The notes below the pieces were generated by a model that worked only from the letters and a program-made list of their open reading frames with translations, was not told the DNA's origin and ran no database searches. Positions 1 through 64,000 of a stretch of DNA of 64,000 nt are shown one piece after another. The stretch is taken from contig JAIUPL010000020.1 in assembly GCA_020160935.1 (NCBI GenBank), positions 1 to 64,000 of the forward strand, written 5' to 3'. Origin of the DNA: Bacteroidota bacterium. GTDB lineage: Bacteria; Bacteroidota; Bacteroidia; Chitinophagales; Saprospiraceae. Every line of letters begins with the position of its first letter. Within the stretch, counting starts at the first letter, position 1. Made by a program: the position numbers and the translations under genes.

Positions 1-8
1 GACCATAA

Positions 9-89
9 ACCTTAAAACCGACCATCAAAGTCCTGCTACGCCTCCGTAAACTTCGGCTCGCTTGGACATTTGATGGTCGGTTTTAAGGT
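9..89. repeat. Inverted repeat (hairpin) at the window edge
   Basis: Arms at about 10-29 and 69-88 are exact reverse complements (20 nt). A short inner extension (30-33 with 64-67) leaves a loop of about 30 nt. It lies beyond the 3' end of the TPR gene at 150-2822 and belongs to the set of intergenic palindromes seen throughout the window. There is no T-run typical of a simple terminator. Confidence 0.8.
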
Positions 90-149
90 CAAAAAAATAG
101 ACCTGACACAGAAATCTGAACACTACCGAGCAATCTGCCGGGCTGTTTT

Positions 150-2822
150 TTATTGTTTTTTTAATTGGGCAAGGATGTCTTTGTAGCCTTTCTCCTTTCG
201 GATATTTTTAAGGTCGGGTTCGGTTTCGAGCCATTTGACGTCTTTAAAGCCGAGGGAGACGGCTTTTTGGAGGCTTTGGATGGCTTGTTTCTTTTCGTTT
301 CGGAGGGCGTAATACATAGCCCAACCACGAAAGGCTGTTTCATCAGGCTTTATACTCACACTTTTACTTAAAAACATATCCGCTTTGGTATTCTCATGTG
401 CCTTCAAGTAGGTTATTCCGAGATTGGCATAGAAACGATTCAGTAAACGATGATAAGGAGTCAAAGATTCGCCTAACTGAACAGCCTTTTGACCATATTC
501 AATACCATGAATGTAATCGCCTAAATCTCTATATGCACATCCAAGATTGGTATAGCATGCTGCAAAGTTAGGATGGTTTTCAGGTAGGCTTTTATTAAAA
601 ACATCAAGTGATTTCAAATTGTATTCTAACTGCTTGTTATAATCTCCAAGTTTTCCATAAGATAAGCCAGTATTGCCATAAGTAATTGCGAGGCCGATAT
701 CTGACTGAGGGTTTTTTTCAAGGATTTCCAATGCCTTTAGGTTAAATTTTAGAGATTCCTCATATAAGCCAATCTTCAAATAATACCCTGCAAGATTATT
801 GTTAGAACCAGCAATGTCAGAGTGGTTAACAGGAATAATATTTTCCCTTATGGCTAAGGCTTTTTGACAATAATAGATTGCTTTTTGAAAATCGTTTATT
901 CTTCCATATGCCACTCCAATATTGTTGTAATTTGTACCCAACTCTGGATGATTGGGAGAGAGTTTTTTTTCTCTTATTGAGATGCTTTTTTGAATAAGGT
1001 CTATTGCTTTCTCATTTTCTCCACTATCAAGGTAGCATAACGCCATCTCGCTATAAGACTGCGCTAATTCAGGGTGGTCATAAGGCAGGGAAATTTCGCG
1101 GATGCTGAGTGCCTTCTGGTGTAAGTCAAGGGCCTTTTTATTGTTACCAAGGCTTCTGTAAATCATGGCAAGGTTGCAATATAATGTTCCTATTTCAGGG
1201 TGATCGGGTGGCAAGATACTTTCATTGATTGCCAGGCTTTTCATATAGAACTCAATTGCTTTTTCATAGTCTTTAAGATTGGAGTATATGACACCCATGT
1301 TGCTATATAATCCGGCAAGTTCGGGGTGGTTCCATCGAAGAGTTTTTTCTTGAATATTAAGAGCCTTATTATTAAACTCTTTAGCCTTTTCCAAGATGCC
1401 CAGATAAATATATAGTGAAGACATAACAAAATAAGAATGTGCTAAATCCGGGTGATTGGCTGGTAATTTTTTTTCACGAATTTCTAGACTTTTAATAGTG
1501 AATTCCTGGGCTTTTTGATAGTCTCCCACTCGCATATAGGCTGCAGCAATATTATCGTATACCGTAGTGCAATCAAGGTCATCAGGATCAAGGTGTTGAG
1601 ATTGAATTTCCAAAGATCTTTGGTAAATGTCTATTGCCGCTTGATAGTTGCCCATGTCATAGGAGGCTAAACCCAAATTGCTATACACTGAAGCCCAAAA
1701 TAGATTATCTTGAGGCACCTTGATTGACATAGCCTTTTCATGATATACAACAGATTTTTGATAGTCTCCAATTTTACAATAAGCACCAGCAAGGTTGCTG
1801 TAAATTATCAAGAGATCAGAACTGTCTTTAGAAAGTGGCCTTTCATTAGATGTCAATAAACGCTGGTAAAATCCAATAATTTTTTGAAACTCCCCATTGT
1901 TAGCCCAATAAACTGATGCTTTGCCAATATATTCTGACCATTGCTCCTTATCATAGTCTTCATTTTCATAAATTTTGATAATATTTTCATAGCATTCTGC
2001 AATTTCTTGATATTTAAACAGTGGCCCTAAAAAACTAATCCGAGTTTCATATGCCATTATTACTTTCTTAATTTCATCGTCTAGTTTTTTCACCGCCTTC
2101 GCAATTTGTTTCTTCAAATTACTTGATCTTAGGTATATAGAATCTATTTTTCCTACATTCAAAATCGCCAATGCCCCTTCCACATCATTTTCTTCATCCA
2201 TTTTCTTCATGGCATCTTTCACCATTTCAGATGCCTGATCCAAATTAATACTCGCAATATCAAACGCCTGTTCTCTGATTTTTACAGAATCCAAAGCCGC
2301 CTGCATCTTGTCCAATTGTGCGAACAAGTCACTAATCTTCTGATAATCTTTTTCTTTCTGTGCCAGCAACCCATCCACTTCCCGTTTCTTTTTCTCCAGT
2401 TCGCGGTCGGCGGCTGTGCGCAAAATCCGATAATACTTTTGCGCGGCAATATCCCGCTGCCCGGCGGGGCACACTATGATGTCTAATACTTCATCCACGT
2501 TGGCCGGTAATTTGGCAGCCCTGATTTCTTTATCATTCACTACTTCAATTTTTTCCCCTTTTCGGGTATCCGGGCCTACTTCTATAGCCAACGTACTGCC
2601 ACTGCGTTTGGTCTGGAATACGAGGCGATAATCACCATTGTCTTTGGAATAATCGCCATTGCTGTCCAGTTCTTTTATCTGAACGCCCACAGCCGGTTTG
2701 TTGCCACTGCTTTGGAATAGTACTCTTCCTTTTAAGTGGTTTTTCTGAACAGTATTCTGTGCGTTTAAAAAAGCAGGCAGTAGAAAAAATAAATAAAACA
2801 ACGGAAGGCAGAGTTTTCGCAT
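150..2822 (-). CDS. Secreted tetratricopeptide-repeat (TPR) protein
   Basis: 890 residues. A Sec signal peptide (about 1-21, ending in LNAQ) is followed by a carboxypeptidase-regulatory-like beta segment (about 28-118). A charged coiled-coil stretch covers about 130-195. From about 270 to 860 there are many TPR units, mostly of the 42-residue type with the recurring phrase NHPELAxxYxNxG, as in TPR_12 arrays. The protein is probably a periplasmic or surface scaffold. Similar TPR arrays are often fused to a CHAT protease or a kinase/HTH domain, but none is visible here. The gene is noticeably AT-rich compared with the next genes. It ends 34 nt upstream of nothing else in its operon; the gene before it on the same strand (2857-3783) starts 34 nt away and may be co-transcribed. 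The exact partner or process is unknown. Confidence 0.85.
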   Translation of the reverse strand: MRKLCLPLFYLFFLLPAFLNAQNTVQKNHLKGRVLFQSSGNKPAVGVQIKELDSNGDYSKDNGDYRLVFQTKRSGSTLAIEVGPDTRKGEKIEVVNDKEIRAAKLPANVDEVLDIIVCPAGQRDIAAQKYYRILRTAADRELEKKKREVDGLLAQKEKDYQKISDLFAQLDKMQAALDSVKIREQAFDIASINLDQASEMVKDAMKKMDEENDVEGALAILNVGKIDSIYLRSSNLKKQIAKAVKKLDDEIKKVIMAYETRISFLGPLFKYQEIAECYENIIKIYENEDYDKEQWSEYIGKASVYWANNGEFQKIIGFYQRLLTSNERPLSKDSSDLLIIYSNLAGAYCKIGDYQKSVVYHEKAMSIKVPQDNLFWASVYSNLGLASYDMGNYQAAIDIYQRSLEIQSQHLDPDDLDCTTVYDNIAAAYMRVGDYQKAQEFTIKSLEIREKKLPANHPDLAHSYFVMSSLYIYLGILEKAKEFNNKALNIQEKTLRWNHPELAGLYSNMGVIYSNLKDYEKAIEFYMKSLAINESILPPDHPEIGTLYCNLAMIYRSLGNNKKALDLHQKALSIREISLPYDHPELAQSYSEMALCYLDSGENEKAIDLIQKSISIREKKLSPNHPELGTNYNNIGVAYGRINDFQKAIYYCQKALAIRENIIPVNHSDIAGSNNNLAGYYLKIGLYEESLKFNLKALEILEKNPQSDIGLAITYGNTGLSYGKLGDYNKQLEYNLKSLDVFNKSLPENHPNFAACYTNLGCAYRDLGDYIHGIEYGQKAVQLGESLTPYHRLLNRFYANLGITYLKAHENTKADMFLSKSVSIKPDETAFRGWAMYYALRNEKKQAIQSLQKAVSLGFKDVKWLETEPDLKNIRKEKGYKDILAQLKKQ

Positions 2823-2856
2823 TGTGAGGGCGTTTTATGAATAAAAAATAATTCGT

Positions 2857-3783
2857 TTATTTTTCCAATCGGATTTCTATCGCGCCACTTTTGGGTTTGT
2901 AATATTCACTCTTAACCTTAAACCCCTCTTTTCTGATTGTCAAAGCATACGTTTCCCGCTGTTTGTCGGGTGGGAGCACCAGCCGGAATCGGCCCAGGTG
3001 ATCGGTTAACGTAGTCGTATCCTGGTCTATCATCACCAGTGCCCCTTTCAAGAACTGATCACCGGAGCGGTCTTTTACAATGCCTTGAATCAGCCCCAGC
3101 GACTGGTCGCGTTGCACTTGCAGGTAGACGGCTTTGCCGTTCATTGTGTACTTTTGGCCGGGATGCAGCACTTCATATCCTACGGCTAGGAGCACTATAT
3201 CGATTTCTTCGCCGCGAAATTTAGCAGGAATTTCACCCAGATTTGTACGACCGTTTTCGCCTATCACGGGGTCGCGCAAGTCGTTATCGAAGCGCACGAT
3301 CACATGCCCGGTGTTTTGCAATTCGGGTATCGGTTTGCCCATGCTGTCCTGCACATACACGGTTAGTTGGAGGGAGTCATTGCGCAACCATATGTACATA
3401 AGGGCTACTAGAAGCAGGGCCAGGACGGCATACATCAAGCCACGCCTCCAGGTAGAGGCACCTGGGGTGCTGGGAATGCCGAAAGATTTGTTTCCAGGCT
3501 GTACCGACTCCAGCCCGACGGCATCCCAATGATCGCCAAGGCCGTTGACCAGTATGAGTACAGCCTCGCGGATTCGGGCCAACTCGACCAGGAATTCTGC
3601 ATCGGAAACAATGCCCTTGGCTTTGCTCGACTGCAACATATGAAAGCGACTTGTCTGGGTCACCAGGACATCATCGCTTTTAATTCCTTCCCGGTCATTT
3701 ACAAAATCGATGCCACGCAGCACGCGATCTATATCGCCGCTTGCCAGCCAGTTCAGCAGGGTTTGTTTAGCGTTCATGCTCAT
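2857..3783 (-). CDS. Membrane protein with effector-associated-domain-like N-terminus
   Basis: 308 residues. Residues 1-85 form a helical domain with the pattern of effector-associated domain 11-like modules: a short helix, then a segment around QTSRFHMLQSSKAKGIVSDAEF, and a final helix LARIREAVLILVNGL. One transmembrane helix follows at about 115-132. The rest is extracytoplasmic, with two beta segments; the last (about 232-308) resembles a carboxypeptidase regulatory-like domain. The N-terminus is expected in the cytoplasm, where such domains recruit partners in bacterial conflict systems (family knowledge; the match here is by eye). The secreted TPR protein lies immediately downstream with 34 nt between, so the pair may act across the membrane. 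No enzymatic domain is visible. Confidence 0.6.
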   Translation of the reverse strand: MSMNAKQTLLNWLASGDIDRVLRGIDFVNDREGIKSDDVLVTQTSRFHMLQSSKAKGIVSDAEFLVELARIREAVLILVNGLGDHWDAVGLESVQPGNKSFGIPSTPGASTWRRGLMYAVLALLLVALMYIWLRNDSLQLTVYVQDSMGKPIPELQNTGHVIVRFDNDLRDPVIGENGRTNLGEIPAKFRGEEIDIVLLAVGYEVLHPGQKYTMNGKAVYLQVQRDQSLGLIQGIVKDRSGDQFLKGALVMIDQDTTTLTDHLGRFRLVLPPDKQRETYALTIRKEGFKVKSEYYKPKSGAIEIRLEK

Positions 3784-3841
3784 ACCATAGATGGAAATGA
3801 GCGGAAAAGATAAACAATTTTAACAATGCATCCACATTTCT

Positions 3842-6800
3842 TCACTCCACCACCACTTTCCCGCCTACCTTCTTCCTTTCGCTCAAAATCTCGTACCCAT
3901 ACACCCCGGCAGGCAAATCCAGCCCTTCGATGCTCATGGGACCTTCGCCTGTTTTTTCGGCTACCAATTTTCCGGAAACCGAAAACAGGCGGAAGCGATA
4001 CGGCGCGTCGTACATGGTGCGGATATGCAAGGTCTGGCCTTTGCCCATAGGGTTGGGTGATACCGTCCATTCGTCAGCCAGGGCATCCACCAGTACCGTA
4101 CGAATGGCAGAATAGGAATAGGAGCCGTCGCGGCTTTCCTGCCGGAGCCGATAATAGTTGATGCCTTTTTGCGGATCGGGGTCGAGTGCTTGATAGGCGA
4201 ACAGGCCATTTTCAGGCCGGGCAGGCACCGTGGCGATGGTCTGGAAATGCTGGCCGTCAGTGCTTTTTTCCACGATAAATTGTGTCACATCTTTTTGATT
4301 CACAGACCAGTACAGCCGTACCTGTCGGTTGTTTTCCAGCGCAGCCATGAAATCGAACCACTCGACGGCCAGCACCGTGGCGCTGGTGATGACGAACTGG
4401 CTGAAGGAAGCAACATTATTGCCGGTGGAGAACAACACCGAGCCATTGATACCAGGCGTCACGCCGTCGGCGTAATCGATGGCCGTGCCCCAGGTAGCGC
4501 CCTCGGCAAAACTACTGCGTTTGTACAACCGGAAATCGGCCGGAGGCGCGCCGGCATCGATGGGGCCATAGCCATTGAATTCTAGCGAAGTAAGCGGCGT
4601 AAACGTGGCATTGTTGCCATAGTTGTTCACCACCCAGTAGCCGGTGCTGTGAGGGTTGGCATCGGGCAACTGATCGGGCGCCTGGTCGATGCGGCTCACG
4701 CAGAGTTCGCCATTGGGATTGGTACCTGCCGGAAATTTCAGCGTGAGTCCCGTATTCCCAAACGTGTAGGTGCCGGTAGCATTTACCGTCACCCTTGCGC
4801 TCACGCCTTTTCCTACCGGCGCCGTGGATGTACTGCGGCCAATACTGCCGCCTGCCAGGGCCGCGTGGCGCGTACCGGCCCGGTCGAGCGCTGCGCCCGA
4901 CATTTCATTGAACTGATAATACGCCAGCAAATTCGGGAACTCGGCGGGGTCTTTGGTCAGGTGTTGCAGTTCGCGGATGTCGTTCTGTGTCAGGGAGTTA
5001 TTAAAAACGCAGACTTCGTCGATAGAACCTTTTACAAAGCGACCACCCCAGCCATGGAAGTTACCCAGGCGGAAACCGGAAGTGAGGTTTATGGCCGGGG
5101 CTGTGAAATTGTGCTTGGCTTTTTTACCGTTTACATACACACTTACGCCCGTAGGTTCTACGACCCAGGCCACGTGTGTCCACACATTTTGCGGCACTTC
5201 GAGGCCGCTGTCCCACCACCAGGCGCCGGTTTCACCCCAGTGGTAGCCGAGGTGGTTATTGCCGGGCACAAAATTGAAACCGGCCGCATCGCCGTCGTGC
5301 ATAAAAATGGAACTGTAATCCGCCTGAATACCGTCGATTTTTATCCAGCAGGAAACGCTCATGGTGTTGGTGTTCAGGTTCAGAGCGGGCAGCGCCACGT
5401 AGTCTTCCGTGGTATTTCCGCCCAACACCACAGCATTGCCCGGTATCGTATCGGCCCGGCAGGCATCGCCGATGGTAATGGTAAGCGATTTTTGGTAACT
5501 GCCGTTCAGCGTCATGGTGGCGGTGTACGTACCGGTTTGGCCAAACATGACCTTGGGATTCCGCACGTCGGTGGCACTCACGTACTGCGGTGTGGGGCTA
5601 AAACTCCAGGCCCAGGTGGCGTCTGCGTGGTTCACCACCGAATAATCGTCGAAATACACTGTATCGCGCTGGCATTGTGTGTTCAGCGCGCTGGCAATGG
5701 GTTGCGCGATCACCTGCGAAGGTTCGTACAGGTCGGCTTCCCACACACCGAAGCCCCAGCAGCCATTGCGGATTTTCCCGTTGCGGTAAAAAGGTTTGAG
5801 GCGGTTGGTTTCGGCGCTCAGCGGCAGGTCGGTACTATAGGGCTGCCAGTTGTTGAGGGTGTTGTTTCGGTAAAACACGCCCGCATTGGTGCCCAGGTAA
5901 ATACCGCCGTCGGTGCCATACTGGGCCATGATATTCGTAATGGTGATGCCGTTCAGGATGCTGGTGGTCAGGTTGGTCCACGACTGCCCGCCGTCAGTAC
6001 TTTTGTATATTTTTTTACCATTGCTGCCATAGGTCACTGCCACCCAGAGCACGTCTTCGTCCTCGGCGCTCACGGCCATTTTTACCCGGTCGTTGTTGTT
6101 GGGCAGGGGCAGCGCAGTCAGTTGCGACCAGGTTTGGCCGCCATCGCTGGTGCGCCACATGGCATCGTCGGTGCCATCCCACTGGCTGCAATAGATTACA
6201 TCGGGGTTGGAGCGGCTCACCTCGATGTCGTACACCGTGTTATCGGCGTTTCCGGGGAAAGAGTGCAGCGCTTCGTAGGACGTGCCACCGTCGGTACTTT
6301 TCCAGATTTTATTTTCATTGCCGATGTAAACGATGTTCCAGCAGCGCGGATCCCACACCATTTCAGAATTGGCGTAGTAGGCATAACTTTCATTGGGAAA
6401 CAGTCCTACGGAAAACGCGCTCGCGCCGTCGCCGAAACCACCGTTGAGCCGGTAGCCGCCGATGTCGGAAAAGTAGGTTTTGCGCGCATCGCCGGGATTC
6501 ACGTACCCCGTAGGCGATTCGGCGCCGCCCATGCGGTAAAATTTGCCTGCCGGAAAACCCTGGTGCCAGGCCATATTGCCGTTGTGGTAACGGCCGCCCA
6601 CCAGCACATCTTCATTCCAGCCGCTGTCGAAGCCCCACATATCGGAACCTGATATGCCGTTCATGCGCGCTGCAATAGTGCCACCGAAATTGGAGGAATA
6701 ATCCAGCCCCCCGTCAGAAGCGATCCACAGGTCGTTGCCGGAAGCCGCCAGCCCCTGAATATCCGGGTGGCTCCAACTGAGCGAGCCCACGTAACCGCCC

Positions 6801-8104
6801 AGGCCTGCCCAGGTTTGGCCGCCATTGGTGCTTTTAAACCAGGACGTGCCACCTGCGATGAGTTCGTTGGCATTGTTGGGATTGACAACAATTGCCATGT
6901 CGTAAAAACCCTGATCGAAGCCGCTTGCCAGACCATTGTTGCTCATGAGGTTGGTATGTGCCGGAATGCTGTATGCCGTGGGGCTGTTGCCAATGGCGTT
7001 GTTGGGGTGGGTGTTGGTCCAGGTGCTGCCATTGTCGTTGCTGACAAATACACCGATGTATCCTTTCAAATTGGAACCGCTGCCGCAGAGGTACGCGTAC
7101 AGTTTGGACGGGCTGGACGGGCATACAGCAATAATGGCGCCCGTAACCGATTCGCCGCTGCCAGGCGACCACCAGCCAGTGCCACTTATCGAAAACGAGG
7201 TGCCGCCATTCGTGGAAACCAGAAATTGCGAGGTATTGCCGTTTTTCCGCACGGCAAAAAAAGTACTCGGGTCGCCGGGTTTGGCTTTCACGGTCCAGGT
7301 TTGCAGCGTATGCAGTTTGGTCCAGTTGGTGCCGCCGTCGGTGCTGCGCAGCAGACCCTGGTCGCTGGCGGCCAGCACGGTGTTGGGGTCGTCAGATCGA
7401 ATGGCGAATTCATTGACCCAAAGGTTGTTTTCGCTGTAAACGGTATTCCAGGAAGCCCCGCCGTCGCTTGTTTTGATAATTTTCCCTCCGGTAGCAGCAT
7501 AGGCCGTATTGGGGTCGGTCGGATGAATTTTGACCGCGCCAAACGAGCCATGCGAAACATGGGCACTCAAAAGTGTCCAGTTCAGGCCTTTATCGGTGGT
7601 TTCCCAGATACCGCCTGTTTCACCGCCGGCATACAACACATTGGGGTCGGAGGGAGCAATATCGATCGAGTAGACGTTGGTTTGCCAGGTTACTTCCGTT
7701 ACGCCGTCGGTATCGTAAGTGCGTTTGGGGCCCAGGAAAGTCCAGCCGCTGCTGTTTCCGTCGCGCTCATCGAGCATGGCGCGGGTAGCCAGGAGTTGTT
7801 GTTCGCGTTGCTGTTGCTCTTGCACGGTGGGCAAGTGCAGGCTGCCATCGCCCTGTACATAGGCCCGAGCCCAGTGCATCCAGCGCTTGTAGTATTTGGT
7901 GTAGGATGTCTTTTCAAACGCATGGGTCTGAAAATACCGATCGTAGGCTTTTTGAATCGCAAAAACATTGGGATGGTCGGCCTGCATCATGCGCATCCAG
8001 TCGGGGGCGTCAGCACCAATATAGATTTCCGGGGGGGATTGTTGGGCAGATGCGGAAAGGGCCGTCAGAAGGAAGAGCAGAAGCAGCAGAGCGTTGGATT
8101 TCAT
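3842..8104 (-). CDS. Type IX-secreted Asp-box propeller protein with PKD and LamG domains
   Basis: About 1420 residues from the chosen ATG at 8104, where a clear signal peptide begins (MKSNALLLLLFLL...SASAQ). An in-frame upstream extension to 8419 is Pro/Arg-rich and runs into an inverted repeat, so it was rejected. About ten Asp-box motifs (STDGGTNW, TSDGGQTW, STDGGQSW and similar) mark one or two sortilin/BNR-type beta-propellers over roughly residues 100-790. A PKD-like domain (WAWSFSP...GTYTATM) and a LamG/concanavalin-like domain (SVSCWIKIDG, VPQNVWTHVAW, GSIDEVCVFN) follow. The last about 75 residues start with WTVSPNP and end in a type A T9SS sorting domain (GVYGYEI, VGGKVVVE). It is probably a surface-anchored or released adhesin or hydrolase-like protein. 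No catalytic residues were identified. Confidence 0.85.
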   Translation of the reverse strand: MKSNALLLLLFLLTALSASAQQSPPEIYIGADAPDWMRMMQADHPNVFAIQKAYDRYFQTHAFEKTSYTKYYKRWMHWARAYVQGDGSLHLPTVQEQQQREQQLLATRAMLDERDGNSSGWTFLGPKRTYDTDGVTEVTWQTNVYSIDIAPSDPNVLYAGGETGGIWETTDKGLNWTLLSAHVSHGSFGAVKIHPTDPNTAYAATGGKIIKTSDGGASWNTVYSENNLWVNEFAIRSDDPNTVLAASDQGLLRSTDGGTNWTKLHTLQTWTVKAKPGDPSTFFAVRKNGNTSQFLVSTNGGTSFSISGTGWWSPGSGESVTGAIIAVCPSSPSKLYAYLCGSGSNLKGYIGVFVSNDNGSTWTNTHPNNAIGNSPTAYSIPAHTNLMSNNGLASGFDQGFYDMAIVVNPNNANELIAGGTSWFKSTNGGQTWAGLGGYVGSLSWSHPDIQGLAASGNDLWIASDGGLDYSSNFGGTIAARMNGISGSDMWGFDSGWNEDVLVGGRYHNGNMAWHQGFPAGKFYRMGGAESPTGYVNPGDARKTYFSDIGGYRLNGGFGDGASAFSVGLFPNESYAYYANSEMVWDPRCWNIVYIGNENKIWKSTDGGTSYEALHSFPGNADNTVYDIEVSRSNPDVIYCSQWDGTDDAMWRTSDGGQTWSQLTALPLPNNNDRVKMAVSAEDEDVLWVAVTYGSNGKKIYKSTDGGQSWTNLTTSILNGITITNIMAQYGTDGGIYLGTNAGVFYRNNTLNNWQPYSTDLPLSAETNRLKPFYRNGKIRNGCWGFGVWEADLYEPSQVIAQPIASALNTQCQRDTVYFDDYSVVNHADATWAWSFSPTPQYVSATDVRNPKVMFGQTGTYTATMTLNGSYQKSLTITIGDACRADTIPGNAVVLGGNTTEDYVALPALNLNTNTMSVSCWIKIDGIQADYSSIFMHDGDAAGFNFVPGNNHLGYHWGETGAWWWDSGLEVPQNVWTHVAWVVEPTGVSVYVNGKKAKHNFTAPAINLTSGFRLGNFHGWGGRFVKGSIDEVCVFNNSLTQNDIRELQHLTKDPAEFPNLLAYYQFNEMSGAALDRAGTRHAALAGGSIGRSTSTAPVGKGVSARVTVNATGTYTFGNTGLTLKFPAGTNPNGELCVSRIDQAPDQLPDANPHSTGYWVVNNYGNNATFTPLTSLEFNGYGPIDAGAPPADFRLYKRSSFAEGATWGTAIDYADGVTPGINGSVLFSTGNNVASFSQFVITSATVLAVEWFDFMAALENNRQVRLYWSVNQKDVTQFIVEKSTDGQHFQTIATVPARPENGLFAYQALDPDPQKGINYYRLRQESRDGSYSYSAIRTVLVDALADEWTVSPNPMGKGQTLHIRTMYDAPYRFRLFSVSGKLVAEKTGEGPMSIEGLDLPAGVYGYEILSERKKVGGKVVVE

Positions 8105-8244
8105 CTTGTCGGATGTTTGAAAAAATGATGGCTCCAAGGTACCGCAAGGCGGATGTATCATGTTGTCTCCCGACAGAAAGAGTTCGTCTTGTGGTGACGG
8201 AATGGGTTTTTGGGGAATGGGGGCGAGAATTTCAACTTGATGTG

Positions 8245-8546
8245 ATATTCTGGTCGGCTTCGCCTCCCGAATTGGGGGACTTGGGATTGTGCGGATATAG
8301 CGGATAACGCGGATTTTTCTCGTTTGAGACCTGTTTCCGGGTTTGCCTTTGTCCGGCGGGCAATATTTCGGAGTTCGATAGGGCTTCCTTTTCAACAACA
8401 AAACCTCTGAATTCTTCATCCATATAAATCAAAACAAGTGGCCGAAAGGCCACAAAAAATCCGCGTTATCCGCCCAATCCCAAGTCCCCTATTCGGGAGG
8501 CGAAGCCGACCAGAATATCCTGTGAGGCGAAGCCGACCAGAATATC
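8245..8546. repeat. Long imperfect inverted repeat with a duplicated arm end
   Basis: The left arm (about 8245-8317) pairs with the right arm (about 8454-8518). The arms match except for a small insertion in the left one. The outer word GGTCGGCTTCGCCTC is present a third time at about 8524-8540 as a direct duplicate of the right end. The spacer contains a perfect small hairpin, GTGGCC-GAAA-GGCCAC (8438-8453), with no T-run on either exit side. This fills the 460-nt gap between the large T9SS protein and the YeeE-like gene; no gene is seen here. Confidence 0.8.
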
Positions 8547-8564
8547 CCATCAAAACCAAATATC

Positions 8565-9101
8565 TCAGTGCGGTAGCCGCGGCCGAAAATACCCATATAT
8601 CCAGGTGCCGGCAATGGCGCTCAGCAGCGTGACGCCAATTACAAACGCGCCGGTGCCAATTTGTGCAAACAAAGGCCCCGGGCAAGCGCCGGTCATAGCC
8701 CAGCCGAAGCCGAACAGAAGTCCGCCATAAATTTGCCCCCGGCTGAATCGCTTGGGGTGAAATTCAATGGACTCACCATAAATCGTGCGAATCTTAAACT
8801 TTTTGATCAGCCAAACCGACACGATGCCCAGCACTACCCCCGTGCCGATGACGCCATACATGTGAAAGGATTGCAGGCGAAACATTTCCTGAATGCGAAA
8901 CCAGGAGATAATCTCTGCTTTTACGAAGGCAATACCGAAAAAGATGCCTACCAGCGAGTATTTGAAATTGTACCACCAGGGGTGCTTCAGTTGCGAGTCG
9001 TTGATACACATGGTATCGATGGAACGCACTTCGAAATCGGTAGGGCCCGCCAGGATTGGATCGGGCACGACGGGCGTTTGAAATGTTTTTACCTCAGACA
9101 T
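8565..9101 (-). CDS. YeeE/YedE-family half-transporter (second subunit)
   Basis: 178 residues with about four transmembrane helices. The hallmark loop GWAMTGACPGP (about residues 134-144) contains the conserved cysteine of YeeE/YedE thiosulfate-uptake proteins. Full-length family members carry two such halves; here they are split into two adjacent genes, with the first half at 9158-9721, as is common for paired YeeE/DUF6691 proteins. The likely role is movement of thiosulfate or another sulfur species across the inner membrane, consistent with the sulfur genes that follow. It is the last gene of a two-gene unit (56 nt gap) that starts at the Crp-type box at 9773-9786. Confidence 0.8.
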   Translation of the reverse strand: MSEVKTFQTPVVPDPILAGPTDFEVRSIDTMCINDSQLKHPWWYNFKYSLVGIFFGIAFVKAEIISWFRIQEMFRLQSFHMYGVIGTGVVLGIVSVWLIKKFKIRTIYGESIEFHPKRFSRGQIYGGLLFGFGWAMTGACPGPLFAQIGTGAFVIGVTLLSAIAGTWIYGYFRPRLPH

Positions 9102-9157
9102 TTTTCTTGCCGAATATTTTTAAAATCAGGTAAATGAAAAGGACAGTCATGGCAGTT

Positions 9158-9721
9158 TTACAGCGCCATGATATAGGGCAAAACGAGGTTTGCCATGATA
9201 AATCCGCCGATCATAAAGCAGCAGGTAGCGATCAGCGAGGGAAATTGCAGGTCGGACAAGCCCATGATGGCGTGCCCGCTGGTGCAGCCGCCAGCATATC
9301 GGGAGCCGAAGCCTACCAACAAACCGCCTACCACCAGCATGATAAAGCCACGCAGCGAGAACAGGCTTTCCCAGGAAACGAGTTGGGCGGGCACCATGCC
9401 GCTGAAATCGGTAATGCCGTAGCCTTGTAATTCCGCCGCCAGCCCGGGCGCTACCTGTACGGGTTCCGGATTGGCCAGCACTGTAGAAGCGATGAATGCA
9501 CCGGCAACGATGCCGCCGACGAAGAAAAAATTCCAGATCTCTTTTTTCCAGTCGTATTTGAAAAACTGGATATTGGCAGGCAGACAGGCGGCGCAGGCGT
9601 GGCGCAAATTGGCCGATAGCCCGAAGTGTTTATTGCCCAGAATGAGCAGCGCGGGCACCGTGAGCCCTATTACAATACCCGCCGCCCACCAGGGCCAGGG
9701 TTGAGAAAGTATTTGCATCAT
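9158..9721 (-). CDS. YeeE/YedE-family half-transporter (first subunit)
   Basis: About 187 residues and four to five transmembrane helices. It has the family signature GSRYAGGCTSGHAIMGL and an additional cysteine pair in LRHACAACLP. Substrate is probably thiosulfate or another inorganic sulfur anion (family knowledge). The start at 9721 (MMQILSQPWPWW) is preferred over the in-frame ATG at 9763: the -7 element (9742-9749) and Crp-type box (9773-9786) place transcription start near 9736, so the upstream ATG would not be transcribed. The second half-transporter follows at 9101. Confidence 0.8.
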   Translation of the reverse strand: MMQILSQPWPWWAAGIVIGLTVPALLILGNKHFGLSANLRHACAACLPANIQFFKYDWKKEIWNFFFVGGIVAGAFIASTVLANPEPVQVAPGLAAELQGYGITDFSGMVPAQLVSWESLFSLRGFIMLVVGGLLVGFGSRYAGGCTSGHAIMGLSDLQFPSLIATCCFMIGGFIMANLVLPYIMAL

Positions 9722-9741
9722 GCTTCGTTGATATTTATCAG

Positions 9742-9786
9742 CAAAGTTGATGACTGGCGTCATTGTATAAGTGTGACTTTTATCAC
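9742..9786 (-). promoter_or_regulatory. Crp-type operator and -7 element upstream of the YeeE pair
   Basis: The palindrome GTGACTTTTATCAC (9773-9786) fits the Crp core GTGA-N6-TCAC. On the minus strand CAACTTTG (9742-9749) resembles the Bacteroidota -7 element TAnnTTTG. The box centre is 37.5 nt from the end of the -7 element, which would put it near -43 for an inferred start near 9736. The same geometry is seen at 11268-11312 and 13853-13897. Confidence 0.65.
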
Positions 9787-9797
9787 GCCCGGTGGTT

Positions 9798-11234
9798 TCA
9801 GTAAGTATAATTCAAAACGAGGTTGTACTGAGACATGTTGACCCTGTTGATCACCAACTTGTCGTTGCCATACACCTCGCCCAGGCGGCCTTTCCAGACA
9901 TACAGGAATTGCGCTTTCAAACCATCCAGCACACCTCCAAATGAATACCGCATATCCACATTCAATTGGTTATAGGCCGGAAATGCGTATTTATTGAAAA
10001 GGTGGTTTTTCACATCAGGAAGGTAAAAATGCCCATATGCGACCTCCAGCCTCAGTTTTTTATTGCCGGATTGCCAGGAAGTACGTCCTGTGATGGCATG
10101 TACATCGCCGCTGCCTTCGATGCGTTCGCGCGACATGAATGTGTAGAACGGCTCGCGGCCCCACTCCCGCGGCGAGAGGAAGCGCCCGTCGCGGGTGACG
10201 CGGGTGTAGCCTGCCAGCACCTGCCAGCCAGCGCGCTGCCAGCCCAGTTGTGCACTGAGGGTATTCGACTGTTCGCCTTGCTGGAAATAGGTTTTGGAAG
10301 CATCCGCATTGCCGCCATAAGCCAGCGCATGCTGGTGGATGTATTGCAAACCGCCCAGAAGTTGGTGCCCATTGGAAAGCGGGCAGGTGTAATCGGCTTG
10401 TGCCAGGGCAGTATTGAAGATATTCTCCACAAATTGATCCCAGGCTTGCACTTTCAGGCGTTTATTCATTTGTCGGGTGATGCCCAGCAAACCCACGCCC
10501 TTGCTTTTCAGGTTGTAGAAATAGCCACTGGCCGAGCCGTCCGGATTGAGCCCTTGCGGGTACAGGCCGATCGATTCGCCGATGTCATACCATTTCACCG
10601 TGCTGCGTGGTGAAATTTGCCACAACCATCCGCCTTCTATTTTTGTGTTTTTCAGGTCCTGGATGTCAAGCCAGACGCCACCTTCGGCAGTAGGGCGCAT
10701 ACGACCGTCTTGTGCATTGATAAATGGCGACTGTATGGCCTGACGGCCGAGTGTAATGCGCGATTTTTTCCATTGATAACGCAGCCAGAATTCTTCCATG
10801 CGGTCGAGGTCGTTGCGATTGTCGGGGTTTTGCACATCGAACAGGCCGATTTCGTACCGATTGGACGCGCCGGTGGAAGGGTCCTTCTCTTTTAAATCGG
10901 AGGATGCCAGGTTAAAATTAAAAATGCCGCCCACCCCCATGCTGAAACCATGCAAAGGCAAGGTGCTGAACCGCAGGCCGCCACCGCCAGCCAGTGCATA
11001 GTAGTCGGTCAGTGCAGCTGCATTGTCGGTTGCCATAAAAAACGAACGAAAATTTCCGCTGAATTGCCCATGTTGAAATGCTTCCCGCAGGTTTCCCGCC
11101 GAACGGCTGCCAGACTGGGCCGCGTCTTCGCGGTTTTTTTCATGTGCCGGATGAGTAGCGTGGGCCAGGGAATCTTGCGCTGCCAAAAATCGGGCAGAGA
11201 ACAATGCAACAAGCAGGAACAGGGCGTTTTTCAT
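9798..11234 (-). CDS. OprD-like outer-membrane porin
   Basis: About 478 residues. Signal peptide MKNALFLLVALFSARFLAAQ, then a His-rich linker and an amphipathic beta-strand series ending in an aromatic residue (NYTY). Typical OprD-family segments are visible: FWLRYQWKKSRITLGRQAI, an acidic NDLDRMEEFW loop, and a GRFLSPREWGREPFYTF region. It likely forms a specific channel for a small substrate in the outer membrane. Position in the sulfur island with its own Crp-type box suggests passage of thiosulfate or another sulfur anion, which is inference. The start at 11234 was chosen over 11243 because it opens directly on the signal peptide. Confidence 0.75.
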   Translation of the reverse strand: MKNALFLLVALFSARFLAAQDSLAHATHPAHEKNREDAAQSGSRSAGNLREAFQHGQFSGNFRSFFMATDNAAALTDYYALAGGGGLRFSTLPLHGFSMGVGGIFNFNLASSDLKEKDPSTGASNRYEIGLFDVQNPDNRNDLDRMEEFWLRYQWKKSRITLGRQAIQSPFINAQDGRMRPTAEGGVWLDIQDLKNTKIEGGWLWQISPRSTVKWYDIGESIGLYPQGLNPDGSASGYFYNLKSKGVGLLGITRQMNKRLKVQAWDQFVENIFNTALAQADYTCPLSNGHQLLGGLQYIHQHALAYGGNADASKTYFQQGEQSNTLSAQLGWQRAGWQVLAGYTRVTRDGRFLSPREWGREPFYTFMSRERIEGSGDVHAITGRTSWQSGNKKLRLEVAYGHFYLPDVKNHLFNKYAFPAYNQLNVDMRYSFGGVLDGLKAQFLYVWKGRLGEVYGNDKLVINRVNMSQYNLVLNYTY

Positions 11235-11267
11235 GTAAGACAAGATGAAATTGCTTCAAAATTGTCG

Positions 11268-11312
11268 CAAAGTTGGGGCTGCATGCAGGTGTTCAAGTGT
11301 GACATTTGTCAC
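11268..11312 (-). promoter_or_regulatory. Crp-type operator and -7 element upstream of the porin
   Basis: A perfect palindrome, GTGACATTTGTCAC at 11299-11312. On the minus strand CAACTTTG at 11268-11275 acts as a candidate -7 element. The spacing of box centre to -7 end is 37.5 nt, identical to the promoters at 9742-9786 and 13853-13897. The inferred start is near 11262, giving a leader of about 28 nt. Confidence 0.7.
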
Positions 11313-11327
11313 TCATGTTGTTTGCCC

Positions 11328-11363
11328 AAAAAAAGAGGCTGCCGGCTTATCTCCGGCAACCTC
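11328..11363 (-). terminator. Rho-independent terminator after the MBL-rhodanese gene
   Basis: Read on the minus strand: an 11-bp stem (11363-11353 with 11345-11335, one mismatch, GC-rich GCCGG core) and a 7-nt loop, followed directly by seven T residues (11334-11328). It lies 32 nt after the stop codon of the gene at 11395-12813 and before the porin promoter, so it separates the two transcripts. Confidence 0.85.
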
Positions 11364-11394
11364 CTATCGAACTAAATCCCTAATATATTCACTC

Positions 11395-12813
11395 TTAAAG
11401 CATGGTGCTGGGGCATACGTAATCCGACACCTTGAACTTGTTGGTTTCTTTCATGGCTTTGAATCCGCCTACTACATCCACGAGGTTGTCGTAGCCGCGT
11501 GCCCGAAGGATGCTGGCAAAAACCATGGAGCGGTAGCCGCCTGCACAATAAATATACACCGTGCGATCTTTTGGTACCCGAAGCATCGAGTCGTTGATGT
11601 AGTCGAGTGGCGCATTTTCCACATCCAGCACGTGTTCGCTCATGTATTCGCTGTTTTTACGCACATCGATCAGCGTAGTGTCGGGTTTTGCAGCCAGGAT
11701 ATCGGCCATTTCCTGTGCGGTAACACGCTGGATGCTGTCGGTTTCCATCCCCGCTTTTTTCCAGGCGTCGAAGCCGCCATCGAGGTAGCCGATGCAAAAG
11801 TCGTATCCGACGCGCGCCAGGCGGGTGACCACTTCTTCTTCGCGGCCAGGCTCGGTGACGAGCAGTATTTGTTGTTTGATATCGGGGATCATAGCGCCGA
11901 CCCAAGGGGCAAAATTGCCGTCGAGACCGATATTAATGGAATTGGGTACGAATCCTTCCGAAAAAACCTGTGCATTGCGGGTATCCAGAATCAGGGCGCC
12001 CGTTTCGGTGGCGGCCGTTTCGAATGCGCGGGGCGACAAGGCGTGGGTGCCGCGTTCGATAACTGTATCGATGCTGTCGTAGCCGAATTTGTTCATTGCC
12101 ACATTGGAAGGGAAGTAAGCAGGCGGCGGCATAAGGCCGGTGGTGACTTCTTTTACAAATTCCGCTCTGCTCATGTTCGGGCGCAGGGCATAGTTGGTAG
12201 CCTTTTGGTGGCCCAAAGAGTCGTAGGTTTCCTTGGCCATGTTTTTACCGCAGGCCGAACCGGCGCCGTGGGCCGGGTAAACGATCACCTCGTCGGACAA
12301 AGGCATGATTTTATTGCGCAGCGAATCGTACAGGGTTTCCGCCAGTTGCTCCTGGGTCATGTTGGCTGCTTTCTGAGCAAGGTCGGGGCGGCCTACATCG
12401 CCGATAAAGAGCGTATCGCCGGAGAACAGCGCGTATTCTTTGCCATTTTCATCGATCAGCAGGAAAGAAGAACTTTCCATGGTGTGGCCAGGTGTATGCA
12501 GCACACGGAATGTGACATTGCCTACCTTGAAATCTTCATCGTCTTTTGCCACATAAGCCTCGAAGGAAGGAACGGCTGTAGGGCCATACACGATGGTAGC
12601 ACCCGATTTTTTGGCCAGGTCGATATGGCCGCTTACAAAGTCGGCATGGAAGTGCGTTTCAAAAACGTATTTGATTTTGGCGCCGTCTTTTTGTGCTTTT
12701 TCCAGATAAGGTTCTACCTCACGCAGCGGGTCGATTACAACAGCCTCGCCGGCACTTTCTACATAATAAGCGCCTTGTGCCAGGCATCCGGTATAAATCT
12801 GCTCAATTTTCAT
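11395..12813 (-). CDS. Metallo-beta-lactamase-fold persulfide-dioxygenase-like protein with two rhodanese domains
   Basis: 472 residues, cytoplasmic. The N-terminal MBL domain (about 1-240) carries HFHADFVSGH (54-63), HTPGHT (H110) and SGDTLFIGDVGRPDL (D133), the metal-ligand pattern of ETHE1/Blh-type persulfide dioxygenases. Two rhodanese domains follow. The first (about 255-350) has no cysteine at the active-site loop (LLVTEPGREE). The second (about 365-460) has an intact loop, YCAGGYRS. The expected role is oxidation of a persulfide to sulfite and sulfur transfer, consistent with the sulfide:quinone oxidoreductase in the same island. It starts 169 nt from the TSUP gene and ends at a good terminator. 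No Crp-type box was found in front of it. Confidence 0.85.
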   Translation of the reverse strand: MKIEQIYTGCLAQGAYYVESAGEAVVIDPLREVEPYLEKAQKDGAKIKYVFETHFHADFVSGHIDLAKKSGATIVYGPTAVPSFEAYVAKDDEDFKVGNVTFRVLHTPGHTMESSSFLLIDENGKEYALFSGDTLFIGDVGRPDLAQKAANMTQEQLAETLYDSLRNKIMPLSDEVIVYPAHGAGSACGKNMAKETYDSLGHQKATNYALRPNMSRAEFVKEVTTGLMPPPAYFPSNVAMNKFGYDSIDTVIERGTHALSPRAFETAATETGALILDTRNAQVFSEGFVPNSINIGLDGNFAPWVGAMIPDIKQQILLVTEPGREEEVVTRLARVGYDFCIGYLDGGFDAWKKAGMETDSIQRVTAQEMADILAAKPDTTLIDVRKNSEYMSEHVLDVENAPLDYINDSMLRVPKDRTVYIYCAGGYRSMVFASILRARGYDNLVDVVGGFKAMKETNKFKVSDYVCPSTML

Positions 12814-12981
12814 GGCAAAAAAATGATTGAAGGATGAAAAATGGTTGTTTGACTAAGAGCTACGAATTCATTTGACAGGTCATACGCAGCGCTGTTTTTT
12901 CAACACAAGAGAGGTAATGTTCATCCAGTATTCATACCCGTTTGGCGGGTATATGCCTGAAAATAGGTATTCAAAAACGTA

Positions 12982-13815
12982 TCAGTGGCCCACCGCCGCC
13001 GCAGCAGCAGGATTCAGATATAATTCCTTGACGAGGATATATACGCCCATCGCCAGTACAAACCATCCAAAGGCTTTTTTGAGTTTATTGCCGTCGATGT
13101 TGCGGCTCAGGCGGTTTCCGATAAAAATGCCGGCGATGGCCAATATCGTTACGCTGCCCAGCAACAGCCAGTCGAGGTGGTATTGCGATAAATCACCCAT
13201 AAATCCGAACAATGACTTGGCTGCAATGATGAGCAAAGACGTGCCTACGGCCTGTTTCATGGGCAATTTGCTGAACAGCACAAGCGCCGGAATGATCAAA
13301 AAGCCGCCACCTGCGCCTACCAGTCCCGTCAGAACCCCTACCACAGCGCCTTCCAGCAAAATCATGGGGTAATTGAAATGTTGTGGCACTTCTTCCAAAG
13401 CAGCGTCCAGCGAGCCACCTCTTTTGTCTCGTATCATCGAAATCGAGGCGAACACCATCAACGTGGCAAACAGCGCCATCATCAGCATGGCTTTTGTAAC
13501 GACCAGCGTACCCACGGTAAATACCGGATTCGGAATCAGCGGTACCAGATACGCCCGGGTAGCATATACAGCCAGAATAGAGGGAATACCAAAAATCACG
13601 GCTGTTTTGAGGTTCACCAGGTGCTCACGGTATTTGGGCAAAGTGCCTACCAAACTGGTCGAGCCCACGATGAAGAGGGAATAAGCCGTTGCCAGCACCG
13701 GATCCACACCAAAAAGATACACCAGCACTGGGACGGTGAGAATACTGCCGCCGCCGCCGATGAGCCCGAGGGAAACTCCAATGAGTGCAGATGCAAAATA
13801 GCCTACAATAGCCAT
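12982..13815 (-). CDS. TauE/SafE (TSUP) family sulfite or sulfur-compound exporter
   Basis: 277 residues, seven to eight transmembrane helices, with the duplicated TSUP signatures SLGLIGGGGSILTVPVLVYL near the N-terminus and GLVGAGGGFLIIPALVL in the second half. Family members export sulfite, sulfoacetate or similar anions across the inner membrane. Here the likely cargo is sulfite made by the persulfide dioxygenase (inference from context). The C-terminus is Ala-rich and ends in GH. It has its own promoter with a Crp-type box 69 nt upstream. Confidence 0.85.
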   Translation of the reverse strand: MAIVGYFASALIGVSLGLIGGGGSILTVPVLVYLFGVDPVLATAYSLFIVGSTSLVGTLPKYREHLVNLKTAVIFGIPSILAVYATRAYLVPLIPNPVFTVGTLVVTKAMLMMALFATLMVFASISMIRDKRGGSLDAALEEVPQHFNYPMILLEGAVVGVLTGLVGAGGGFLIIPALVLFSKLPMKQAVGTSLLIIAAKSLFGFMGDLSQYHLDWLLLGSVTILAIAGIFIGNRLSRNIDGNKLKKAFGWFVLAMGVYILVKELYLNPAAAAAVGH

Positions 13816-13852
13816 GATAAGATATTAGGTTGCTCGATTGCGATTGATGATA

Positions 13853-13897
13853 CAAAGATGCGGTGGCGGGAAGGCGCTGATACGTGATAATTGTCAC
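13853..13897 (-). promoter_or_regulatory. Crp-type operator and -7 element upstream of the TSUP gene
   Basis: The palindrome GTGATAATTGTCAC (13884-13897, extended by a C/G pair on each side) fits GTGA-N6-TCAC. CATCTTTG on the minus strand (13853-13860) is the candidate -7 element. Box centre to -7 end is 37.5 nt, the same as at two other promoters in the island. Confidence 0.7.
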
Positions 13898-13921
13898 GAA
13901 CGACGAATGATTTGAAAAAAA

Positions 13922-14812
13922 TTACCCGCTCCCTGCCAGCATATACGAGGACCTGAAACTTTCGGGCGTGACGCCGAGGTATTTTTTGAAAAAACGGGTG
14001 AAATAGGCATTGTCTTCAAAATGCAACGACTCGGCAATCTGGCCGATCATCAGGTCGGAATTGACCAATTGACGCTTGGCCTCCAGCAAAATGCGCTCTC
14101 GGATAAGTTCGCCGGCGCTTTTACCTATCACATTGTTCACCAGCGCATTCAGGTGGTTGGGCGTGATAAACATCAGTTCGGCGTATTCCTTTGGCAGTCG
14201 TTTTTCCCGAAAATGCTGCTCGATCAGTTTTTCAAACTGCCGCATCAGTACCAGGTGGTGTTTGGAAATGTTTTCCTGTAAGGCATCCGGCATGGTACGC
14301 GACAAACGCACCAGAATGGTAATGAGCATCCCGCGAAGGATGTCCATCATGAATTCCCGCCCGTTTTCAAATTCCCTCAGCATTTGCTCAAACGTTTGTT
14401 CCACTTCCGAACAGCATATGGTATCCAGCGTGTTGACCGAACCGCCAGTGATGGTGTTGAACAGGGGAAAATCGCGCACAAAATGCGGGTTGTGGCAAAT
14501 AGAGGTAAAAAACGACTCGTTGAAATTGACAATATACCCGTCTGTTTCCTCATCGAACTCCCAGGTGTGTATTTGCCCGGGGGCCATATAATACACCTGG
14601 CGGGGTAGTGCCTCATAACGCTGGAAATCGATGGAGTGGCTGCCTCCACCTTTCGTAAACAACACAATCTGATAGAAATCATGTCGGTGTGGGAACTGGA
14701 TATCCCGATGGTTCTGCACAAAATCGCGCAGGCGCGTCACCACGATTTCCGTCATGCAACGGTCGGCTCCGAGCAGGTTGCAAATGCTGTATGTGGGCAT
14801 TTTCTTCGTCAT
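13922..14812 (-). CDS. AraC-family transcriptional regulator
   Basis: 296 residues. The N-terminal half is a cupin-type sensor (HRHDFYQIVLFTKGGG, YYMAPGQIHTWEF). The C-terminal double helix-turn-helix (about 195-290) has a standard AraC ending, IAESLHFEDNAYFTRFFKKYLGVTPESFR. It starts 14 nt after the stop of the SoxB-like gene and is probably co-transcribed with it, so it is a candidate local regulator of the sulfur island. An internal ATG at 14800 (MPTYSICNL) is an equally good start. The ligand is unknown. Confidence 0.85.
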   Translation of the reverse strand: MTKKMPTYSICNLLGADRCMTEIVVTRLRDFVQNHRDIQFPHRHDFYQIVLFTKGGGSHSIDFQRYEALPRQVYYMAPGQIHTWEFDEETDGYIVNFNESFFTSICHNPHFVRDFPLFNTITGGSVNTLDTICCSEVEQTFEQMLREFENGREFMMDILRGMLITILVRLSRTMPDALQENISKHHLVLMRQFEKLIEQHFREKRLPKEYAELMFITPNHLNALVNNVIGKSAGELIRERILLEAKRQLVNSDLMIGQIAESLHFEDNAYFTRFFKKYLGVTPESFRSSYMLAGSG

Positions 14813-14826
14813 ACGCCATGCTCGTT

Positions 14827-16569
14827 TTAGCGAAATGTATAAGCCACGCCGCTTACCTGGGTGAGCAGGGTGTCGGGAGCATCCAGAATTTTGGCTGCGC
14901 CGGTGGGTATAGGTGACACCGGCGAATGTGCGGCAAGGTATTCCTTCAACACAGGATGCAGGGTGTAAGGCAGGTTTTTACCCTCCGTTACGTTCGGGAT
15001 GCGGCAAAGCATGGTTTCGGGGTCGCCGTCGCGTTCGCAGGCAGACACGGCGTAGGTACGTGCCGGGTCGAGCGGCTTCCCGCCCACTTTTACTTCCTGT
15101 ACGCGTTTGCCTTGTTCGCCAAAAGCATTAAAGGACACTTCCATGCCCCTGAATTTGACAACCCAACCGCCGAAACGTTTGGACGCATCTTTGGAAAACA
15201 CATTGTTCAGTTCTTTTTCCAGCCATTTCAGCAGTTCTGCGCCTGTTACTTTAGCAGTACGCACCGTAGCGTCTACGGGCAGCATATCGAAAATGTATCC
15301 TTCTGTGATCGGGATATTACCCGTTGCATCGGGGGTGCTGCGCGGCGGACAAAAACGGAATCCGTTGGAGAGCACGATTTCAGTGCCCGTTTTCCACGAC
15401 AGCGCATCCAGAATGAGGGTGTCGATGGTGTTTTCCACCACAAAATAACGATACAATGGCACCTTGCTATAGCCCACTACTTTTTCGATGTCGCGGATAT
15501 AAGGCGCTTCCATTTGTTCGATGAGATGCGACACGTCTTTCCGAGCCTTGTACTTCTTTGGGTCTACTTCCACAAGTTCGTAGCGGTGGCCGGTTATTTT
15601 CCCATCCTGCACCTCTACGTCGAGGCGGCCAACAAAAGAGCCAAAAGCGCCGGGTTCCACCACACGGGCATATTTGCACACGATGGGTTCGCGCACACGT
15701 TCGTGGGTATCGCCACCGAAAATGTAATCCACACCTTCGCATTCAGGCATATTGGCCAGGGCGATTTGTTGCGAGAGGCCGAGGTGGGCCAGTATGATCA
15801 CCAGGTCGCATTGCTCCTGTTCGCGCAGCACTTTCACATAGTAGGCCAGATTTTCTTCCGGTTTGGTGTAAATAATGCCTTTGGAATAGTTGGGCGACTG
15901 CCGAATAGGCACCAGCGGATCGGTGTAGCCGAGAAAACCAATTTTTACGCCCAGGCGCGACCAGGTGTGATAGGCCGGAAAAATCAGTTCGCCTTTGGCG
16001 CCGTTTCCGGCATCGTGGTACATATTGGCGCACACTTTTGGTGCGTCGAGGCCACCCAGAAGCGTTTGCATGGCTTTTTTGTAGTACACCACTTCCCAGT
16101 TGCCTGGCAGGTACAGGTCGTATCCCAGGGCATTGAGCATGGGCGACAATGCCTGTCCGGTGGTTTTTACCGACAATTCGCTGCCCTGAAACATATCGCC
16201 CGTATCGACGATGAACGTGTTGGGGTTGCTTTTCCGCACGCGGTCGAACAGCGTGGCAATGTGCGCATAGCCCGCTGTTTTGCGAAAAACGGCGCGGTTG
16301 TTTTCCCAAAACAATTCGTCGTGCGGATGAATCTGGCAGTGCACGTCGGTGGTTTGCAGCAGGGTAAGGGTGCCACTCGTTGCCACGGCGGTAGATTCCA
16401 TGTCATGTCCCTCCAGGTTTTTCTCGGCTGGATGGTTAGTGGCTGGCGTATTTCCCGAAGCGCCCAGTGGCGTTATGCTGGCGCCGATGCCTGCCAGCAG
16501 GGTGTTTTTCAGAAAATGGCGGCGCCCGTGCCCGCTATTTGGTGCATTTGATTTTTTCGACATATGCAA
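14827..16569 (-). CDS. SoxB-like Tat-exported dimetal hydrolase (candidate thiosulfohydrolase)
   Basis: 580 residues. The N-terminus has a Tat motif (RRHFLK, R16-R17) and a hydrophobic segment, so export is folded and periplasmic. The calcineurin-like domain keeps the metal motifs TTDVHCQ (D75, H77), VDTGDMFQGS (D122/D125), GNWE (156-159), LAHLG (H262) and GGDTHE (285-290). A 5'-nucleotidase C-terminal domain follows (about 380-540). Tryptophan in place of the catalytic histidine of the usual GNH[DE] motif is a trait I associate with SoxB rather than nucleotidases. The gene begins 2 nt after the TsdA-like cytochrome, supporting a role in thiosulfate chemistry. Genes for SoxYZ, the carrier that SoxB normally acts on, are absent from the window, so substrate is uncertain. 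Confidence 0.7.
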   Translation of the reverse strand: MHMSKKSNAPNSGHGRRHFLKNTLLAGIGASITPLGASGNTPATNHPAEKNLEGHDMESTAVATSGTLTLLQTTDVHCQIHPHDELFWENNRAVFRKTAGYAHIATLFDRVRKSNPNTFIVDTGDMFQGSELSVKTTGQALSPMLNALGYDLYLPGNWEVVYYKKAMQTLLGGLDAPKVCANMYHDAGNGAKGELIFPAYHTWSRLGVKIGFLGYTDPLVPIRQSPNYSKGIIYTKPEENLAYYVKVLREQEQCDLVIILAHLGLSQQIALANMPECEGVDYIFGGDTHERVREPIVCKYARVVEPGAFGSFVGRLDVEVQDGKITGHRYELVEVDPKKYKARKDVSHLIEQMEAPYIRDIEKVVGYSKVPLYRYFVVENTIDTLILDALSWKTGTEIVLSNGFRFCPPRSTPDATGNIPITEGYIFDMLPVDATVRTAKVTGAELLKWLEKELNNVFSKDASKRFGGWVVKFRGMEVSFNAFGEQGKRVQEVKVGGKPLDPARTYAVSACERDGDPETMLCRIPNVTEGKNLPYTLHPVLKEYLAAHSPVSPIPTGAAKILDAPDTLLTQVSGVAYTFR

Positions 16570-16571
16570 GA

Positions 16572-17735
16572 TCAGTTCTTTTTTGAAGCGGATTTGTAAA
16601 ACGCTACGATGGGCTCGTAAGGGCCGTATTTGTGTTGGGCTTCCGGGAACGGGTCGGCATAGGGGCCGAAAGGATGGTCGTACGGTTTCTTTTCAATTTT
16701 TGGCCAGTCGGTGCCCAGGAAGGGGTGTTTGGGGCGCGGTTGTGAGTTGACAAAAGCGGCTACATCCCAGGCTTCTTCATCGCTGAGTTGGGGGTTTTGG
16801 TAATTGGCGCCAAACGGCATATTGGCTTTCACGTAGCCTGCAAAACGCGACATGCGATACAGTCCGGCTGCCTCGTTGTAACTTTTGTCGCCCCAAAGTG
16901 CCGGGTAGTGGCGCTCGCTGCCGGGCATAGACAGCCCCTGTCCGTTGGGGCCGTGGCAGGAAGCGCATTTTTCTGAATATATCTTTTGTCCATGCGCCGG
17001 GTCGGCCGCCCGATCCATAAACGGCACCTCTACCAGTCCCGTTCCTTTGGGTTTTTCTTTTTTGGGTACACCCGTGCCCAGCCAGTGGATGTATGCCATG
17101 ATGGCTTGCATTTCGCGGCTGGTGGTATCGATGGCTTGCCCGTTGAGGCTTCTTTGAAAACAGTCGTTCACACGTTTGGGGATGGTTTCCAGCGTGCCCG
17201 AGCGCGCGCGCATCTGCGGGTAAGTGCTTTCCACGGCAAAATAGTTGTTGCCATACGGTTTGCTGCCTGCGTCGAGGTGGCAACTCTGGCAATTGAGCCC
17301 GTTGATGCTGCCGGGGCGTACAAGGCCTTCGGGGCCGAAATAATCCTGCGTATGGGCAATCAGGTCGCGGCCGTAGGCAATCAGTTTTGCATCGGCATCT
17401 GTTTCGGCGAGGTATGGGTCGGGGGCTTCCCAGATTTTGTTTTTGTCGTACACTGGTACCAGCGCAGCCCGTTTTTCTGAAATGCCATGCTGCTGTACAC
17501 TTTGGTCGCGCGTCCAGGCCACGGCGCCACCAGCAGTCAGGCCGAGGGCTGTCAGCCACAGAAACCAGCGGATGTTCTGGAAAAAGACCATCTGGCGTTT
17601 GCATTGTGCATTTACCCGTGCATCGGCGCCAATCCGCACCCGGTAAAAAGTGATAGCGCTGCTCACGGCAAAAATGCCCAGCACCAGCACCGCAATCAAT
17701 AACCACAAAACAGGAAAGTACATGGTATCATTCAT
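16572..17735 (-). CDS. tsdA: TsdA-like dihaem c-type cytochrome (thiosulfate dehydrogenase family)
   Basis: 387 residues. Two N-terminal transmembrane helices (about 8-30 and 57-74) anchor a periplasmic part. There are two haem c sites, CQSCH (149-153) and CASCH (257-261). Between them, DCFQRSLNG supplies a cysteine (C192) at the place where TsdA enzymes use an unusual axial Cys ligand to haem 1. The segments LDAGSKPYGNNYF, MRARSGTLETIPKRVNDCF and FGPYADPFPEAQHKYGPYEPI also match the family. The expected reaction is oxidation of thiosulfate to tetrathionate (or the reverse) with electrons passed to the respiratory chain. The double membrane anchor is longer than in soluble TsdA. It is the first gene of a cytochrome-SoxB-AraC unit. 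Confidence 0.8.
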   Translation of the reverse strand: MNDTMYFPVLWLLIAVLVLGIFAVSSAITFYRVRIGADARVNAQCKRQMVFFQNIRWFLWLTALGLTAGGAVAWTRDQSVQQHGISEKRAALVPVYDKNKIWEAPDPYLAETDADAKLIAYGRDLIAHTQDYFGPEGLVRPGSINGLNCQSCHLDAGSKPYGNNYFAVESTYPQMRARSGTLETIPKRVNDCFQRSLNGQAIDTTSREMQAIMAYIHWLGTGVPKKEKPKGTGLVEVPFMDRAADPAHGQKIYSEKCASCHGPNGQGLSMPGSERHYPALWGDKSYNEAAGLYRMSRFAGYVKANMPFGANYQNPQLSDEEAWDVAAFVNSQPRPKHPFLGTDWPKIEKKPYDHPFGPYADPFPEAQHKYGPYEPIVAFYKSASKKN

Positions 17736-17842
17736 CGTTTATGCTAATCTCAAAACCGAAAATTAATTGTGGATTTTTGAAAAATTATCACTTTTTTGAC
17801 GGAAAAACATTGTTTGACTGATCAAAAATATGGAAGATGAAA

Positions 17843-17886
17843 CAAATGTCTTATATCGGTAAGAAGTACAACGTGACATTTGTCAC
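17843..17886 (-). promoter_or_regulatory. Crp-type operator upstream of the TsdA-like gene
   Basis: A perfect palindrome, GTGACATTTGTCAC (17873-17886), identical to the one at 11299-11312. GACATTTG on the minus strand (17843-17850) is a weaker -7 candidate, 36.5 nt from the box centre. The leader to the start codon at 17735 would be about 100 nt, longer than at the other three promoters. Confidence 0.6.
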
Positions 17887-17896
17887 GACAAGGGCT

Positions 17897-17984
17897 TAGT
17901 GGTGGCATGGGGAATAAAAAGAGAGGGTGTTTGAAGACGTTGGTCTTCAAACACCCTCTCTTTTTATTCCCCATGCCACCACTA
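17897..17984. repeat. Perfect 42-nt inverted repeat with a 4-nt loop
   Basis: Arms 17897-17938 and 17943-17984 are exact reverse complements around GTTG. The structure lies 8 nt after the stop codon of the sulfide:quinone oxidoreductase (17993) and 11 nt before the Crp-type box of the next promoter. There is no T-run after it on the minus strand, so it is not a textbook terminator, but a transcript through it would fold into a very stable hairpin. Confidence 0.95.
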
Positions 17985-17992
17985 CGTTACCA

Positions 17993-19183
17993 CTATGCCA
18001 TCCCTTTCAGAATAGCGCCCCAGTACATCCTCGGCAGTACTTCGCGTTTGAGTTGATACATCGTCCAGCGTTCTTTCGACTGATCGAACGGGAAGGTTTC
18101 CATAGGTGTATTGTCGTAGTCGAACTCGGCGAGTACTAATTTGCCATAACCCGTCACCAGCGGGCAGGAGGTGTAGCCCATGTAGTTGGCAGACGGCTGT
18201 CGACCCGCCATCATATCCAGCAGGTTCTGCACCACCACGGGCGCCTGTTTGCGGATAGCAGCGCCTGTTTTGGAAATTGGCAGCCCTGCTGCATCGCCCA
18301 GCGAGAAGATATTGGCATGGCGCACGTGTTGCAGCGTGCCTTTGTCGACATCCACCCAGCCGGCACTGTTTACCAGGGTGCTGTTGCGTACAAAATCAGG
18401 CGCGCTTTGTGGCGGTGTCACGTGTATCATGTCGAAACTCACTTCCCGTACCTCGTCTTTGTTGTCTTCACCGAAACCCACGAAAGTAGCGCGTTTGTTG
18501 GGTCCGTCAATTTCCGTGAGGTTGTACATTAGGTTGAGTTTGATATTGCCGCGTTTGACCACCTGAAGAAGTGTTTTTTCGTATTTGGGTACGGCAAAGA
18601 GTTTGGCCGCGCCGCTCCAGTACTGAATATCTGCTTTGTCGAGCATGCCGTGTTTGCGGAAATAATCGGCCGCCAGGTACATGATTTTATGCGGAGCGCC
18701 GCCGCATTTCACCGGCGTGGAAGGGTTGTGGAACAGGGCCGTGCCGCCTTTGAAATTGCGGAGACATTTAAAAGTATACGGCGCAGATTCGAAGGAATAA
18801 TTGCTGCAAACGTTGTTTTTTCCCAGTGTTTCCGGCAAACCTTTGATAGCGCCCCAGTTGAGTTGAATGCCGGGGCACACAATCAGATAGTCGTAGGTGA
18901 GCGGGCCACTTTCCAGGTTCACCTGATTTTGTTCAGGGGCAAATCCGGTGGCTTTTTCCTTGATCCAGGTCACCCCTTTTGGCATGACGGATGCTTCGCT
19001 GCGCACGGTTTTTTGAATGTCGAAAGCGCCGCCGCCCACGAGCGTCCAGGCAGGCTGGTAATAGTGTTTGTCTGCCGGATCGACGATAGCAATGTCGAGC
19101 GCACGGTTTTTACGCAACAGTTGGGCAGCCGTGGAAATGCCTGCATTGCCGCCGCCAATAATAACAATTTGATGATGTGCCAT
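17993..19183 (-). CDS. sqr: Type II sulfide:quinone oxidoreductase (SQOR-like)
   Basis: 396 residues from ATG 19183, where the FAD-binding motif starts at once (IVIIGGGNAG, residues 6-15). A longer frame to 19387 lacks homology-like features and was rejected. Redox cysteines are visible in STPVKCGGAPHKIMYL (C160) and YTSCPLVTGY (C340). Both blocks, and the C-terminal FPFDQSKERWTMY, closely resemble the human mitochondrial SQOR type. The enzyme oxidises sulfide to a persulfide, passes electrons to quinone, and is membrane-associated. It heads the sulfur island on the minus strand, and its product would feed the persulfide-dioxygenase-like protein at 11395. Confidence 0.9.
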   Translation of the reverse strand: MAHHQIVIIGGGNAGISTAAQLLRKNRALDIAIVDPADKHYYQPAWTLVGGGAFDIQKTVRSEASVMPKGVTWIKEKATGFAPEQNQVNLESGPLTYDYLIVCPGIQLNWGAIKGLPETLGKNNVCSNYSFESAPYTFKCLRNFKGGTALFHNPSTPVKCGGAPHKIMYLAADYFRKHGMLDKADIQYWSGAAKLFAVPKYEKTLLQVVKRGNIKLNLMYNLTEIDGPNKRATFVGFGEDNKDEVREVSFDMIHVTPPQSAPDFVRNSTLVNSAGWVDVDKGTLQHVRHANIFSLGDAAGLPISKTGAAIRKQAPVVVQNLLDMMAGRQPSANYMGYTSCPLVTGYGKLVLAEFDYDNTPMETFPFDQSKERWTMYQLKREVLPRMYWGAILKGMA

Positions 19184-19430
19184 AGAAAGAGGAGATAGAA
19201 ATGATAAACCGGATACAAATCTCTTGCAGAATGGGCACGGTGTGATTGCACTTTTCACAGGGTTATTGGCACTATTTCGATAATTTAGAATATTGACATG
19301 AATTAATATGGTGTAGTAGAATAAAATTTTGAAAATCCGGGTCGAGACAAGGCAGAAAGTGTGAGTTGTTTTTGGTTTTAGGGCCACGTTCGGGCAGAGC
19401 AGTGGTTATGTCTTCAAAATCGTTTCCGTC

Positions 19431-19591
19431 GTAGAGTGATTTCCCGCAGATGGCGCAGATTTACCCGCAGAACTCGCAGAACGTAGAGTACGCCTATTTT
19501 TTCAAAGCGATCAAAATGTGTACTCTAAGTGTACTCTACGTTCTGCGAGTTCTGCGGGAAAATCTGCGAGTTCTGCGGGAAACTACTCTAC
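19431..19591. repeat. Long inverted repeat with 61-nt arms
   Basis: Arms 19431-19491 and 19531-19591 pair with a few mismatches. Each arm carries two copies of a TTCTGCGGG/ACTCGCAGA-type word, bounded by GTAGAGT motifs. The 39-nt loop holds a further TGTACTCTA copy. This is the main content of the 521-nt gap between the divergent sqr and OmpA-like genes; no gene is seen in the gap. Confidence 0.9.
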
Positions 19592-19704
19592 GGTAATACC
19601 ACACTGCTTTTCATAGCCGCCATATGTTAATCTGTTTCTTCTCTACATTTTTAACAATCCACGCACGTTTGTTCCTATCTTCTTTTAAGTACAAACACGG
19701 TGTA

Positions 19705-20820
19705 ATGATGAATGATGTATTGCTTTCCCGCCTCCTGGCAGGAGTGGGCCTGTTATTGAGCGCCTGTGGGTTTTCTTCTGCTCAAAATCTGGTCGCCAAC
19801 GCACAGTTCGAAGACCCCAATACATGTGTGGAGTTCAATGCCACTTGTGCGCCGGAAGCCTGGCGGGAGGTCAATTACGGCCGTACATTTTATATAAACA
19901 GGGAAAAAGGAGGAAAAGCCGGTTTTATGCTTTCCAACAACCCGAATATGCGCACATTTCTGTTTACCGAATTGTTATGTCCCCTGGAGCCGGGCCAATC
20001 TTACAAGGTTACGTTTGACTTAAACCTGCGTGGCGCTCCGTTTTTCCCATTCGGCTTTTGGCTTTCCAAAGAAAACCTCTCGGAGCATTTTCGGCCAGAT
20101 ACTGTGGCGGCTACGGTCGATTTTTCAGAAGGCGCTTCTCTGAAAAAACTCAAAAAAATGGTCTGGGTGCCTTTTTCCGGCCGGTTTGAAGCCAGGGGCG
20201 GAGAGCAGTTTTTGTACATCGGAATGATGGGGCCCGCTACACCGGACAAATACGACTGGACCTCGGTTTTCTACATCGATAATATCACCCTGGAGCCTGT
20301 GCGGGGAAATGGCGACCTCTGTGCCACCGCCCCTGAAAAATTAAAAGCGTTATACGCCTACGACAGAAGGCACGTCGGCGAACCCCAGGAGGAAATCGAA
20401 CAAAAGCAGGACTCCATCCCGGTTGCTGCGGAGGTGGAAGAAGAGGAAGAAGAAGCACCTGCTGTCCTTGCAGCGCCACAGCCCGACACCTTGCTGCTAT
20501 CGGGCGTATGTTTTGATTTCAATAAAAGTACGCTGAATGCGCATTACGCGGCTGTGACCGATAGCCTGGCAGACAAAATCATGGCGCGCCATCCGCAAAA
20601 AATCCTCATCAACGGCCATACGGACAACATCGGAACCGATGAATTCAACCGGACCCTGTCACTCGCCCGGGCACATACGGCCGCCGGCATCCTGGTGACA
20701 AAAGGTTTCCCGGCCGATAACATTGTGTGTGATGGCAAAGGGGAAAGCCTGCCCGTGGCCACCAATGACACCGAATCCGGCAGGGCAGCCAACCGGCGTA
20801 TCGAGTTCATTCTCTGGTGA
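19705..20820 (+). CDS. OmpA-family peptidoglycan-binding outer-membrane protein
   Basis: About 371 residues from ATG 19705 (MMNDVLLSRL); an upstream in-frame ATG at 19624 adds a second hydrophobic stretch and looks false. The N-terminus has either a lipobox (LLSAC) or a signal peptidase I site (SSAQ), so it may be a lipoprotein. Residues about 30-205 form a beta-rich, carbohydrate-binding-like domain (NLVANAQFEDPN, PLEPGQSYKVTFDLN, FYIDNITLEP). An acidic linker (EEEEEE) leads to a C-terminal OmpA domain: GVCFDFNKSTLN, INGHTDNIGTDEFNRTLSLARA, AANRRIEFIL. Its role is anchoring the outer membrane to peptidoglycan. It is monocistronic, convergent with the OsmC gene. Confidence 0.85.
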   Translation: MMNDVLLSRLLAGVGLLLSACGFSSAQNLVANAQFEDPNTCVEFNATCAPEAWREVNYGRTFYINREKGGKAGFMLSNNPNMRTFLFTELLCPLEPGQSYKVTFDLNLRGAPFFPFGFWLSKENLSEHFRPDTVAATVDFSEGASLKKLKKMVWVPFSGRFEARGGEQFLYIGMMGPATPDKYDWTSVFYIDNITLEPVRGNGDLCATAPEKLKALYAYDRRHVGEPQEEIEQKQDSIPVAAEVEEEEEEAPAVLAAPQPDTLLLSGVCFDFNKSTLNAHYAAVTDSLADKIMARHPQKILINGHTDNIGTDEFNRTLSLARAHTAAGILVTKGFPADNIVCDGKGESLPVATNDTESGRAANRRIEFILW

Positions 20821-20832
20821 TTGCACAACAAT

Positions 20833-21234
20833 TTACCAGTCAAACTCCACTACTTCCTCCAGCCCTTCCGAAATGCTGAAATGCACCGGGCAGGTACGCG
20901 CAGCATGCTCCAGCACCTTGCGCTGCCCATCGGTGTAATTGTTCCTGGGCATGGAAAACCGGATTTCAATGCGCGCAATACGCCGCGGGTCGGAAGCCAT
21001 AATTTTGGTCACTTCGGCTTTGGCGCCATCGATGTTCCAGCCGTGGTTGCGCGCACTGATGCCCATAATGGTCAGCATACACGACGCCAGCGAAGTGGCG
21101 CAAAGATCGGTCGGAGAAAATGCTTCGCCACGCCCCTGGTTGTCAGGCGGCGCATCCGTGATAATTTTCTGGCCTGAAAGCAAGTGGGTGGCTTCGGTGC
21201 GAAGTTCTCCCAGGTATTCGACGATAGAGGTCAT
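20833..21234 (-). CDS. OsmC-family protein
   Basis: 133 residues from ATG 21234 (MTSIVEYLGEL). The longer frame to 21402 is encoded by the adjacent tandem repeat (Leu/Ser/Thr-rich) and was rejected. Two conserved cysteines, in CATSLASCMLTIMG and HAARTCPVHFSIS, match the peroxidatic and resolving positions of OsmC/Ohr proteins. The likely role is thiol-dependent reduction of organic hydroperoxides, though the YhfA-like subgroup is functionally unclear. The 3' end is 12 nt from the stop of the convergent OmpA-like gene. Confidence 0.85.
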   Translation of the reverse strand: MTSIVEYLGELRTEATHLLSGQKIITDAPPDNQGRGEAFSPTDLCATSLASCMLTIMGISARNHGWNIDGAKAEVTKIMASDPRRIARIEIRFSMPRNNYTDGQRKVLEHAARTCPVHFSISEGLEEVVEFDW

Positions 21235-21240
21235 TTTAGA

Positions 21241-21455
21241 GGGTGAGAGGTGTGAGAGGTGTGAGAGCGTGAGAGGTGTGAGAGGGTGAGAGGGTGAGAG
21301 GGTGAGAGATGTGAGAGATGTGAGAGTTCGTAGAGTGTACCGCTTTACTACAGTGTTTGTACAAGTAAAGCGGTACACTCTACGAACTCTCACATCTCTC
21401 ACCCTCTCACGCTCTCACTCTCTCACCCTCTCACGCTCTCACGCTCTCACCCTCT
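21241..21455. repeat. Inverted repeat of GTGAGAGG-type tandem words around a GTACACTCTACG core
   Basis: The left side (21241-21328) is a tandem run of 7-9 nt words of the GTGAGAG type, with a core CGTAGAGTGTACCGCTTTACT (ending about 21349). The right side (21364-21455) is the inverted core followed by inverted words. The core arms are exact; the word runs differ by small insertions. The loop is about 14 nt. The array runs from the OsmC start codon region to the PhoH stop codon. Confidence 0.9.
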
Positions 21456-22530
21456 AAGCAGGTTGAGGGTCCACAATTTCTTCTTTATCTGCGTTTTGTT
21501 CGGCTTTGCGGCGTTCCTTGCGGGCGCGGTCTTCGGCTTCAATTTTATCGTAAGCCTTGATAATTTCCTTCACCAGGCGGTGGCGCACCACATCCTCCGT
21601 AGTCAGGTGGATGGTAGCGATACCGTCCACGCCTTCGAGGATTTCGATGGCCTGGCGCAGTCCCGATTTCTGGTTGTGCGGCAGGTCGATCTGGCTCATG
21701 TCGCCGGTGATCACGCACTTGGCAGAAGGGCCGAGGCGGGTAAGGAACATTTTCAGTTGCAGCGGCGTAGCATTTTGCGCTTCATCGAGAATGATAAAGG
21801 CGTTGTCGAGCGTACGGCCGCGCATAAAGGCCAGCGGCGCGATTTCGATGACGCGGTTTTCCATGAAAAAATTGAGTTTATCCATGGGAAGCATGTCATC
21901 CAGCGCGTCGTACAGCGGGCGCAGGTAAGGGTCAACTTTGTCTTTCAGGTCGCCGGGCAGGAAACCGAGGCTTTCGCCTGCTTCCACAGCCGGGCGGGTG
22001 AGGACAATTTTTTTGACTAATTTGTTTTTCAGCGCACGCACGGCCAGGGCCACAGCGGTGTAGGTTTTACCGGTACCGGCTGGGCCCAGTGCAAAAACGA
22101 TGTCGTTGGCGTCTACCACCTCGACCATACGTTTCTGGTTGCGTGTTTTGGCCTTGATCGGCTTGCCATCGCGCCCGAACAGGATGGCGTTGCTGCCATC
22201 GCCTTGTACAGGGATGCGCACTTCAAAAGGATTTTCGCCACCCAACAGGTCTTCCACGGTTTGCACAGGCAATTCGTGGTGTTCGCGCAGGTAGCGCACC
22301 ATCATTTCGAATTTGGCTTTGGCAGCCTGGGTGTCTTTTTTGTCGCCGGAAATTTTCAGGCTGTTTCCGCGGGCAGTGATGGTTACATCGGAAAATGCCT
22401 TGCGCAGAAGGTTCAACTTGGCGTTGTTTTCGCCAAACAGTGCTACGGGGTCAACGCCCTCGACGGTAAGAATGATTTCGCTCAATCGTATGTTGCGGTT
22501 TTCGGCAGCGGGAAGTTCATCGGCACGCAA
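21454..22530 (-). CDS. phoH: PhoH-family ATPase
   Basis: 358 residues. The N-terminal KH-like part (LSEIILTVEGVDPVALFGENN) precedes the P-loop ATPase: FALGPAGTGKTYTAVALAV (Walker A) and AFIILDEAQNATPLQLKMFLTRLG (Walker B), then TGDMSQIDLP and a final arginine segment TEDVVRHRLVKEIIKAYDKIE. Related proteins are linked to RNA metabolism and ribosome maturation together with YbeY. The C-terminus is charged and ends in VDPQPA, just where the tandem-repeat palindrome begins. The start is not marked by a clear ribosome binding site. Confidence 0.9.
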   Translation of the reverse strand: MRADELPAAENRNIRLSEIILTVEGVDPVALFGENNAKLNLLRKAFSDVTITARGNSLKISGDKKDTQAAKAKFEMMVRYLREHHELPVQTVEDLLGGENPFEVRIPVQGDGSNAILFGRDGKPIKAKTRNQKRMVEVVDANDIVFALGPAGTGKTYTAVALAVRALKNKLVKKIVLTRPAVEAGESLGFLPGDLKDKVDPYLRPLYDALDDMLPMDKLNFFMENRVIEIAPLAFMRGRTLDNAFIILDEAQNATPLQLKMFLTRLGPSAKCVITGDMSQIDLPHNQKSGLRQAIEILEGVDGIATIHLTTEDVVRHRLVKEIIKAYDKIEAEDRARKERRKAEQNADKEEIVDPQPA

Positions 22531-22667
22531 AGGGTTGGTTTTCTGAAACAGAAGGGGTGCGATGGTTCCATGCCTTTTTTTACAATATCAAAACCCTTTT
22601 CCCGCCCACAAATCTAACGCAAACGGGGTCAATCTTCCAAACCAAAATGCAGCGGGATTAGTTCATT

Positions 22668-25019
22668 TTAATTGAGGTTGTAATTCATGCCGAAGCGGAA
22701 AAATCGACCCTGCTGCGGATTAAAGTGCAGGTCGTCGGGCGTGCCGGTGGCATCGAGGCCTGCAAAATGGCGGTTGAACATATTTTGTACGTACAGATAC
22801 ACTAAAAACTGTTTGCTCAAAAACAGGCGCGCACTCATGTCCCAACTCCGGAAAGTGGGGTAACGCTCCTGGGTAAATCGCAAATAAAAAGCGTCGCGAT
22901 AAGCCACCGATTTGCTCAACACGGAGGTCTGCCGGTTGGAAGCAAACATCAGTTCCAGTTTGTTGATCCGGAAAAATGTCCGAAACTGTGTGTGCCAGCG
23001 CGGCTGGTTCATCACTTCGTCCAGGGGTTCGGCCAGTTCGGGCAGCCATTCCTTGCCGCGGGCATATTGCAGGTAAAATTCCAGTCGGGAGGAAACAACG
23101 TTTTTCTTGCGCGTTTCCAGGTTGCTCAATTCTATCAGATCGACGTCTTCCGAGCGCAGCAAGCCCTGAATACCCCAGATGCGTTTTCCTACGCCCCTAA
23201 TTTGCTGATACCCATATAACGGTGCAATATCCGGCCGTTCTGCAAACTGATTGGGGCGAATCATATTGCTGGTTTCCTGCCAGAAAAAGGTGCCTTCCAG
23301 CCGAATATCCTTATCGAACCGGATACTGCCCTCCGCCGCACGCGTGAGTTCAGGGTAATCGAGTTCCAAGTCGTTGATGCGTTGCAATTGCCCCTGATTG
23401 TCGGAATACACATAAAAAGTATTGCTGCGATAGTAAGGCGAAACGTGCCGCAGGCCGGTAGCGTAATTTCCTCGCACTGTCCAGTGTTTCAGGAAACGAT
23501 ACTGAGCGGCTATGCGGGGCAAGGAACGGGCCGAGAGGTAATAACCGACGTGTAGATTGGCGCCCCATGCGCCAATAATCGTCAGGTTTTTGTCTTGCCA
23601 TTTCAGTTGGCTGGTCAGTTGCAGTTCGCCGGTGCCGCTGGCAGAAAGGGCCACCGGGTCGGAATTAATGGAAGGATCAAATACCTGCGCTTCAACCGGG
23701 GTTTTATGATGGTTAAAGTACCCGATACCGTTCTGCGTAATGCTTTGTACGCCTAAATCCATGGATAGCCGCCGTCCCAGTGCTGCATTTACCCTGAATT
23801 CATACCGGATATCTATGCCGTTGGCGTAGCCAAATCGTTCATCTGCATTGTAACGCTGGTACACGGTATCCAGCCATCCCGCCACGGAGGGTTGCTGCTG
23901 CGCCAACAGCAGGTAAGCGCCGGCTGCCAGTCGGTCATACAGCAAGGTGGTTGTGGAGGTGTTGTTCACCTTGTAGCGGGTTACCACAACATTGTTGAAC
24001 GATGTCCAGCGTTTGCGCTGCCGACCAAAACTGAGGGTGTACACTTCTTCTGTTTCCGCAATTCGATTGGATGAATTGGCGTATGAAATAGCCAGCGGAT
24101 TCAGCCCCAGCGCACTGTGGTCGAAACGGCCCATGCGGAGGTAGCCGAACTGCATGCGCCGAAATTTGAGGTTGAGCCCAAACATCCGGCTTTCATGCAT
24201 CAAGGGCGCTGTTTTGGGTATGTTGAAGGCATCAGATCGGCGGTAGTTGGGAAGGTTCCAGTAATAGCCTGATTGCATGTATTCGGGCACATAGGTGTCC
24301 ATGTTGAACAGGCTCTGGTCGTAATACACGTCTGTCCGTTCCCGCACGGTGCTGCTGCCGTACAGACTGAAACGGAATATCTTTTTGTCCTTGCCGAGTT
24401 TGCCGCCAAAGGTCAGGTCGAGGTTGTTGCTGCCAAAACGGCCAAACGACAGATCTGCCTGGGTGTACACCGGGCGCTCCGATTCTTTCAAAATGATATT
24501 GACCACGCCGGCGCAGGCTTCGTTGCCATACAAAGTGCCCGAAGGACCGTACACCACTTCGATGCGCTCTGCCTGCCGGATGGGCAACTGCGCGCCGATG
24601 GGCATACCCAGCGCCGCAAACGGCTTGACAGGGACATCGTTGATCAGGATTTTTACAAACTGGTTGCCAGCCAGCCCACGCATCAGGAAGGTTTCGCCCT
24701 CCACGGCGTTGCCGGGCTGCGACACGCGTACGCCCGGCGCTGCACGCATCACGTCGCCCAGCGTGACAAATCCATTTCGCTGAATGTCTTCTGCTGTCAC
24801 GACCCAGGTGCTGAAAGGCATCTGATCGGCTTCTTCGAGGCTGCGCGTGGCCGAAATCAGTTTGGTAGATTGCAGGGAAAGGTCGCGCATGACGATGTCG
24901 CGCTCGGTCAGGCGTTCCGGCAGAAGCAGCAGCGACGTATCGTTTTGCGCAGATAGCAAGCCGGCAGCGCAGGTAAAAAGGACGATGTGGAGCAGGATTT
25001 TTACGGCTACATGTTTCAT
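22668..25019 (-). CDS. TonB-dependent outer-membrane receptor
   Basis: 783 residues. Signal peptide (VKILLHIVLFTCAAGLLSAQ), then a plug domain (about 65-185) with VVTAEDIQRNGFVTLGDVMRAAPGVRVSQPG and VEVVYGPSGTLYGNEACAGVVNIILK. The remaining 600 residues are amphipathic strands ending NYNLN. It has no carboxypeptidase-like N-terminal extension and no SusD partner nearby. It resembles siderophore/vitamin or colicin I-type receptors in the plug, but the ligand cannot be told from the sequence. A possible -7 element TACTTTTC lies only a few nt before the start codon. Monocistronic. Confidence 0.9.
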   Translation of the reverse strand: MKHVAVKILLHIVLFTCAAGLLSAQNDTSLLLLPERLTERDIVMRDLSLQSTKLISATRSLEEADQMPFSTWVVTAEDIQRNGFVTLGDVMRAAPGVRVSQPGNAVEGETFLMRGLAGNQFVKILINDVPVKPFAALGMPIGAQLPIRQAERIEVVYGPSGTLYGNEACAGVVNIILKESERPVYTQADLSFGRFGSNNLDLTFGGKLGKDKKIFRFSLYGSSTVRERTDVYYDQSLFNMDTYVPEYMQSGYYWNLPNYRRSDAFNIPKTAPLMHESRMFGLNLKFRRMQFGYLRMGRFDHSALGLNPLAISYANSSNRIAETEEVYTLSFGRQRKRWTSFNNVVVTRYKVNNTSTTTLLYDRLAAGAYLLLAQQQPSVAGWLDTVYQRYNADERFGYANGIDIRYEFRVNAALGRRLSMDLGVQSITQNGIGYFNHHKTPVEAQVFDPSINSDPVALSASGTGELQLTSQLKWQDKNLTIIGAWGANLHVGYYLSARSLPRIAAQYRFLKHWTVRGNYATGLRHVSPYYRSNTFYVYSDNQGQLQRINDLELDYPELTRAAEGSIRFDKDIRLEGTFFWQETSNMIRPNQFAERPDIAPLYGYQQIRGVGKRIWGIQGLLRSEDVDLIELSNLETRKKNVVSSRLEFYLQYARGKEWLPELAEPLDEVMNQPRWHTQFRTFFRINKLELMFASNRQTSVLSKSVAYRDAFYLRFTQERYPTFRSWDMSARLFLSKQFLVYLYVQNMFNRHFAGLDATGTPDDLHFNPQQGRFFRFGMNYNLN

Positions 25020-25160
25020 GGCGCGAAAAGTAGCGAGTTTTTGGGTTGCGTGGGCATGAAATTATGCCGTTCGATGGTAGTGCGATGTGGCGGGATTGGC
25101 CAACGGATGAAACGGATTTTTTCGGATTTCAACTGATTTTTAAAAAAGCATCCTAGAAGA

Positions 25161-25304
25161 AGGTACACTCTACGCTTTGTGTCCTTTGTGAAACCTTAGT
25201 GCCCTTTGTGGTTAAAAAAAATACACGCTACGCCTTTGTGTTAAATTTTTTTAACCACAAAGGGCACTAAGGTTTCACAAAGGGCACTATGCGTAGAGTG
25301 TACC
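25161..25304. repeat. Long inverted repeat with about 60-nt arms and GGTACACTCTACG ends
   Basis: Arms 25161-25220 and 25246-25304 pair with a short mismatched block near the outer end. The outer ends are GGTACACTCTACG, the motif also found in hairpins at 19431, 21241, 42837 and 59276. The inner arm contains repeated CCCTTTGTG/CACAAAGGG words. It fills most of the 339-nt space between the TonB receptor start and the acyltransferase stop; no gene is seen there. Confidence 0.9.
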
Positions 25305-25358
25305 TGCTTTTTTCGATGTTATTTTGAAAAAATCCGTTGCCCAATCCTGCTCCGTTGC

Positions 25359-26294
25359 TCAAGATCGGAACATACTTTTCCCCAGCCGCAACAGCGCCGA
25401 CCGTTCGCGCCGCAACCGAAAATAAGGCTGCTGCACCGCCCCGAATTGCCGCCGCACCCGCTCGATGGGCTGTATCATGCTTCCCAGAAAATCGAAAACC
25501 GGCAGTTGCAGCACTTCGGCCGAATAGCGGATCATTTCCCACAGCAACAATACGCCCGCTCCGGAAGCCCGCAATTCGGGCGCGTCGCCCGCCATGAGCA
25601 GATACGCCGAGCGGCGATCCCACACCAGGTACCCCACGGAATGAATGGCGCCGGACACCTGGTCGACCGCCATAAAAATTTCGCGCTGCCCATGCTCGGC
25701 CAGTGCCTGGTCGAGCCGCTGCAACAACGCCGTTTCCACCGGCGGTCGCATGCCTTTTCGTTCGAAACTGCTGTTGTGTACCCGGATAAATTCGGGCAAG
25801 GAACATCCCGTCTGAATTGTTACCTGCTGCTGCGCGCGCGGAATTTTCTGGTTGCGGTAATCGGCCGCCAGTCCTTTCCACACTTTATCCAAATCGTTGA
25901 TTTTCAGGAGGTAGGAATAACGCGTCGTTTGCCGAAATCCTTTCCAGTAAAAAGGCAGCCAGTTGCTCACCGTGTAGGGGAAATCCTGCTCGAACGCCGA
26001 CAACCCTGCCGGCAGCAGCCCGACCAATTCTTCCATCAGTCCGGGTTCTTTTTTCAGGTTCCGCCATTCTGGCACCACATACGGACCCATCATGCGTGCC
26101 AGTGGCGGCATGGCTACGTATCGCCACCAGGCCTTTTTTTTCAGAAAATACGGCCACGCAGCCACTACCTGCCCGCCTTTTTCCAGCACCACGGCCTCCC
26201 ATTTGTCTGCGCCTTCGCACACGGCATCCAGGTACCAGTCCTGCATGAACAGCGGGAAGTCGGAAGGTGAGGAGGCGCAGAAGGAACGGTACAT
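25359..26294 (-). CDS. GNAT/FemAB-like acyltransferase
   Basis: 311 residues, cytoplasmic. The layout is that of BioF2-like/FemAB-like acetyltransferases: an N-terminal half beginning QDWYLDAVCEGADKWEAVVLEKGG and WPYFLKKK, then a second GNAT half with QREIFMAVDQVSGAIHSVGYLVWD, YLLMAGDAPELRASGAGVLLLWEMI and FDFLGSMIQPIERVRRQFG. Similar genes in Bacteroidota often sit near surface polysaccharide or peptidoglycan loci, but no such neighbours are present. The acceptor is unknown. The start codon is followed upstream by a tandem GTGAGAGA array. Confidence 0.75.
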   Translation of the reverse strand: MYRSFCASSPSDFPLFMQDWYLDAVCEGADKWEAVVLEKGGQVVAAWPYFLKKKAWWRYVAMPPLARMMGPYVVPEWRNLKKEPGLMEELVGLLPAGLSAFEQDFPYTVSNWLPFYWKGFRQTTRYSYLLKINDLDKVWKGLAADYRNQKIPRAQQQVTIQTGCSLPEFIRVHNSSFERKGMRPPVETALLQRLDQALAEHGQREIFMAVDQVSGAIHSVGYLVWDRRSAYLLMAGDAPELRASGAGVLLLWEMIRYSAEVLQLPVFDFLGSMIQPIERVRRQFGAVQQPYFRLRRERSALLRLGKSMFRS

Positions 26295-26300
26295 GGAAAA

Positions 26301-26374
26301 GTGAGAGAGTGAGAGAGTGAGAGAGTGAGAGAGTGAGAGAGTGAGAAGGGTGAGAGAGTGAGAATGTGAGAGAG
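26301..26374. repeat. Tandem 8-nt repeat array (GTGAGAGA)
   Basis: About eight to nine copies of an 8-nt unit with minor changes fill the space between the acyltransferase start codon and the stop codon of the barrel gene. No inverted partner is present, unlike the related array at 21241-21455. Confidence 0.9.
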
Positions 26375-26377
26375 GGG

Positions 26378-27817
26378 TTAGAAGCCGGTGTTGATGCGGA
26401 TGTAGAAGCCGTTTTGGCCGAGGTCGTTGCGGCTGAATTCGAAACGCGCCGTTTTGTTGTAGTACGCCACTATATCCAGTCCGACGCCATAGCCATACAT
26501 CACGCGATTGACAAAGGGGTTGTTTTCACCATAATACGGATCGTTGCTGTATCCTGCATCGTTGTTGGCTGCCAGGTAAATCTTGATAGGAATAGTTTGA
26601 AACGCCTCGATGGGCACCCATTTTCCCAGCCGATAGGTCCGGTTGAAAATTTCGAGGTGAAAGGCCGTTTTCACTACACCAAAATCCAGCCCGTCGGCCA
26701 CAAAATATTCATAACCGCGCACAAAATTGTTGCCGTACCCGAGGCCCTGGTTGTTGAAATAAGGCGGCCGGCAGCGGGGCAGACTCACGCGCGCAGCCGT
26801 GTTCAGGGCAAAACTCAGTTTGGGCGTCAGTTTGAAATACCGGTCGTATTCCCCGTAAATGCGCGTCAGATGCAGGTCTTCGGAGCGCAAAAAACCGTTT
26901 TGTCGCAATTCGAAGGTGGCGCGCCAACCCTGCAAGGGGTACGGACGAATATCGAGCCGGTCGAATGAAATATTATAGGTCAGGCTGGTGTAACGCTGTA
27001 TCTGCCGGCCCTGAAGGAAAAAATTCGGGTTCATTTCGGCGATGGTATCGCTGATCTGATTGCGGTGATATTCCGCCGCGAAGGTATGGCTGACAAACAG
27101 TTTGGGCCGCCAGGTAAAGCCCGTTCCGATGGCCAGCCGCTGGATCGACCAGCGATCCGGGTCGGTGTAAAACAGAATTTTATTGCCGTCGGTGCTGTAG
27201 GCTACCTCATGGTTGCGGCTGTACGTGATGGCCGTTTGCATGCCCAGCGTCTGCTTTTTATTGACATTGGGATGCCGGTACGCGAGTTCGTATTTGTTGG
27301 AATAACCGAATTGCAATTTTGTTTTCAGCAGATCGGCCTGGCCCGAAAAATTCAGCCAGTTCAGGTCGATGCCGTAGTTGACACGCCGCAGGGAGTGGTT
27401 AAATTCTTTCCACCAGACATTGAAATTCCGATCGGCCAGTTCGAACAACGGCGCCGGGTAGATGTACCAGCCTTCCTGTAGCCGGATTTGCAGCGTCACC
27501 TGGTTGCGCTCGTCCCAGGTCAGCACATTGATGTGGGCGCTGGCAAAAATGCCGAGGTTCATCAGGCGCAGGCTGTTGCGCTCTAGTGTGGTGCCGAGAT
27601 CGGCCACGGTAATGGAATCGCCGGGTGCAAATTCGAGTTCGCGCAGGATCAGGTTGTCGCGCGTTTTCCGGTTGCCTTCGATGTTGATTTTTTGGATGTA
27701 CACAAATGCAGGCAGCGCCGCTACTCCCTGCGCCGTGGATTTCAGCAAGGAAATAGTACAAAAAAACAGCAGTAGAAAACGCCTGATTTCCAGACAATTA
27801 CTCAATCGGCAAGTCAT
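26378..27817 (-). CDS. BamA/TamA-like POTRA plus beta-barrel outer-membrane protein
   Basis: 479 residues. An N-terminal hydrophobic signal (RRFLLLFFCTISLLKSTAQ) precedes one POTRA domain (about 40-115: IQKINIEGNRKTRDNLILRELEF...GDSITVADLGTTLERN...NLGIFASAHI). The rest is a 16-strand-type barrel ending in a terminal phenylalanine (RINTGF). Having a single POTRA domain makes it shorter than BamA (about 800 residues) and more like the FhaC/TamA-related short Bacteroidota proteins. The role could be outer-membrane protein or lipid export; the substrate is unknown. Divergent from the coiled-coil gene at 27993. Confidence 0.8.
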   Translation of the reverse strand: MTCRLSNCLEIRRFLLLFFCTISLLKSTAQGVAALPAFVYIQKINIEGNRKTRDNLILRELEFAPGDSITVADLGTTLERNSLRLMNLGIFASAHINVLTWDERNQVTLQIRLQEGWYIYPAPLFELADRNFNVWWKEFNHSLRRVNYGIDLNWLNFSGQADLLKTKLQFGYSNKYELAYRHPNVNKKQTLGMQTAITYSRNHEVAYSTDGNKILFYTDPDRWSIQRLAIGTGFTWRPKLFVSHTFAAEYHRNQISDTIAEMNPNFFLQGRQIQRYTSLTYNISFDRLDIRPYPLQGWRATFELRQNGFLRSEDLHLTRIYGEYDRYFKLTPKLSFALNTAARVSLPRCRPPYFNNQGLGYGNNFVRGYEYFVADGLDFGVVKTAFHLEIFNRTYRLGKWVPIEAFQTIPIKIYLAANNDAGYSNDPYYGENNPFVNRVMYGYGVGLDIVAYYNKTARFEFSRNDLGQNGFYIRINTGF

Positions 27818-27952
27818 GCGCGGCAGTTGAAAAACCTCTTTTGGGGGCGAAAATCCGTCCTAAAACGCTCAAATTGCCGCCTCGTGGGCCCAAAAAACGT
27901 CAAATCCTGCAAAAAAAGCATACAAATGAATATATTTTTATGTGTGTTGCGC

Positions 27953-27960
27953 TACCTTTG
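27953..27960 (+). promoter_or_regulatory. Candidate -7 promoter element
   Basis: TACCTTTG matches the Bacteroidota -7 consensus TAnnTTTG, 33 nt before the ATG at 27993. No good -33 TTTG was found at the usual distance. Confidence 0.45.
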
Positions 27961-27992
27961 GACAAAAAGAGCAGGACGTGGATTTGAATGAA

Positions 27993-28874
27993 ATGATGCA
28001 GGACCCGGTTTTTTACGGGTTGGTATGGGCCATTTTCACCGTGATAGGCGTGATTGTGGGCTGGACGCTGCGTGCCACGTACCCCGAACAGGAAGTGCGC
28101 AATTCGCTCTCCCGCGTCGAACAGGAAAAGAATACGCTCGCCCGCCTGTACACCAGCATCAAACACCAGCACGACCTGCGCGAAGCCGATTTCCGTAAAG
28201 CATCGATGGAGTTAGGTACGCTTCGCGACCAATTGGTTGCCCTGGAGGCCGATCGCTCCCGCCGCGTTCAACTCGAACAATCCTACGCGCCGCGCCTCGA
28301 AAAAGCCGAGGCCAATGCCGCGCAATACGCCCAGAAAGTGGCAGCGCTCGAAGTGCTGGCTGGCAGCCTGCGCACCCGCAACGATGAAATGAGTGCCGAA
28401 CTGAAGCGCATGCAGCAGGAACTCGACGCCTGGCAGGTGCTGTACCACGACTTTCAGGCCATGCAACGCAAACTGGCGGCTTTCGAACAAAATGCTTCCT
28501 GGCTCGAAGGCGAACGCGAACAACTGCGCCGCCAATTAGAAACCGCCCGCATCGAAATCGAAAACCTGCAAATGCAACTGCTCCAGCGCCGCGCCGATGC
28601 GCCCGTTTCGGGTTCCAATAAATCGGCTGCCCAGGGCGACCGGCTTGGCGGCCCTGCTGCGCCGGAAAGTACCGACGACCTGAAAATTATCAACGGCATC
28701 AACCCCTTTGCCGAACAACAACTCATCGCGCTGGGTATCCACACCTTCGCCCAGATCAGCCGCTGGGACGACAGCGCCATTCTGGCCTTCGCCAAAGCGC
28801 TCAATATCAGTCCGGGAAAAATTTACAAGGACGACTGGGTAGGACAGGCAAGGCATTTGGTGGGAAGCCGGTAA
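27993..28874 (+). CDS. Membrane-anchored coiled-coil protein with C-terminal helix-hairpin-helix domain
   Basis: 293 residues from ATG 27993 (MMQDPVFYG); an upstream GTG at 27942 overlaps the promoter element and was not used. A single transmembrane helix (about 6-26, LVWAIFTVIGVIVGWTL) is followed by a long coiled coil (about 30-195) rich in Glu, Gln and Arg. A Ser/Gly/Pro linker leads to a helix-hairpin-helix-like module (about 225-290): DDLKIINGINPFAEQQLIALGIHTFAQISRW. Such modules are common at the C-termini of Bacteroidota envelope coiled-coil proteins. The role is unknown; a structural or division-linked job is possible. The 3' end of the gene is partly duplicated downstream. Confidence 0.75.
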   Translation: MMQDPVFYGLVWAIFTVIGVIVGWTLRATYPEQEVRNSLSRVEQEKNTLARLYTSIKHQHDLREADFRKASMELGTLRDQLVALEADRSRRVQLEQSYAPRLEKAEANAAQYAQKVAALEVLAGSLRTRNDEMSAELKRMQQELDAWQVLYHDFQAMQRKLAAFEQNASWLEGEREQLRRQLETARIEIENLQMQLLQRRADAPVSGSNKSAAQGDRLGGPAAPESTDDLKIINGINPFAEQQLIALGIHTFAQISRWDDSAILAFAKALNISPGKIYKDDWVGQARHLVGSR

Positions 28875-29320
28875 GGGGATTTCCGATTGCCGATTACATG
28901 ATGTACGATGTAAGATTGGAAGGATGAACGTGGAATTAAAGATTTTCGAGTCACCCCGCTCACCCCTCTCTATCCAAACCCCATTGGCACAAATGCTGTC
29001 CTTCTCTTACCCCGAGCAGCGCTGGCGCGGCATTTGGTGGGAAGCCGGCGAGGGGGATTTCCGATTTTCAATTACATGATGTACGATGTACGATTGGATT
29101 TGAGATTTTTGATTGAGGGCATTTCGTACTATCTTAAATCTACTATCCAATCGTATATCGTACATCATGTAATCTGAAATCATGTAATTTAAGATGTAAG
29201 ATTACATGATGTAAGATGTAAGATTGGAAGGATGAACGTGGAATTAAAGATTTTCGAGTCACCCCGCCCACCCCTCTCTATCCAAACCCAATCGTATATC
29301 GTACATCATGTAATCGAAAA
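28852..29320. repeat. Mosaic of direct and inverted repeats, including a copy of the upstream gene's 3' end
   Basis: Segment 28852-28912, which includes the last codons of the coiled-coil gene, recurs at 29029-29090. Segment 28911-28983 recurs at 29219-29290 with one visible change. Between and around them are GATGTACGAT-type heptamers, in both orientations (28892-28912, 29072-29096, 29150-29174, 29290-29315). This fills the 431-nt gap between the coiled-coil gene and the small membrane protein; no gene is seen in it. Confidence 0.9.
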
Positions 29321-29857
29321 TCGGAAATCAACATAACGCAGCCTCCCCACCCCGCCCCAAACAATCAGCATCGCCGACAGCCCCAGCGTTCCCCATTTCA
29401 GGAGTTTAAATACCTCGCAGCACAGCGCTGCCGTCATGGATTGTTGCGGAAAGGTGTACAGCAGCCACACAATGCTGGTATTTTCTGCATAATCGAACAG
29501 CAGCACTACAAATGGCAGCACATTCAGCCACGCGGCAGCGGTTTTGCGGTATAAAAAGGTAAGCAGTATGCCCAGCAGAAACGCATACACCAGCGGATAC
29601 GCCACATCGGCTGTCATTTCGGTGCGGGCATACAAGGCGCGGGCGGCATCGCCGTAGTCGGCCACCATTTGCAGGGTGCGCGCCGGATGAAATCCAAACG
29701 TCAGGTCGATGATGCCGACCGTTTTTCCAGCAAGGTGGTTAATGGCGTTTTCAGCGTTTTTCAGGATAACGCCACAAAAAAAGAGGTAGGAAGCCCAAAA
29801 AAAGGCAAAGGTTTTCCAGTTGGCTATGCGGTCGAGAAAGCGAGAAAGGCTGTTCAT
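29306..29857 (-). CDS. Small integral membrane protein
   Basis: 183 residues from ATG 29857 (MNSLSRFLDRIANWK). A longer frame to 29968 overlaps hsdR and lacks signal features. Four transmembrane helices are predicted by eye (about 13-33, 85-105, 108-130, 150-170). I do not recognise the family beyond generic Bacteroidota membrane proteins. The last residues (YVDFRFSIT) are encoded inside the repeat mosaic, so the C-terminus may have been altered by repeat insertion. It follows hsdR on the same strand but has higher GC, so it probably belongs to the surrounding chromosome and not to the restriction cassette. Confidence 0.65.
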   Translation of the reverse strand: MNSLSRFLDRIANWKTFAFFWASYLFFCGVILKNAENAINHLAGKTVGIIDLTFGFHPARTLQMVADYGDAARALYARTEMTADVAYPLVYAFLLGILLTFLYRKTAAAWLNVLPFVVLLFDYAENTSIVWLLYTFPQQSMTAALCCEVFKLLKWGTLGLSAMLIVWGGVGRLRYVDFRFSIT

Positions 29858-29948
29858 GTTTGTATGGGTTGGATGCAATTTTGGAGGATGTGTTTTTTGA
29901 ATTGCATATGTACCCAGGGAGGGAGATAACTGGCAAGGCGAAAATGCG

Positions 29949-32900
29949 TTAGTGGTTCTTAGGTACATGTTTATTCTGTTGTGTCCAAAGTGTATCGAAA
30001 ATGAATTCTTTGTATCGTCTTTGAAAGTCTTGGTCGGTTGAGAACCTTTTAAATATCTCTGTCTGCGTAAACAGGTATTGTTGCATTAAGTCTTCCACTT
30101 TTTTATCAGATGATATTTTTGCGTTTTGCTTGTCGGGCGATGTTGTGATAGCGTCCATAACTTTCTTGTCTGCTTTCATTTCGGCAGGTAATTGTTCGGT
30201 CAAAAATTGGTTTACCTTGTCTTTGTCTGTCCAGTCAATGTCGCCAAAGCGCTGATTGAATGCTTTTAGAATGTTTTCCAAAGTGTCAAGTTCAGGTTCT
30301 GATTTTCCACCACCAACGCCAACAGGAATTGGCTCTACAAGCCCCGGTTCCTCAACCAAACTGATTTTTTCTGTCCCTTGCCTGGACGGGCGGTAACTAT
30401 CCATATCAATGGATTCAATGATGCCTTGCGCCAAGTCTTCATTTTCGTCAATAGTTAGTTTTGGCAATAAATATTTTAGATACCACCAAAGTTGCTCCCA
30501 ATACAGATTATTAAAGTCAAGCAGTTTGGCTAAATAACTGTACGTTCTCAAAAACGATTTTACCTTGATTTTAAAGTCAATTTGTCTGTCAATATCCAAA
30601 TCGTATTTGAAAATATGTGCCGCAGAATCTATTATGGGGTCAAGAATGGTTCTATCTGCATTGCCCGAATATTTTTCAAAGAAGTCTTTTACAACGTCTT
30701 CATTGTAAACATCAAACTTCTCTAATGCGTCAAGCAAGTCATTCAGTTTGTTCGGACTGGTTTCTTCGCTTAGGATGGTGGAGGTATAATAAGGGTCGAA
30801 GGCTTCTTTTATTTCCTCGGCTGAATTGTAAAAGTCCAACACAAAGGTGTCTTTCTTATGAGGTTTAAAGGCTCTGTTCAGGCGTGAAAGCGTTTGCACT
30901 GCTTGCACATCGCGTAGTTTCTTGTCCACATACATGGTGTGCAGAAGCGGTTGGTCAAAGCCTGTTTGGTATTTGTTGGCGACAATCAAAAAACGGTATT
31001 CCTTTTTCTTGAAGTTTTTCGGAATGTCGTTTTTATAACTGTCAAAGTTGTTCATTGACGTTTCGTCATACTCCACGCCTTTGTATTCTTTCTTTCCGGA
31101 AAATGCAACAATGGCTTTGTAAGGCGATTTGATTTCTTTTAGGTATTCGTCAAAAGCCTGTTTGTATTTGATAGCGGCAATGATGCTTTTGGTAACTACC
31201 ATTGTTTTGGCTTCTCCGTTTATCAGGTGTTTTACATCACGGTGGAAATGGTCTATCATTATTTTTGCTTTCTCGGCTATCGCAAATTCGTGCCCTTCTA
31301 CATAAGCCCTCAATTTCTTTTGTGCCTGTTTGGTGTCAAACTCCGGGTTTTCTTCTACTGATTTGATGAGTTTGTAAAAAGAATTGTAGGTGGTGTAGTT
31401 CTGCAACACGTCCAAAATAAATTCTTCTTCAATGGCTTGTTTCATGGAATACAGATGGAAAGCATCAAAAGCCGTCTTTTCTTCTCCGTCCTTGATGTAT
31501 TTGCGGGGCACACCAAAGGTTTCCAATGTTTTGTTTTTGGGGGTAGCCGTAAAGGCAAAGTAAGAACCGTTTTTAATCATCTTACGGCTTTCAACCAAAG
31601 CATTGATTTTGTCCTCCAAGGTGGGTTCGTCCTCGTCTTCCATATCTTCGCCTTTGTCGGCAAGCACGGCATTCATTTTGGCGGATGTTTCTCCGCTTTG
31701 GCTGCTGTGTGCTTCGTCAATGATGATGGCAAACTTCAAACTGCCCAAGTCCTCCATCTCTTTCAGCAAATGCGGGAAGGTCTGTATTGTACAAATAATG
31801 ACTTTCTTTTTGTTGGCAATGGCCTCTCGCAAATGCGTGGTTTTACTTGCGCCATCGTTGGTAATGGCTGCTACAATGCCTTGCTTGGGGGCAAACTGTT
31901 TTATTTCTTCACTCAGTTGTTTATCCAATACCGTTCTATCCGTAATGACGATGACCGAATCGAAAATAGTATGCTCACCCGTTTTGTCAAACAAGCCGTG
32001 CAATTGATGCGAAAGCCAGGCAATGGTTTTGGTCTTGCCCGACCCTGCCGAATGTTGGATGAGGTATTTTTGTCTAATGCCGTTTTCTTTGGCATGTGCC
32101 AGTATTTGCTTGACAGATGTGAGTTGATGATATCGGGGGAAAATCATTTTCCGTTTCTTCTTGCCTGTGTCTTCGTCCGTCTCTTCGATGACAGAAGCAA
32201 ACTTGTCTATGATATTGGCCAGCGAATCTTTACTCAATATGTCGCCCCACAAATAATTGGTTTTCAGTCCCTTGGGGTTTACGGGATTGCCTGCTCCGAA
32301 TGGCGGCGTGGCTTTGCCATCGTTTAGTCCTTTGTTGAAAGGAATGAAGGATGATGCTTTTCCTTTGAGTTCCGAACACATATACACTTGCTCGGTGTCG
32401 GCGGCGAAATGCACCATACAACGGGCAAACGAAAAGATTTTCTCTTTCGGGTCGCGGTCGTTTTGGTATTGGCGAATGCCGTTTTGTACATATTGTCCGC
32501 TCAACGGATTTTTGAGTTCGCAGGTAATGACCGGAATGCCGTTTACAAATACAGTCAAGTCCAAGCGGTTTTCGTGGCTAAGGCTGTATTTCAACTCTTG
32601 TGTTACCGAAAACACATTGGCAGCATAGCGGGCAGCATCTTTGGGGTTGTAGCCCGATGCAGGCTTGCGGTAAAACAACTCAATGGTTTTATCAAAATGC
32701 TTCACGCCTTTGCGTAGCACTTCCACTACGCCTAATTCTTTTATTTTTTCATCCAGGCGAACCAAAAAAGGGCGTTCGCCTTTTTTCTGAATCATCTCGA
32801 AGGCGTCTTTCTGGGTTGCCTCTATAAATGCCAATACTTGTTGGGGATTGATGCAGAACTCCCGGTCAAATTCATTGGGCGTGGTTTCTACAAAACCCTG

Positions 32901-32966
32901 CTCTGTTACCAAGTAGTTAGTAATGAACTTTTGAAAACCTCTTTCTGATGTATCTGTAAACTGCAT
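29949..32966 (-). CDS. hsdR: Type I restriction enzyme R subunit (HsdR)
   Basis: 1005 residues. The N-terminal nuclease has the PD-(D/E)xK pattern (LDLTVFVNGIPVITCELKNP, E150-x-K152). Then come SF2 helicase motifs: SAGSGKT (306-312), VITDRTVLD, IIIDEAHSSQSGE, FTATP, and motif VI-like QTLSRLNRA. It translocates DNA and cleaves unmodified targets in complex with HsdM and HsdS. Last gene of a four-gene operon, starting 5 nt after the DUF1016 gene. Base composition is visibly AT-richer than the flanking chromosome, consistent with horizontal acquisition. All core motifs are intact. Confidence 0.95.
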   Translation of the reverse strand: MQFTDTSERGFQKFITNYLVTEQGFVETTPNEFDREFCINPQQVLAFIEATQKDAFEMIQKKGERPFLVRLDEKIKELGVVEVLRKGVKHFDKTIELFYRKPASGYNPKDAARYAANVFSVTQELKYSLSHENRLDLTVFVNGIPVITCELKNPLSGQYVQNGIRQYQNDRDPKEKIFSFARCMVHFAADTEQVYMCSELKGKASSFIPFNKGLNDGKATPPFGAGNPVNPKGLKTNYLWGDILSKDSLANIIDKFASVIEETDEDTGKKKRKMIFPRYHQLTSVKQILAHAKENGIRQKYLIQHSAGSGKTKTIAWLSHQLHGLFDKTGEHTIFDSVIVITDRTVLDKQLSEEIKQFAPKQGIVAAITNDGASKTTHLREAIANKKKVIICTIQTFPHLLKEMEDLGSLKFAIIIDEAHSSQSGETSAKMNAVLADKGEDMEDEDEPTLEDKINALVESRKMIKNGSYFAFTATPKNKTLETFGVPRKYIKDGEEKTAFDAFHLYSMKQAIEEEFILDVLQNYTTYNSFYKLIKSVEENPEFDTKQAQKKLRAYVEGHEFAIAEKAKIMIDHFHRDVKHLINGEAKTMVVTKSIIAAIKYKQAFDEYLKEIKSPYKAIVAFSGKKEYKGVEYDETSMNNFDSYKNDIPKNFKKKEYRFLIVANKYQTGFDQPLLHTMYVDKKLRDVQAVQTLSRLNRAFKPHKKDTFVLDFYNSAEEIKEAFDPYYTSTILSEETSPNKLNDLLDALEKFDVYNEDVVKDFFEKYSGNADRTILDPIIDSAAHIFKYDLDIDRQIDFKIKVKSFLRTYSYLAKLLDFNNLYWEQLWWYLKYLLPKLTIDENEDLAQGIIESIDMDSYRPSRQGTEKISLVEEPGLVEPIPVGVGGGKSEPELDTLENILKAFNQRFGDIDWTDKDKVNQFLTEQLPAEMKADKKVMDAITTSPDKQNAKISSDKKVEDLMQQYLFTQTEIFKRFSTDQDFQRRYKEFIFDTLWTQQNKHVPKNH

Positions 32967-32971
32967 ACGTA

Positions 32972-33970
32972 CTATTTTTTTAAATGTAGCGTCAATAGAT
33001 GCTGTAATTCTTCTTTGCTTGGCAACACCGTTTGATAACGACTCGCAAAAATCTGTTGATTGTCTTCTGGCAAGGTAATCTCTACCAAGGTTTCACTTTT
33101 GTCTTGACATAGTACAATCCCAATCGTTTTGTTTTCTTCTTCTAACTTGACAAAACGGTCGTAATAATTGACATACATCTGCATCTGTCCTAAATCTTGA
33201 TGTTTGAGGTCGCCTATTTTCAAATCTATCAGCACAAAACAACGCAACAGACGATTGTAAAACACCAAATCAATATAAAAATGCCGTTCGTCAAAACTGA
33301 TTCTTTTTTGGCGTGCCACAAACGTAAAACCTTTGCCCAATTCTAATAAAAAATGCTCCAATTTGTCAATCAAGGCATTTTCTAAGTCATTCTCGGTGTA
33401 ACGATACTGTTCTTTGAGGCGCAAAAACTCCAAAATATAGGGGTCTTTTACGGCATCTTGCGGGCTTTGTATCACCTGACCTTCTTGCGACAATTTTCGT
33501 AGCCCTGCTTTGTCTGTACTTAGGGCAAGGCGCAAATACAACGCACTATCAAACTGGCGTTTCAATTCCCGCAAACTCCAATTATTTTGCGCCGCTTCTA
33601 TTTCATAAAATGCCCGCTCTTCCTTGTTTTCAATGCGTAGCAGTACCTGATAATGCGACCAACTCAACTGAAATTCAGGCGTTTCAGAAATCCGAGACGC
33701 TGTCTCGGAAATTGGATAGGCTAAGTAAAACCGACGCATATTTTCGAGGTTATCCACCGAAAACCCTTTGCCAAACTCCTGTTGTAGCGCTGCCGAAAGG
33801 CTTTTGATAATGCCTTTGCCATAAGCGGCTTTGGCTTCGCCCTGCTGCTCTTCTTCTACAATGCGCCTGCCTACCCGCCAATATGCCTGCACCATCGCCT
33901 GATTGATGCTGCGGTAAACACTTTGCTGTGCTTGCCGTAGTATGTGGGATATGTCGCTGATGATTTGCAT
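32972..33970 (-). CDS. DUF1016/YhcG-family PD-(D/E)xK nuclease
   Basis: 332 residues. The N-terminal DUF1016 part (about 1-150) has QAQQSVYRSINQAMVQAYWRVG and FSVDNLENMRRFYLAYP. The C-terminal nuclease-like part has FYIDLVFYNRLLRCFVLIDLKIG, giving D...DxK, with QMQMYVNYYD as the following helix. Such proteins are frequent passengers in type I restriction operons but their function there is unsettled. It lies between hsdS (2 nt gap) and hsdR (5 nt gap) and is surely co-transcribed. An extra nuclease or a cofactor for hsdR are both possible. Confidence 0.85.
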   Translation of the reverse strand: MQIISDISHILRQAQQSVYRSINQAMVQAYWRVGRRIVEEEQQGEAKAAYGKGIIKSLSAALQQEFGKGFSVDNLENMRRFYLAYPISETASRISETPEFQLSWSHYQVLLRIENKEERAFYEIEAAQNNWSLRELKRQFDSALYLRLALSTDKAGLRKLSQEGQVIQSPQDAVKDPYILEFLRLKEQYRYTENDLENALIDKLEHFLLELGKGFTFVARQKRISFDERHFYIDLVFYNRLLRCFVLIDLKIGDLKHQDLGQMQMYVNYYDRFVKLEEENKTIGIVLCQDKSETLVEITLPEDNQQIFASRYQTVLPSKEELQHLLTLHLKK

Positions 33971-33972
33971 AC

Positions 33973-35292
33973 TTAACTCATTTGTACTTGCGGAACACTG
34001 CGCTTGCCCGTTACCAAATCGGTGATTAAGGACTCTCGGTATTCTTTGATGGCGGAGATTTCTTTTTGGGCTTTGGTGATGGCAAGGTCAATAATTTGAT
34101 GTTCCTCTTTTACGAATTTTACAATTTCTTCTTTTTCAGTATCGCTTGGATATGGAACAGAAAGATTACCTAAATCTTCCATTGCTAAATTTGGTTGAGC
34201 AGATGTAACCGCTTTTAACCAAATACTTGTCGTGATGAAATTTGAATGAAGCCAGTAATAACAAAATTCAACATCCACTTTTTTCTTTAAGCGAATGAAA
34301 CTTACTGCTTGATTTGTATTGGCAGGTAGAAATTCTTTTGGAAGTATGGCTACTTTACCAATTGTTGCACCAGCAATTACAAAAAGCAAATCGTTTTCTT
34401 GCAGTTGAGAACGCTTTAATATGCGATGGGTAATTGCATCAATAAAAAATGCAGGTTCTTCTGTTACATTGGATTTAAATATATTTTCTGCTTTTATAAA
34501 TCTAATTCCCTCGCTTGTCATTTCTCTGCCTTCGGTTGAAGGAGTCGAACCTTTTGAAATAATCTTTGTCAAAAACTTTAACCTTTTTAAACTCCAATTT
34601 TTTGGAAGACTCGTCAACCAGTCAATATCTGTCGCTTTAATTTCTGTATTTGGATTAAGCCCCTTAGTAAACGTTGCGTCAATGACATCCTTTTTCCGTT
34701 CTTCTAAAATCTCCACCAACCTTTCCTTATTCCGAATAAACGTATCTATTTGTTCATTCTTTTTGTCTAAGTAGGAGACAATGCTGTTTTGAACGGATAG
34801 GGGCGGGACAATGCTGTACATGCGTTTGAAGTGTGTGAAACGACAGGGTAAAAAATGCTCTCCGATTCCATATACATTTCTCCAAATGTAATTTTTATAG
34901 TATTCGGTTCTGAAAACGTAATGAAAGAATTTAGGATTAACGAGTCTATTTTTTCTCGGCTTTAATACTGTGTAAACAGGACTTACAATACCTTCATAAT
35001 TTGAATAACCGACTGCACCTTTCCGAAATTCCATTCCGTAAGCAATATCATTTATCCTGACAACCTTATAGTTTGATTTATCCTGACTTGAAATATCTTT
35101 TTTGTCCATATCTGACTGACGAACAACACCTTTTGAAATGCTTACTGAGAGTAATTCCATTTCATTTTTTGGACGTTCTCGTCTTTCCTGAAAAATGGCA
35201 ATATTTGGCAGCAGTTGCCAGCCATCGGGCAGTTGCGTTACATAATCGTAGGCAACGGGATAGTATTTATTGTATGGTTGTAAAGTCGCCAT
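33973..35292 (-). CDS. hsdS: Type I restriction enzyme specificity subunit (HsdS)
   Basis: 439 residues with two target-recognition domains. The first (about 18-165) ends with PPLSVQNSIVSYLDKKNEQIDTFI and the long conserved helix KERLVEILEERKKDVIDATFTKG. The second (about 225-370) begins LPKNWSLKRLKFLTKIISKGSTPST and ends YPSDTEKEEIVKFVKEEHQIIDLAITKAQKEI. It sets the DNA sequence recognised by the methylase and nuclease. Its ATG overlaps the hsdM stop by one nucleotide, indicating translational coupling. Confidence 0.95.
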   Translation of the reverse strand: MATLQPYNKYYPVAYDYVTQLPDGWQLLPNIAIFQERRERPKNEMELLSVSISKGVVRQSDMDKKDISSQDKSNYKVVRINDIAYGMEFRKGAVGYSNYEGIVSPVYTVLKPRKNRLVNPKFFHYVFRTEYYKNYIWRNVYGIGEHFLPCRFTHFKRMYSIVPPLSVQNSIVSYLDKKNEQIDTFIRNKERLVEILEERKKDVIDATFTKGLNPNTEIKATDIDWLTSLPKNWSLKRLKFLTKIISKGSTPSTEGREMTSEGIRFIKAENIFKSNVTEEPAFFIDAITHRILKRSQLQENDLLFVIAGATIGKVAILPKEFLPANTNQAVSFIRLKKKVDVEFCYYWLHSNFITTSIWLKAVTSAQPNLAMEDLGNLSVPYPSDTEKEEIVKFVKEEHQIIDLAITKAQKEISAIKEYRESLITDLVTGKRSVPQVQMS

Positions 35293-37469
35293 CAGTCGTT
35301 CACGATTTCGTTTAAGATGCCATCCGTTTCTTTTTCCAATGCAAAAATCTCAGCCGTAATTTCTTCGATGCTGCGGGGCGGCACATAGTTGTAGAAATAG
35401 CGGGTAAAGGAGATTTCGTAGCCTTTTACGGTTTTGCTTTCGTCCATCCACGCATCTGGGATATGCTGCAATACTTCCCGTTCAAAGTATTCGTGAATGT
35501 CTTGGTCGAGCGGTACATTTTCAGTGTCGCGCAGGTCGCTGTCGGCTTCGTAAGTTATGGTTCCGTCTTTTTCTATTTTCTTGATGACCCTTTCCGCCTC
35601 TTCGTTTTTCCAGGTGATGGCATCTGTGATGCTTTTTACGCCTTTGGCATCCATATCCAATTTCAATTGCTTGATGGTTTTATTGAGCAAAGGCACAAAG
35701 GTGTTGTAATCGTCAAATGGTTGGTCGCCCAATGCATCGGCCATTTTTTGAGCCGCTTGCATCAGTTCCAATTGCTTGTTCCAATGCTCGGCACTCAGCA
35801 GTTTGGTTTTGTCGGCAGGTTTGAGTTTTACCTCGTTTTTGTTCAGGTGGGCTTCAATCTTCTCCTTGTATTTTTTGATGTCTTTATACAAGTCGTCACC
35901 AAAATGAGCGTAAGCCCATTCCATTTCTTCGGCTATGCTTTTGTCAAACCGCAAGGTGGCAATGGCTTCGGGGGTGAATTGGGCAGACAGTCGTAAAGGG
36001 CGTTCGACGGTTATTTTATGGTAGCCAAAATATTCATTGGGGTAAATTTTGGAAATGTCGCTTTCCACAAAGTCCATATACAGATTGGTAATGGCATCTA
36101 TGTGGCCCGGTTTCATTTCGCAGTTCTTTTGCCCCAAGTTTTTACGCAGTTTTTCATACAGTTCCATGGCGTTAATCAACTGCACTTTGCCTTTGCGTTT
36201 TGGGGCTTTCTTGTTGCTTACAATCCAGATGTAAGTAGGTATGCCTGTGTTGTAGAAAATGTTTTTAGGCAAAGCGATGATACATTCCAGCCAATCGTTT
36301 TCGATGATGTATTTGCGAATTTCGCTTTCGCCACCACCGGCATCGCCCGTAAACAAAGCCGAACCATTGTGAACGGTGGCAATGCGGCTGCCCAGTTCGG
36401 TATTGTGTTTCATCTTGCTCACCATATTCATCAGGAACAGCAATTGCCCGTCAGAAATGGAAGGCAAACCAATCTGAAAACGGGTGTCTTTGATGTTCTG
36501 ACTTCCTTTTTTGCCGCGGTCATCTACGATGGCATCTTCATCTATTTTCCAGGTTTTGCCATAAGGCGGATTGGAAAGCATAAAGTCGAAATGCAAATGC
36601 GGAAAACCATCTCTGGAAAGGGTGGAACCGTAGGCAATGTTCTCCGATTTTTCGCCTTTAATCAGCATATCGCTGGTGCATATAGCGTAGGTTTCAGGAT
36701 TTACTTCCTGCCCATACAGCATAAAGTCGGCTTTGTGATCGGTCACTTCCATTGCAAAATGCTCTGCTTCGGTCAGCATACCGCCACTGCCGCAGGCGGG
36801 GTCGTAAATGAGATAGGTTCCCTGTTTGATTTTGTCTTTTACGGGCGTAAACAAAATGTGCGTCATCAACTTGATGATTTCACGAGGCGTAAAGTGTTCT
36901 CCCGCTTCTTCGTTGTTTTCTTCGTTGAACTTGCGAATCAGTTCTTCAAACACATAACCCATTCCCAAATTGGTCAGCGGTGGCAAGGTTTCGCCTTTGC
37001 TGTTCTTGGCTTCGTTGGGGCTAAGGTTGATTTCTTTGTTGCAGAATTTTTCAATGAGCAGATAGGTTACACCTGCTTCTTTCATGGTCTCCAACTGATT
37101 GCGCAGTTTAAACTTGCTGATGATTTCCTGCACATTGGGGCTGAATCCGTCCAAATAGGCTTCCAAATTGGAGTCTATGTTGTCGGCATCGTTCATTAAG
37201 GTTTCAAACGTGAATTTTGAAATATTCCAAAACGGATAGCCCGATTGGTTATCCAATGCTTTTTTGTCGTCTATATGCTGCTGAATGAGAAAGGCGTTTG
37301 CTTCCAGAACCTTCTCCTTAGTCGGCACCAGCAAAGCATCCAAACGCCTTAAAACGGTGAACGGAAGAATGATGTCACGGTATTTACCTCGCACGAAAAC
37401 ATCTCTCAGCACATCGTCTGCAATGCTCCATATAAAACTAACGATTTGGTTATGGACTTTTTGATTCAT
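35292..37469 (-). CDS. hsdM: Type I restriction enzyme adenine-N6 methyltransferase (HsdM)
   Basis: 725 residues, longer than the usual 500-550, with a helical C-terminal extension. The SAM-binding motif is YDPACGSGGM (222-231) and the catalytic motif is NPPYGKTW (300-307). N-terminal HsdM_N helices precede them (FIWSIADDVLRDVF). It methylates adenine at the HsdS target and is required for restriction by HsdR. First gene of the operon; the 770-nt upstream region has an inverted repeat and a 21-bp-phased array. Confidence 0.95.
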   Translation of the reverse strand: MNQKVHNQIVSFIWSIADDVLRDVFVRGKYRDIILPFTVLRRLDALLVPTKEKVLEANAFLIQQHIDDKKALDNQSGYPFWNISKFTFETLMNDADNIDSNLEAYLDGFSPNVQEIISKFKLRNQLETMKEAGVTYLLIEKFCNKEINLSPNEAKNSKGETLPPLTNLGMGYVFEELIRKFNEENNEEAGEHFTPREIIKLMTHILFTPVKDKIKQGTYLIYDPACGSGGMLTEAEHFAMEVTDHKADFMLYGQEVNPETYAICTSDMLIKGEKSENIAYGSTLSRDGFPHLHFDFMLSNPPYGKTWKIDEDAIVDDRGKKGSQNIKDTRFQIGLPSISDGQLLFLMNMVSKMKHNTELGSRIATVHNGSALFTGDAGGGESEIRKYIIENDWLECIIALPKNIFYNTGIPTYIWIVSNKKAPKRKGKVQLINAMELYEKLRKNLGQKNCEMKPGHIDAITNLYMDFVESDISKIYPNEYFGYHKITVERPLRLSAQFTPEAIATLRFDKSIAEEMEWAYAHFGDDLYKDIKKYKEKIEAHLNKNEVKLKPADKTKLLSAEHWNKQLELMQAAQKMADALGDQPFDDYNTFVPLLNKTIKQLKLDMDAKGVKSITDAITWKNEEAERVIKKIEKDGTITYEADSDLRDTENVPLDQDIHEYFEREVLQHIPDAWMDESKTVKGYEISFTRYFYNYVPPRSIEEITAEIFALEKETDGILNEIVND

Positions 37470-37637
37470 CCTTTTTGTTCAGTTGTTTAAGAGTTTAAAA
37501 ATGCTGTGATTCTTTGTATGTGTTTAGGAATACCTGTTATTTAAGTTTTTTTGGCTAACTCTGCTTTGCCGTCAACTCACCTATATAATTCTCATTACGT
37601 AAAAACCCACATTGCCGCCCTCCTGTCAGTAAATGTC

Positions 37638-37678
37638 AGTTGCGTCAAGCCAATCCAAGAGGTTGGCTTGACGCAACT
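37638..37678. repeat. Perfect 16-nt inverted repeat upstream of hsdM
   Basis: Arms 37638-37653 and 37663-37678 (AGTTGCGTCAAGCCAA and its complement) around a 9-nt loop. It lies 169 nt before the hsdM start codon. There is no T-run; it may be an operator or an RNA hairpin. Confidence 0.8.
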
Positions 37679-37788
37679 ATTCCATCAAATAAAAGAGGAA
37701 ACACCAGGTTCTCAAACAGGAGTTTTAACCCCGTAAATGTACCCTACATATTCAAATTTTCATACTATCTGCCCCAGCGAAACCACAA

Positions 37789-38123
37789 ATATCCATCAAT
37801 CCCCCTCCAACCCGGTTTCTCCAACACCATACCCGGTTCACAAAACCAACTAATACGTACCCCTCACAAACAAATACGTCTCCCACCTATCCCAATACGT
37901 TCTCCCACCATCTGAATACATCCGCCATCTATCTGAACAGGTTCCTGAACCAAGCTAATACGTCCGACATCCAAACGAATACATGTGTGCACGTATTCAT
38001 TTGGGTGTTGGACGTATTAGCCGGTCCAACGGACGTATTCGGCGGTGTACAATACAGGTGTAGCGCTCTGGAAGACACCGTGCACTGTGTATAAAACGTA
38101 TCAGAGTGTGTAAAATACCCATC
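37789..38123. repeat. 21-bp-phased array of AATACGT boxes that flips orientation at its centre
   Basis: AATACGT-type boxes start at 37852, 37873, 37894, 37915, 37936, 37957 and 37978, always 21 nt apart. Weaker copies (ACCCGGT, ATATCCA) lie at 37789, 37810 and 37831 in the same phase. On the other side the reverse complement ACGTATT starts at 37991, 38012 and 38033, with weaker ones at 38054, 38075, 38096 and 38117, again exactly 21 nt apart. The frames contain stops, so it is not a seven-residue protein repeat. It occupies most of the 770-nt gap upstream of hsdM. Beyond it, 38146-38238 is a tandem CTCAACC-type run up to the pentapeptide gene. No gene is seen in the gap. Confidence 0.85.
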
Positions 38124-38239
38124 TTCTTCTATCCGCTGCCTCAACCCTCCACTTCTCAACCCATCTCAACCCCTCAACCACCTCAACCCTTCAACCATCT
38201 CAACCCTCAACTCCTCAACCCATCTCAACCCCAAAACCC

Positions 38240-38806
38240 CTACCCCTCCACCACAATATCATACTTCCCCAGCAGCCCCGCCAGCCCGTCCGCCGAAAAC
38301 CGCGCTTTTTTGATGCGGTTCTGATCCGGATCGATGGTGTAGTGCGCAGCCGTCCGAAAATCCGCTTTTTCCAGGTTGGTGTTTTCAAACAAGGCGCCTG
38401 CCAGGTCGCAGTCGGCGAAGGTAGACCCGCTCAAATCGCAGTTTGCAAAATCCGTTTCCTGCAACTGGCAATGCTGAAACACCGTGCTTTTCAGTTTTTT
38501 GCCATAAAAAGAGGTATGTTGCAGGGCGCATGCTTCCAGGCGGATCGAAAAGCCCAGGTCGTTGCAGTCTTCGAAGCGAAGTCCCAGCATTTTGCATTCC
38601 TTAAACTGCACCTCGCGAAAAGCGGTCTGGGCCACAGTGGCCATGCTCAGGTTGCAACGCAGAAAGGTGCAGTCCGCAAATTTGTAGCCCGACAGGTCGG
38701 TGTTGGATAAGTCGAGGTCCTGAAACGTACATTGTTCGTATTCGCCGGGCGGAAGTGGCAAATCGGATGGCAGGAATGTTTGGGTTTCGAAATAAGCGTT
38801 GGACAT
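38240..38806 (-). CDS. Pentapeptide-repeat protein
   Basis: 188 residues from ATG 38806 (MSNAYFETQTFLPSDL); the longer frame to 38971 comes from the flanking inverted repeat and was rejected. From about residue 30 the five-residue pattern A(D/N)LxF recurs: CTFQDLDLSNTDLSGYKFADC, CQLQETDFANCDLSGSTFADC and similar. This folds into a right-handed quadrilateral beta-helix. Several residues are cysteine, as in Qnr-like and YjbI-like members, but no function can be assigned. It ends in the tandem-repeat tract next to the phased array. Confidence 0.85.
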   Translation of the reverse strand: MSNAYFETQTFLPSDLPLPPGEYEQCTFQDLDLSNTDLSGYKFADCTFLRCNLSMATVAQTAFREVQFKECKMLGLRFEDCNDLGFSIRLEACALQHTSFYGKKLKSTVFQHCQLQETDFANCDLSGSTFADCDLAGALFENTNLEKADFRTAAHYTIDPDQNRIKKARFSADGLAGLLGKYDIVVEG

Positions 38807-38814
38807 GGGTGGGT

Positions 38815-38978
38815 GGATTGAATGAAGATTGACGATTACATGATGTACGATGTACGATTGGATTTTAGAATGAGGATTTATGATTGATCGAGATGTCCTC
38901 CGTTCATAATCTTCAATCGTCATTCTAAAATCCAATCGTACATCGTACATCATGTAATCGTCAATCGTCATTCAATCC
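38815..38978. repeat. Inverted repeat with 59-nt arms, one mismatch
   Basis: Arms 38815-38873 and 38920-38978 pair with a single visible mismatch around a 46-nt loop. The arm contains GATTACATGATGTACGATG and adjacent heptamers, the same words found at 28892-29315, so the two loci belong to one repeat family. The right arm covers the stop codon of the dehydrogenase gene (38972-38974). Confidence 0.95.
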
Positions 38979-39943
38979 ACCACCACCACCACATTCCCTT
39001 TCTTATGCCCGCCATCAACATATTGGTGTGCATCGGCAATCTGATCCAGGGAAAAAGAGCGATCAATGGCGGCCGAAAGTTGGCCTTTTTTTGCCAGTTG
39101 AGCAAGCGCGCGGATATTTTCGGGCAATTCTGTGGCGACGCCGAACACCACTTTTTGTCCGGCCCGACGCCCTGTCCAGGCGCCTTGCAGCATTTCCGTC
39201 ATCATAGCCGCGCCGAGCAGCAGCGTGCCGCCTTTTTTCAGCGCTGCCGAACAGGCCGATACGGAGGCTTTGTTGACGGTTTCGTACACCACGTCGTACT
39301 GGCCCACATTTTTGGAAAAATCGCTGCGGGTGTAGTCGATCACGTGGGTGGCGCCCAATGCACGCACCATATCCACATTGGCGGTGCTGCACACGCCCGT
39401 CACTTCTGCGCCCAGGGCGCGGGCAATTTGCACCGCTGCGGAGCCGACAGCGCCGGAAGCGCCATAAATCAGCACCTTTTGTCCGGGCTGGATGTTGGCT
39501 TTTTGCAGGTAGTGCCAGGCCGTGTTGCCGCCAAACGGAAGTGCCGCCGCTTCGGTGTGGCTCAGGCGGGAGGGTTTTAGCGCGATGGGAGCATTGTCGG
39601 GCAGGCACACATATTCGGCATACGCGCCGAAATGCAGGTTGGTGGCGCCGAACACCTCGTCGCCGGGGCGAAATGCCTGCACATCCGAGCCGACGGCTTC
39701 CACCGTGCCCGAGAGTACACCGCCGAGAATGGGTTTGGAGGGTTTGAACAAGCCGAAAATAAAACGCACGGCAAACGGGTCGGCCCTGCGCAGTCGGCAG
39801 TCGCCCGAATTGACGGCCGTCGCATGTATTTTGATCAGGATTTCGTTGTTTTTGGGAACGGGCTTGGCCCATTGTTTCACCTGGAGGACTTCGGGAGCGC
39901 CGTATTGTGTGTAAACGGCCGCTTTCATAGAGGAGGAGGTCAT
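38972..39943 (-). CDS. MDR-superfamily NAD(P)H-dependent alcohol dehydrogenase/quinone oxidoreductase
   Basis: 323 residues from ATG 39943 (MTSSSMKAAVYTQYG); ATG 39928 is also possible. Medium-chain dehydrogenase/reductase with a GroES-like N-terminal half (HATAVNSGDCRLRRADP, GGVLSGTVEAVGSDVQAFRPGDEVFG) and a Rossmann half (VLIYGASGAVGSAAVQIARALGA). The catalytic zinc ligands of true alcohol dehydrogenases are absent, so it is of the zinc-free quinone-oxidoreductase type. Substrate unknown. It lies 86 nt from the Crp/Fnr gene on the same strand. Confidence 0.85.
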   Translation of the reverse strand: MTSSSMKAAVYTQYGAPEVLQVKQWAKPVPKNNEILIKIHATAVNSGDCRLRRADPFAVRFIFGLFKPSKPILGGVLSGTVEAVGSDVQAFRPGDEVFGATNLHFGAYAEYVCLPDNAPIALKPSRLSHTEAAALPFGGNTAWHYLQKANIQPGQKVLIYGASGAVGSAAVQIARALGAEVTGVCSTANVDMVRALGATHVIDYTRSDFSKNVGQYDVVYETVNKASVSACSAALKKGGTLLLGAAMMTEMLQGAWTGRRAGQKVVFGVATELPENIRALAQLAKKGQLSAAIDRSFSLDQIADAHQYVDGGHKKGNVVVVVD

Positions 39944-40028
39944 GAATGGTAGTTGTTTAATTTCGGGGCAAAGGTCAGCCCCGTCCTCCCCACAATTCAT
40001 TGACTTTCGTCAAGAAAAACGAACGACG

Positions 40029-40655
40029 CTATTTTTTCAGGATGCGTTTGCGGATTCGGCTCAACGATTCGGCCGTGACGCCCAGGTAACTGGCCAACTG
40101 GTACTGCGGCACGCGGTCGAGCAGGTCGGGGCGCGTGTTGAGCAGGTACAGGTAGCGCTCTTCGGGGCTGCGCAAGACAAAAGAGGTGAGTTGTTCCTGG
40201 GTTTTTCCCATTTCTTCTTCCATGGCGAGATAACTGACGGCCTCCAGGCGCGGAAGTTTTTCAAAAAATGCCACCTGGTCTTCCGGCGTGCTGGTGGTCA
40301 CGGTGGTGTCTTCCACGCAGGCGAGGTAAAACTTGGAAGGCGCGCGTTTGAAGGCGCCTTCATAGGGCGTTACGGGCTGCCCTTCGGTGTAGAAATTGGT
40401 GGTTTTCTCCTCTCCATCCACCAGGAAATACTGTCGAATACAACCTTTCAGTACGAAGTAGCAGAGTTTGGCTATTTGCCCTTCCTTGAGCAGAATCGTA
40501 CCTTTTTTGAAGGTTTTAAACTTCACATTGCGCACGATTTCGTCGATTTCTCCCTGGCTCAATGGCGTGAACTGGGAGATGTATCGGATGATTTCCTGTT
40601 CAGGCGATTGCGTGCGGCCAGATTTGCGGGTCGATGTGGAAAGGGATGTGGACAT
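40029..40655 (-). CDS. Crp/Fnr-family transcriptional regulator
   Basis: 208 residues. The cyclic-nucleotide-binding-like beta-roll spans about 25-140 (FKKGTILLKEGQIAKLCYFVLKG, EKTTNFYTEGQPVTP), followed by a C-terminal winged helix (QYQLASYLGVTAESLSRIRKR). There are no Fnr-type iron-sulfur cysteines. It may bind a GTGA-N6-TCAC-type palindrome such as those in the sulfur island, but it is 20 kb away and many paralogues are expected in the genome. A -7 element immediately precedes the start codon, suggesting a leaderless mRNA. Confidence 0.9.
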   Translation of the reverse strand: MSTSLSTSTRKSGRTQSPEQEIIRYISQFTPLSQGEIDEIVRNVKFKTFKKGTILLKEGQIAKLCYFVLKGCIRQYFLVDGEEKTTNFYTEGQPVTPYEGAFKRAPSKFYLACVEDTTVTTSTPEDQVAFFEKLPRLEAVSYLAMEEEMGKTQEQLTSFVLRSPEERYLYLLNTRPDLLDRVPQYQLASYLGVTAESLSRIRKRILKK

Positions 40656-41012
40656 GTATGCAAATGTAGGATTTTTTGCTAAAAAAATTGCCGGAAAATA
40701 TGCGCATCTCCAACGGTTTTGACAGATAATTAGGTGAGATTTTTATGCAGCCAAAAAATGTTAAACTTTCCCCTTTGTGCTTAAAAACTCCTAACCTTGC
40801 AAAAAAAATTACAAAAAATATTCGGCAATCGCACGACATGTTTTTTGTTTAAAAAATTGATTGTCAAACATTTAAAAAGAATTTGAAATAAAAATACAAG
40901 AAAAACAGTCAGTGTAAAAACCCGGAAATGAAAGAATTGGCCCTTTTTTTGGTAGGGCCGGTTTGTCATTGCCCATCATCCCACCATTGTTAGATTAATC
41001 CCTCACCCGAAA
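40656..41012. other. AT-rich divergent intergenic region between the Crp/Fnr gene and rpoN
   Basis: 357 nt, very AT-rich, with poly-A and poly-T runs. Apart from the -7 element for the regulator gene (40661-40668, minus), nothing definite is seen: no convincing rpoN promoter, hairpin or small gene. Confidence 0.6.
40661..40668 (-). promoter_or_regulatory. Candidate -7 element, leaderless transcript of the Crp/Fnr gene
   Basis: TACATTTG on the minus strand ends 6 nt before the start codon (40655), so transcription would begin at or next to the ATG. Confidence 0.5.
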
Positions 41013-42671
41013 ATGGCATCGTTTGGTCCAAAACAGACTCTAACTCAAAAACTTCAACAAAAACTTTCCCCCCAGCAGATTCAGTTGATGAAACTGCTGC
41101 AAATCCCTACGGCCACCCTCGAACAACGCATACAGGAAGAACTGGAAATCAATCCCGCTCTGGAAGAAGGCGACGAAACGGCCGACCTCCTCGAAGGCAT
41201 GTCGGAAATGGACCTGGCCGATGCCGATCTCAGTTATTACGAACGCGAGCAAAAAGCCGAATCAGGTGAAGATGATCGCGATGATAACATCGGTTCGGAC
41301 GAGGGCAGCGGACTGGATGCGCTCGATGAAATAGAACGCGACAGCACCGACGAATACGACGATGACACCATCAGCCTCCGTGACGACGATGTGGAACTCG
41401 ACGACTATATCGTCAACTTCATTGAAGACGACCCGGCGACCTACAAAACCCGCGATGAAAGCCGCGGCGGCGATGAGGAAGAAAAAAGCGCGCCCATCGT
41501 TTTTGAAAGCACTTTCCACGAATACCTCGAACAGCAACTCGGCATGCTGAGCCTGCACGACGAACGCGAGCACGCCATTGCCCTGCAAATTATCGGCTCC
41601 ATCGACGACGACGGCTACCTGCGCCGCGAACCCGGCGCCATGGTCGACGACCTGCTGTTCAGCCAGAATATCAGCACCTCAGAGAAGGAAATAGACGAAA
41701 TGCTGCTGAAAATCCAGCAATTCGATCCGCCGGGCATCGGTGCGCGCGACCTGCGCGAGTGCCTGCTCCTTCAACTGCACGCCCGTCTGCGCCAGGAAGA
41801 GGATACACTCACGTACGACGACCGGCAGGCGGTACAATTCGCCATCCGCATCATCGATCAGTACTTCGACGAATTTACCAAGAAACACTACCAAAAACTT
41901 TGTCGCCAACTCAGCATCGATGAAGACGAGTTGAAAATGGCCGTCGATGAAATCCTCAAACTCAACCCCAAACCGGCCAGCGGATTCGCGTCTCGCGGCG
42001 ACCGCAACCTGAACTACGTATTACCCGATTTTCTGGTGAGCAACCGCGATGGCGAACTGGAACTCACCCTCAACGCCCGCAACGCGCCCGATCTGCGCAT
42101 CAACGACCAGTACCGCGATATGCTCAAGGCCTTCCACGACGGCCGTAACGGGCGCCGTGCCACCAAAAAAGAGAAGGAAGCCGTGCTGTTCATCAAACAG
42201 AAGATCGACAGCGCCCGCTGGTTTATCGACGCGATCAAACAACGCCAGCAAACGATGATGCTCACCATGGGCGCCATCATGCGCCACCAGGAGGAGTATT
42301 TCCTCACCGGCGACCAGAAAAAAATCCGCCCGATGATCCTCAAGGACATCGCCGACGTGACCGGGCTCGATATTTCCACGGTATCGCGCGTGGCCAATTC
42401 CAAGTACGTGCAAACGGAGTTTGGCACCAAGCGTCTGAAGGATTTCTTCTCCGAAAGTCTCAGCACCCAGGATGGCGAAGAGGTTTCCACCCTCGAAGTG
42501 AAAAAAATTCTGTCGGACATGATTGCCGAAGAAAACAAACGCCGGCCGCTTTCCGACGAAAAACTCAAGTCCGTACTCCTGAAGAACGGCTACAACATCG
42601 CCCGCCGCACCGTTGCCAAATACCGCGAACAATTGAATATTCCGGTAGCGCGGCTGAGGAAGGGGCTGTGA
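41013..42671 (+). CDS. rpoN: RNA polymerase sigma-54 factor
   Basis: 552 residues. Region I starts at the N-terminus (LTQKLQQKLSPQQIQLMKLLQIPTATLEQRIQEELEINPALEEG). A long acidic region II (about 55-165) is followed by the core-binding domain and the RpoN box at the C-terminus (ARRTVAKYREQLNIPVARLR), which recognises the -24 element. Typical length for Bacteroidota (about 480-500) plus extra acid-rich linker. It needs an AAA+ activator, none of which is in the window. Monocistronic; a large palindrome begins right at its stop codon. Confidence 0.97.
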   Translation: MASFGPKQTLTQKLQQKLSPQQIQLMKLLQIPTATLEQRIQEELEINPALEEGDETADLLEGMSEMDLADADLSYYEREQKAESGEDDRDDNIGSDEGSGLDALDEIERDSTDEYDDDTISLRDDDVELDDYIVNFIEDDPATYKTRDESRGGDEEEKSAPIVFESTFHEYLEQQLGMLSLHDEREHAIALQIIGSIDDDGYLRREPGAMVDDLLFSQNISTSEKEIDEMLLKIQQFDPPGIGARDLRECLLLQLHARLRQEEDTLTYDDRQAVQFAIRIIDQYFDEFTKKHYQKLCRQLSIDEDELKMAVDEILKLNPKPASGFASRGDRNLNYVLPDFLVSNRDGELELTLNARNAPDLRINDQYRDMLKAFHDGRNGRRATKKEKEAVLFIKQKIDSARWFIDAIKQRQQTMMLTMGAIMRHQEEYFLTGDQKKIRPMILKDIADVTGLDISTVSRVANSKYVQTEFGTKRLKDFFSESLSTQDGEEVSTLEVKKILSDMIAEENKRRPLSDEKLKSVLLKNGYNIARRTVAKYREQLNIPVARLRKGL

Positions 42672-43090
42672 GATGGTTGAGATGGTTGAGGGGTTGAGAT
42701 GGTTGAGGAGTTGAGATGGTTGAGAGGTTGAGATGGTTGAGGGGCAGCCACCCGGAAAAATTTTGACCGCCTCCCTTCGTGAGGGGAATGTTCAGAAAAG
42801 TGTGTCAACCTATATTTTTCGTGTTTTTTTTCGCAGCCTGACGACGCCATGCCGCCTTGTCTTCCTGACGGGATCTGTTCACTCTACGGCGCATAACAGC
42901 ATATTTTCCCTCGTAGAGTGAACATATCCCGTCAGGAAGACAAGGCGGCATGGCGTCATCAGGTTGCGAAAAAAATTGTTGAAAGCCTGCATTGACACAC
43001 TTTATTGAACACTCTCTTCGTGAGTGGCTATATCTCAACCCCTCAACCATCTCAACTCCTCAACCATCTCAACCCTCTCAACTCCTCCAC
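42672..43090. repeat. Nested inverted repeat, about 200-nt arms with tandem GGTTGAGAT words outside
   Basis: The inner core pairs 42837-42888 with 42912-42963 (52 nt, two mismatches, 23-nt loop). It is flanked by less perfect pairing (GTGTGTCAA near 42801 with TTGACACAC near 42993), and outside that by tandem GATGGTTGA words (42672-42741) matched by inverted CTCAACCAT words (43033-43085). The core ends carry the TTCACTCTACG/CGTAGAGTGAA motif. It fills the whole 424-nt gap between rpoN and the next gene. Confidence 0.9.
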
Positions 43091-43095
43091 CACCC

Positions 43096-44784
43096 TCATC
43101 CTCCGCCCCTCTTCCGCTTCACTCCCTGGACCGTTTCCCGCACTTCCCGTTGCACATTTTGCCGCACGGGCGCCGGTTTTTCTTCCAGTATTTTTTCTAC
43201 ACGTTCGGCGGCCTGGGTGCTGCCGGCTTTTTCCAGGACAGGCAGGATGCGTTGCACTTCCTCCGTCGAGCGGGCTGATTGCATTTTTTTCACCAGCGCG
43301 CCGTCGATGGCGGGCTGGGTTTTGCGTAGCACTTCGGGTTTTGAGGCGGCGGCAGCGGCCACTTCTTCGAGGCGTTCCTGGCGCGGGAAATCGCGGAGGT
43401 AGGCTTGCACTTTGGCTTCGGTGGGCTGGGTGCGGATAGATGCCACGTAGGCATTTTCCACTTCCGGCATCAGTTCGGCGCGGTTTTGCACAGCAGATTT
43501 TAGTTCGGGCAGGCGTTCGCTTTCAGGGAAATCGCGTACAAACTGGCGAATTTTTCGTTCGTCAGGCTGGTCGCGGATAGCGGCGATGGACGCCGTTTCC
43601 AGCGTTGTAATGCGTTTTTCCACCCGCGCTTCAAATTTTCCCTGTCTGTACAGGCGCTGGTAGTCGCGCAGGTCGGCCAGTTGGCCACTTTCTTCGGCTT
43701 TGTAGAAGTAGGCTTTTTCGAGGTAAGGGCTGCCTTTGGGCGTGTATTCCTCAATATAGGCCGCGTAGGCACTCACGTCATTTTTGATGCTGGCCACCCA
43801 CCAGTCGCGCGTAGCGGGCGGCGTCAGCGCCCAGGTAGCCGAAGGCGCTACCACGATGAATGCCAGAAACAAGGCCAGCGGTTTCAGGCGATTGGGCGGC
43901 GCGGATTCAGCAGGCTCCGGGGCTTTTGGGGGCTCCATAGCCTCCTTGGTTTCATAATTTACCTGAAATCCACCTGCTGCAGTGGACGAACTTTGAAACG
44001 CAAAACTTTGTCCACTAGGCTTGAAATCGGCGTTTTCGGCCGGTGCACGCACTTCCGTCACGATGGTCACGGTTTCCAGCAGCGACACGTCGCGCGGGAT
44101 GGGCTCGGCAAAGCCTTCCACTTTTTCCAGGATCGACACTTTCACCAGCAGTTGATGCACGCCCTCTTTCAAGGGTGTGACGCTGAAATTCCACTCCGTA
44201 AAACCGGCATCGCGCACCAGTTGGGTACGCGCATTGAGGGCAGCAATCTGGAACGTGCCGCCTTCAGCATCAAGCAGTTCGGCGCTCATTACGTCGGAAA
44301 TTTCCACTTGCCCGCGCACCTGTACGTGTTCGTCGAGCACGATATTTTCCAGAATGGCATCTTCATCCACGGCCACCCGAATGGTGCAGCGGGTAGGTTT
44401 TTGCAGCGGCATCACATCGGGCACGCGGTACAGCACGCTGCCGCGTTTTGCGGCTTTTCCCGCAGGTTTGTTGGCGGTTGCTGCTTCAAAATCCGCTTCT
44501 GTGAGCGCACCCAACAGGTCGAAAAAATCGGCCGACACCTGATCTACCAGCCTGCGGTAGTCTTCGGGCGAAATGGTATTGCGAAACCGCTCTTTGTTGG
44601 CTGCATTCAGCCGGGCCATCAAGGCCGATACGATGCGGTATTTCTCCGATCCTTCGGGCAGTTGGCCCAGCAAAGCCTGCAAGGCGCCGGGCAGGTCGGC
44701 ATCGCGGATTTGTGTTTCGAGCGTATGGCGCAGGTCGGCAAGTGGTTGGGAGAGCGGCATGGCGAACGGGTTTGGCTGGGGCAA
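43096..44784 (-). CDS. Membrane protein with effector-associated-domain-like N-terminus
   Basis: 562 residues. Residues about 15-100 resemble an effector-associated domain: ADLPGALQALLGQLPEGSEKYRIVSALMARLNAANKERFRNTISPEDY and a closing helix VSADFFDLLGALTE. A beta-rich domain (about 115-240: RCTIRVAVDEDAILENIVLDEHVQVRGQVEI...HQLLVKVSILEKVEGFAEPI) follows, then a Ser/Pro linker and one transmembrane helix (about 298-318). The last 240 residues are helical, with repeats of the FVRDFPESERLPEL type. The C-terminus is strongly basic (KRKRGGG). The topology would put the N-terminal part in the cytoplasm. Function unknown; the architecture parallels the gene at 2857-3783. A short repeat (GAGTTATGAGTTATGAG, 44801-44817) separates it from uvrA. 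Confidence 0.6.
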   Translation of the reverse strand: MPQPNPFAMPLSQPLADLRHTLETQIRDADLPGALQALLGQLPEGSEKYRIVSALMARLNAANKERFRNTISPEDYRRLVDQVSADFFDLLGALTEADFEAATANKPAGKAAKRGSVLYRVPDVMPLQKPTRCTIRVAVDEDAILENIVLDEHVQVRGQVEISDVMSAELLDAEGGTFQIAALNARTQLVRDAGFTEWNFSVTPLKEGVHQLLVKVSILEKVEGFAEPIPRDVSLLETVTIVTEVRAPAENADFKPSGQSFAFQSSSTAAGGFQVNYETKEAMEPPKAPEPAESAPPNRLKPLALFLAFIVVAPSATWALTPPATRDWWVASIKNDVSAYAAYIEEYTPKGSPYLEKAYFYKAEESGQLADLRDYQRLYRQGKFEARVEKRITTLETASIAAIRDQPDERKIRQFVRDFPESERLPELKSAVQNRAELMPEVENAYVASIRTQPTEAKVQAYLRDFPRQERLEEVAAAAASKPEVLRKTQPAIDGALVKKMQSARSTEEVQRILPVLEKAGSTQAAERVEKILEEKPAPVRQNVQREVRETVQGVKRKRGGG

Positions 44785-44825
44785 AGATAGGGGGGAGCGG
44801 GGAGTTATGAGTTATGAGTTATACC

Positions 44826-47711
44826 TCATAACTTCTCAACAAGGTACCTCCCCGTATAACTCTCCTTCACTTTCACCAACCCTTCCGGCACACCTTCATA
44901 CACGAGGTTGCCGCCGTCCTTCCCGCCTTCGGGGCCGAGGTCGATGAGCCAGTCGGCAGATTTAATGACTTCCATGTTGTGTTCTACCACGAGTACGCTG
45001 TGGCCTTTTTCCACAAGGGCCTGAATAGCAGTGAGCAGTTTTTGAATATCGTGAAAATGGAGGCCTGTGGTAGGCTCATCGAAGATGAAAAAAATGTGTC
45101 CTTGCCCGTTTTCCCGGATCAGAAAAGACGCCAGTTTGACACGCTGCGCCTCGCCGCCTGAAAGCGTACTCGACGACTGTCCGAGGTGTACATAACCCAG
45201 GCCTACGTCATTCAGAGGCTGTATGCGCTCTGTAATTTCCTTGTTGCCCTGAAAAAATTCGAGGGCTTCTTCGACGCTCATATTGAGTACATCGAATATG
45301 TTTTTGCCTTTGTACTGCACATCGAGCACTTCCTGGCGGAAGCGCCGGCCCTTGCATTCTTCACATTCGAGGTGTACGTCGGCCAGGAACTGCATTTCCA
45401 CCACCTGTTCGCCTTCACCTTTGCAGGCTTCGCAGCGCCCGCCTTCCACATTAAAACTGAAGTGTTTGGGCTGGAAGCCGCGTATTTTCGACAATTGTTG
45501 CCCTGCAAACAAGTCGCGGATGTAATCATATGCCTTGACGTACGTCACCGGGTTAGAGCGGCTGCTTTTCCCGATCGGGCTCTGATTGATAAATTCCACG
45601 CGTGTCACTTTTTTTACGGGGCCCTCCAGTCCGTCGAACAGGCCGGGCTGCTTTCCCGCCGATTCCGGCAGGTGCTGCATAAGTGCCGGGTAAAAAATAT
45701 CGCGCACGAGCGTCGTTTTTCCCGAGCCGCTTACGCCGCTTACCACCGTGAGGCAATGCAGGGGAATGCGCACGTTTACATTTTTCAGGTTGTGCTGGCG
45801 CGCATTTTTGAGCAGGAGAAAATCGGCTGTCTTGCGTCGCTGTGGGGGCGTGGCAATCGACATTTTCCCTGACATGTATTTGGCCGTCAGGCTTTCTGGC
45901 GCAGCCTTGTGTATGTCGGAAAAATTACCGGCAAACACCACATTCCCTCCATGTACGCCGGCTTCGGGGCCCATGTCGACGAGGTAATCGGCGTTTTTAA
46001 TCACTTCTTCCTCGTGTTCCACCACTACGACCGTGTTGCCGAGGTCGCGCAGGTCTTTGAGCACTTTTACGAGTCGCCCGGTATCGCGCGGGTGCAGGCC
46101 CACGGATGGCTCATCGAGCAGGTACATCGAAGCAGTGAGGTTGCTGCCCAGGGTGCGGGTGAGGTGAATGCGTTGCGTTTCGCCGCCGCTGAGCGTATTG
46201 GAAATGCGGTCGAGGGTGAGGTATCCCAGTCCCAGTTCGACCGTAAACCGCAGGCGGTTATTTATTTCCAGCAACAGGCGGCGCGCCACCTGCCGATCGT
46301 GTTCGGGTAGCGCGCTGTGGAGTTGTTGAAAAAACGCCAGCACCTCGTCGAGCGGCACTCCGGTAAGGTCGGAAATGTTTTTGCCGCCGATCTTCACACA
46401 AAGTGCTTCCTGCCGAAGCCGGCCCCCATCGCAGGTCGGGCACACCGTGCGGCCCCGATAACGCGCCAGCGTCACACGATTCTGTATTTTGTAGGTTTTG
46501 CTTTCCAGTTCCTTGAAAAAGGCGTCGATGCCTTCAAAATACTGGTTGCCGCTCCACAGCAGTTTGATCTGCTCTTTTGTGAGCGATTCGAAAGGCGTAT
46601 GCACCGGAAAGTCGAACTTGTGGGCATTCTGGAGCAGGGGCGTCAGCCATTCACCGTATTTTTCACCTTTCCAGGCGGCAATGGCGCCATCGTACACCGA
46701 TTTGGTTTTATCCGGCACCACTTTGTCGCGGTCGATCCCGAGTATTCGGCCGTATCCTTCGCAGGTAGGGCAGGCACCGTACGGGTTGTTGTAATTAAAC
46801 AGTTGGGGCGTTGGTTCCGGGAATTCAATGCCATCCAGTTCGAACCGGTTGTTGAAAATTGCCGAATGAGGCTCGCCAGGGCTTACAATCTGCACGGCGC
46901 ACTCTCCCTCGCTTTCATAAAAAGCAGTATTGATGGAATCGGCCAGCCGCATCCACTCCTGTTCGTCCAGATCGGGCGACAGCACAAAACGATCGATCAG
47001 GATACTGAGTTGCTGGTCGCTGTACTGAAAAGCCGGCTGTTTTACGTCAAAACGGGCGTCGGCGCCTTCCAGAATATCTTCGATGCGCAGGGTTTCGGCG
47101 CCGTATTGGAGGCGGGTGTAGCCTTTCTGGAGCAGGAGGTTGAGCGCTTGTTCGAGGCTGCGCTCGCGGTATTTTTTTTCGAGTGGAATCAGGATAAGTC
47201 CGCGTGCGCCATCGGGTTGTTTTTTGATAAAATCGATGACATCCGACACCTCGTGTTTTTTGACGATTTCACCAGAAACAGGCGAGTAAAACTTGCCGAT
47301 GCGGGCGTATAGCAGGCGCAGGAAATCATATACTTCTGTCATGCTGCCCACTGTGGAGCGGGTGTTCCCGGTAGTGACGCGTTGTTCGATGGCAATGGCC
47401 GGGCAAATACCCCGGATGTAATCCACATCGGGTTTTTTCATGCGTCCGAGAAACTGGCGGGCATAACTTGACAGGCTTTCCACATAGCGGCGTTGTCCTT
47501 CAGCATACAGCGTATCCATGGTAATGCTCGATTTGCCTGATCCGGAAACACCGGTAACGACCACCAGTTTGTTTTTGGGAATACGCAGGTCGACATTCCG
47601 CAGGTTATTGGTACGGGCGCCTTTGATGTTGATATGCGAGGTGTCAACCAGATCGTATGTTGCCGCACCGTTTTCCACCATATCGGTGTTTTGATTTTTT
47701 ACGCTTGCCAT
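44826..47711 (-). CDS. uvrA: Excinuclease ABC subunit A
   Basis: 961 residues, full length. Two ABC ATPase halves: the first Walker A is GVSGSGKSS near residue 55 and the second is VSGVSGSGKTTLVRDIF near 655, each with an LSGGE signature (NTLSGGETQRIHL, STLSGGEAQRVKL). Zinc-finger cysteines are visible in CPTCEGYG, CPTCDGG and CEACKGEGEQ...CEECKGRRF. It finds DNA damage and loads UvrB in nucleotide excision repair. The predicted small membrane protein at 47807-47929 lies just upstream on the same strand. Confidence 0.97.
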   Translation of the reverse strand: MASVKNQNTDMVENGAATYDLVDTSHINIKGARTNNLRNVDLRIPKNKLVVVTGVSGSGKSSITMDTLYAEGQRRYVESLSSYARQFLGRMKKPDVDYIRGICPAIAIEQRVTTGNTRSTVGSMTEVYDFLRLLYARIGKFYSPVSGEIVKKHEVSDVIDFIKKQPDGARGLILIPLEKKYRERSLEQALNLLLQKGYTRLQYGAETLRIEDILEGADARFDVKQPAFQYSDQQLSILIDRFVLSPDLDEQEWMRLADSINTAFYESEGECAVQIVSPGEPHSAIFNNRFELDGIEFPEPTPQLFNYNNPYGACPTCEGYGRILGIDRDKVVPDKTKSVYDGAIAAWKGEKYGEWLTPLLQNAHKFDFPVHTPFESLTKEQIKLLWSGNQYFEGIDAFFKELESKTYKIQNRVTLARYRGRTVCPTCDGGRLRQEALCVKIGGKNISDLTGVPLDEVLAFFQQLHSALPEHDRQVARRLLLEINNRLRFTVELGLGYLTLDRISNTLSGGETQRIHLTRTLGSNLTASMYLLDEPSVGLHPRDTGRLVKVLKDLRDLGNTVVVVEHEEEVIKNADYLVDMGPEAGVHGGNVVFAGNFSDIHKAAPESLTAKYMSGKMSIATPPQRRKTADFLLLKNARQHNLKNVNVRIPLHCLTVVSGVSGSGKTTLVRDIFYPALMQHLPESAGKQPGLFDGLEGPVKKVTRVEFINQSPIGKSSRSNPVTYVKAYDYIRDLFAGQQLSKIRGFQPKHFSFNVEGGRCEACKGEGEQVVEMQFLADVHLECEECKGRRFRQEVLDVQYKGKNIFDVLNMSVEEALEFFQGNKEITERIQPLNDVGLGYVHLGQSSSTLSGGEAQRVKLASFLIRENGQGHIFFIFDEPTTGLHFHDIQKLLTAIQALVEKGHSVLVVEHNMEVIKSADWLIDLGPEGGKDGGNLVYEGVPEGLVKVKESYTGRYLVEKL

Positions 47712-47806
47712 GTCGGTCGGTTTGAAAGCGCGAAATTAGTAAAAACTTTTTGTTTTGAAGTAGGAAGATATAAACAACAATCCTTGCTTCATAGCGCACG
47801 TTCGCT

Positions 47807-47929
47807 CTATGCACAGGTTTTAAATGCGCCCAAAAAGATGGCCAGCCACACCAGCCCCTTTGCCAGAAAGAATAAAAATCCGCCTACCCCAATGCGTTGC
47901 AGACAGGTTCTCCAGTCTCGTTTTTCCAT
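47807..47929 (-). CDS. Small single-helix membrane protein (40 residues)
   Basis: A short frame starting MEKRDWRTCLQRIGVGG and continuing FLFFLAKGLVWLAIFLGAFK. Basic residues at the N-terminus are followed by a Gly turn and one 20-residue hydrophobic helix, as in the widespread Bacteroidota mini-proteins containing an R-I-G-x-G-G-F-L-F-F-L-x-K-G-L pattern (recognised by eye). It lies 95 nt upstream of uvrA in the same direction. Role unknown; I consider it likely to be real because the hydrophobic pattern is typical. Confidence 0.5.
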   Translation of the reverse strand: MEKRDWRTCLQRIGVGGFLFFLAKGLVWLAIFLGAFKTCA

Positions 47930-48028
47930 GTTCAGATGCTTATTTTACGGGTTCAGTCAGTTGTTTCTGCTAATAAAAGACCTGCATGCCATCTTTGTGC
48001 GTTCATTTTATTAAAACCCACCATATTC

Positions 48029-48787
48029 ATGCGGTCAATTCTTTTTCTGATGTTGTGCGGCGTTTTTTGTGCCGGTTTGATGTTTCCCTCATGCAAACAC
48101 GATTCCGTGTTTAATGTTGAACCCGACCCTACAGATACCACAGGGACAGGTGGCAACAACGGCAATGGTGGCAACAATGGCGGCACGGGCAATGGGGTGC
48201 TTTGTAATCCTGACAGCGTATATTTTGAAAATCAGATTCTGCCTATTCTGATTTCCAACTGCACAGAGTCGGGTTGTCATAATGCACAGGACCGGGAAGA
48301 TGGCGTTGTGCTTACTTCATATCAAAATCTGGTAGCCACCGTTGAAAATGCTACCTTGAACGATACACATGAAAATGATCTTTTGAAGGCATTAACAGAA
48401 GACGATCCGGAAGACCGCATGCCTTATCAAAAACCGCCGCTTCCACAGGAACAAATTAATTTGATTATACGCTGGGTGCAACAAGGCGCCAAAAATAACG
48501 GCTGCAATGAAAACGCCGGACAATGCGATGTGTCTAACGTTACGTTCAGTAATTTCGTTCAGCCACTTATCCAGACGCGTTGTCAGGGCTGCCATAGCGG
48601 CGCAGCACCGCAGGGTGGTATTAATCTTGCAGGACATGCAGCCGTCAAAACAGTGGCCGACAATGGCAAACTGTACGAAGTAATAACGCGTACTTCCAAC
48701 TTTATGCCCAAAGGCGGCCAAAAACTGGATGAATGCACGACTAATAAACTGAAGGCGTGGATCGATGCGGGGGCTTTGAATAATTAG
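48029..48787 (+). CDS. Lipoprotein with two haem-like motifs
   Basis: 252 residues from ATG 48029; the longer frame to 47897 has no signal. Signal peptide with lipobox (LMFPSC, Cys about 21) and a Gly/Asn-rich linker. Motif one is NCTESGCHN, a C-x4-CH form. Motif two is RCQGCHSG, a regular CxxCH. Each starts a module with the layout ILPILISNC...GCH...KPPLPQEQINLIIRWVQQGA and FVQPLIQTRCQGCH...KLKAWIDAGA, which is typical of planctomycete/Bacteroidota c-type cytochrome-like proteins. Whether haem is bound at motif one is uncertain. First gene of a tandem group ending in a DUF5777 barrel. Confidence 0.75.
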   Translation: MRSILFLMLCGVFCAGLMFPSCKHDSVFNVEPDPTDTTGTGGNNGNGGNNGGTGNGVLCNPDSVYFENQILPILISNCTESGCHNAQDREDGVVLTSYQNLVATVENATLNDTHENDLLKALTEDDPEDRMPYQKPPLPQEQINLIIRWVQQGAKNNGCNENAGQCDVSNVTFSNFVQPLIQTRCQGCHSGAAPQGGINLAGHAAVKTVADNGKLYEVITRTSNFMPKGGQKLDECTTNKLKAWIDAGALNN

Positions 48788-48940
48788 AGGTGAGAGGTGA
48801 GAAGCGAGAGGTGAGAAAGGTGGGAGTGTGAGAAAAGCGAGAGGTGCGCCCTGCATAGCCCTGAAAGGGCGTATTCAATAGCCCAGGGCAACGCCCTGGG
48901 GAAACGTGCGGGGGCAACGCCCTGGGGGAACGTGCGGGAC
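48788..48940. repeat. Tandem GAGGTGAGAA words followed by GC-rich palindromes
   Basis: Words of the GAGGTGAGAGGTGAGAAG type (48788-48843) precede GCCCTGAAAGGGC (48858-48870) and CCCAGGGCAACGCCCTGGG (48882-48900). The second palindrome with its following GGAACGTGCGGG recurs at about 48911-48938. Similar CAACGCCCTGGG units occur widely in environmental Bacteroidota and Planctomycetota genomes (general knowledge). No gene. Confidence 0.85.
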
Positions 48941-48995
48941 CGACAGACACAGACGAAAAACCATTCACCATTAGTATTTGATCATTAAAAAACAC

Positions 48996-49379
48996 ATGAA
49001 AAGAACATTTTTCCTCCTGGGCCTTGCCCTTTGCCTGCTGGTAATCACATTCCCGCCAGGCTGCTACTACGACAACGAGCAGGATCTGTATGGAAATCCT
49101 GAACCCTGCGACACTGTTGGCGTCAGTTACAGCACTTTCATCGAGCCTTTATTACAGGATCACTGCTACAAATGCCACAAGGAATCGGAACCCGAGTTTT
49201 CCGGGTATATTCTGGACGGCTACGAGAACACCAAAACCTACGCACTCTCCGGGAAAGTTGCCGATCGTACCAACAATGCCGCCAACCCGATGCCGCCCCT
49301 GAGCGACGGAGGTTTGTTGCCCGATTGCGACCGGCAAAAGATACTGGCCTGGATTCGGGCCGGAGCGCCTCAGAATTAG
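48996..49379 (+). CDS. Small lipoprotein with one haem c motif
   Basis: 127 residues from ATG 48996. Signal peptide with lipobox (ITFPPGC). One CxxCH motif (CYKCH) lies within STFIEPLLQDHCYKCHKESEPEFSGYILDGYE, and the ending KILAWIRAGAPQN matches the second module of the upstream lipoprotein. Likely an outer-membrane-attached electron carrier of the planctomycete-type cytochrome class; the partner is unknown. The gap after it is a tandem GAAGTGAGAGG run (49380-49412). Confidence 0.75.
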   Translation: MKRTFFLLGLALCLLVITFPPGCYYDNEQDLYGNPEPCDTVGVSYSTFIEPLLQDHCYKCHKESEPEFSGYILDGYENTKTYALSGKVADRTNNAANPMPPLSDGGLLPDCDRQKILAWIRAGAPQN

Positions 49380-49463
49380 AAGTGAGAGGTGAGAAGTGAG
49401 AGGTGAGAAGTGAGAGAGAAACTGAATTTTTTACATCATTCAACACCTAAATATTACAACAGA

Positions 49464-49883
49464 ATGAAAAAGCAAACCATCCTCTACATACTGCTGGCCG
49501 CCGTTCTGGTTGGAGGCATTGTTGGGTACCAACTCTGGAACAAACCACACCAGGACCTCGCCGCCGCAAAAACAGATGTAGCCGTAGATGCCACTGCACT
49601 CTATAACGAATACAACACCGATGAAAATGCTGCCAACGCCAAATACCTCGACAAGGTGGTGGCCGTAACCGGCAAAGTCAAAGACGCTTCCAAAGATGCC
49701 GACGGCGCTGTAAAGGTCAACCTCGATGCCGGTAGCGAAATGGGCGTGGTTGCCTGCGAACTCAGCCCATTTGCCAAACATGCGCGCACAGAATTCCAGC
49801 CCGGCGAGCAAGTCACGTTTAAAGGCAAGTGTACGGGCCTGAACCTCGATGTGGTGTTCGTGGAATGTGTGGAGTCAAAATAA
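49464..49883 (+). CDS. tRNA_anti-like (OB-fold) membrane-anchored protein
   Basis: 139 residues from ATG 49464 (MKKQTILYILLAAVLVGG). One N-terminal transmembrane helix (about 5-24) and a periplasmic OB-fold-like domain: ALYNEYNTDENAANAKYLDKVVAVTGKV, VNLDAGSEMGVVACELS, FQPGEQVTFKGKCTGLNLDVVF. This matches the tRNA_anti-like family found beside YceI and cytochrome-like genes in Bacteroidota. The ligand is unknown. Followed by the YceI gene 49 nt later. Confidence 0.8.
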   Translation: MKKQTILYILLAAVLVGGIVGYQLWNKPHQDLAAAKTDVAVDATALYNEYNTDENAANAKYLDKVVAVTGKVKDASKDADGAVKVNLDAGSEMGVVACELSPFAKHARTEFQPGEQVTFKGKCTGLNLDVVFVECVESK

Positions 49884-49932
49884 ATCCGTGTTTTGGATTT
49901 GTCTGAAACACACTCATTTACAACCATTTAAA

Positions 49933-50496
49933 ATGCAAACTATGCAAAAAATCATTGTTGCTTTTTTCGCTTTGTTCCTGTTGGGAACTACAGCGTATGC
50001 GCAAAAATATTTTACCCGCGACGCGAAGGTTAAATTCAGTTCCGAGACGCCGATGGAAAAAATCGAAGCACTGAATAAAAGCGGCACCTGCGTGCTCGAC
50101 GCTGCCACGGGTAAAATGGAATGGAAGGTACTGATCAAGGGTTTTCTCTTTGAAAAAGCCCTGATGCAGGAGCACTTCAACGAAAATTACATGGAGTCTT
50201 CCACTTACCCGAATGCGCAGTTCAAAGGCCAGATTACCAACCTGAGCGACATCAATTTTGCCCAGGATGGCAAGTACAATGTCAAAACTGCCGGCAAGAT
50301 GACCATTCACGGCGTAGAACGCGATGTCAACATCGAGGGCACCCTTAAAGTGTCGAAAGGCACCCTCGAAGTGCTGTCCAATTTTGTGGTAAAACCTGAA
50401 GACTACAAAATCGCCATCCCGTCTCTCGTGAAAGACAATATTGCCAAGGAGATCAAGGTCGTGGTGAGTACTACGCTGGCTCCGCTGAAATCTTAA
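49933..50496 (+). CDS. YceI-family periplasmic protein
   Basis: 187 residues from ATG 49933 (or ATG 49942). Signal peptide QKIIVAFFALFLLGTTAYAQ, then the lipocalin-like YceI fold: YFTRDAKVKFSSETPMEKIEALNKSG, HFNENYMESSTYPNAQFKGQI, KYNVKTAGKMTIHGVERDV and a closing VKPEDYKIAIPSLVKDNIAK. YceI proteins bind isoprenoids such as polyprenyl quinones or lipids in the periplasm. Here it follows the OB-fold protein and haem-motif lipoproteins, so quinone- or lipid-linked electron transfer is plausible (inference). Confidence 0.85.
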   Translation: MQTMQKIIVAFFALFLLGTTAYAQKYFTRDAKVKFSSETPMEKIEALNKSGTCVLDAATGKMEWKVLIKGFLFEKALMQEHFNENYMESSTYPNAQFKGQITNLSDINFAQDGKYNVKTAGKMTIHGVERDVNIEGTLKVSKGTLEVLSNFVVKPEDYKIAIPSLVKDNIAKEIKVVVSTTLAPLKS

Positions 50497-50502
50497 CTGT
50501 GG

Positions 50503-50701
50503 GGTTGATGAGGTTGATGGGGTTGATAAGGTTGATAGATGTTGATGAGGGTTGATAAGGGTTGATGAGGGTTGATATTCATCTGCTCGGGATAAGGATT
50601 GAATTTTCGTTTATCGAGTGGCTGAATATCAACCCTCATCAACCCTTATCAACCCTCATCAACATCTATCAACCTTATCAACCCCATCAACCTCATCAAC
50701 C
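50503..50701. repeat. Perfect 78-nt inverted repeat of GGTTGATGAGG words
   Basis: Arms 50503-50580 and 50624-50701 are exact reverse complements over 78 nt, with words of 9-10 nt (GGTTGATGAG, GGTTGATAAG). The 43-nt loop starts ATCTGCTCGGG and ends CGAGTGGCT, which is itself partly palindromic. A related structure with a similar loop is at 51637-51758. It separates the YceI gene from the DUF5777 gene. Confidence 0.97.
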
Positions 50702-50718
50702 TCAAAAATACCCACTCA

Positions 50719-51630
50719 ATGAAAAGAATCTTTACCATTCTGCTTGCCCTGCTTTTTTCCGCTTCAGGGCTACTGGCACAGGACGATCTGCTTTCCATGC
50801 TCGGAGAGGAAAAAACGACCGACTACGCCACCGCCAGTTTCAAAACCAACCGTATCATCAACGGACATTCTATTGAAAACACGGCCCCGGGCGTGCTCGA
50901 TTTCAAAATATCGCACCGCTTCGGTCCCTTGCGCCAGGGTGTGTACGATATCTTCGGCCTCGACGGCGCTTCCATTCGAATCGGTTTCGATTACGGTATT
51001 ACCGATCGGCTGATGGTAGGTGTAGGCCGCAACAGCAACGAAAAAATATTTGACGGTTTTTTTAAATACCGTATTCTCAGACAAAGTACCGGTAAACGGA
51101 ATATGCCTGTCAGTCTCTCGTATTTGATTGACGGTCAGATCAAAACGATCAAATTCAGCGATACCGAACGCGACAATAAATTTACTTCCAGGCTGTTTTA
51201 TACGCACCAGTTGCTGCTGGCACGCAAATTCAACAAGAGCCTGACGCTGCAAGTAATGCCAACGCTCGTGCACCGAAATCTGGTGCCCACGCGCGACGAC
51301 AAGAACGACGTATTGGCCCTGGGCGTGGGTGGCCGGGTAAAACTGACCAAACGCGTTGCCCTCAATGCCGAATACTATTATGTGCCCGAAGGCCAGATGA
51401 CCACCAATTATGCCAATGCCCTGTCGGTGGGTGTCGATATTGAAACCGGCGGACACGTGTTCCAACTCCATTTTTCCAATACCAACGATATGACCTACAA
51501 AGGTTTTATTACCGAAACACAGGAAGACTGGTTCTTCAAAAACAGCGAAGGCCGTATGCTGAGTGGCATCCGCTTCGGGTTTAATGTATCGAGGGTGTTT
51601 ACAGTGAAGAAACCGAAGGGGCTGGAGTAG
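50719..51630 (+). CDS. DUF5777 outer-membrane beta-barrel protein
   Basis: 303 residues. Signal peptide MKRIFTILLALLFSASGLLAQ, then a series of amphipathic strands: SHRFGPLRQGVYDIFGLDGASIRIGFDYGITDRLMVGVGRNS, SYLIDGQIKTIKF, FYTHQLLLARKFNKSLTLQVMPTLVHRN, and a late stretch HVFQLHFSNTNDMTYKGFITE typical of DUF5777. It is regularly found with YceI and cytochrome-like lipoproteins in Bacteroidota. Role unknown; perhaps a porin for that system. It is flanked on both sides by related palindromes. Confidence 0.85.
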   Translation: MKRIFTILLALLFSASGLLAQDDLLSMLGEEKTTDYATASFKTNRIINGHSIENTAPGVLDFKISHRFGPLRQGVYDIFGLDGASIRIGFDYGITDRLMVGVGRNSNEKIFDGFFKYRILRQSTGKRNMPVSLSYLIDGQIKTIKFSDTERDNKFTSRLFYTHQLLLARKFNKSLTLQVMPTLVHRNLVPTRDDKNDVLALGVGGRVKLTKRVALNAEYYYVPEGQMTTNYANALSVGVDIETGGHVFQLHFSNTNDMTYKGFITETQEDWFFKNSEGRMLSGIRFGFNVSRVFTVKKPKGLE

Positions 51631-51636
51631 GAGAAA

Positions 51637-51758
51637 GTTGATGAGGGTTGATAAGAGTTGATGAGGGTTGATATTCATCGGCTCGATAGGGATCAATTCT
51701 TTCGTATTCCGAGTGGCTGAATATCAACCCTCATCAACCTTTATCAACCCTCATCAAC
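51637..51758. repeat. 40-nt inverted repeat related to the one at 50503
   Basis: Arms 51637-51676 and 51719-51758 pair with two mismatches. The loop (51677-51718) begins ATCGGCTCG and ends CGAGTGGCT and aligns with the loop of 50503-50701, so both are copies of one element on either side of the DUF5777 gene. Confidence 0.95.
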
Positions 51759-51866
51759 CCTTCAAAAAAGATCTTTCTTTCGATACCCGTTAACGTACGG
51801 GCATCTCAAATCCCCCTTTTGCAGGTACTGTTTGCGCACAGTGCCTGCTTTTTATTTTTTATGGAC

Positions 51867-51874
51867 TATATTTG
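51867..51874 (+). promoter_or_regulatory. Candidate -7 promoter element for the DUF1361 gene
   Basis: TATATTTG matches TAnnTTTG exactly, 28 nt before the ATG at 51902. Confidence 0.5.
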
Positions 51875-51901
51875 TTGGGTGTAAAACAAAAATAGTTGGC
51901 T

Positions 51902-52567
51902 ATGCATCCATTAAACCTCCAGCGCTCTACCCAAGGGCTACTCGCTTTTACTTTCCTGTGTATCACCCTCATGTCGGTGAGATTTGTGGTGAAAGACGAG
52001 TGGCGATTCGGTTTTTTAATATGGAATCTTTTCCTGGCCTGGGTACCTTTCTGGCTGACAAGTATTGCTGCTCAGATTCATGCCCGGACGGGCAGCAAAT
52101 TGCTGGTTATTCCGGTATTGAGCGTATGGATGCTGTTTTTTCCCAATGCTCCTTACATTATCACCGATCTGTTGCACATTCGGAATTACGGCCAAAACAT
52201 CATCTGGTTCGACAGTGCACTGATATTTCTGTTTGCATTTACGGGATTGATCATCGGGGTGCAGTCGCTGCAAAAAGCCCATGAGTTGTTCAGGCGACAA
52301 TTCAACTTCGTATGGGCCTGGCTGCTGGTGCTCGGCTGTACGCTGCTATCCGGTTTTGGAATTTACCTGGGCCGATATTGCCGACTGAACAGTTGGGATC
52401 TTTTTCATAATCCGTTCCGCTTGGCGGGCAGGGTGGCCGATCAATTAGACAACCCGCTTTCGCTAAAAATAACCCTGATGTTCGGGTTTATTCTGTTTGG
52501 AGTGTATGTCATCTTTCACCGGTTTTATACGCCAGAAGAAGATGCTGCCGTGCCACAAAGGGGTTAA
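51902..52567 (+). CDS. DUF1361 integral membrane protein
   Basis: 221 residues from ATG 51902; a TTG six nt upstream is the only longer option. Six to seven transmembrane helices, with the diagnostic segment WMLFFPNAPYIITDLLHI (about residues 75-93) and the later WDLFHNPF. Family function is unknown. The 3' end overlaps the convergent aroB stop by four nt. Confidence 0.85.
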   Translation: MHPLNLQRSTQGLLAFTFLCITLMSVRFVVKDEWRFGFLIWNLFLAWVPFWLTSIAAQIHARTGSKLLVIPVLSVWMLFFPNAPYIITDLLHIRNYGQNIIWFDSALIFLFAFTGLIIGVQSLQKAHELFRRQFNFVWAWLLVLGCTLLSGFGIYLGRYCRLNSWDLFHNPFRLAGRVADQLDNPLSLKITLMFGFILFGVYVIFHRFYTPEEDAAVPQRG

Positions 52568-53652
52568 AACAACTGGGTCGAGGCATTATAAGCATCTAGT
52601 GCTTCCTGTACTTCTGATTCCAGTGGCTCCAAAACCTCCATATTCAGTTGCCTGTTTTTCGGCAACGCCATGCGCACACTTCCTGCCTTGTTTTTTTTGT
52701 CTTGCAGCATAGTTTGCCATATTTCCGAAACAATGCCCGTCGGAATGGCCTGTTTTGGAAAAATGCGCAACAGCAACGCTACCCACTCCTCCGGTAAGGG
52801 CTGGGCCATGCGCCGGTGCTGAATCCAACTTTCCGTCAGCATACCGATGGCGATGGCTTCCCCGTGTGTCAGCGGGTGTTCGGTTTCCAGAAAATAACTT
52901 TCCAGCGCGTGGCCGATGGTATGTCCGTAGTTGAGCAGCATGCGGATGCCTTTTTCATGTGGATCTTCGGTTACGACCTGCACTTTGACATCGATAGACA
53001 GGCGTAGTATATGGTGCCAGTCTTCGTAGGAGCAGGCTTCCAATTGTGTGGGGTCGAAGTGGCGGATCATTTCCCAGAGTTCGGCCGAGCCGATGAGGGC
53101 ATGTTTGATCACTTCGGCAAAACCGCTGCGCAGTTCGCGTTCGGACAGGGTTTTTAAAAAAACAGGGTCGACAAACACGGCAGCAGGGTTTTGGAATACG
53201 CCGATGGTATTTTTCACCTGCTGAAAATCGATGCCCAGTTTGCCACCTATCGCCGCATCGGTCATGGAAAGCAGGGTAGTTGGCACCTGCACGAAATCGA
53301 CGCCGCGTTTCCAGGTAGCGGCACAAAATCCGCCCATATCGCCAATTACGCCTCCGCCAAGATTGATTACCAGGGCATGCCGGTCGAGTTGTGCCGCAAG
53401 CATGTGTTCCCAGATGGCGGTGCAGGTAGCCAGGTGTTTGTGGGTTTCTCCAGATGGAATTTCCACAACGGGCGTATCCGCAGACAAGCCGGAGGCTTGC
53501 AGGAAAGCGGGCAGGCAATGTTGGCGCGTATTGGAATCGGTGAGCAGCAAAACACCCGAAGGCTTGCGCTGGGCCATCCATTGCGGAAAGGTTTCGGCCA
53601 GTGGGCCAAGCAGAACGGGATACTGGTTTCCGGGCTGAAAAACGGTGGTCAT
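52564..53652 (-). CDS. aroB: 3-dehydroquinate synthase
   Basis: 362 residues from ATG 53652, which overlaps the histidine kinase stop by four nt; the longer frame to 53721 is antisense-like kinase overlap and was rejected. NAD-binding and active-site motifs: NLGGGVIGDMGGFCAATWKRGVDFVQVPTTLLSMTDAAIGGKLGID, then SGFAEVIKHALIG and the zinc ligands in LLNYGHTIGHALE and HGEAIAIGM. It converts DAHP to 3-dehydroquinate in the shikimate pathway. Translational coupling with a kinase is unusual but may simply reflect gene packing. Confidence 0.95.
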   Translation of the reverse strand: MTTVFQPGNQYPVLLGPLAETFPQWMAQRKPSGVLLLTDSNTRQHCLPAFLQASGLSADTPVVEIPSGETHKHLATCTAIWEHMLAAQLDRHALVINLGGGVIGDMGGFCAATWKRGVDFVQVPTTLLSMTDAAIGGKLGIDFQQVKNTIGVFQNPAAVFVDPVFLKTLSERELRSGFAEVIKHALIGSAELWEMIRHFDPTQLEACSYEDWHHILRLSIDVKVQVVTEDPHEKGIRMLLNYGHTIGHALESYFLETEHPLTHGEAIAIGMLTESWIQHRRMAQPLPEEWVALLLRIFPKQAIPTGIVSEIWQTMLQDKKNKAGSVRMALPKNRQLNMEVLEPLESEVQEALDAYNASTQLF

Positions 53653-54920
53653 TTCGCTTGTGGCATTCGGATGGTGATGGTAGTACCCTTGTTGGGCTCG
53701 CTGTGCAGGTCGAGTTTCCATTTATGCTCCTTGCACATGGTTTTTACATAAAAAAGCCCCAGTCCGAATCCTTTTACGTTATGCACATTGCCCGTAGGCA
53801 CGCGGTAAAACTTGTCGAATACGTGTTTCTGATGCTCCCGTGGGATGCCAATGCCATTGTCCTGCACGCTGAGCGCCAGGCTGTTGCCTTCGTTGTGCAG
53901 GCGGATGTGGATGTCGGGCGTTTCGCGGGAGTATTTTACGGCATTGTCGATCAGGTTGTGCAGGATATTCGTGAGGTGCAGCCGATCGGCGCGCACCACC
54001 GGATTGGCAGCGTTGAGGTCGAGGTGCAACACGCCTTTTTTGTCGTTCACCTTGAGTTCGATAGACGGCGATATACTGTTGATCAGTTCGGTCAGATCGA
54101 CATTTTCCACGTGCAGTTCGATGTTGTCGCGTTCGATTTTGGCGAGTTGCAGCACTTTTTCCACCTGTGTATTGAGGCGCAGCACCTGTTCCTTGATGAT
54201 GCCGGAGTAGCGGTTGAGGCGCTGGTCTTCCTTTACTTTTTCATTTTGCAGAAAAACGTCGGTAGAAATATTGATGGTGGAAATGGGCGTTTTGAACTCG
54301 TGGGTCATATTGTTGATGAAATCCCGCTGCAACTCCGACAGTTGTTTCTGGCGCAGGATAACGATCATGGTATAGATAAAAAAGGCGACCGTGATGAGCA
54401 TGAGCCCTGTGAAAAAAATCACGATCCACATATTGGTCAGGATATTGGAGTTTTTGTGCGGAAACTCCACCCCGAAATAATAGATAAAATCGGAGTCGTA
54501 GTGTTTTTGCAGCGGTTCGGCCAGCGGCTCGGCCGAAGCGGAGTATTTGATAAACTTGCCGCTCACCATCTGGTCGCTCGAGCAGTCAAAAATGCCGTAT
54601 TTGTAATCTTCTTTCAGGTTTTGGGCTTGAAATGCCTTGGCGAGGCTGTATTCCAGGTCGTCGGCCTGAAAGATGTTTTCGATGTTCACTACCCAGTAAT
54701 TCGACGACAACTGGCGTACGAAGTTGTTGGCGGGCAGGGTAAAATCATTCAGTTTGCCCAGGTCGATGGCAGCGTCGAGCATGGCCTGGCTCACCTTGCG
54801 GTTGAACTCCCGCTCCTGAATATCCCAGGTGCGCAATACCCAGTAGGTTTGCACCGTGAGCAGGCTGAGGATGGAAATGGCGCCAAGTACAATGACGCGG
54901 CGGATGATGTTGTTGTTCAT
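53649..54920 (-). CDS. Sensor histidine kinase
   Basis: 423 residues. Two transmembrane helices (about 7-29 and 167-190) border a periplasmic sensor domain of about 135 residues that includes NLKEDYKYGIFDCSS. The cytoplasmic part has the H box NNMTHEFKTPISTINIS, the N box LHNLIDNAVKYS, and G boxes DNGIGIPREHQKHVF and GFGLGLFYVKTM. There is no HAMP domain of normal length and no response regulator next to it. The stimulus is unknown; it is probably transcribed with aroB. Confidence 0.9.
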   Translation of the reverse strand: MNNNIIRRVIVLGAISILSLLTVQTYWVLRTWDIQEREFNRKVSQAMLDAAIDLGKLNDFTLPANNFVRQLSSNYWVVNIENIFQADDLEYSLAKAFQAQNLKEDYKYGIFDCSSDQMVSGKFIKYSASAEPLAEPLQKHYDSDFIYYFGVEFPHKNSNILTNMWIVIFFTGLMLITVAFFIYTMIVILRQKQLSELQRDFINNMTHEFKTPISTINISTDVFLQNEKVKEDQRLNRYSGIIKEQVLRLNTQVEKVLQLAKIERDNIELHVENVDLTELINSISPSIELKVNDKKGVLHLDLNAANPVVRADRLHLTNILHNLIDNAVKYSRETPDIHIRLHNEGNSLALSVQDNGIGIPREHQKHVFDKFYRVPTGNVHNVKGFGLGLFYVKTMCKEHKWKLDLHSEPNKGTTITIRMPQAK

Positions 54921-54942
54921 TGCTGCTTAAACGAGAATGAAG

Positions 54943-55082
54943 GGGTTTGGTGTTTTTGTGTTTTTGGGGGCTTCGCTCATGGTATTTGGATGAAATGGGG
55001 CATATTCATTTCAAAAGCCGGGAATAACGCTCTCCAAAACACCAAAACACCAAAACACTAAAACACTAAAACACTAAAACCC
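54943..55082. repeat. Imperfect inverted array of AAAACACCA words
   Basis: The right side (55034-55082) is six 8-nt words (AAAACACC/AAAACACT). The left side (about 54943-54968, GTTTGGTGTTTTTGTG) is a shorter, diverged complement. Spacer about 65 nt. It lies between the kinase start and the rplI terminator. Confidence 0.75.
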
Positions 55083-55102
55083 ACGCAAAATTCGGGTATA
55101 AA

Positions 55103-55140
55103 AAAAAGCAAAACCCACCATACAGCGGGTTTTGCTTTTT
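55103..55140 (-). terminator. Rho-independent terminator of the rpsF-rpsR-rplI operon
   Basis: A 14-bp stem (55127-55140 with 55103-55116, sequence AAAAAGCAAAACCC and its complement) with a 10-nt loop. Read on the minus strand it ends in a T-run continuing past 55103. It begins 37 nt after the rplI stop codon. The A-run on the other side could also let it act on the plus strand. Confidence 0.9.
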
Positions 55141-55176
55141 GTTATGCTTTGACCACGCGTAACGTGGCCGGGAAAG

Positions 55177-55626
55177 TTATGCTTCTTCAGCCACCACGTC
55201 GAATGCTACGTCCTGGTGTACTTCCGGGTGGAATTTCACCGTAGCCGTGTAGGAACCCAGTTCTTTTACCTCTTCCGGCATTTCGATGATGCGTTTGTCG
55301 GCGTCGATACCCAGTTCTTTCAGCGCAGCCGAAATGTTTTGAGCGGAAACGGAACCGAACAGGCGGCCGCTTTCGCCGGCTTTGGCAGCGATAGACAGTT
55401 TGGCGCCAGCCAGTTTGGCAGCCACTTCTTTAAAGGCAGCGATAATAGCGCCCTCTTTTTTGGCAGCCTGTTTTTTCAGGCCTTCGAGGCGGGCAAGGTT
55501 GGGCTTGTTGGCCACAATTGCCAAACCTTTCGGGATCAGGTAGTTGCGTCCGTAGCCGTCTTTTACTTTTACGACATCGTGTTTGGCGCCTACCTTTTCG
55601 ATATGTTCGAGCAGAATGATATTCAT
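55177..55626 (-). CDS. rplI: 50S ribosomal protein L9
   Basis: 149 residues. The N-terminal signature GYGRNYLIPKGLAIVA (about 24-39) and the start MNIILLEHIEKVGAKHDVVKVKDG are classic for L9, followed by the long central helix and the C-terminal domain (SVSAQNISAALKELGI). It binds 23S rRNA at the L1 stalk base. Last gene of the rpsF-rpsR-rplI operon, 58 nt after rpsR. Confidence 0.97.
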   Translation of the reverse strand: MNIILLEHIEKVGAKHDVVKVKDGYGRNYLIPKGLAIVANKPNLARLEGLKKQAAKKEGAIIAAFKEVAAKLAGAKLSIAAKAGESGRLFGSVSAQNISAALKELGIDADKRIIEMPEEVKELGSYTATVKFHPEVHQDVAFDVVAEEA

Positions 55627-55684
55627 TGCTGTGAAATTGTAATGCGTTTTAAGTGTGCGGTGTGGAGCAGGCTCCGCACCAGAT

Positions 55685-55954
55685 TTATTTCATCAGGTCG
55701 GCCACGAATGGCAACATGCCCAGTACACGGGCGCGTTTCACGGCAGTAGCCACGCGGCGCTGGTATTTCAGGCTGTTGCCTGTGATACGGCGTGGCAGCA
55801 GTTTGCCTTGCTCATTGATGAACTGAAGAAGGAAGTCGGCATCTTTATAATCGATGTATTTGATGCCAAATTTGCGGAAGCGGCAGTATTTTTTGCGGCG
55901 CAGTCCGATTTTAGGATTGCTGAGAAACTTTACGTCTTCTCTGGTAGCAGCCAT
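55685..55954 (-). CDS. rpsR: 30S ribosomal protein S18
   Basis: 89 residues with the S18 block [56 protein letters not shown]. It binds 16S rRNA next to S6. The order rpsF-rpsR-rplI without ssb or priB between is usual in Bacteroidota. Confidence 0.97.
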
Positions 55955-55997
55955 AATATATGCTAATTAGTGCGTTAGACAAATGGGTGGGAAACGG

Positions 55998-56417
55998 TTA
56001 TGCGTCGAGGTCTACAACTTCCGGAGCGCTCACGTCGGTGTTGGCAGCATCGGCAGCAGCGGCTGCTTCCTTACGCTTTTTGGCGCCAATACGACCGTTG
56101 CGTTTGTCGTCGTTGTATTTGATACCGTACTTGTCGAGTTTAACCGTCAGGAAACGGAGCAGGCGCTCATTGCGTTTCATGTTCAGTTCAAATTTGCCCA
56201 GCCAGTCAGCCGAATCGCAGCTGAATTCGATGCAGAAATAAACGCCCGAAGAGCGTCTGTTGATTTGGTAGGCCAGTTGGCGCAGGCCCAGCTCATCCAC
56301 GGCAACGATCGTTGCGCCGAAACCTTTCAGTTCCTTCTGGATGTGCTCCGCTGTCGACTTAACTTCATCGCCCGACAGCACTGGATCCACGATGAAATTG
56401 ACTTCGTAATGTCTCAT
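55998..56417 (-). CDS. rpsF: 30S ribosomal protein S6
   Basis: 139 residues: start MRHYEVNFIVDPVLSGDEV, then GLRQLAYQINRRSSGVYFCIEF and the core NMKRNERLLRFLTVKLDKYG. The C-terminus is an Ala-rich tail ending APEVVDLDA, somewhat longer than in E. coli. It forms a dimer with S18. First gene of the operon; a -7/-33 promoter is seen about 50 nt upstream. Confidence 0.97.
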   Translation of the reverse strand: MRHYEVNFIVDPVLSGDEVKSTAEHIQKELKGFGATIVAVDELGLRQLAYQINRRSSGVYFCIEFSCDSADWLGKFELNMKRNERLLRFLTVKLDKYGIKYNDDKRNGRIGAKKRKEAAAAADAANTDVSAPEVVDLDA

Positions 56418-56465
56418 TATCAGTCAGTTGTGAAAAAAATAGTGAATAATTTTAAAAAATGGCTG

Positions 56466-56497
56466 CAAAAGTAGTGACAATGAGTGGTTTGTGCAAG
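56466..56497 (-). promoter_or_regulatory. Promoter of the rpsF operon
   Basis: The -7 element TACTTTTG on the minus strand is at 56466-56473, and CTTG (a three-of-four match to the -33 TTTG) at 56494-56497 leaves a 20-nt spacer. The inferred start near 56460 gives a leader of about 43 nt. Confidence 0.55.
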
Positions 56498-56612
56498 CAT
56501 TTGACGTCTTTTATATCATAAGAACCTGTTTTGTTGCCTGCTATCTCTGTGGAATGTTGCTGTCGGGTTGCTGAAAGGTGTGAAAAATACACGAAGTTCG
56601 CTGAAAAGGCCA

Positions 56613-56620
56613 TACCTTTG
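56613..56620 (+). promoter_or_regulatory. Candidate -7 promoter element for the glycogen phosphorylase gene
   Basis: TACCTTTG matches TAnnTTTG; the leader to the ATG at 56715 would be about 88 nt. No good -33 element was found. Confidence 0.4.
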
Positions 56621-56714
56621 CCATCTGTTTTCTGAAACAACTGCCCCTGTATACCAAAGATGACTATCTTTCGATCGTTATTCTATTTGACTACTAACTC
56701 ATTTTGCACATATC

Positions 56715-59276
56715 ATGGTTGGGAATCTTACCCAGAACGGCGCCAAACTGAAGCGCATTTTTATTGAACCTACTTTGCCGGAAGGCCTTGCTCCGCTGGC
56801 CGAACTCTCGCAAAACCTGTGGTGGTCGTGGCAGCACGATGCCATCGAACTGTTCAAAAGCATCGATCCGCAAAAATTCGAAGCACTCAACTACAATCCG
56901 GTAGCGCTGCTCGACGAACTCAGCATAGAAAAAGCCCAGGAACTCCAGGGCAACGCCGAATTCATGGCATCCATGAAGCGCCTGCACAAGGAATTTCGCG
57001 ATTACATCGACAAGGCGCCTGCACTTTCCAGCCCAAAAGTCGGCTATTTCTGTATGGAATACGGCCTTCACCAGAGCATGCGCCTGTATTCGGGCGGCCT
57101 GGGTATTTTGGCTGGCGACTACCTGAAAGAAGTGAGTGACCGCAATTTCAACCTGTTTGCAGTGGGCCTGCTGTATCGCTACGGCTATTTCCAGCAGGGC
57201 ATTTCCATGCATGGCGAGCAAATACACAACGTGGAACCCGCCAAATTTACCCAACTCCCGCTGCAGCCTGTACGCGACGAGCGGGGCGAATGGGTGAAAA
57301 CGCACGTCAACCTCGCCGGCCGTACAGTGTGGGCCAAAGTATGGTTGCTGCCGGTGGGCCGGGTGTCGCTCTACCTGCTCGATACGGACATCGACGACAA
57401 TACCTGGGAAGACCGCTCCATCACACACCAACTCTATGGCGGCGACAACGAGAACCGCCTGCGGCAGGAACTCCTGCTCGGTGTGGGAGGCCTGCGCGTA
57501 CTGAAAACCCTGGGCATTTCGCCCGATATTTACCACCTGAATGAAGGCCACGCGGCTTTCCTGGGTCTTGAGCGCATTCGCAACTACATGAAAGACAAGG
57601 GTTTGTCGTTCCAGGAGGCTCTGGAAGTAGTACGCGCCACCCAATTGTTTACAACCCACACACCGGTACCTGCCGGCCACGATACCTTTTCCGAAAATCT
57701 CCTGCGCGATTATCTGTATGAGTACACCTATGCGCTCGACATTTCCTGGCGCGATCTGGTAGGCCTGGGGCGCATAGACCCCGACAGCAGCACGGAACTG
57801 TTCAATGTGAGCCACCTGGCTATTCGTACTTCCGAGGAAATAAATGGCGTCAGTCGCCTGCACGGGGAAGTGAGCCAGAAAATGTTCGTCGAACTCAATC
57901 CGGACTACAGTTATGCCGAAAGCAATATCGGCTATGTTACCAACAGTGTACACCTTCCCACCTGGGTGGCAGCAGAATGGCTCGATCTGTACAAAAAGGA
58001 ACTGGGCAAAAACATTCTGAACGACCAGACCAACCTCAAACTCTGGGCAAAAATCCAGCAGGTGCCGGCTGCTCAAATCATGCAGGTGCGCAAGACGCTC
58101 AAAAAGCGCCTCTTCTCCTGGGTGCGTCATTCCTTGCAGGAAGACCTTACCCGCCGGGGCGAGAACCCACGCAATACATTTGAAATCATCAATTCCCTGC
58201 GGGAAGATGCGCTGGTAATTGGTTTTGCCCGCCGTTTTGCTACATACAAACGCGCGACCCTGCTGTTTTCCAATGAAAAACGCCTGGCAGAAATCGTCAA
58301 CAATGCCGACCGCCCGGTTATTTTCCTATTCGCCGGTAAAGCGCATCCAGCCGACAAGGCAGGCCAGGAATTTATACGCCTGATTTACAATACCACTAAA
58401 AATCCCGCTTTCCGTGGCAAGGTGTTGTTTCTGGAAAACTACAGCATGGAAATGGCCAAATTGCTCGTGCAAGGCGTCGACATCTGGCTCAATAACCCCA
58501 CGCGTCCGAAAGAAGCCTCGGGTACCAGCGGTATGAAAGCCGTAATGAACGGCGTGATGAATTTCTCCGTGCTCGACGGCTGGTGGTGCGAAGGCTACAA
58601 ACCCGGTGCTGGCTGGGCATTGCCGGAAAAGGAAACCTTCCACGATGCTGCCATGCAAAACGAACTCGACGCGGAAACCATTTACAATACGCTCGAAAAC
58701 GACATCGTGCCCACCTACTACGATCAGGATGCCAACGGTATCTCGGAACGCTGGGTAAGCCATATCAAAAATACCATCGCACAGATTGCCCCCGAATTTG
58801 TCATGGGGCGTATGCTCGACGACTATCAGGAGCGTTTTTATTCCAAACTTTGGGAGCGCAGCAAAAAAATCAAGCAAAGCAACTACAAGGCTGCGCGTGA
58901 ACTCACCGAGTGGAAAAACCGTATCCGCCAGTCGTGGGAAACCATCGAACTCGTAGAACTTGATGCGCCCGATACCTTCAACCGCTCTTTTGCCATGGGC
59001 GAACACTTCAAGGTGTCGGCAACCCTCCAGTTGAACGATCTGAGGGCGGAAGACCTGGGATTGGAAGCCGTGTTCTACAAACGGCACTCTGAAACCGAAC
59101 TGGAATTGATTGCTACCTATCCTTTGTCGCTGGAATCACAAAAAGGTGCGCAGGCTACCTACTCCTGCGATGTAATACCGCCTATGGCCGGCGTGTTTGA
59201 ATATGGATTCCGCTTGTATCCCAAGCATCAACTGCTGGCACACCGGCAGGATTTTGGGCTGGTGAAATGGATATGA
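56715..59276 (+). CDS. glgP: Alpha-glucan (glycogen) phosphorylase family protein
   Basis: 853 residues. The N-terminal DUF3417-type segment (LPEGLAPLAELSQNLWWSWQHDAIELF) is typical of the non-classical alpha-glucan phosphorylases. Further landmarks are YLNEGHAAF-like YHLNEGHAAFLGLERI, FTTHTPVPAGHDTF, and the pyridoxal-phosphate site RPKEASGTSGMKAVMNGVMNFSVLDGWW. It releases glucose-1-phosphate from glycogen or maltodextrin. The C-terminal 90 residues form an added beta domain. Monocistronic, convergent with hemA, with a perfect palindrome between the two stop codons. Confidence 0.95.
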   Translation: MVGNLTQNGAKLKRIFIEPTLPEGLAPLAELSQNLWWSWQHDAIELFKSIDPQKFEALNYNPVALLDELSIEKAQELQGNAEFMASMKRLHKEFRDYIDKAPALSSPKVGYFCMEYGLHQSMRLYSGGLGILAGDYLKEVSDRNFNLFAVGLLYRYGYFQQGISMHGEQIHNVEPAKFTQLPLQPVRDERGEWVKTHVNLAGRTVWAKVWLLPVGRVSLYLLDTDIDDNTWEDRSITHQLYGGDNENRLRQELLLGVGGLRVLKTLGISPDIYHLNEGHAAFLGLERIRNYMKDKGLSFQEALEVVRATQLFTTHTPVPAGHDTFSENLLRDYLYEYTYALDISWRDLVGLGRIDPDSSTELFNVSHLAIRTSEEINGVSRLHGEVSQKMFVELNPDYSYAESNIGYVTNSVHLPTWVAAEWLDLYKKELGKNILNDQTNLKLWAKIQQVPAAQIMQVRKTLKKRLFSWVRHSLQEDLTRRGENPRNTFEIINSLREDALVIGFARRFATYKRATLLFSNEKRLAEIVNNADRPVIFLFAGKAHPADKAGQEFIRLIYNTTKNPAFRGKVLFLENYSMEMAKLLVQGVDIWLNNPTRPKEASGTSGMKAVMNGVMNFSVLDGWWCEGYKPGAGWALPEKETFHDAAMQNELDAETIYNTLENDIVPTYYDQDANGISERWVSHIKNTIAQIAPEFVMGRMLDDYQERFYSKLWERSKKIKQSNYKAARELTEWKNRIRQSWETIELVELDAPDTFNRSFAMGEHFKVSATLQLNDLRAEDLGLEAVFYKRHSETELELIATYPLSLESQKGAQATYSCDVIPPMAGVFEYGFRLYPKHQLLAHRQDFGLVKWI

Positions 59277-59409
59277 GTCCTGAGTCGTAAGTCCTGAGTC
59301 CTGAGTCTGTAGAGTACACCTTATTACCCTTGGTATCCATTTATGGGAATATCAAGGGTAATAAGGTGTACTCTACAGACTCAGGACTCAGGACTTACGA
59401 CTCAGGACT
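59276..59409. repeat. Perfect 57-nt inverted repeat between two convergent genes
   Basis: Arms 59276-59332 and 59353-59409 are exact reverse complements with a 20-nt loop. The outer half is tandem 7-nt words (GAGTCCT, GAGTCGT, AAGTCCT) and the inner half ends in GTAGAGTACACC. The glgP stop (59274-59276) and the hemA stop (59402-59404) both lie at or inside the arms. It may serve as a bidirectional terminator, though no T-run is present. Confidence 0.97.
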
Positions 59410-60640
59410 TCACAGTAAGTCTGCTTTTCACCAACTTCTTCACCTCCTTAATCGGAATAGCCGTACATTTTTTCTCCATGTAGGCCATCATTTCCATCAC
59501 GAGGGCTTGGGCTTGCGGGTCGAGGGCAGCGAATTCCTTGCCATATACCTGGTACAGGGCGCGCTCCTTGACCGCGCGAACTTCTGCAGGAATATGGGCC
59601 ATGGAGCGTTCTACCTGGCGCTCGTGCCATTGTTCGCGGTAAACAAACAGGCGCTCGGTAATCATTGATTCGGCTTTTCTGCGCTCGTTTTCGCGATAGG
59701 CGAGGTGTTCGTTGGCGATTTGCTTCAGGCCTTCAATTTCAATAAATTGTAGCGGGAACGCAGGTAAAATGCGTTTGTCTACATTGTTGGGTACAGACAA
59801 ATCGACCACGGTTTTTACATCTTGTTCGCCCTGAAGGAGATGCTGGTAAATTTCAGGCGTTACCACAGGTTCGGTAGCGCCGGTACATACGACGAGGCAG
59901 TCGAAGCCCTCGGTGTAGTGTGCGAGTGCGTCGAGCGGAAGAGCTCGGCCCTGAAGTGTTTGAGCGAGTTTTTCGGCATTTTCAAAACTCCGGTTGAATA
60001 CCATGACGTTTTGATAACCGTATTTCAGCAAAAATTTTGCGAAGAGGGTATTGGTCTGGCCTGCGCCGATCATCAGGATGCGGCTGTTGCGGTCGGGTAC
60101 AGCCGTCAGCATTTCCTGAAAAGCAAGTGCCACAACGGAAACAGCCTTTTCGCCAATGCCCGTCTGGCTGTAAATTTCCTTGGCTGTTTCGATGGTAAAA
60201 CGCATCAGCAGACGCAAGTGGTCGCCCGTGAGCCCGGCGTCGCGACTGCGTTCGTATTGTTCGCGAAGTTGGCGGATAATTTCACGCTCGCCAATCACCA
60301 GGCTGTCCATGGAAGCCGCCACTTCCAGCCAGTGCCGGATGGCTTCGGTGCCGTGCAGCAGGCGCATTTGCGCACTGATAGTGTCTTGCTCTTCGAAAGA
60401 AAGATTGGGGCGGATCACATTTACCACATCCTGCGCAATGCTGTCGGACACAGGGCCGTGTTTGTAAAACAGAAAAACCACCCGATTGCAGGTTGCCAGG
60501 TACATCATTTCTTCCCACTCAAAGCGGTCTTTCAAATGTTGCAACACTGGAGATGCATGGTCTGATACCACCATTTTACCAATGGTTTCAAGGGGCGCAT
60601 GGCGGTGGGTGAGGGTAAGCAGGTGATAGCCGTCGAGCAT
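59402..60640 (-). CDS. hemA: Glutamyl-tRNA reductase
   Basis: 412 residues. N-terminal catalytic domain with LATCNRVVFLFYKHG (nucleophilic cysteine about C50) and SMDSLVIGEREIIRQLREQYERSRDAG. The NADPH domain shows RILMIGAGQTNTLFAKFLLKYG and VFNRSFENAEKLA, and a C-terminal dimerisation helix ends the protein. First committed step of C5 haem synthesis. Its final codons run into the perfect palindrome, so its C-terminus may have been trimmed or rewritten by the repeat. Confidence 0.95.
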   Translation of the reverse strand: MLDGYHLLTLTHRHAPLETIGKMVVSDHASPVLQHLKDRFEWEEMMYLATCNRVVFLFYKHGPVSDSIAQDVVNVIRPNLSFEEQDTISAQMRLLHGTEAIRHWLEVAASMDSLVIGEREIIRQLREQYERSRDAGLTGDHLRLLMRFTIETAKEIYSQTGIGEKAVSVVALAFQEMLTAVPDRNSRILMIGAGQTNTLFAKFLLKYGYQNVMVFNRSFENAEKLAQTLQGRALPLDALAHYTEGFDCLVVCTGATEPVVTPEIYQHLLQGEQDVKTVVDLSVPNNVDKRILPAFPLQFIEIEGLKQIANEHLAYRENERRKAESMITERLFVYREQWHERQVERSMAHIPAEVRAVKERALYQVYGKEFAALDPQAQALVMEMMAYMEKKCTAIPIKEVKKLVKSRLTVKS

Positions 60641-60687
60641 GGCAGAAGGTAACTAAGATTGGAATGTCCGTGTATTATAGACACCTG

Positions 60688-60695
60688 CAAAAGTA
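60688..60695 (-). promoter_or_regulatory. Candidate -7 promoter element for hemA
   Basis: TACTTTTG on the minus strand matches TAnnTTTG; inferred start near 60682, giving a leader of about 42 nt. Confidence 0.5.
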
Positions 60696-60779
60696 AAAAG
60701 GTCGTCGCCGGGCTCTGTCATGCCTTTGTAAAGGGGCAGGCTCAATGAAAATTTGGAAGTTGTCTAAACAAACCCGGCG

Positions 60780-60787
60780 TACCTTTG
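60780..60787 (+). promoter_or_regulatory. Candidate -7 element, leaderless transcript of the DMT exporter gene
   Basis: TACCTTTG lies directly in front of the start codon at 60792. If used, transcription begins at or beside the ATG. A TTTG at 60752 is 24 nt away, slightly more than the usual 19-21. Confidence 0.5.
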
Positions 60788-60791
60788 CAGC

Positions 60792-61703
60792 ATGAGTGAC
60801 AAACTTCGGGCATATTTGGCTCTCCATTTTTGTGTTTTGATCTGGGGATTTACGGCTATACTGGGCAAACTGATCACCTTGCCTACCCTTCCGCTGGTGT
60901 GGTGGCGGGTGCTGATATGCTGTGGCATCTTGCTGGCGTTTGTGCCGATGGCCCAGATAAAAAACCTGGGAAGGTATCGATTTTGGAGCCTGTTCGGGGT
61001 GGGTTTGCTGGTCGGTATACACTGGTTGTGTTTTTATGGCGCCGTGAAAATTGCCAATGCCTCGGTCGGCGTAGCCTCTATGGCCACCACCTCGTTTTTT
61101 GCCGCTATTGCCGAACCCGTCATTCTGAAACAACGGGTAAAGTGGTACGAACTCCTGTTGGGTATACTCATCTTGCCGGGCATGGCACTGGTAGTAGGCA
61201 CCATCGACTGGACGATGCGCGCCGGACTGGCTGTGGGTATTGTAGGTGCTTTACTGGCAGCCGTTTTTACCGCCTTGAATAAAAAAGTGCTGGAAAATAA
61301 TCCGCCGCCACCGCTGGCCATGAGCCTGGTAGAATTGTCGGGTGCCCTGGGTGTTACGTCCCTGGTGTTGTTGCCCATGCTGTGGTATGCTCCGGATATG
61401 CGCCTGGCGCTGGAAGGCTGGGACTGGCTGTGGATAATGGTGCTTTCGCTGGTGTGCACCCTGCTGCCGTATTACCTTACCTTGCTGGCTATGCGGCACC
61501 TGACGGCTTTCGCCACCAACCTGACCATCAACCTTGAGCCCATTTATGGTGTTTTGCTGGCGGCGGTACTGTTTCGGGAAGATAAAGTGCTGGGGCCTCA
61601 TTTTTACCTTGGCATGGTCATCATCCTGATTGCAGTATTCAGCCACCCGTTTCTGAAAAAAATATTTGAAAAAAAAGCACCGGCTCCTGCTCCGGTTTCC
61701 TGA
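60792..61703 (+). CDS. DMT-superfamily (EamA) transporter
   Basis: 303 residues and ten transmembrane helices in two EamA halves: LHFCVLIWGFTAILGKL...VVWWRVLICCGILLA, KIANASVGVASMATTSFFAAIAEPVILKQ, then YLTLLAMRHLTAFATNLTINLEPIYGVLLAAVLF. Probably exports amino acids or other metabolites; the substrate is unknown. DUF4834 follows 3 nt later. Confidence 0.9.
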   Translation: MSDKLRAYLALHFCVLIWGFTAILGKLITLPTLPLVWWRVLICCGILLAFVPMAQIKNLGRYRFWSLFGVGLLVGIHWLCFYGAVKIANASVGVASMATTSFFAAIAEPVILKQRVKWYELLLGILILPGMALVVGTIDWTMRAGLAVGIVGALLAAVFTALNKKVLENNPPPPLAMSLVELSGALGVTSLVLLPMLWYAPDMRLALEGWDWLWIMVLSLVCTLLPYYLTLLAMRHLTAFATNLTINLEPIYGVLLAAVLFREDKVLGPHFYLGMVIILIAVFSHPFLKKIFEKKAPAPAPVS

Positions 61704-61706
61704 ATT

Positions 61707-61877
61707 ATGCTGCTCAAATGGCTTTTTACCCTGCTGGCTTTGATCTGGCTTTACCAGGCCCTGCGCCCGATGTTTACCATTCAACAGCCCGCACCACCGC
61801 CATCACGACCGCCTGAAAACGATTCCTCTAGCGGAGATATGGGAGGGGAATATATTGATTATGAGGAAATTAAATAG
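61707..61877 (+). CDS. DUF4834-like small membrane protein
   Basis: 56 residues. One N-terminal transmembrane helix (MLLKWLFTLLALIWLYQALRP), a Pro/Gln-rich linker, and the C-terminal motif GGEYIDYEEIK, which is how DUF4834 proteins end. Starts 3 nt after the EamA gene, so co-transcribed. Role unknown. Its stop codon overlaps the first base of a palindrome. Confidence 0.75.
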   Translation: MLLKWLFTLLALIWLYQALRPMFTIQQPAPPPSRPPENDSSSGDMGGEYIDYEEIK

Positions 61878-62015
61878 TTATCAGTTATCCGTTATTGGTT
61901 ATCAGGGTGGTAAGGGAACATTTGTACGAATGTTTGGCACCTCAATAGGGAATGCCTTGAATTCGTACAGATGGTACCTTACCACCCTGATAACCAATAA
62001 CGGATAACTGATAAC
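61877..62015. repeat. Inverted repeat with perfect 39-nt arms of GTTATCA words
   Basis: Arms 61877-61915 and 61977-62015 are exact reverse complements built of 7-nt words (GTTATCA, GTTATCC, GTTATTG). The 61-nt loop has a second stem (TGTACGAAT at 61923 with ATTCGTACA at 61961). It lies between the DUF4834-like gene and the pseudouridine synthase. Confidence 0.95.
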
Positions 62016-62035
62016 CAATAACCAAACCACGGCAC

Positions 62036-62695
62036 ATGAAAAAACTTCACGACGATCCGTTTCTTGTCATTTACAACAAACCGCCGGGCATACCCGTACA
62101 GGCCGACAAAACGGGCGATACGCCGCTGCTGGAAATAGCGGAAAAATATGCCAAACGCACTTTGCACCTTGTGCATCGGATGGATCGTCCGGTAAGCGGC
62201 GCCATATTGCTGGCCAAAACCAAAGCCGTAATGACGGCCCTGACCGAGCAGTTTAAAAACCGGGAAATCAGCAAGGAATACCTGGCCATCGTAGGGCAAT
62301 TGCCACCGCAACAGGAAGGCACTCTGGTGCATTTCCTGCGCAAAAACGAAGCGAAAAATATTTCCGTAGCCTACGCTGAAGAAACGCCCGGCGCCGAACG
62401 CGCCGAATTAAAATACCGCGTGCTGGGCAGTAGCGATCGCTACCATTTGCTTCATATTCAATTGCTTACAGGCCGCCACCACCAGATTCGGGCTCAACTT
62501 TCCGCCATCGGATGCCCTATCCGTGGCGATGTAAAATACGGATTCAAACGCGCCAATAAAAACCGTTCGATCGACCTGCATGCCTGGAAACTTTCTTTCG
62601 AACATCCACACAGCGGTGAAACTTTATCGGTGACGGCTCCGTTACCGGATGAAGTGGTGTGGAAGGCTTTTGGAGAGGTGAGAAGTGAGATGTGA
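62036..62695 (+). CDS. RluA-family RNA pseudouridine synthase
   Basis: 219 residues. The catalytic motif HRMDRPVSGAILLAKT (aspartate about D46) is preceded by FLVIYNKPPGIPVQ and followed by KEYLAIVGQLPP and TGRHHQIRAQLSAIGCPIRGDVKYG. There is no S4 domain, so it is the short type related to RluA/TruC. Target RNA unknown. The last codons (EVRSEM) are encoded by a GAGGTGAGAAG repeat tract. Confidence 0.9.
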   Translation: MKKLHDDPFLVIYNKPPGIPVQADKTGDTPLLEIAEKYAKRTLHLVHRMDRPVSGAILLAKTKAVMTALTEQFKNREISKEYLAIVGQLPPQQEGTLVHFLRKNEAKNISVAYAEETPGAERAELKYRVLGSSDRYHLLHIQLLTGRHHQIRAQLSAIGCPIRGDVKYGFKRANKNRSIDLHAWKLSFEHPHSGETLSVTAPLPDEVVWKAFGEVRSEM

Positions 62696-62722
62696 GAAGC
62701 GAGATACAATAACCCCTGATAT

Positions 62723-63274
62723 ATGATGACCGAAAAAGAAACAATTCGAACAAGCAAATTCCTTAGTCTGGTGCTTCGCCACCAGCCAGAAAAAATAGGC
62801 ATTCAACTCGACGAAAACGGGTGGACAGAAGTATCCACCCTGCTGAACGCCCTCCGCAGCCATGGCGTGGTGCTTTCACTGGAAAATCTGCGGCATGTTG
62901 TCGAAACCAACAACAAAAAACGTTTTGCATTCGACGATTCGGGCCTGAAAATTCGCGCCAGCCAAGGCCATTCCATCGACATTGATCTGGACTATGTGCC
63001 AAAAATGCCACCGGAAATCCTGTACCATGGTACTGCACACACTTTTCTTGCCTCCATTCTTAATACTGGCCTCGATAAACGCAAGCGACACCATGTTCAC
63101 CTGAGTAAAGATGTGGAGACCGCCCTGCAGGTAGGAGGTCGCCACGGTAAACCCGTGGTACTGACTATTCTGGCTGGTAAAATGGCTGCACAAGGCTTCG
63201 CTTTTTTCCAGTCCGAAAATGGGGTATGGCTCACGGAACACGTGCCGACCGAATTTATTGAAGTTCCGAGATAG
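62723..63274 (+). CDS. kptA: RNA 2'-phosphotransferase (Tpt1/KptA)
   Basis: 183 residues (ATG 62723 or 62726). The winged N-terminal domain has SKFLSLVLRHQPEKIGIQLDENGWTEV with the catalytic R-H pair. The ADP-ribosyltransferase-like half has KIRASQGHS, YHGTAHTFLASILNTGLDKRKRHHVHLS and GGRHGKPVV. It transfers an internal RNA 2'-phosphate to NAD+. In yeast it finishes tRNA splicing; its bacterial role is unclear because no matching ligase pathway is normally present. Downstream of the pseudouridine synthase by 27 nt, perhaps co-transcribed. Confidence 0.92.
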   Translation: MMTEKETIRTSKFLSLVLRHQPEKIGIQLDENGWTEVSTLLNALRSHGVVLSLENLRHVVETNNKKRFAFDDSGLKIRASQGHSIDIDLDYVPKMPPEILYHGTAHTFLASILNTGLDKRKRHHVHLSKDVETALQVGGRHGKPVVLTILAGKMAAQGFAFFQSENGVWLTEHVPTEFIEVPR

Positions 63275-63430
63275 ATCCGGCATGTTTCCGCAGCGAATTA
63301 TGAGTACTGCATGTTAAAAAAACATTTTATGTCATATAGACAAACTATTTGTTGTTTGGTCTAAAAAAACAACGTGCCTGCCGACCTGCCCCGACATTTG
63401 CAGCGTATTATCTATTGCGCTGCACTCCTT

Positions 63431-64000
63431 ATGAAATTTTTGACCACCCTCTTGTTGTTGGGCTCCCTCCAGGCCTTGCAGGCTCAATCTGCGACCGTAA
63501 AAGGTTTTTTAAAATCGCCCGAAAATGAGGCTATCTCCTTTGCGCAGGTTGCCTTGTTCCATCTTTCCGACAGTACCCTAGCCAAAGCCGCACTGAGCAA
63601 TGAATCGGGCGTTTTCGACCTGGTGGGGCTGCGCCCCGGTCGCTATTTTCTGAAAGCCGTTTACCTCGGCATGCAGGACCTTTACAGCCGGGAAATAAGC
63701 CTTGCTGAAAACCAGCAACTCGATCTAGGCGCCCTTTCCTTTACAACGGCTTCCATGAGCCTGAACGAAACCCTCATCGTCGCATCGCGCCCACTGGTGG
63801 AAGTAAAACCTGATCGCCTGGTTTTTAATGTTACCGGAACCATCAACAGCGCAGGTACCGACGCACTTTCTCTGTTGCGAAAAGCACCCAGCATAACGGT
63901 TGACAACAACAACAATGTGAGTGTACTGGGCAGGGCGGGCGTACTGTTGTATGTCGATGGCAAACGCCTTCCGCTCACGGGGGAAGAACTGACCAATTAC
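63431..64000 (+). CDS. Outer-membrane beta-barrel (TonB-type) protein, 5' part only
   Basis: The first 190 residues of a protein cut off by the window end. Signal peptide MKFLTTLLLLGSLQALQAQ, then a carboxypeptidase-regulatory-like domain (about 22-100: VKGFLKSPENEAISFAQVALFHLSDS...SNESGVFDLVGLRPGRYFLKAVYLG), then the plug start: VASRPLVEVKPDRLVFNVTGTIN and LLRKAPSITVDNNNNVSVLGRAGVLLYVDGKRLPLTG. This matches the outer_membrane_beta-barrel family of Bacteroidota. The substrate is unknown. The 156 nt upstream show no clear promoter. Confidence 0.85.
   Translation, partial: MKFLTTLLLLGSLQALQAQSATVKGFLKSPENEAISFAQVALFHLSDSTLAKAALSNESGVFDLVGLRPGRYFLKAVYLGMQDLYSREISLAENQQLDLGALSFTTASMSLNETLIVASRPLVEVKPDRLVFNVTGTINSAGTDALSLLRKAPSITVDNNNNVSVLGRAGVLLYVDGKRLPLTGEELTNY

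Follow-up and report, generated by a model that had tools for sequence, protein, structure and literature searches.

The closest described systems to the palindromes reported here are YPAL (RU-2) and ERIC (RU-1) of the enterobacteria, which the published accounts present as intergenic, multi-copy long stem-loops of about 100-200 bp without a known mover; for YPAL, these accounts also describe filled and empty sites and cotranscription with upstream genes (PMC2229807, PMC2267715). The elements of the present genome resemble them in being about 100-200 bp long, multi-copy, mainly intergenic and shaped as one long stem-loop, and in that 24 of 61 orthologous spacers hold an element in just one of the two species (one of the 24 being N-masked in the other). 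They differ in that many families with one architecture occur together within a single genome, with an element about every 5.5 kb, and in that their arms are word repeats of 94-100% identity. GTAG-tagged REPs with RAYT are described as dispersed palindromes of 20-40 bp, tagged at one end by GTAG or CGTC (PMC3733652). The elements here are also dispersed palindromes, and several of their apices start with GTAG; however, the word families measure 85-200 bp, are unlinked to the RAYT genes examined and, where tags are present, carry them on both arms.

Other systems are alike in their use of short words. TAACTGA heptamers are described as intergenic tandem direct repeats in some Bacteroidetes and cyanobacteria, mostly before start codons, with one inverted case reported (PMC4679880). 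The GTTATCA-type words of the present genome are the complement of this heptamer, but the word arrays here form palindrome arms after stops; judged by eye, the arms at 61877 mix GTTATC and GTTATT words, with one exact TAACTGA unit per arm and no tandem exact units. A likeness to cyanobacterial heptamers, suggested in the preliminary description, holds for the GTTATC-type words and fails for the others. In Geobacter metallireducens, tandem words of 7-8 nt paired on opposite strands have been read as regulator binding sites (PMC2700814); the paired arrangement is similar, but the spacing of its pairs varies. Uptake-sequence terminators of Neisseria and Pasteurellaceae are described as inverted pairs of a dispersed short word at gene ends, with T-tails (PMC1852404), and the elements here are likewise inverted word pairs at gene ends but without a T-tract. 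Lastly, template switching, or quasipalindrome correction, is described as predicting mirrored changes in hairpin arms (PMC8794818). Mirrored arm changes are found here, yet the process is a mutational mechanism and not an element family. Van Noort 2003 is reportedly among the references cited on it.

Palindromes in the window

The window is the whole 64-kb stretch of DNA that was analysed. Long inverted repeats had been claimed for at least ten of its spacers, and an inverted-repeat scan found them at 10 of the 10 named places; palindromes with arms of at least 24 nt numbered 12, those at 29146 and 37954 being additions of the scan, and the same scan returned none in a single replicate of first-order Markov sequence of equal length. 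Tandem Repeats Finder confirmed short tandem words at most of the ten places; the inner stems of 17897 and 42825 hold no tandem word. The features are as follows, none being assigned a strand.

17897-17984: palindrome, family K; arms 42 nt, 100%; loop 4 nt
19430-19592: palindrome, family H; CCCGCAGA-type words with CGTAGAGT motifs; arms 62 nt, 90%
21238-21455: palindrome, family C; GTGAGAG words, apex CGTAGAGTGTACCGCTTTACT
25157-25309: palindrome, family D; CACAAAGG words; outer ends CTCTACG; arms 64 nt, 94%
29146-29228: palindrome, family J; GATTACATGATGTACGATG; arms 30 nt, 90%; inside a locally duplicated stretch
38812-38981: palindrome, family J; arms 74 nt, 95%
42669-43103: nested palindrome filling a convergent spacer; outer GGTTGAGAT word arrays at 42669 and 43032
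50503-50701: palindrome, family A; GTTGATGAGG words; arms 79 nt, 100%
51637-51758: palindrome, family A; arms 41 nt, 95%
59276-59409: palindrome, family B; AGTCCTG words, apex GTAGAGTACACC; 134 bp; arms 61 nt, 98%
61877-62015: palindrome, family E; GTTATC/GTTATTGG words, apex GGTGGTAAGGGNNCAT; arms 55 nt, 95%

In family K, the outer 22 nt are kept between loci and the inner 20 nt are not. The word arrays of the family C palindrome differ in length between its two sides; within it, the repeat at 21278-21426 has an arm of 40 nt (95%), and the inner stem of 39 nt is perfect. The nested palindrome encloses an inner stem (42825-42975; 64 nt, 95%; apex CACTCTACG) that is unrelated to the outer words, the first of which overlaps the stop of the sigma-54 gene (42669-42671). 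Two genes on the minus strand terminate within palindromes, namely an ADH-like gene (38972-40000) in the family J element at 38812-38981 and the glutamyl-tRNA reductase gene (59402-60640) in the family B element. Folded end to end, the two whole elements at 59276-59409 and 61877-62015 gave z of -24 and -19 and energies of -121 and -97 kcal/mol; a third sequence tested was a partial element. Word arrays without a partner arm lie at 26300, 38154, 49378 and 62673, and such arrays also occur in spacers where the congener G006 carries a palindrome.

Dispersed families at gene ends

Contrary to the preliminary description, the words are not locus-specific but mark dispersed families whose words and apices recur genome-wide; they look different at each place in the window because just one or two members per family are sampled there, two in the case of A (50503, 51637) and the J type (29146, 38812). 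The genome-wide scan and grouping that had been suggested as a check yielded 228 palindromes in 1.264 Mb scanned of the 5.84-Mb genome, against 0 in the control (Markov controls were one replicate each), and 172 of the 228 have arms of at least 40 nt. Single-linkage grouping placed them in 19 groups of two or more and 24 singletons, bearing in mind that this procedure can merge words (the E group includes a GTTGAGG member) and that three small groups resemble ordinary REPs. Families typically combine an arm of their own, mostly built of 7-10-nt words, with a conserved apex and a length that varies little. Family median spans range from 96 to 183 bp and the elements mostly measure about 85-200 bp; among those of B type, 28 of 45 span 132-136 bp. 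The ends are sharp: arm identity in family B drops over the interval 30-40 nt outside the core start, from 0.77 to 0.33, and lies at background thereafter. Mirrored flanks outside the elements show no general excess, save extra words in family A; individual cases of mirrored extension into host flank do occur, for example at C43:384605. Rfam gave no match at gathering scores, and an exact pattern for the GTAGAGTGTAC inverted pair returned 0 matches because it was too strict, apices being variable. The elements are probably members of about 20 small non-coding families, nearly full-length hairpins that have been copied to many places.

The nearest relative compared, G006, is another species, and holds 256 palindromes in 1.106 Mb (control 0), with altered word “dialects” on similar apices, family labels between species being assigned by eye. 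Five further congeners, thinly sampled, are palindrome-poor. Sites both filled and empty separate the two rich species: among the 61 orthologous spacers, 20 are filled in G006 only and 4 here only, one of the 4 being masked by Ns in G006, and at one such site a 39-bp spacer stands against one of 171 bp, the palindrome itself measuring 132 bp. The flanks of the two species are too diverged for a target duplication to be read. Nine of ten spacers filled in both hold families that look different. The G006 counterparts of 50503-50701 and 59276-59409 carry a GTTATTCG-word and a GTGAGTAG-word palindrome, respectively, no palindrome was found in the interval orthologous to 51637-51758, and 61877-62015 forms the one orthologous pair of the same family (E). 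Co-occupancy of orthologous spacers, as conserved “slots,” was not significant (odds ratio 3.4, p 0.07). Among 395 genomes sampled across the phylum, the exact B-core pair is present in 1, the genome studied here (G006 lay outside the sample). Within the order, a family A query at E <= 1e-15 matched 5 genomes out of 396, of which three belong to this genus and two to the same family, in a search that scored at most two candidates per genome. As palindrome controls, 50 kb of E. coli contained none and 168 kb of 13 other contigs contained 1 (arms 72%).

Discrete dispersed elements at gene ends are an aspect absent from the preliminary description. With gene positions taken from a greedy longest-ORF caller (at least 100 aa) and not from annotation, 205 of the 228 palindromes fall in called spacers, the median edge distance is 10 nt to gene stops versus 80 nt to starts, and 81 gene ends lie within palindrome arms. 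Most palindromes are held by convergent spacers and the elements gather after stops; in tandem spacers, the upstream stop is the nearer in 75 of 103 here and in 92 of 128 in G006. Inward stop codons per 36 nt exceed those of shuffles (2.96 versus 2.30 here; 3.28 versus 2.42 in G006), and inward outnumber outward stops in 11 of 17 families here, with 5 showing fewer and 1 a tie. A T-tract after the stem is not enriched over random places (0.049 versus 0.047 here; 0.029 versus 0.051 in G006), which leaves canonical intrinsic terminators unsupported in either genome.

Matching between arms

Near-identity of the arms had been taken to imply conversion or template switching, and copying between arms is borne out in family B, where consensus deviations common to both arms of 43 paired loci number 189, as against a mean of 65 and a maximum of 92 in 300 trials of random re-pairing; 198 unequal positions remain in these arms. 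Both arms of a locus carry variants without counterpart at other loci, and two mirrored variants searched genome-wide, which likewise speak for copying, are each confined to the two arms of one locus. The inner arms of family K, which match within the locus although they are not kept between loci, point the same way. Private variants, expressed as mirrored/one-arm counts, stand at 8/12 here and 7/25 in G006 for family B, at 0/7 and 7/6 for family A, and at 14/17, 11/8 and 3/10 for families C, E and G. Same-locus arm identity exceeds different-locus identity in 8 of the 8 sets having both values, in a comparison that started from one-arm patterns: the B pattern also caught family C, while the D pattern, pairing a single locus, and the C and G patterns in G006, having no hits, yielded no comparison. 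Gene orientation makes almost no difference to arm identity (0.947, 0.939 and 0.946 here; 0.950, 0.934 and 0.946 in G006).

An arm elsewhere is at least as similar as the own partner at 25 of 25 loci of family A here and at 30 of 43 loci of family B, where the nearest other arm is the best of many and identities are biased upward because palindrome detection favours matched arms. Family A loci here look like recent copies whose arms have since drifted apart. The arms of the orthologous E pair are 95% and 91% alike though the words differ between species. This pair and the two genome-unique mirrored variants would favour re-matching in place. In-place copying hinges on the one orthologous pair.

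Movement, upkeep and rival explanations

A linked transposase or reverse transcriptase had been named as a further check, and neither a linked transposase nor any other mover was found. RVT_1 has 4 matches here and none in G006 (95% complete); since G006 is palindrome-rich, a linked reverse transcriptase is unneeded, and a reverse transcriptase or retron is unsupported as the generator. Y1 proteins number 2 here and 3 in G006, and 6, 2, 4 and 2 Y1 genes occur in the palindrome-poor congeners G005, G007, G008 and G009, respectively. Three of the five Y1 loci in the two rich genomes were examined, and the palindromes near them belong to other kinds; a RAYT is unsupported as a linked mover. RAYT-flanking true palindromes also exist in this genome (C29). 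A search for autonomous relatives, as widely spaced inverted repeats around a called gene, found 8; in G006, the three proteins checked that lie between E-like arms are of ordinary types (PKD/Por tail, DUF892, hydrolase), and a 238-aa protein between unrelated arms here has no Pfam match.

The reading that we consider probable is that of many families of non-autonomous, ERIC/YPAL-like miniature palindromic elements that are tolerated where genes end and whose arms are matched anew by copying from one to the other. Some activity acting in trans would move them, and their placement would mostly reflect the least harmful insertion sites. Replication may switch template within the hairpin, as in quasipalindrome correction, and thereby re-match the arms in place, at each move, or both; selection for an RNA stem would not be the main cause of the matching. 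An unlikely alternative sees gene-end modules under selection: symmetrical cassettes that terminate translation and shape 3' ends, either of a single transcript or of two that converge, with families interchangeable because just a strong hairpin and stop codons count. Stop-proximal edges (median 10 versus 80 nt), the filling of convergent spacers, tandem elements nearer the upstream stop, the 81 gene ends inside arms, different-looking families in nine of ten doubly filled spacers, the inward stop excess over shuffles and the strong folding (-121 and -97 kcal/mol) all agree with such modules. The modules sit poorly, however, with the lack of a T-tract excess, an inward-stop bias that is uneven among families (11 for, 5 against, 1 tie), a co-occupancy p of 0.07, arm identity unrelated to gene orientation, and congeners that live with few palindromes.

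It is rather improbable that the elements are REP-like single-stranded hairpins moved by a RAYT (Y1) transposase, their arms matched by the need of the moving hairpin and not by in-place copying. Y1 proteins in both rich genomes, GTAG-initial apices and the hairpin shape would fit; but the poor congeners have as many or more Y1 genes, other palindrome kinds lie near three of five Y1 loci, REPs reach just 20-40 bp, and genome-unique mirrored variants would need lost or single-offspring sources. Partnerless word arrays, found even where the G006 spacer has a palindrome, are what one would expect if local arrays grew and folded back via template switching independently at each place, without element movement. 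This is most improbable as a general account: separate origin at tens of places is impossible because apices, lengths and ends are conserved within families, which refutes it as the sole process for A, B, C and E, although it could still hold for singletons. An assembly artefact is scarcely credible. The assembly is a draft of 51 contigs, but palindromes are seen in two separate assemblies with different dialects, 198 unequal B-arm positions remain, one orthologous element is common to both species, and control DNA is nearly palindrome-free (0 in 50 kb of E. coli; 1 in 168 kb of others).

Beyond the miniature-element reading, we offer as speculative, and on balance doubtful, one shared generator, active in these species, behind all families, which would then not be separate mobile elements; it would copy matched hairpins between gene ends with one arm templating the other at each renewal. 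Words would drift jointly into species dialects, the apex motif would stay, and what is copied as a unit would be the hairpin itself. A genome that holds an estimated thousand dispersed hairpins, many of them with arms matched almost perfectly, makes testable both the upkeep of long palindrome matching in bacteria and the movement of orphan ERIC/YPAL-type miniature elements. The word dialects also bear on the recurrence of similar short tandem words in distant phyla, and the elements are a good natural test of DNA hairpin copying and maintenance.

Abundance, families and relatives of the palindromes

An inverted-repeat scan of the window (bases 1-64000 of contig 40 in a 5.84 Mb draft genome) recovered long inverted repeats at all ten places named in the preliminary description, and Tandem Repeats Finder bore out short tandem words at most of them. 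Twelve palindromes in the window have arms of 24 nt or more, and in ten of them the arms reach 40 nt or more; a single Markov sequence of equal length yielded none. Across 1.264 Mb of the genome there are 228 (in 172 the arms are 40 nt or longer; none in the control), and a figure of about a thousand per genome is an extrapolation from this 22%. The palindromes are real, abundant and well above chance expectation. Rfam returned no matches at gathering scores.

The palindrome at 50490-50715, as sole BLAST query, gave 94 matches in the genome, with both strands and partial matches counted. Grouping placed the 228 palindromes in 19 groups of at least two members and 24 singletons, and three small groups have the look of ordinary REPs (short palindromic repeats). 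Among 45 listed B-type spans, 28 measure 132-136 bp (median 134).

Largest palindrome families in 1.264 Mb of the genome (members; sequence)
B: 43; AGTCCTG words, apex (conserved motif toward the loop) GTAGAGTACACC
A: 25; GTTGATGAGG
E: 21; GTTATTGG
C: 19; GTGAGAG
F: 13; GAGTTATG
D: 11; CACAAAGG
H: 9; CCCGCAGA

A species of the same genus, G006, is as rich, with 256 palindromes in 1.106 Mb and none in its control. Related apices, matched by eye, recur there with changed words: AGTCCTG is replaced by AGTGCGA or AGTCCGA beside GTAGAGTACACC, CACAAAGG by CACATAGG, and TGTTTTAG by TGTTTGG. Five other congeners, sampled thinly at 40-100 kb each, are palindrome-poor.

Palindromes in the five other congeners
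G007: 2 in 71 kb
G009: 2 in 100 kb
G008: 1 in 60 kb
G005: 4 in 40 kb
G011: 0 in 40 kb

Scanning 50 kb of E. coli found none, and 168 kb from 13 other contigs held one, its arms matching at 72%.

The palindromes are best filed as a variant within the miniature palindromic repeat kind. Judging from the parts of the literature compared, ERIC/YPAL elements (PMC2229807, PMC2267715) are the closest kind; GTAG REPs, in the portion covered, measure 20-40 bp (PMC3733652), and TAACTGA heptamers (PMC4679880) and Geobacter's sites of paired words (PMC2700814), as far as those excerpts go, share words or pairing but not a palindromic element. The covered parts of an all-bacteria inverted-repeat survey (PMC10434271) hold no pointer to such families, and among the open-licence PMC papers listed by the searches none was seen to describe palindromic families with word-built arms in Bacteroidota.

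Likeness of partner arms

Within family B, 189 deviations from the consensus are shared by the two partner arms of a locus, against a mean of 65 and a maximum of 92 in 300 trials of random re-pairing, while 198 positions differ between partner arms. Two such mirrored variants, picked from the B listing, each occur exactly twice genome-wide, in the two partner arms of one locus. Starting from one-arm patterns, arm identity was higher within than between loci in all eight sets with both values.

Arm identity, same locus/different loci
B: this genome 0.826/0.619 (mixed with C); G006 0.778/0.738
A: this genome 0.860/0.832; G006 0.917/0.712
C: this genome 0.798/0.661
E: this genome 0.967/0.630; G006 0.798/0.592
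G: this genome 0.949/0.878

Family K is the clearest picture of arm matching: its three elements (87-88 bp) have in common 18-20 of the outer 22 nt but just 6-9 of the inner 20, yet within each element the two arms agree closely (100, 100 and 95%). The outer motif has two further matches, one per species, without a palindrome. There is, however, contrary evidence. Family A in this genome has no private mirrored variants and seven on one arm, and an arm of another locus is at least as similar as the partner arm at 25/25 A and 30/43 B loci; these results show recent copying and, for A, arms diverging since. Arm-to-arm copying is well supported. Template switching as both maker and keeper of hairpins has already been published, on the part of that paper covered (PMC8794818).

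That selection on an RNA stem is the main cause of the likeness is argued against by arm identity being nearly equal across convergent, tandem and divergent spacers. On timing, the palindrome at 61877 forms the sole same-family orthologous pair with G006, at the equal place after a conserved gene end and with a similar loop. Arm identity at this locus is 95% in this genome and 91% in G006, and its words differ between the species on both arms, a pattern that favours copying in place, albeit from one pair, with about one same-family coincidence in ten possible by chance.

In the bins closest to the loop of A and B, different-locus arms are more alike than same-locus arms (0.54-0.56 vs 0.32-0.37 for A in G006), as if asymmetric loops were conserved and the elements lay in both orientations.

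Turnover and position relative to genes

The ends are sharp: over 43 B pairs, identity reaches background by 30-40 nt outside the core start, equally for same-locus and different-locus comparisons. Among 61 spacers orthologous with G006, ten hold a palindrome in both species, four in this genome alone (one of the four falls under Ns in G006), 20 in G006 alone and 27 in neither. One spacer is 39 bp long in this genome and 171 bp in G006, where the palindrome is 132 bp; at other filled/empty spacers the fit of length to palindrome is looser, and some spacers without a palindrome here carry a lone word array. Where both species have a palindrome, nine of the ten spacers hold different-looking families (one with a weak 22-nt arm). 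Aligned gene segments above 350 bp are 66-85% identical, so turnover is nearly complete over the time separating the two.

Gene positions, from a simple ORF caller, give 86 palindromes for 202 convergent spacers, 90 for 509 tandem and 29 for 200 divergent ones here, and 74 for 158, 119 for 484 and 25 for 150 in G006, with 23/228 and 38/256 palindromes within called genes. The median distance from palindrome edge to a facing stop is 10 nt (11.5 in G006), and to a facing start 80 nt (95); in tandem spacers the upstream stop is the closer in 75/103 and 92/128 cases. In the window, the array at 42669 begins with a word that shares bases with the stop of the sigma-54 gene, and a palindrome arm takes in the end of the glutamyl-tRNA reductase gene (59402). 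Such a gene-end position is predicted both by tolerance of insertion and by a role at gene ends.

Candidate movers, function and other repeats

Reverse transcriptase domain (RVT_1) matches number four here, two in G007, five in G009 and none in G006. Y1 (RAYT-type) transposases occur in both palindrome-rich and palindrome-poor genomes, and the palindromes beside three inspected Y1 loci are of other kinds than the word families. At C29:1898-3045 in this genome, a Y1 gene (C29:2332-2577) has a GTTGGCGAGGACGCCAAC palindrome on either side; the unit looks like an ordinary REP/RAYT one and is separate from the word families. No T-tract was found after the stems. In the inward reading direction, stop codons are more frequent overall than in shuffles (2.96 vs 2.30 per 36 nt here), but this varies by family and is reversed in E.

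Four word arrays in the window have no partner arm and are possibly degraded elements or palindrome seeds:
26300-26374, GTGAGAG-type
38154-38241, CTCAACC-type
49378-49416, AGAAGTG-type
62673-62705, GAGATGTGAGAAGC-type

A called protein at C26:44542-45468 (-) has a C-terminus (...RGERSESVRGGREVRGEK) seemingly coded by GTGAGAG-type words. At window positions 28868-29338, a stretch with GATTACATGATGTACGATG units is duplicated locally together with its flank GGCATTTGGTGGGAAGCCGG. A G006 palindrome (C22:1832-2040) has 93-nt arms containing TCATCCTGAGCGCAGCGAAGGATCT, which resembles a repeat present in many bacterial genomes. The 1005 aa protein at 29949-32966 (-) in the window is 78-91% identical to proteins at 13 loci, on contigs whose labels include Flavobacteriaceae and Methylococcales; its conservation between phyla is unusual, and it was probably transferred.
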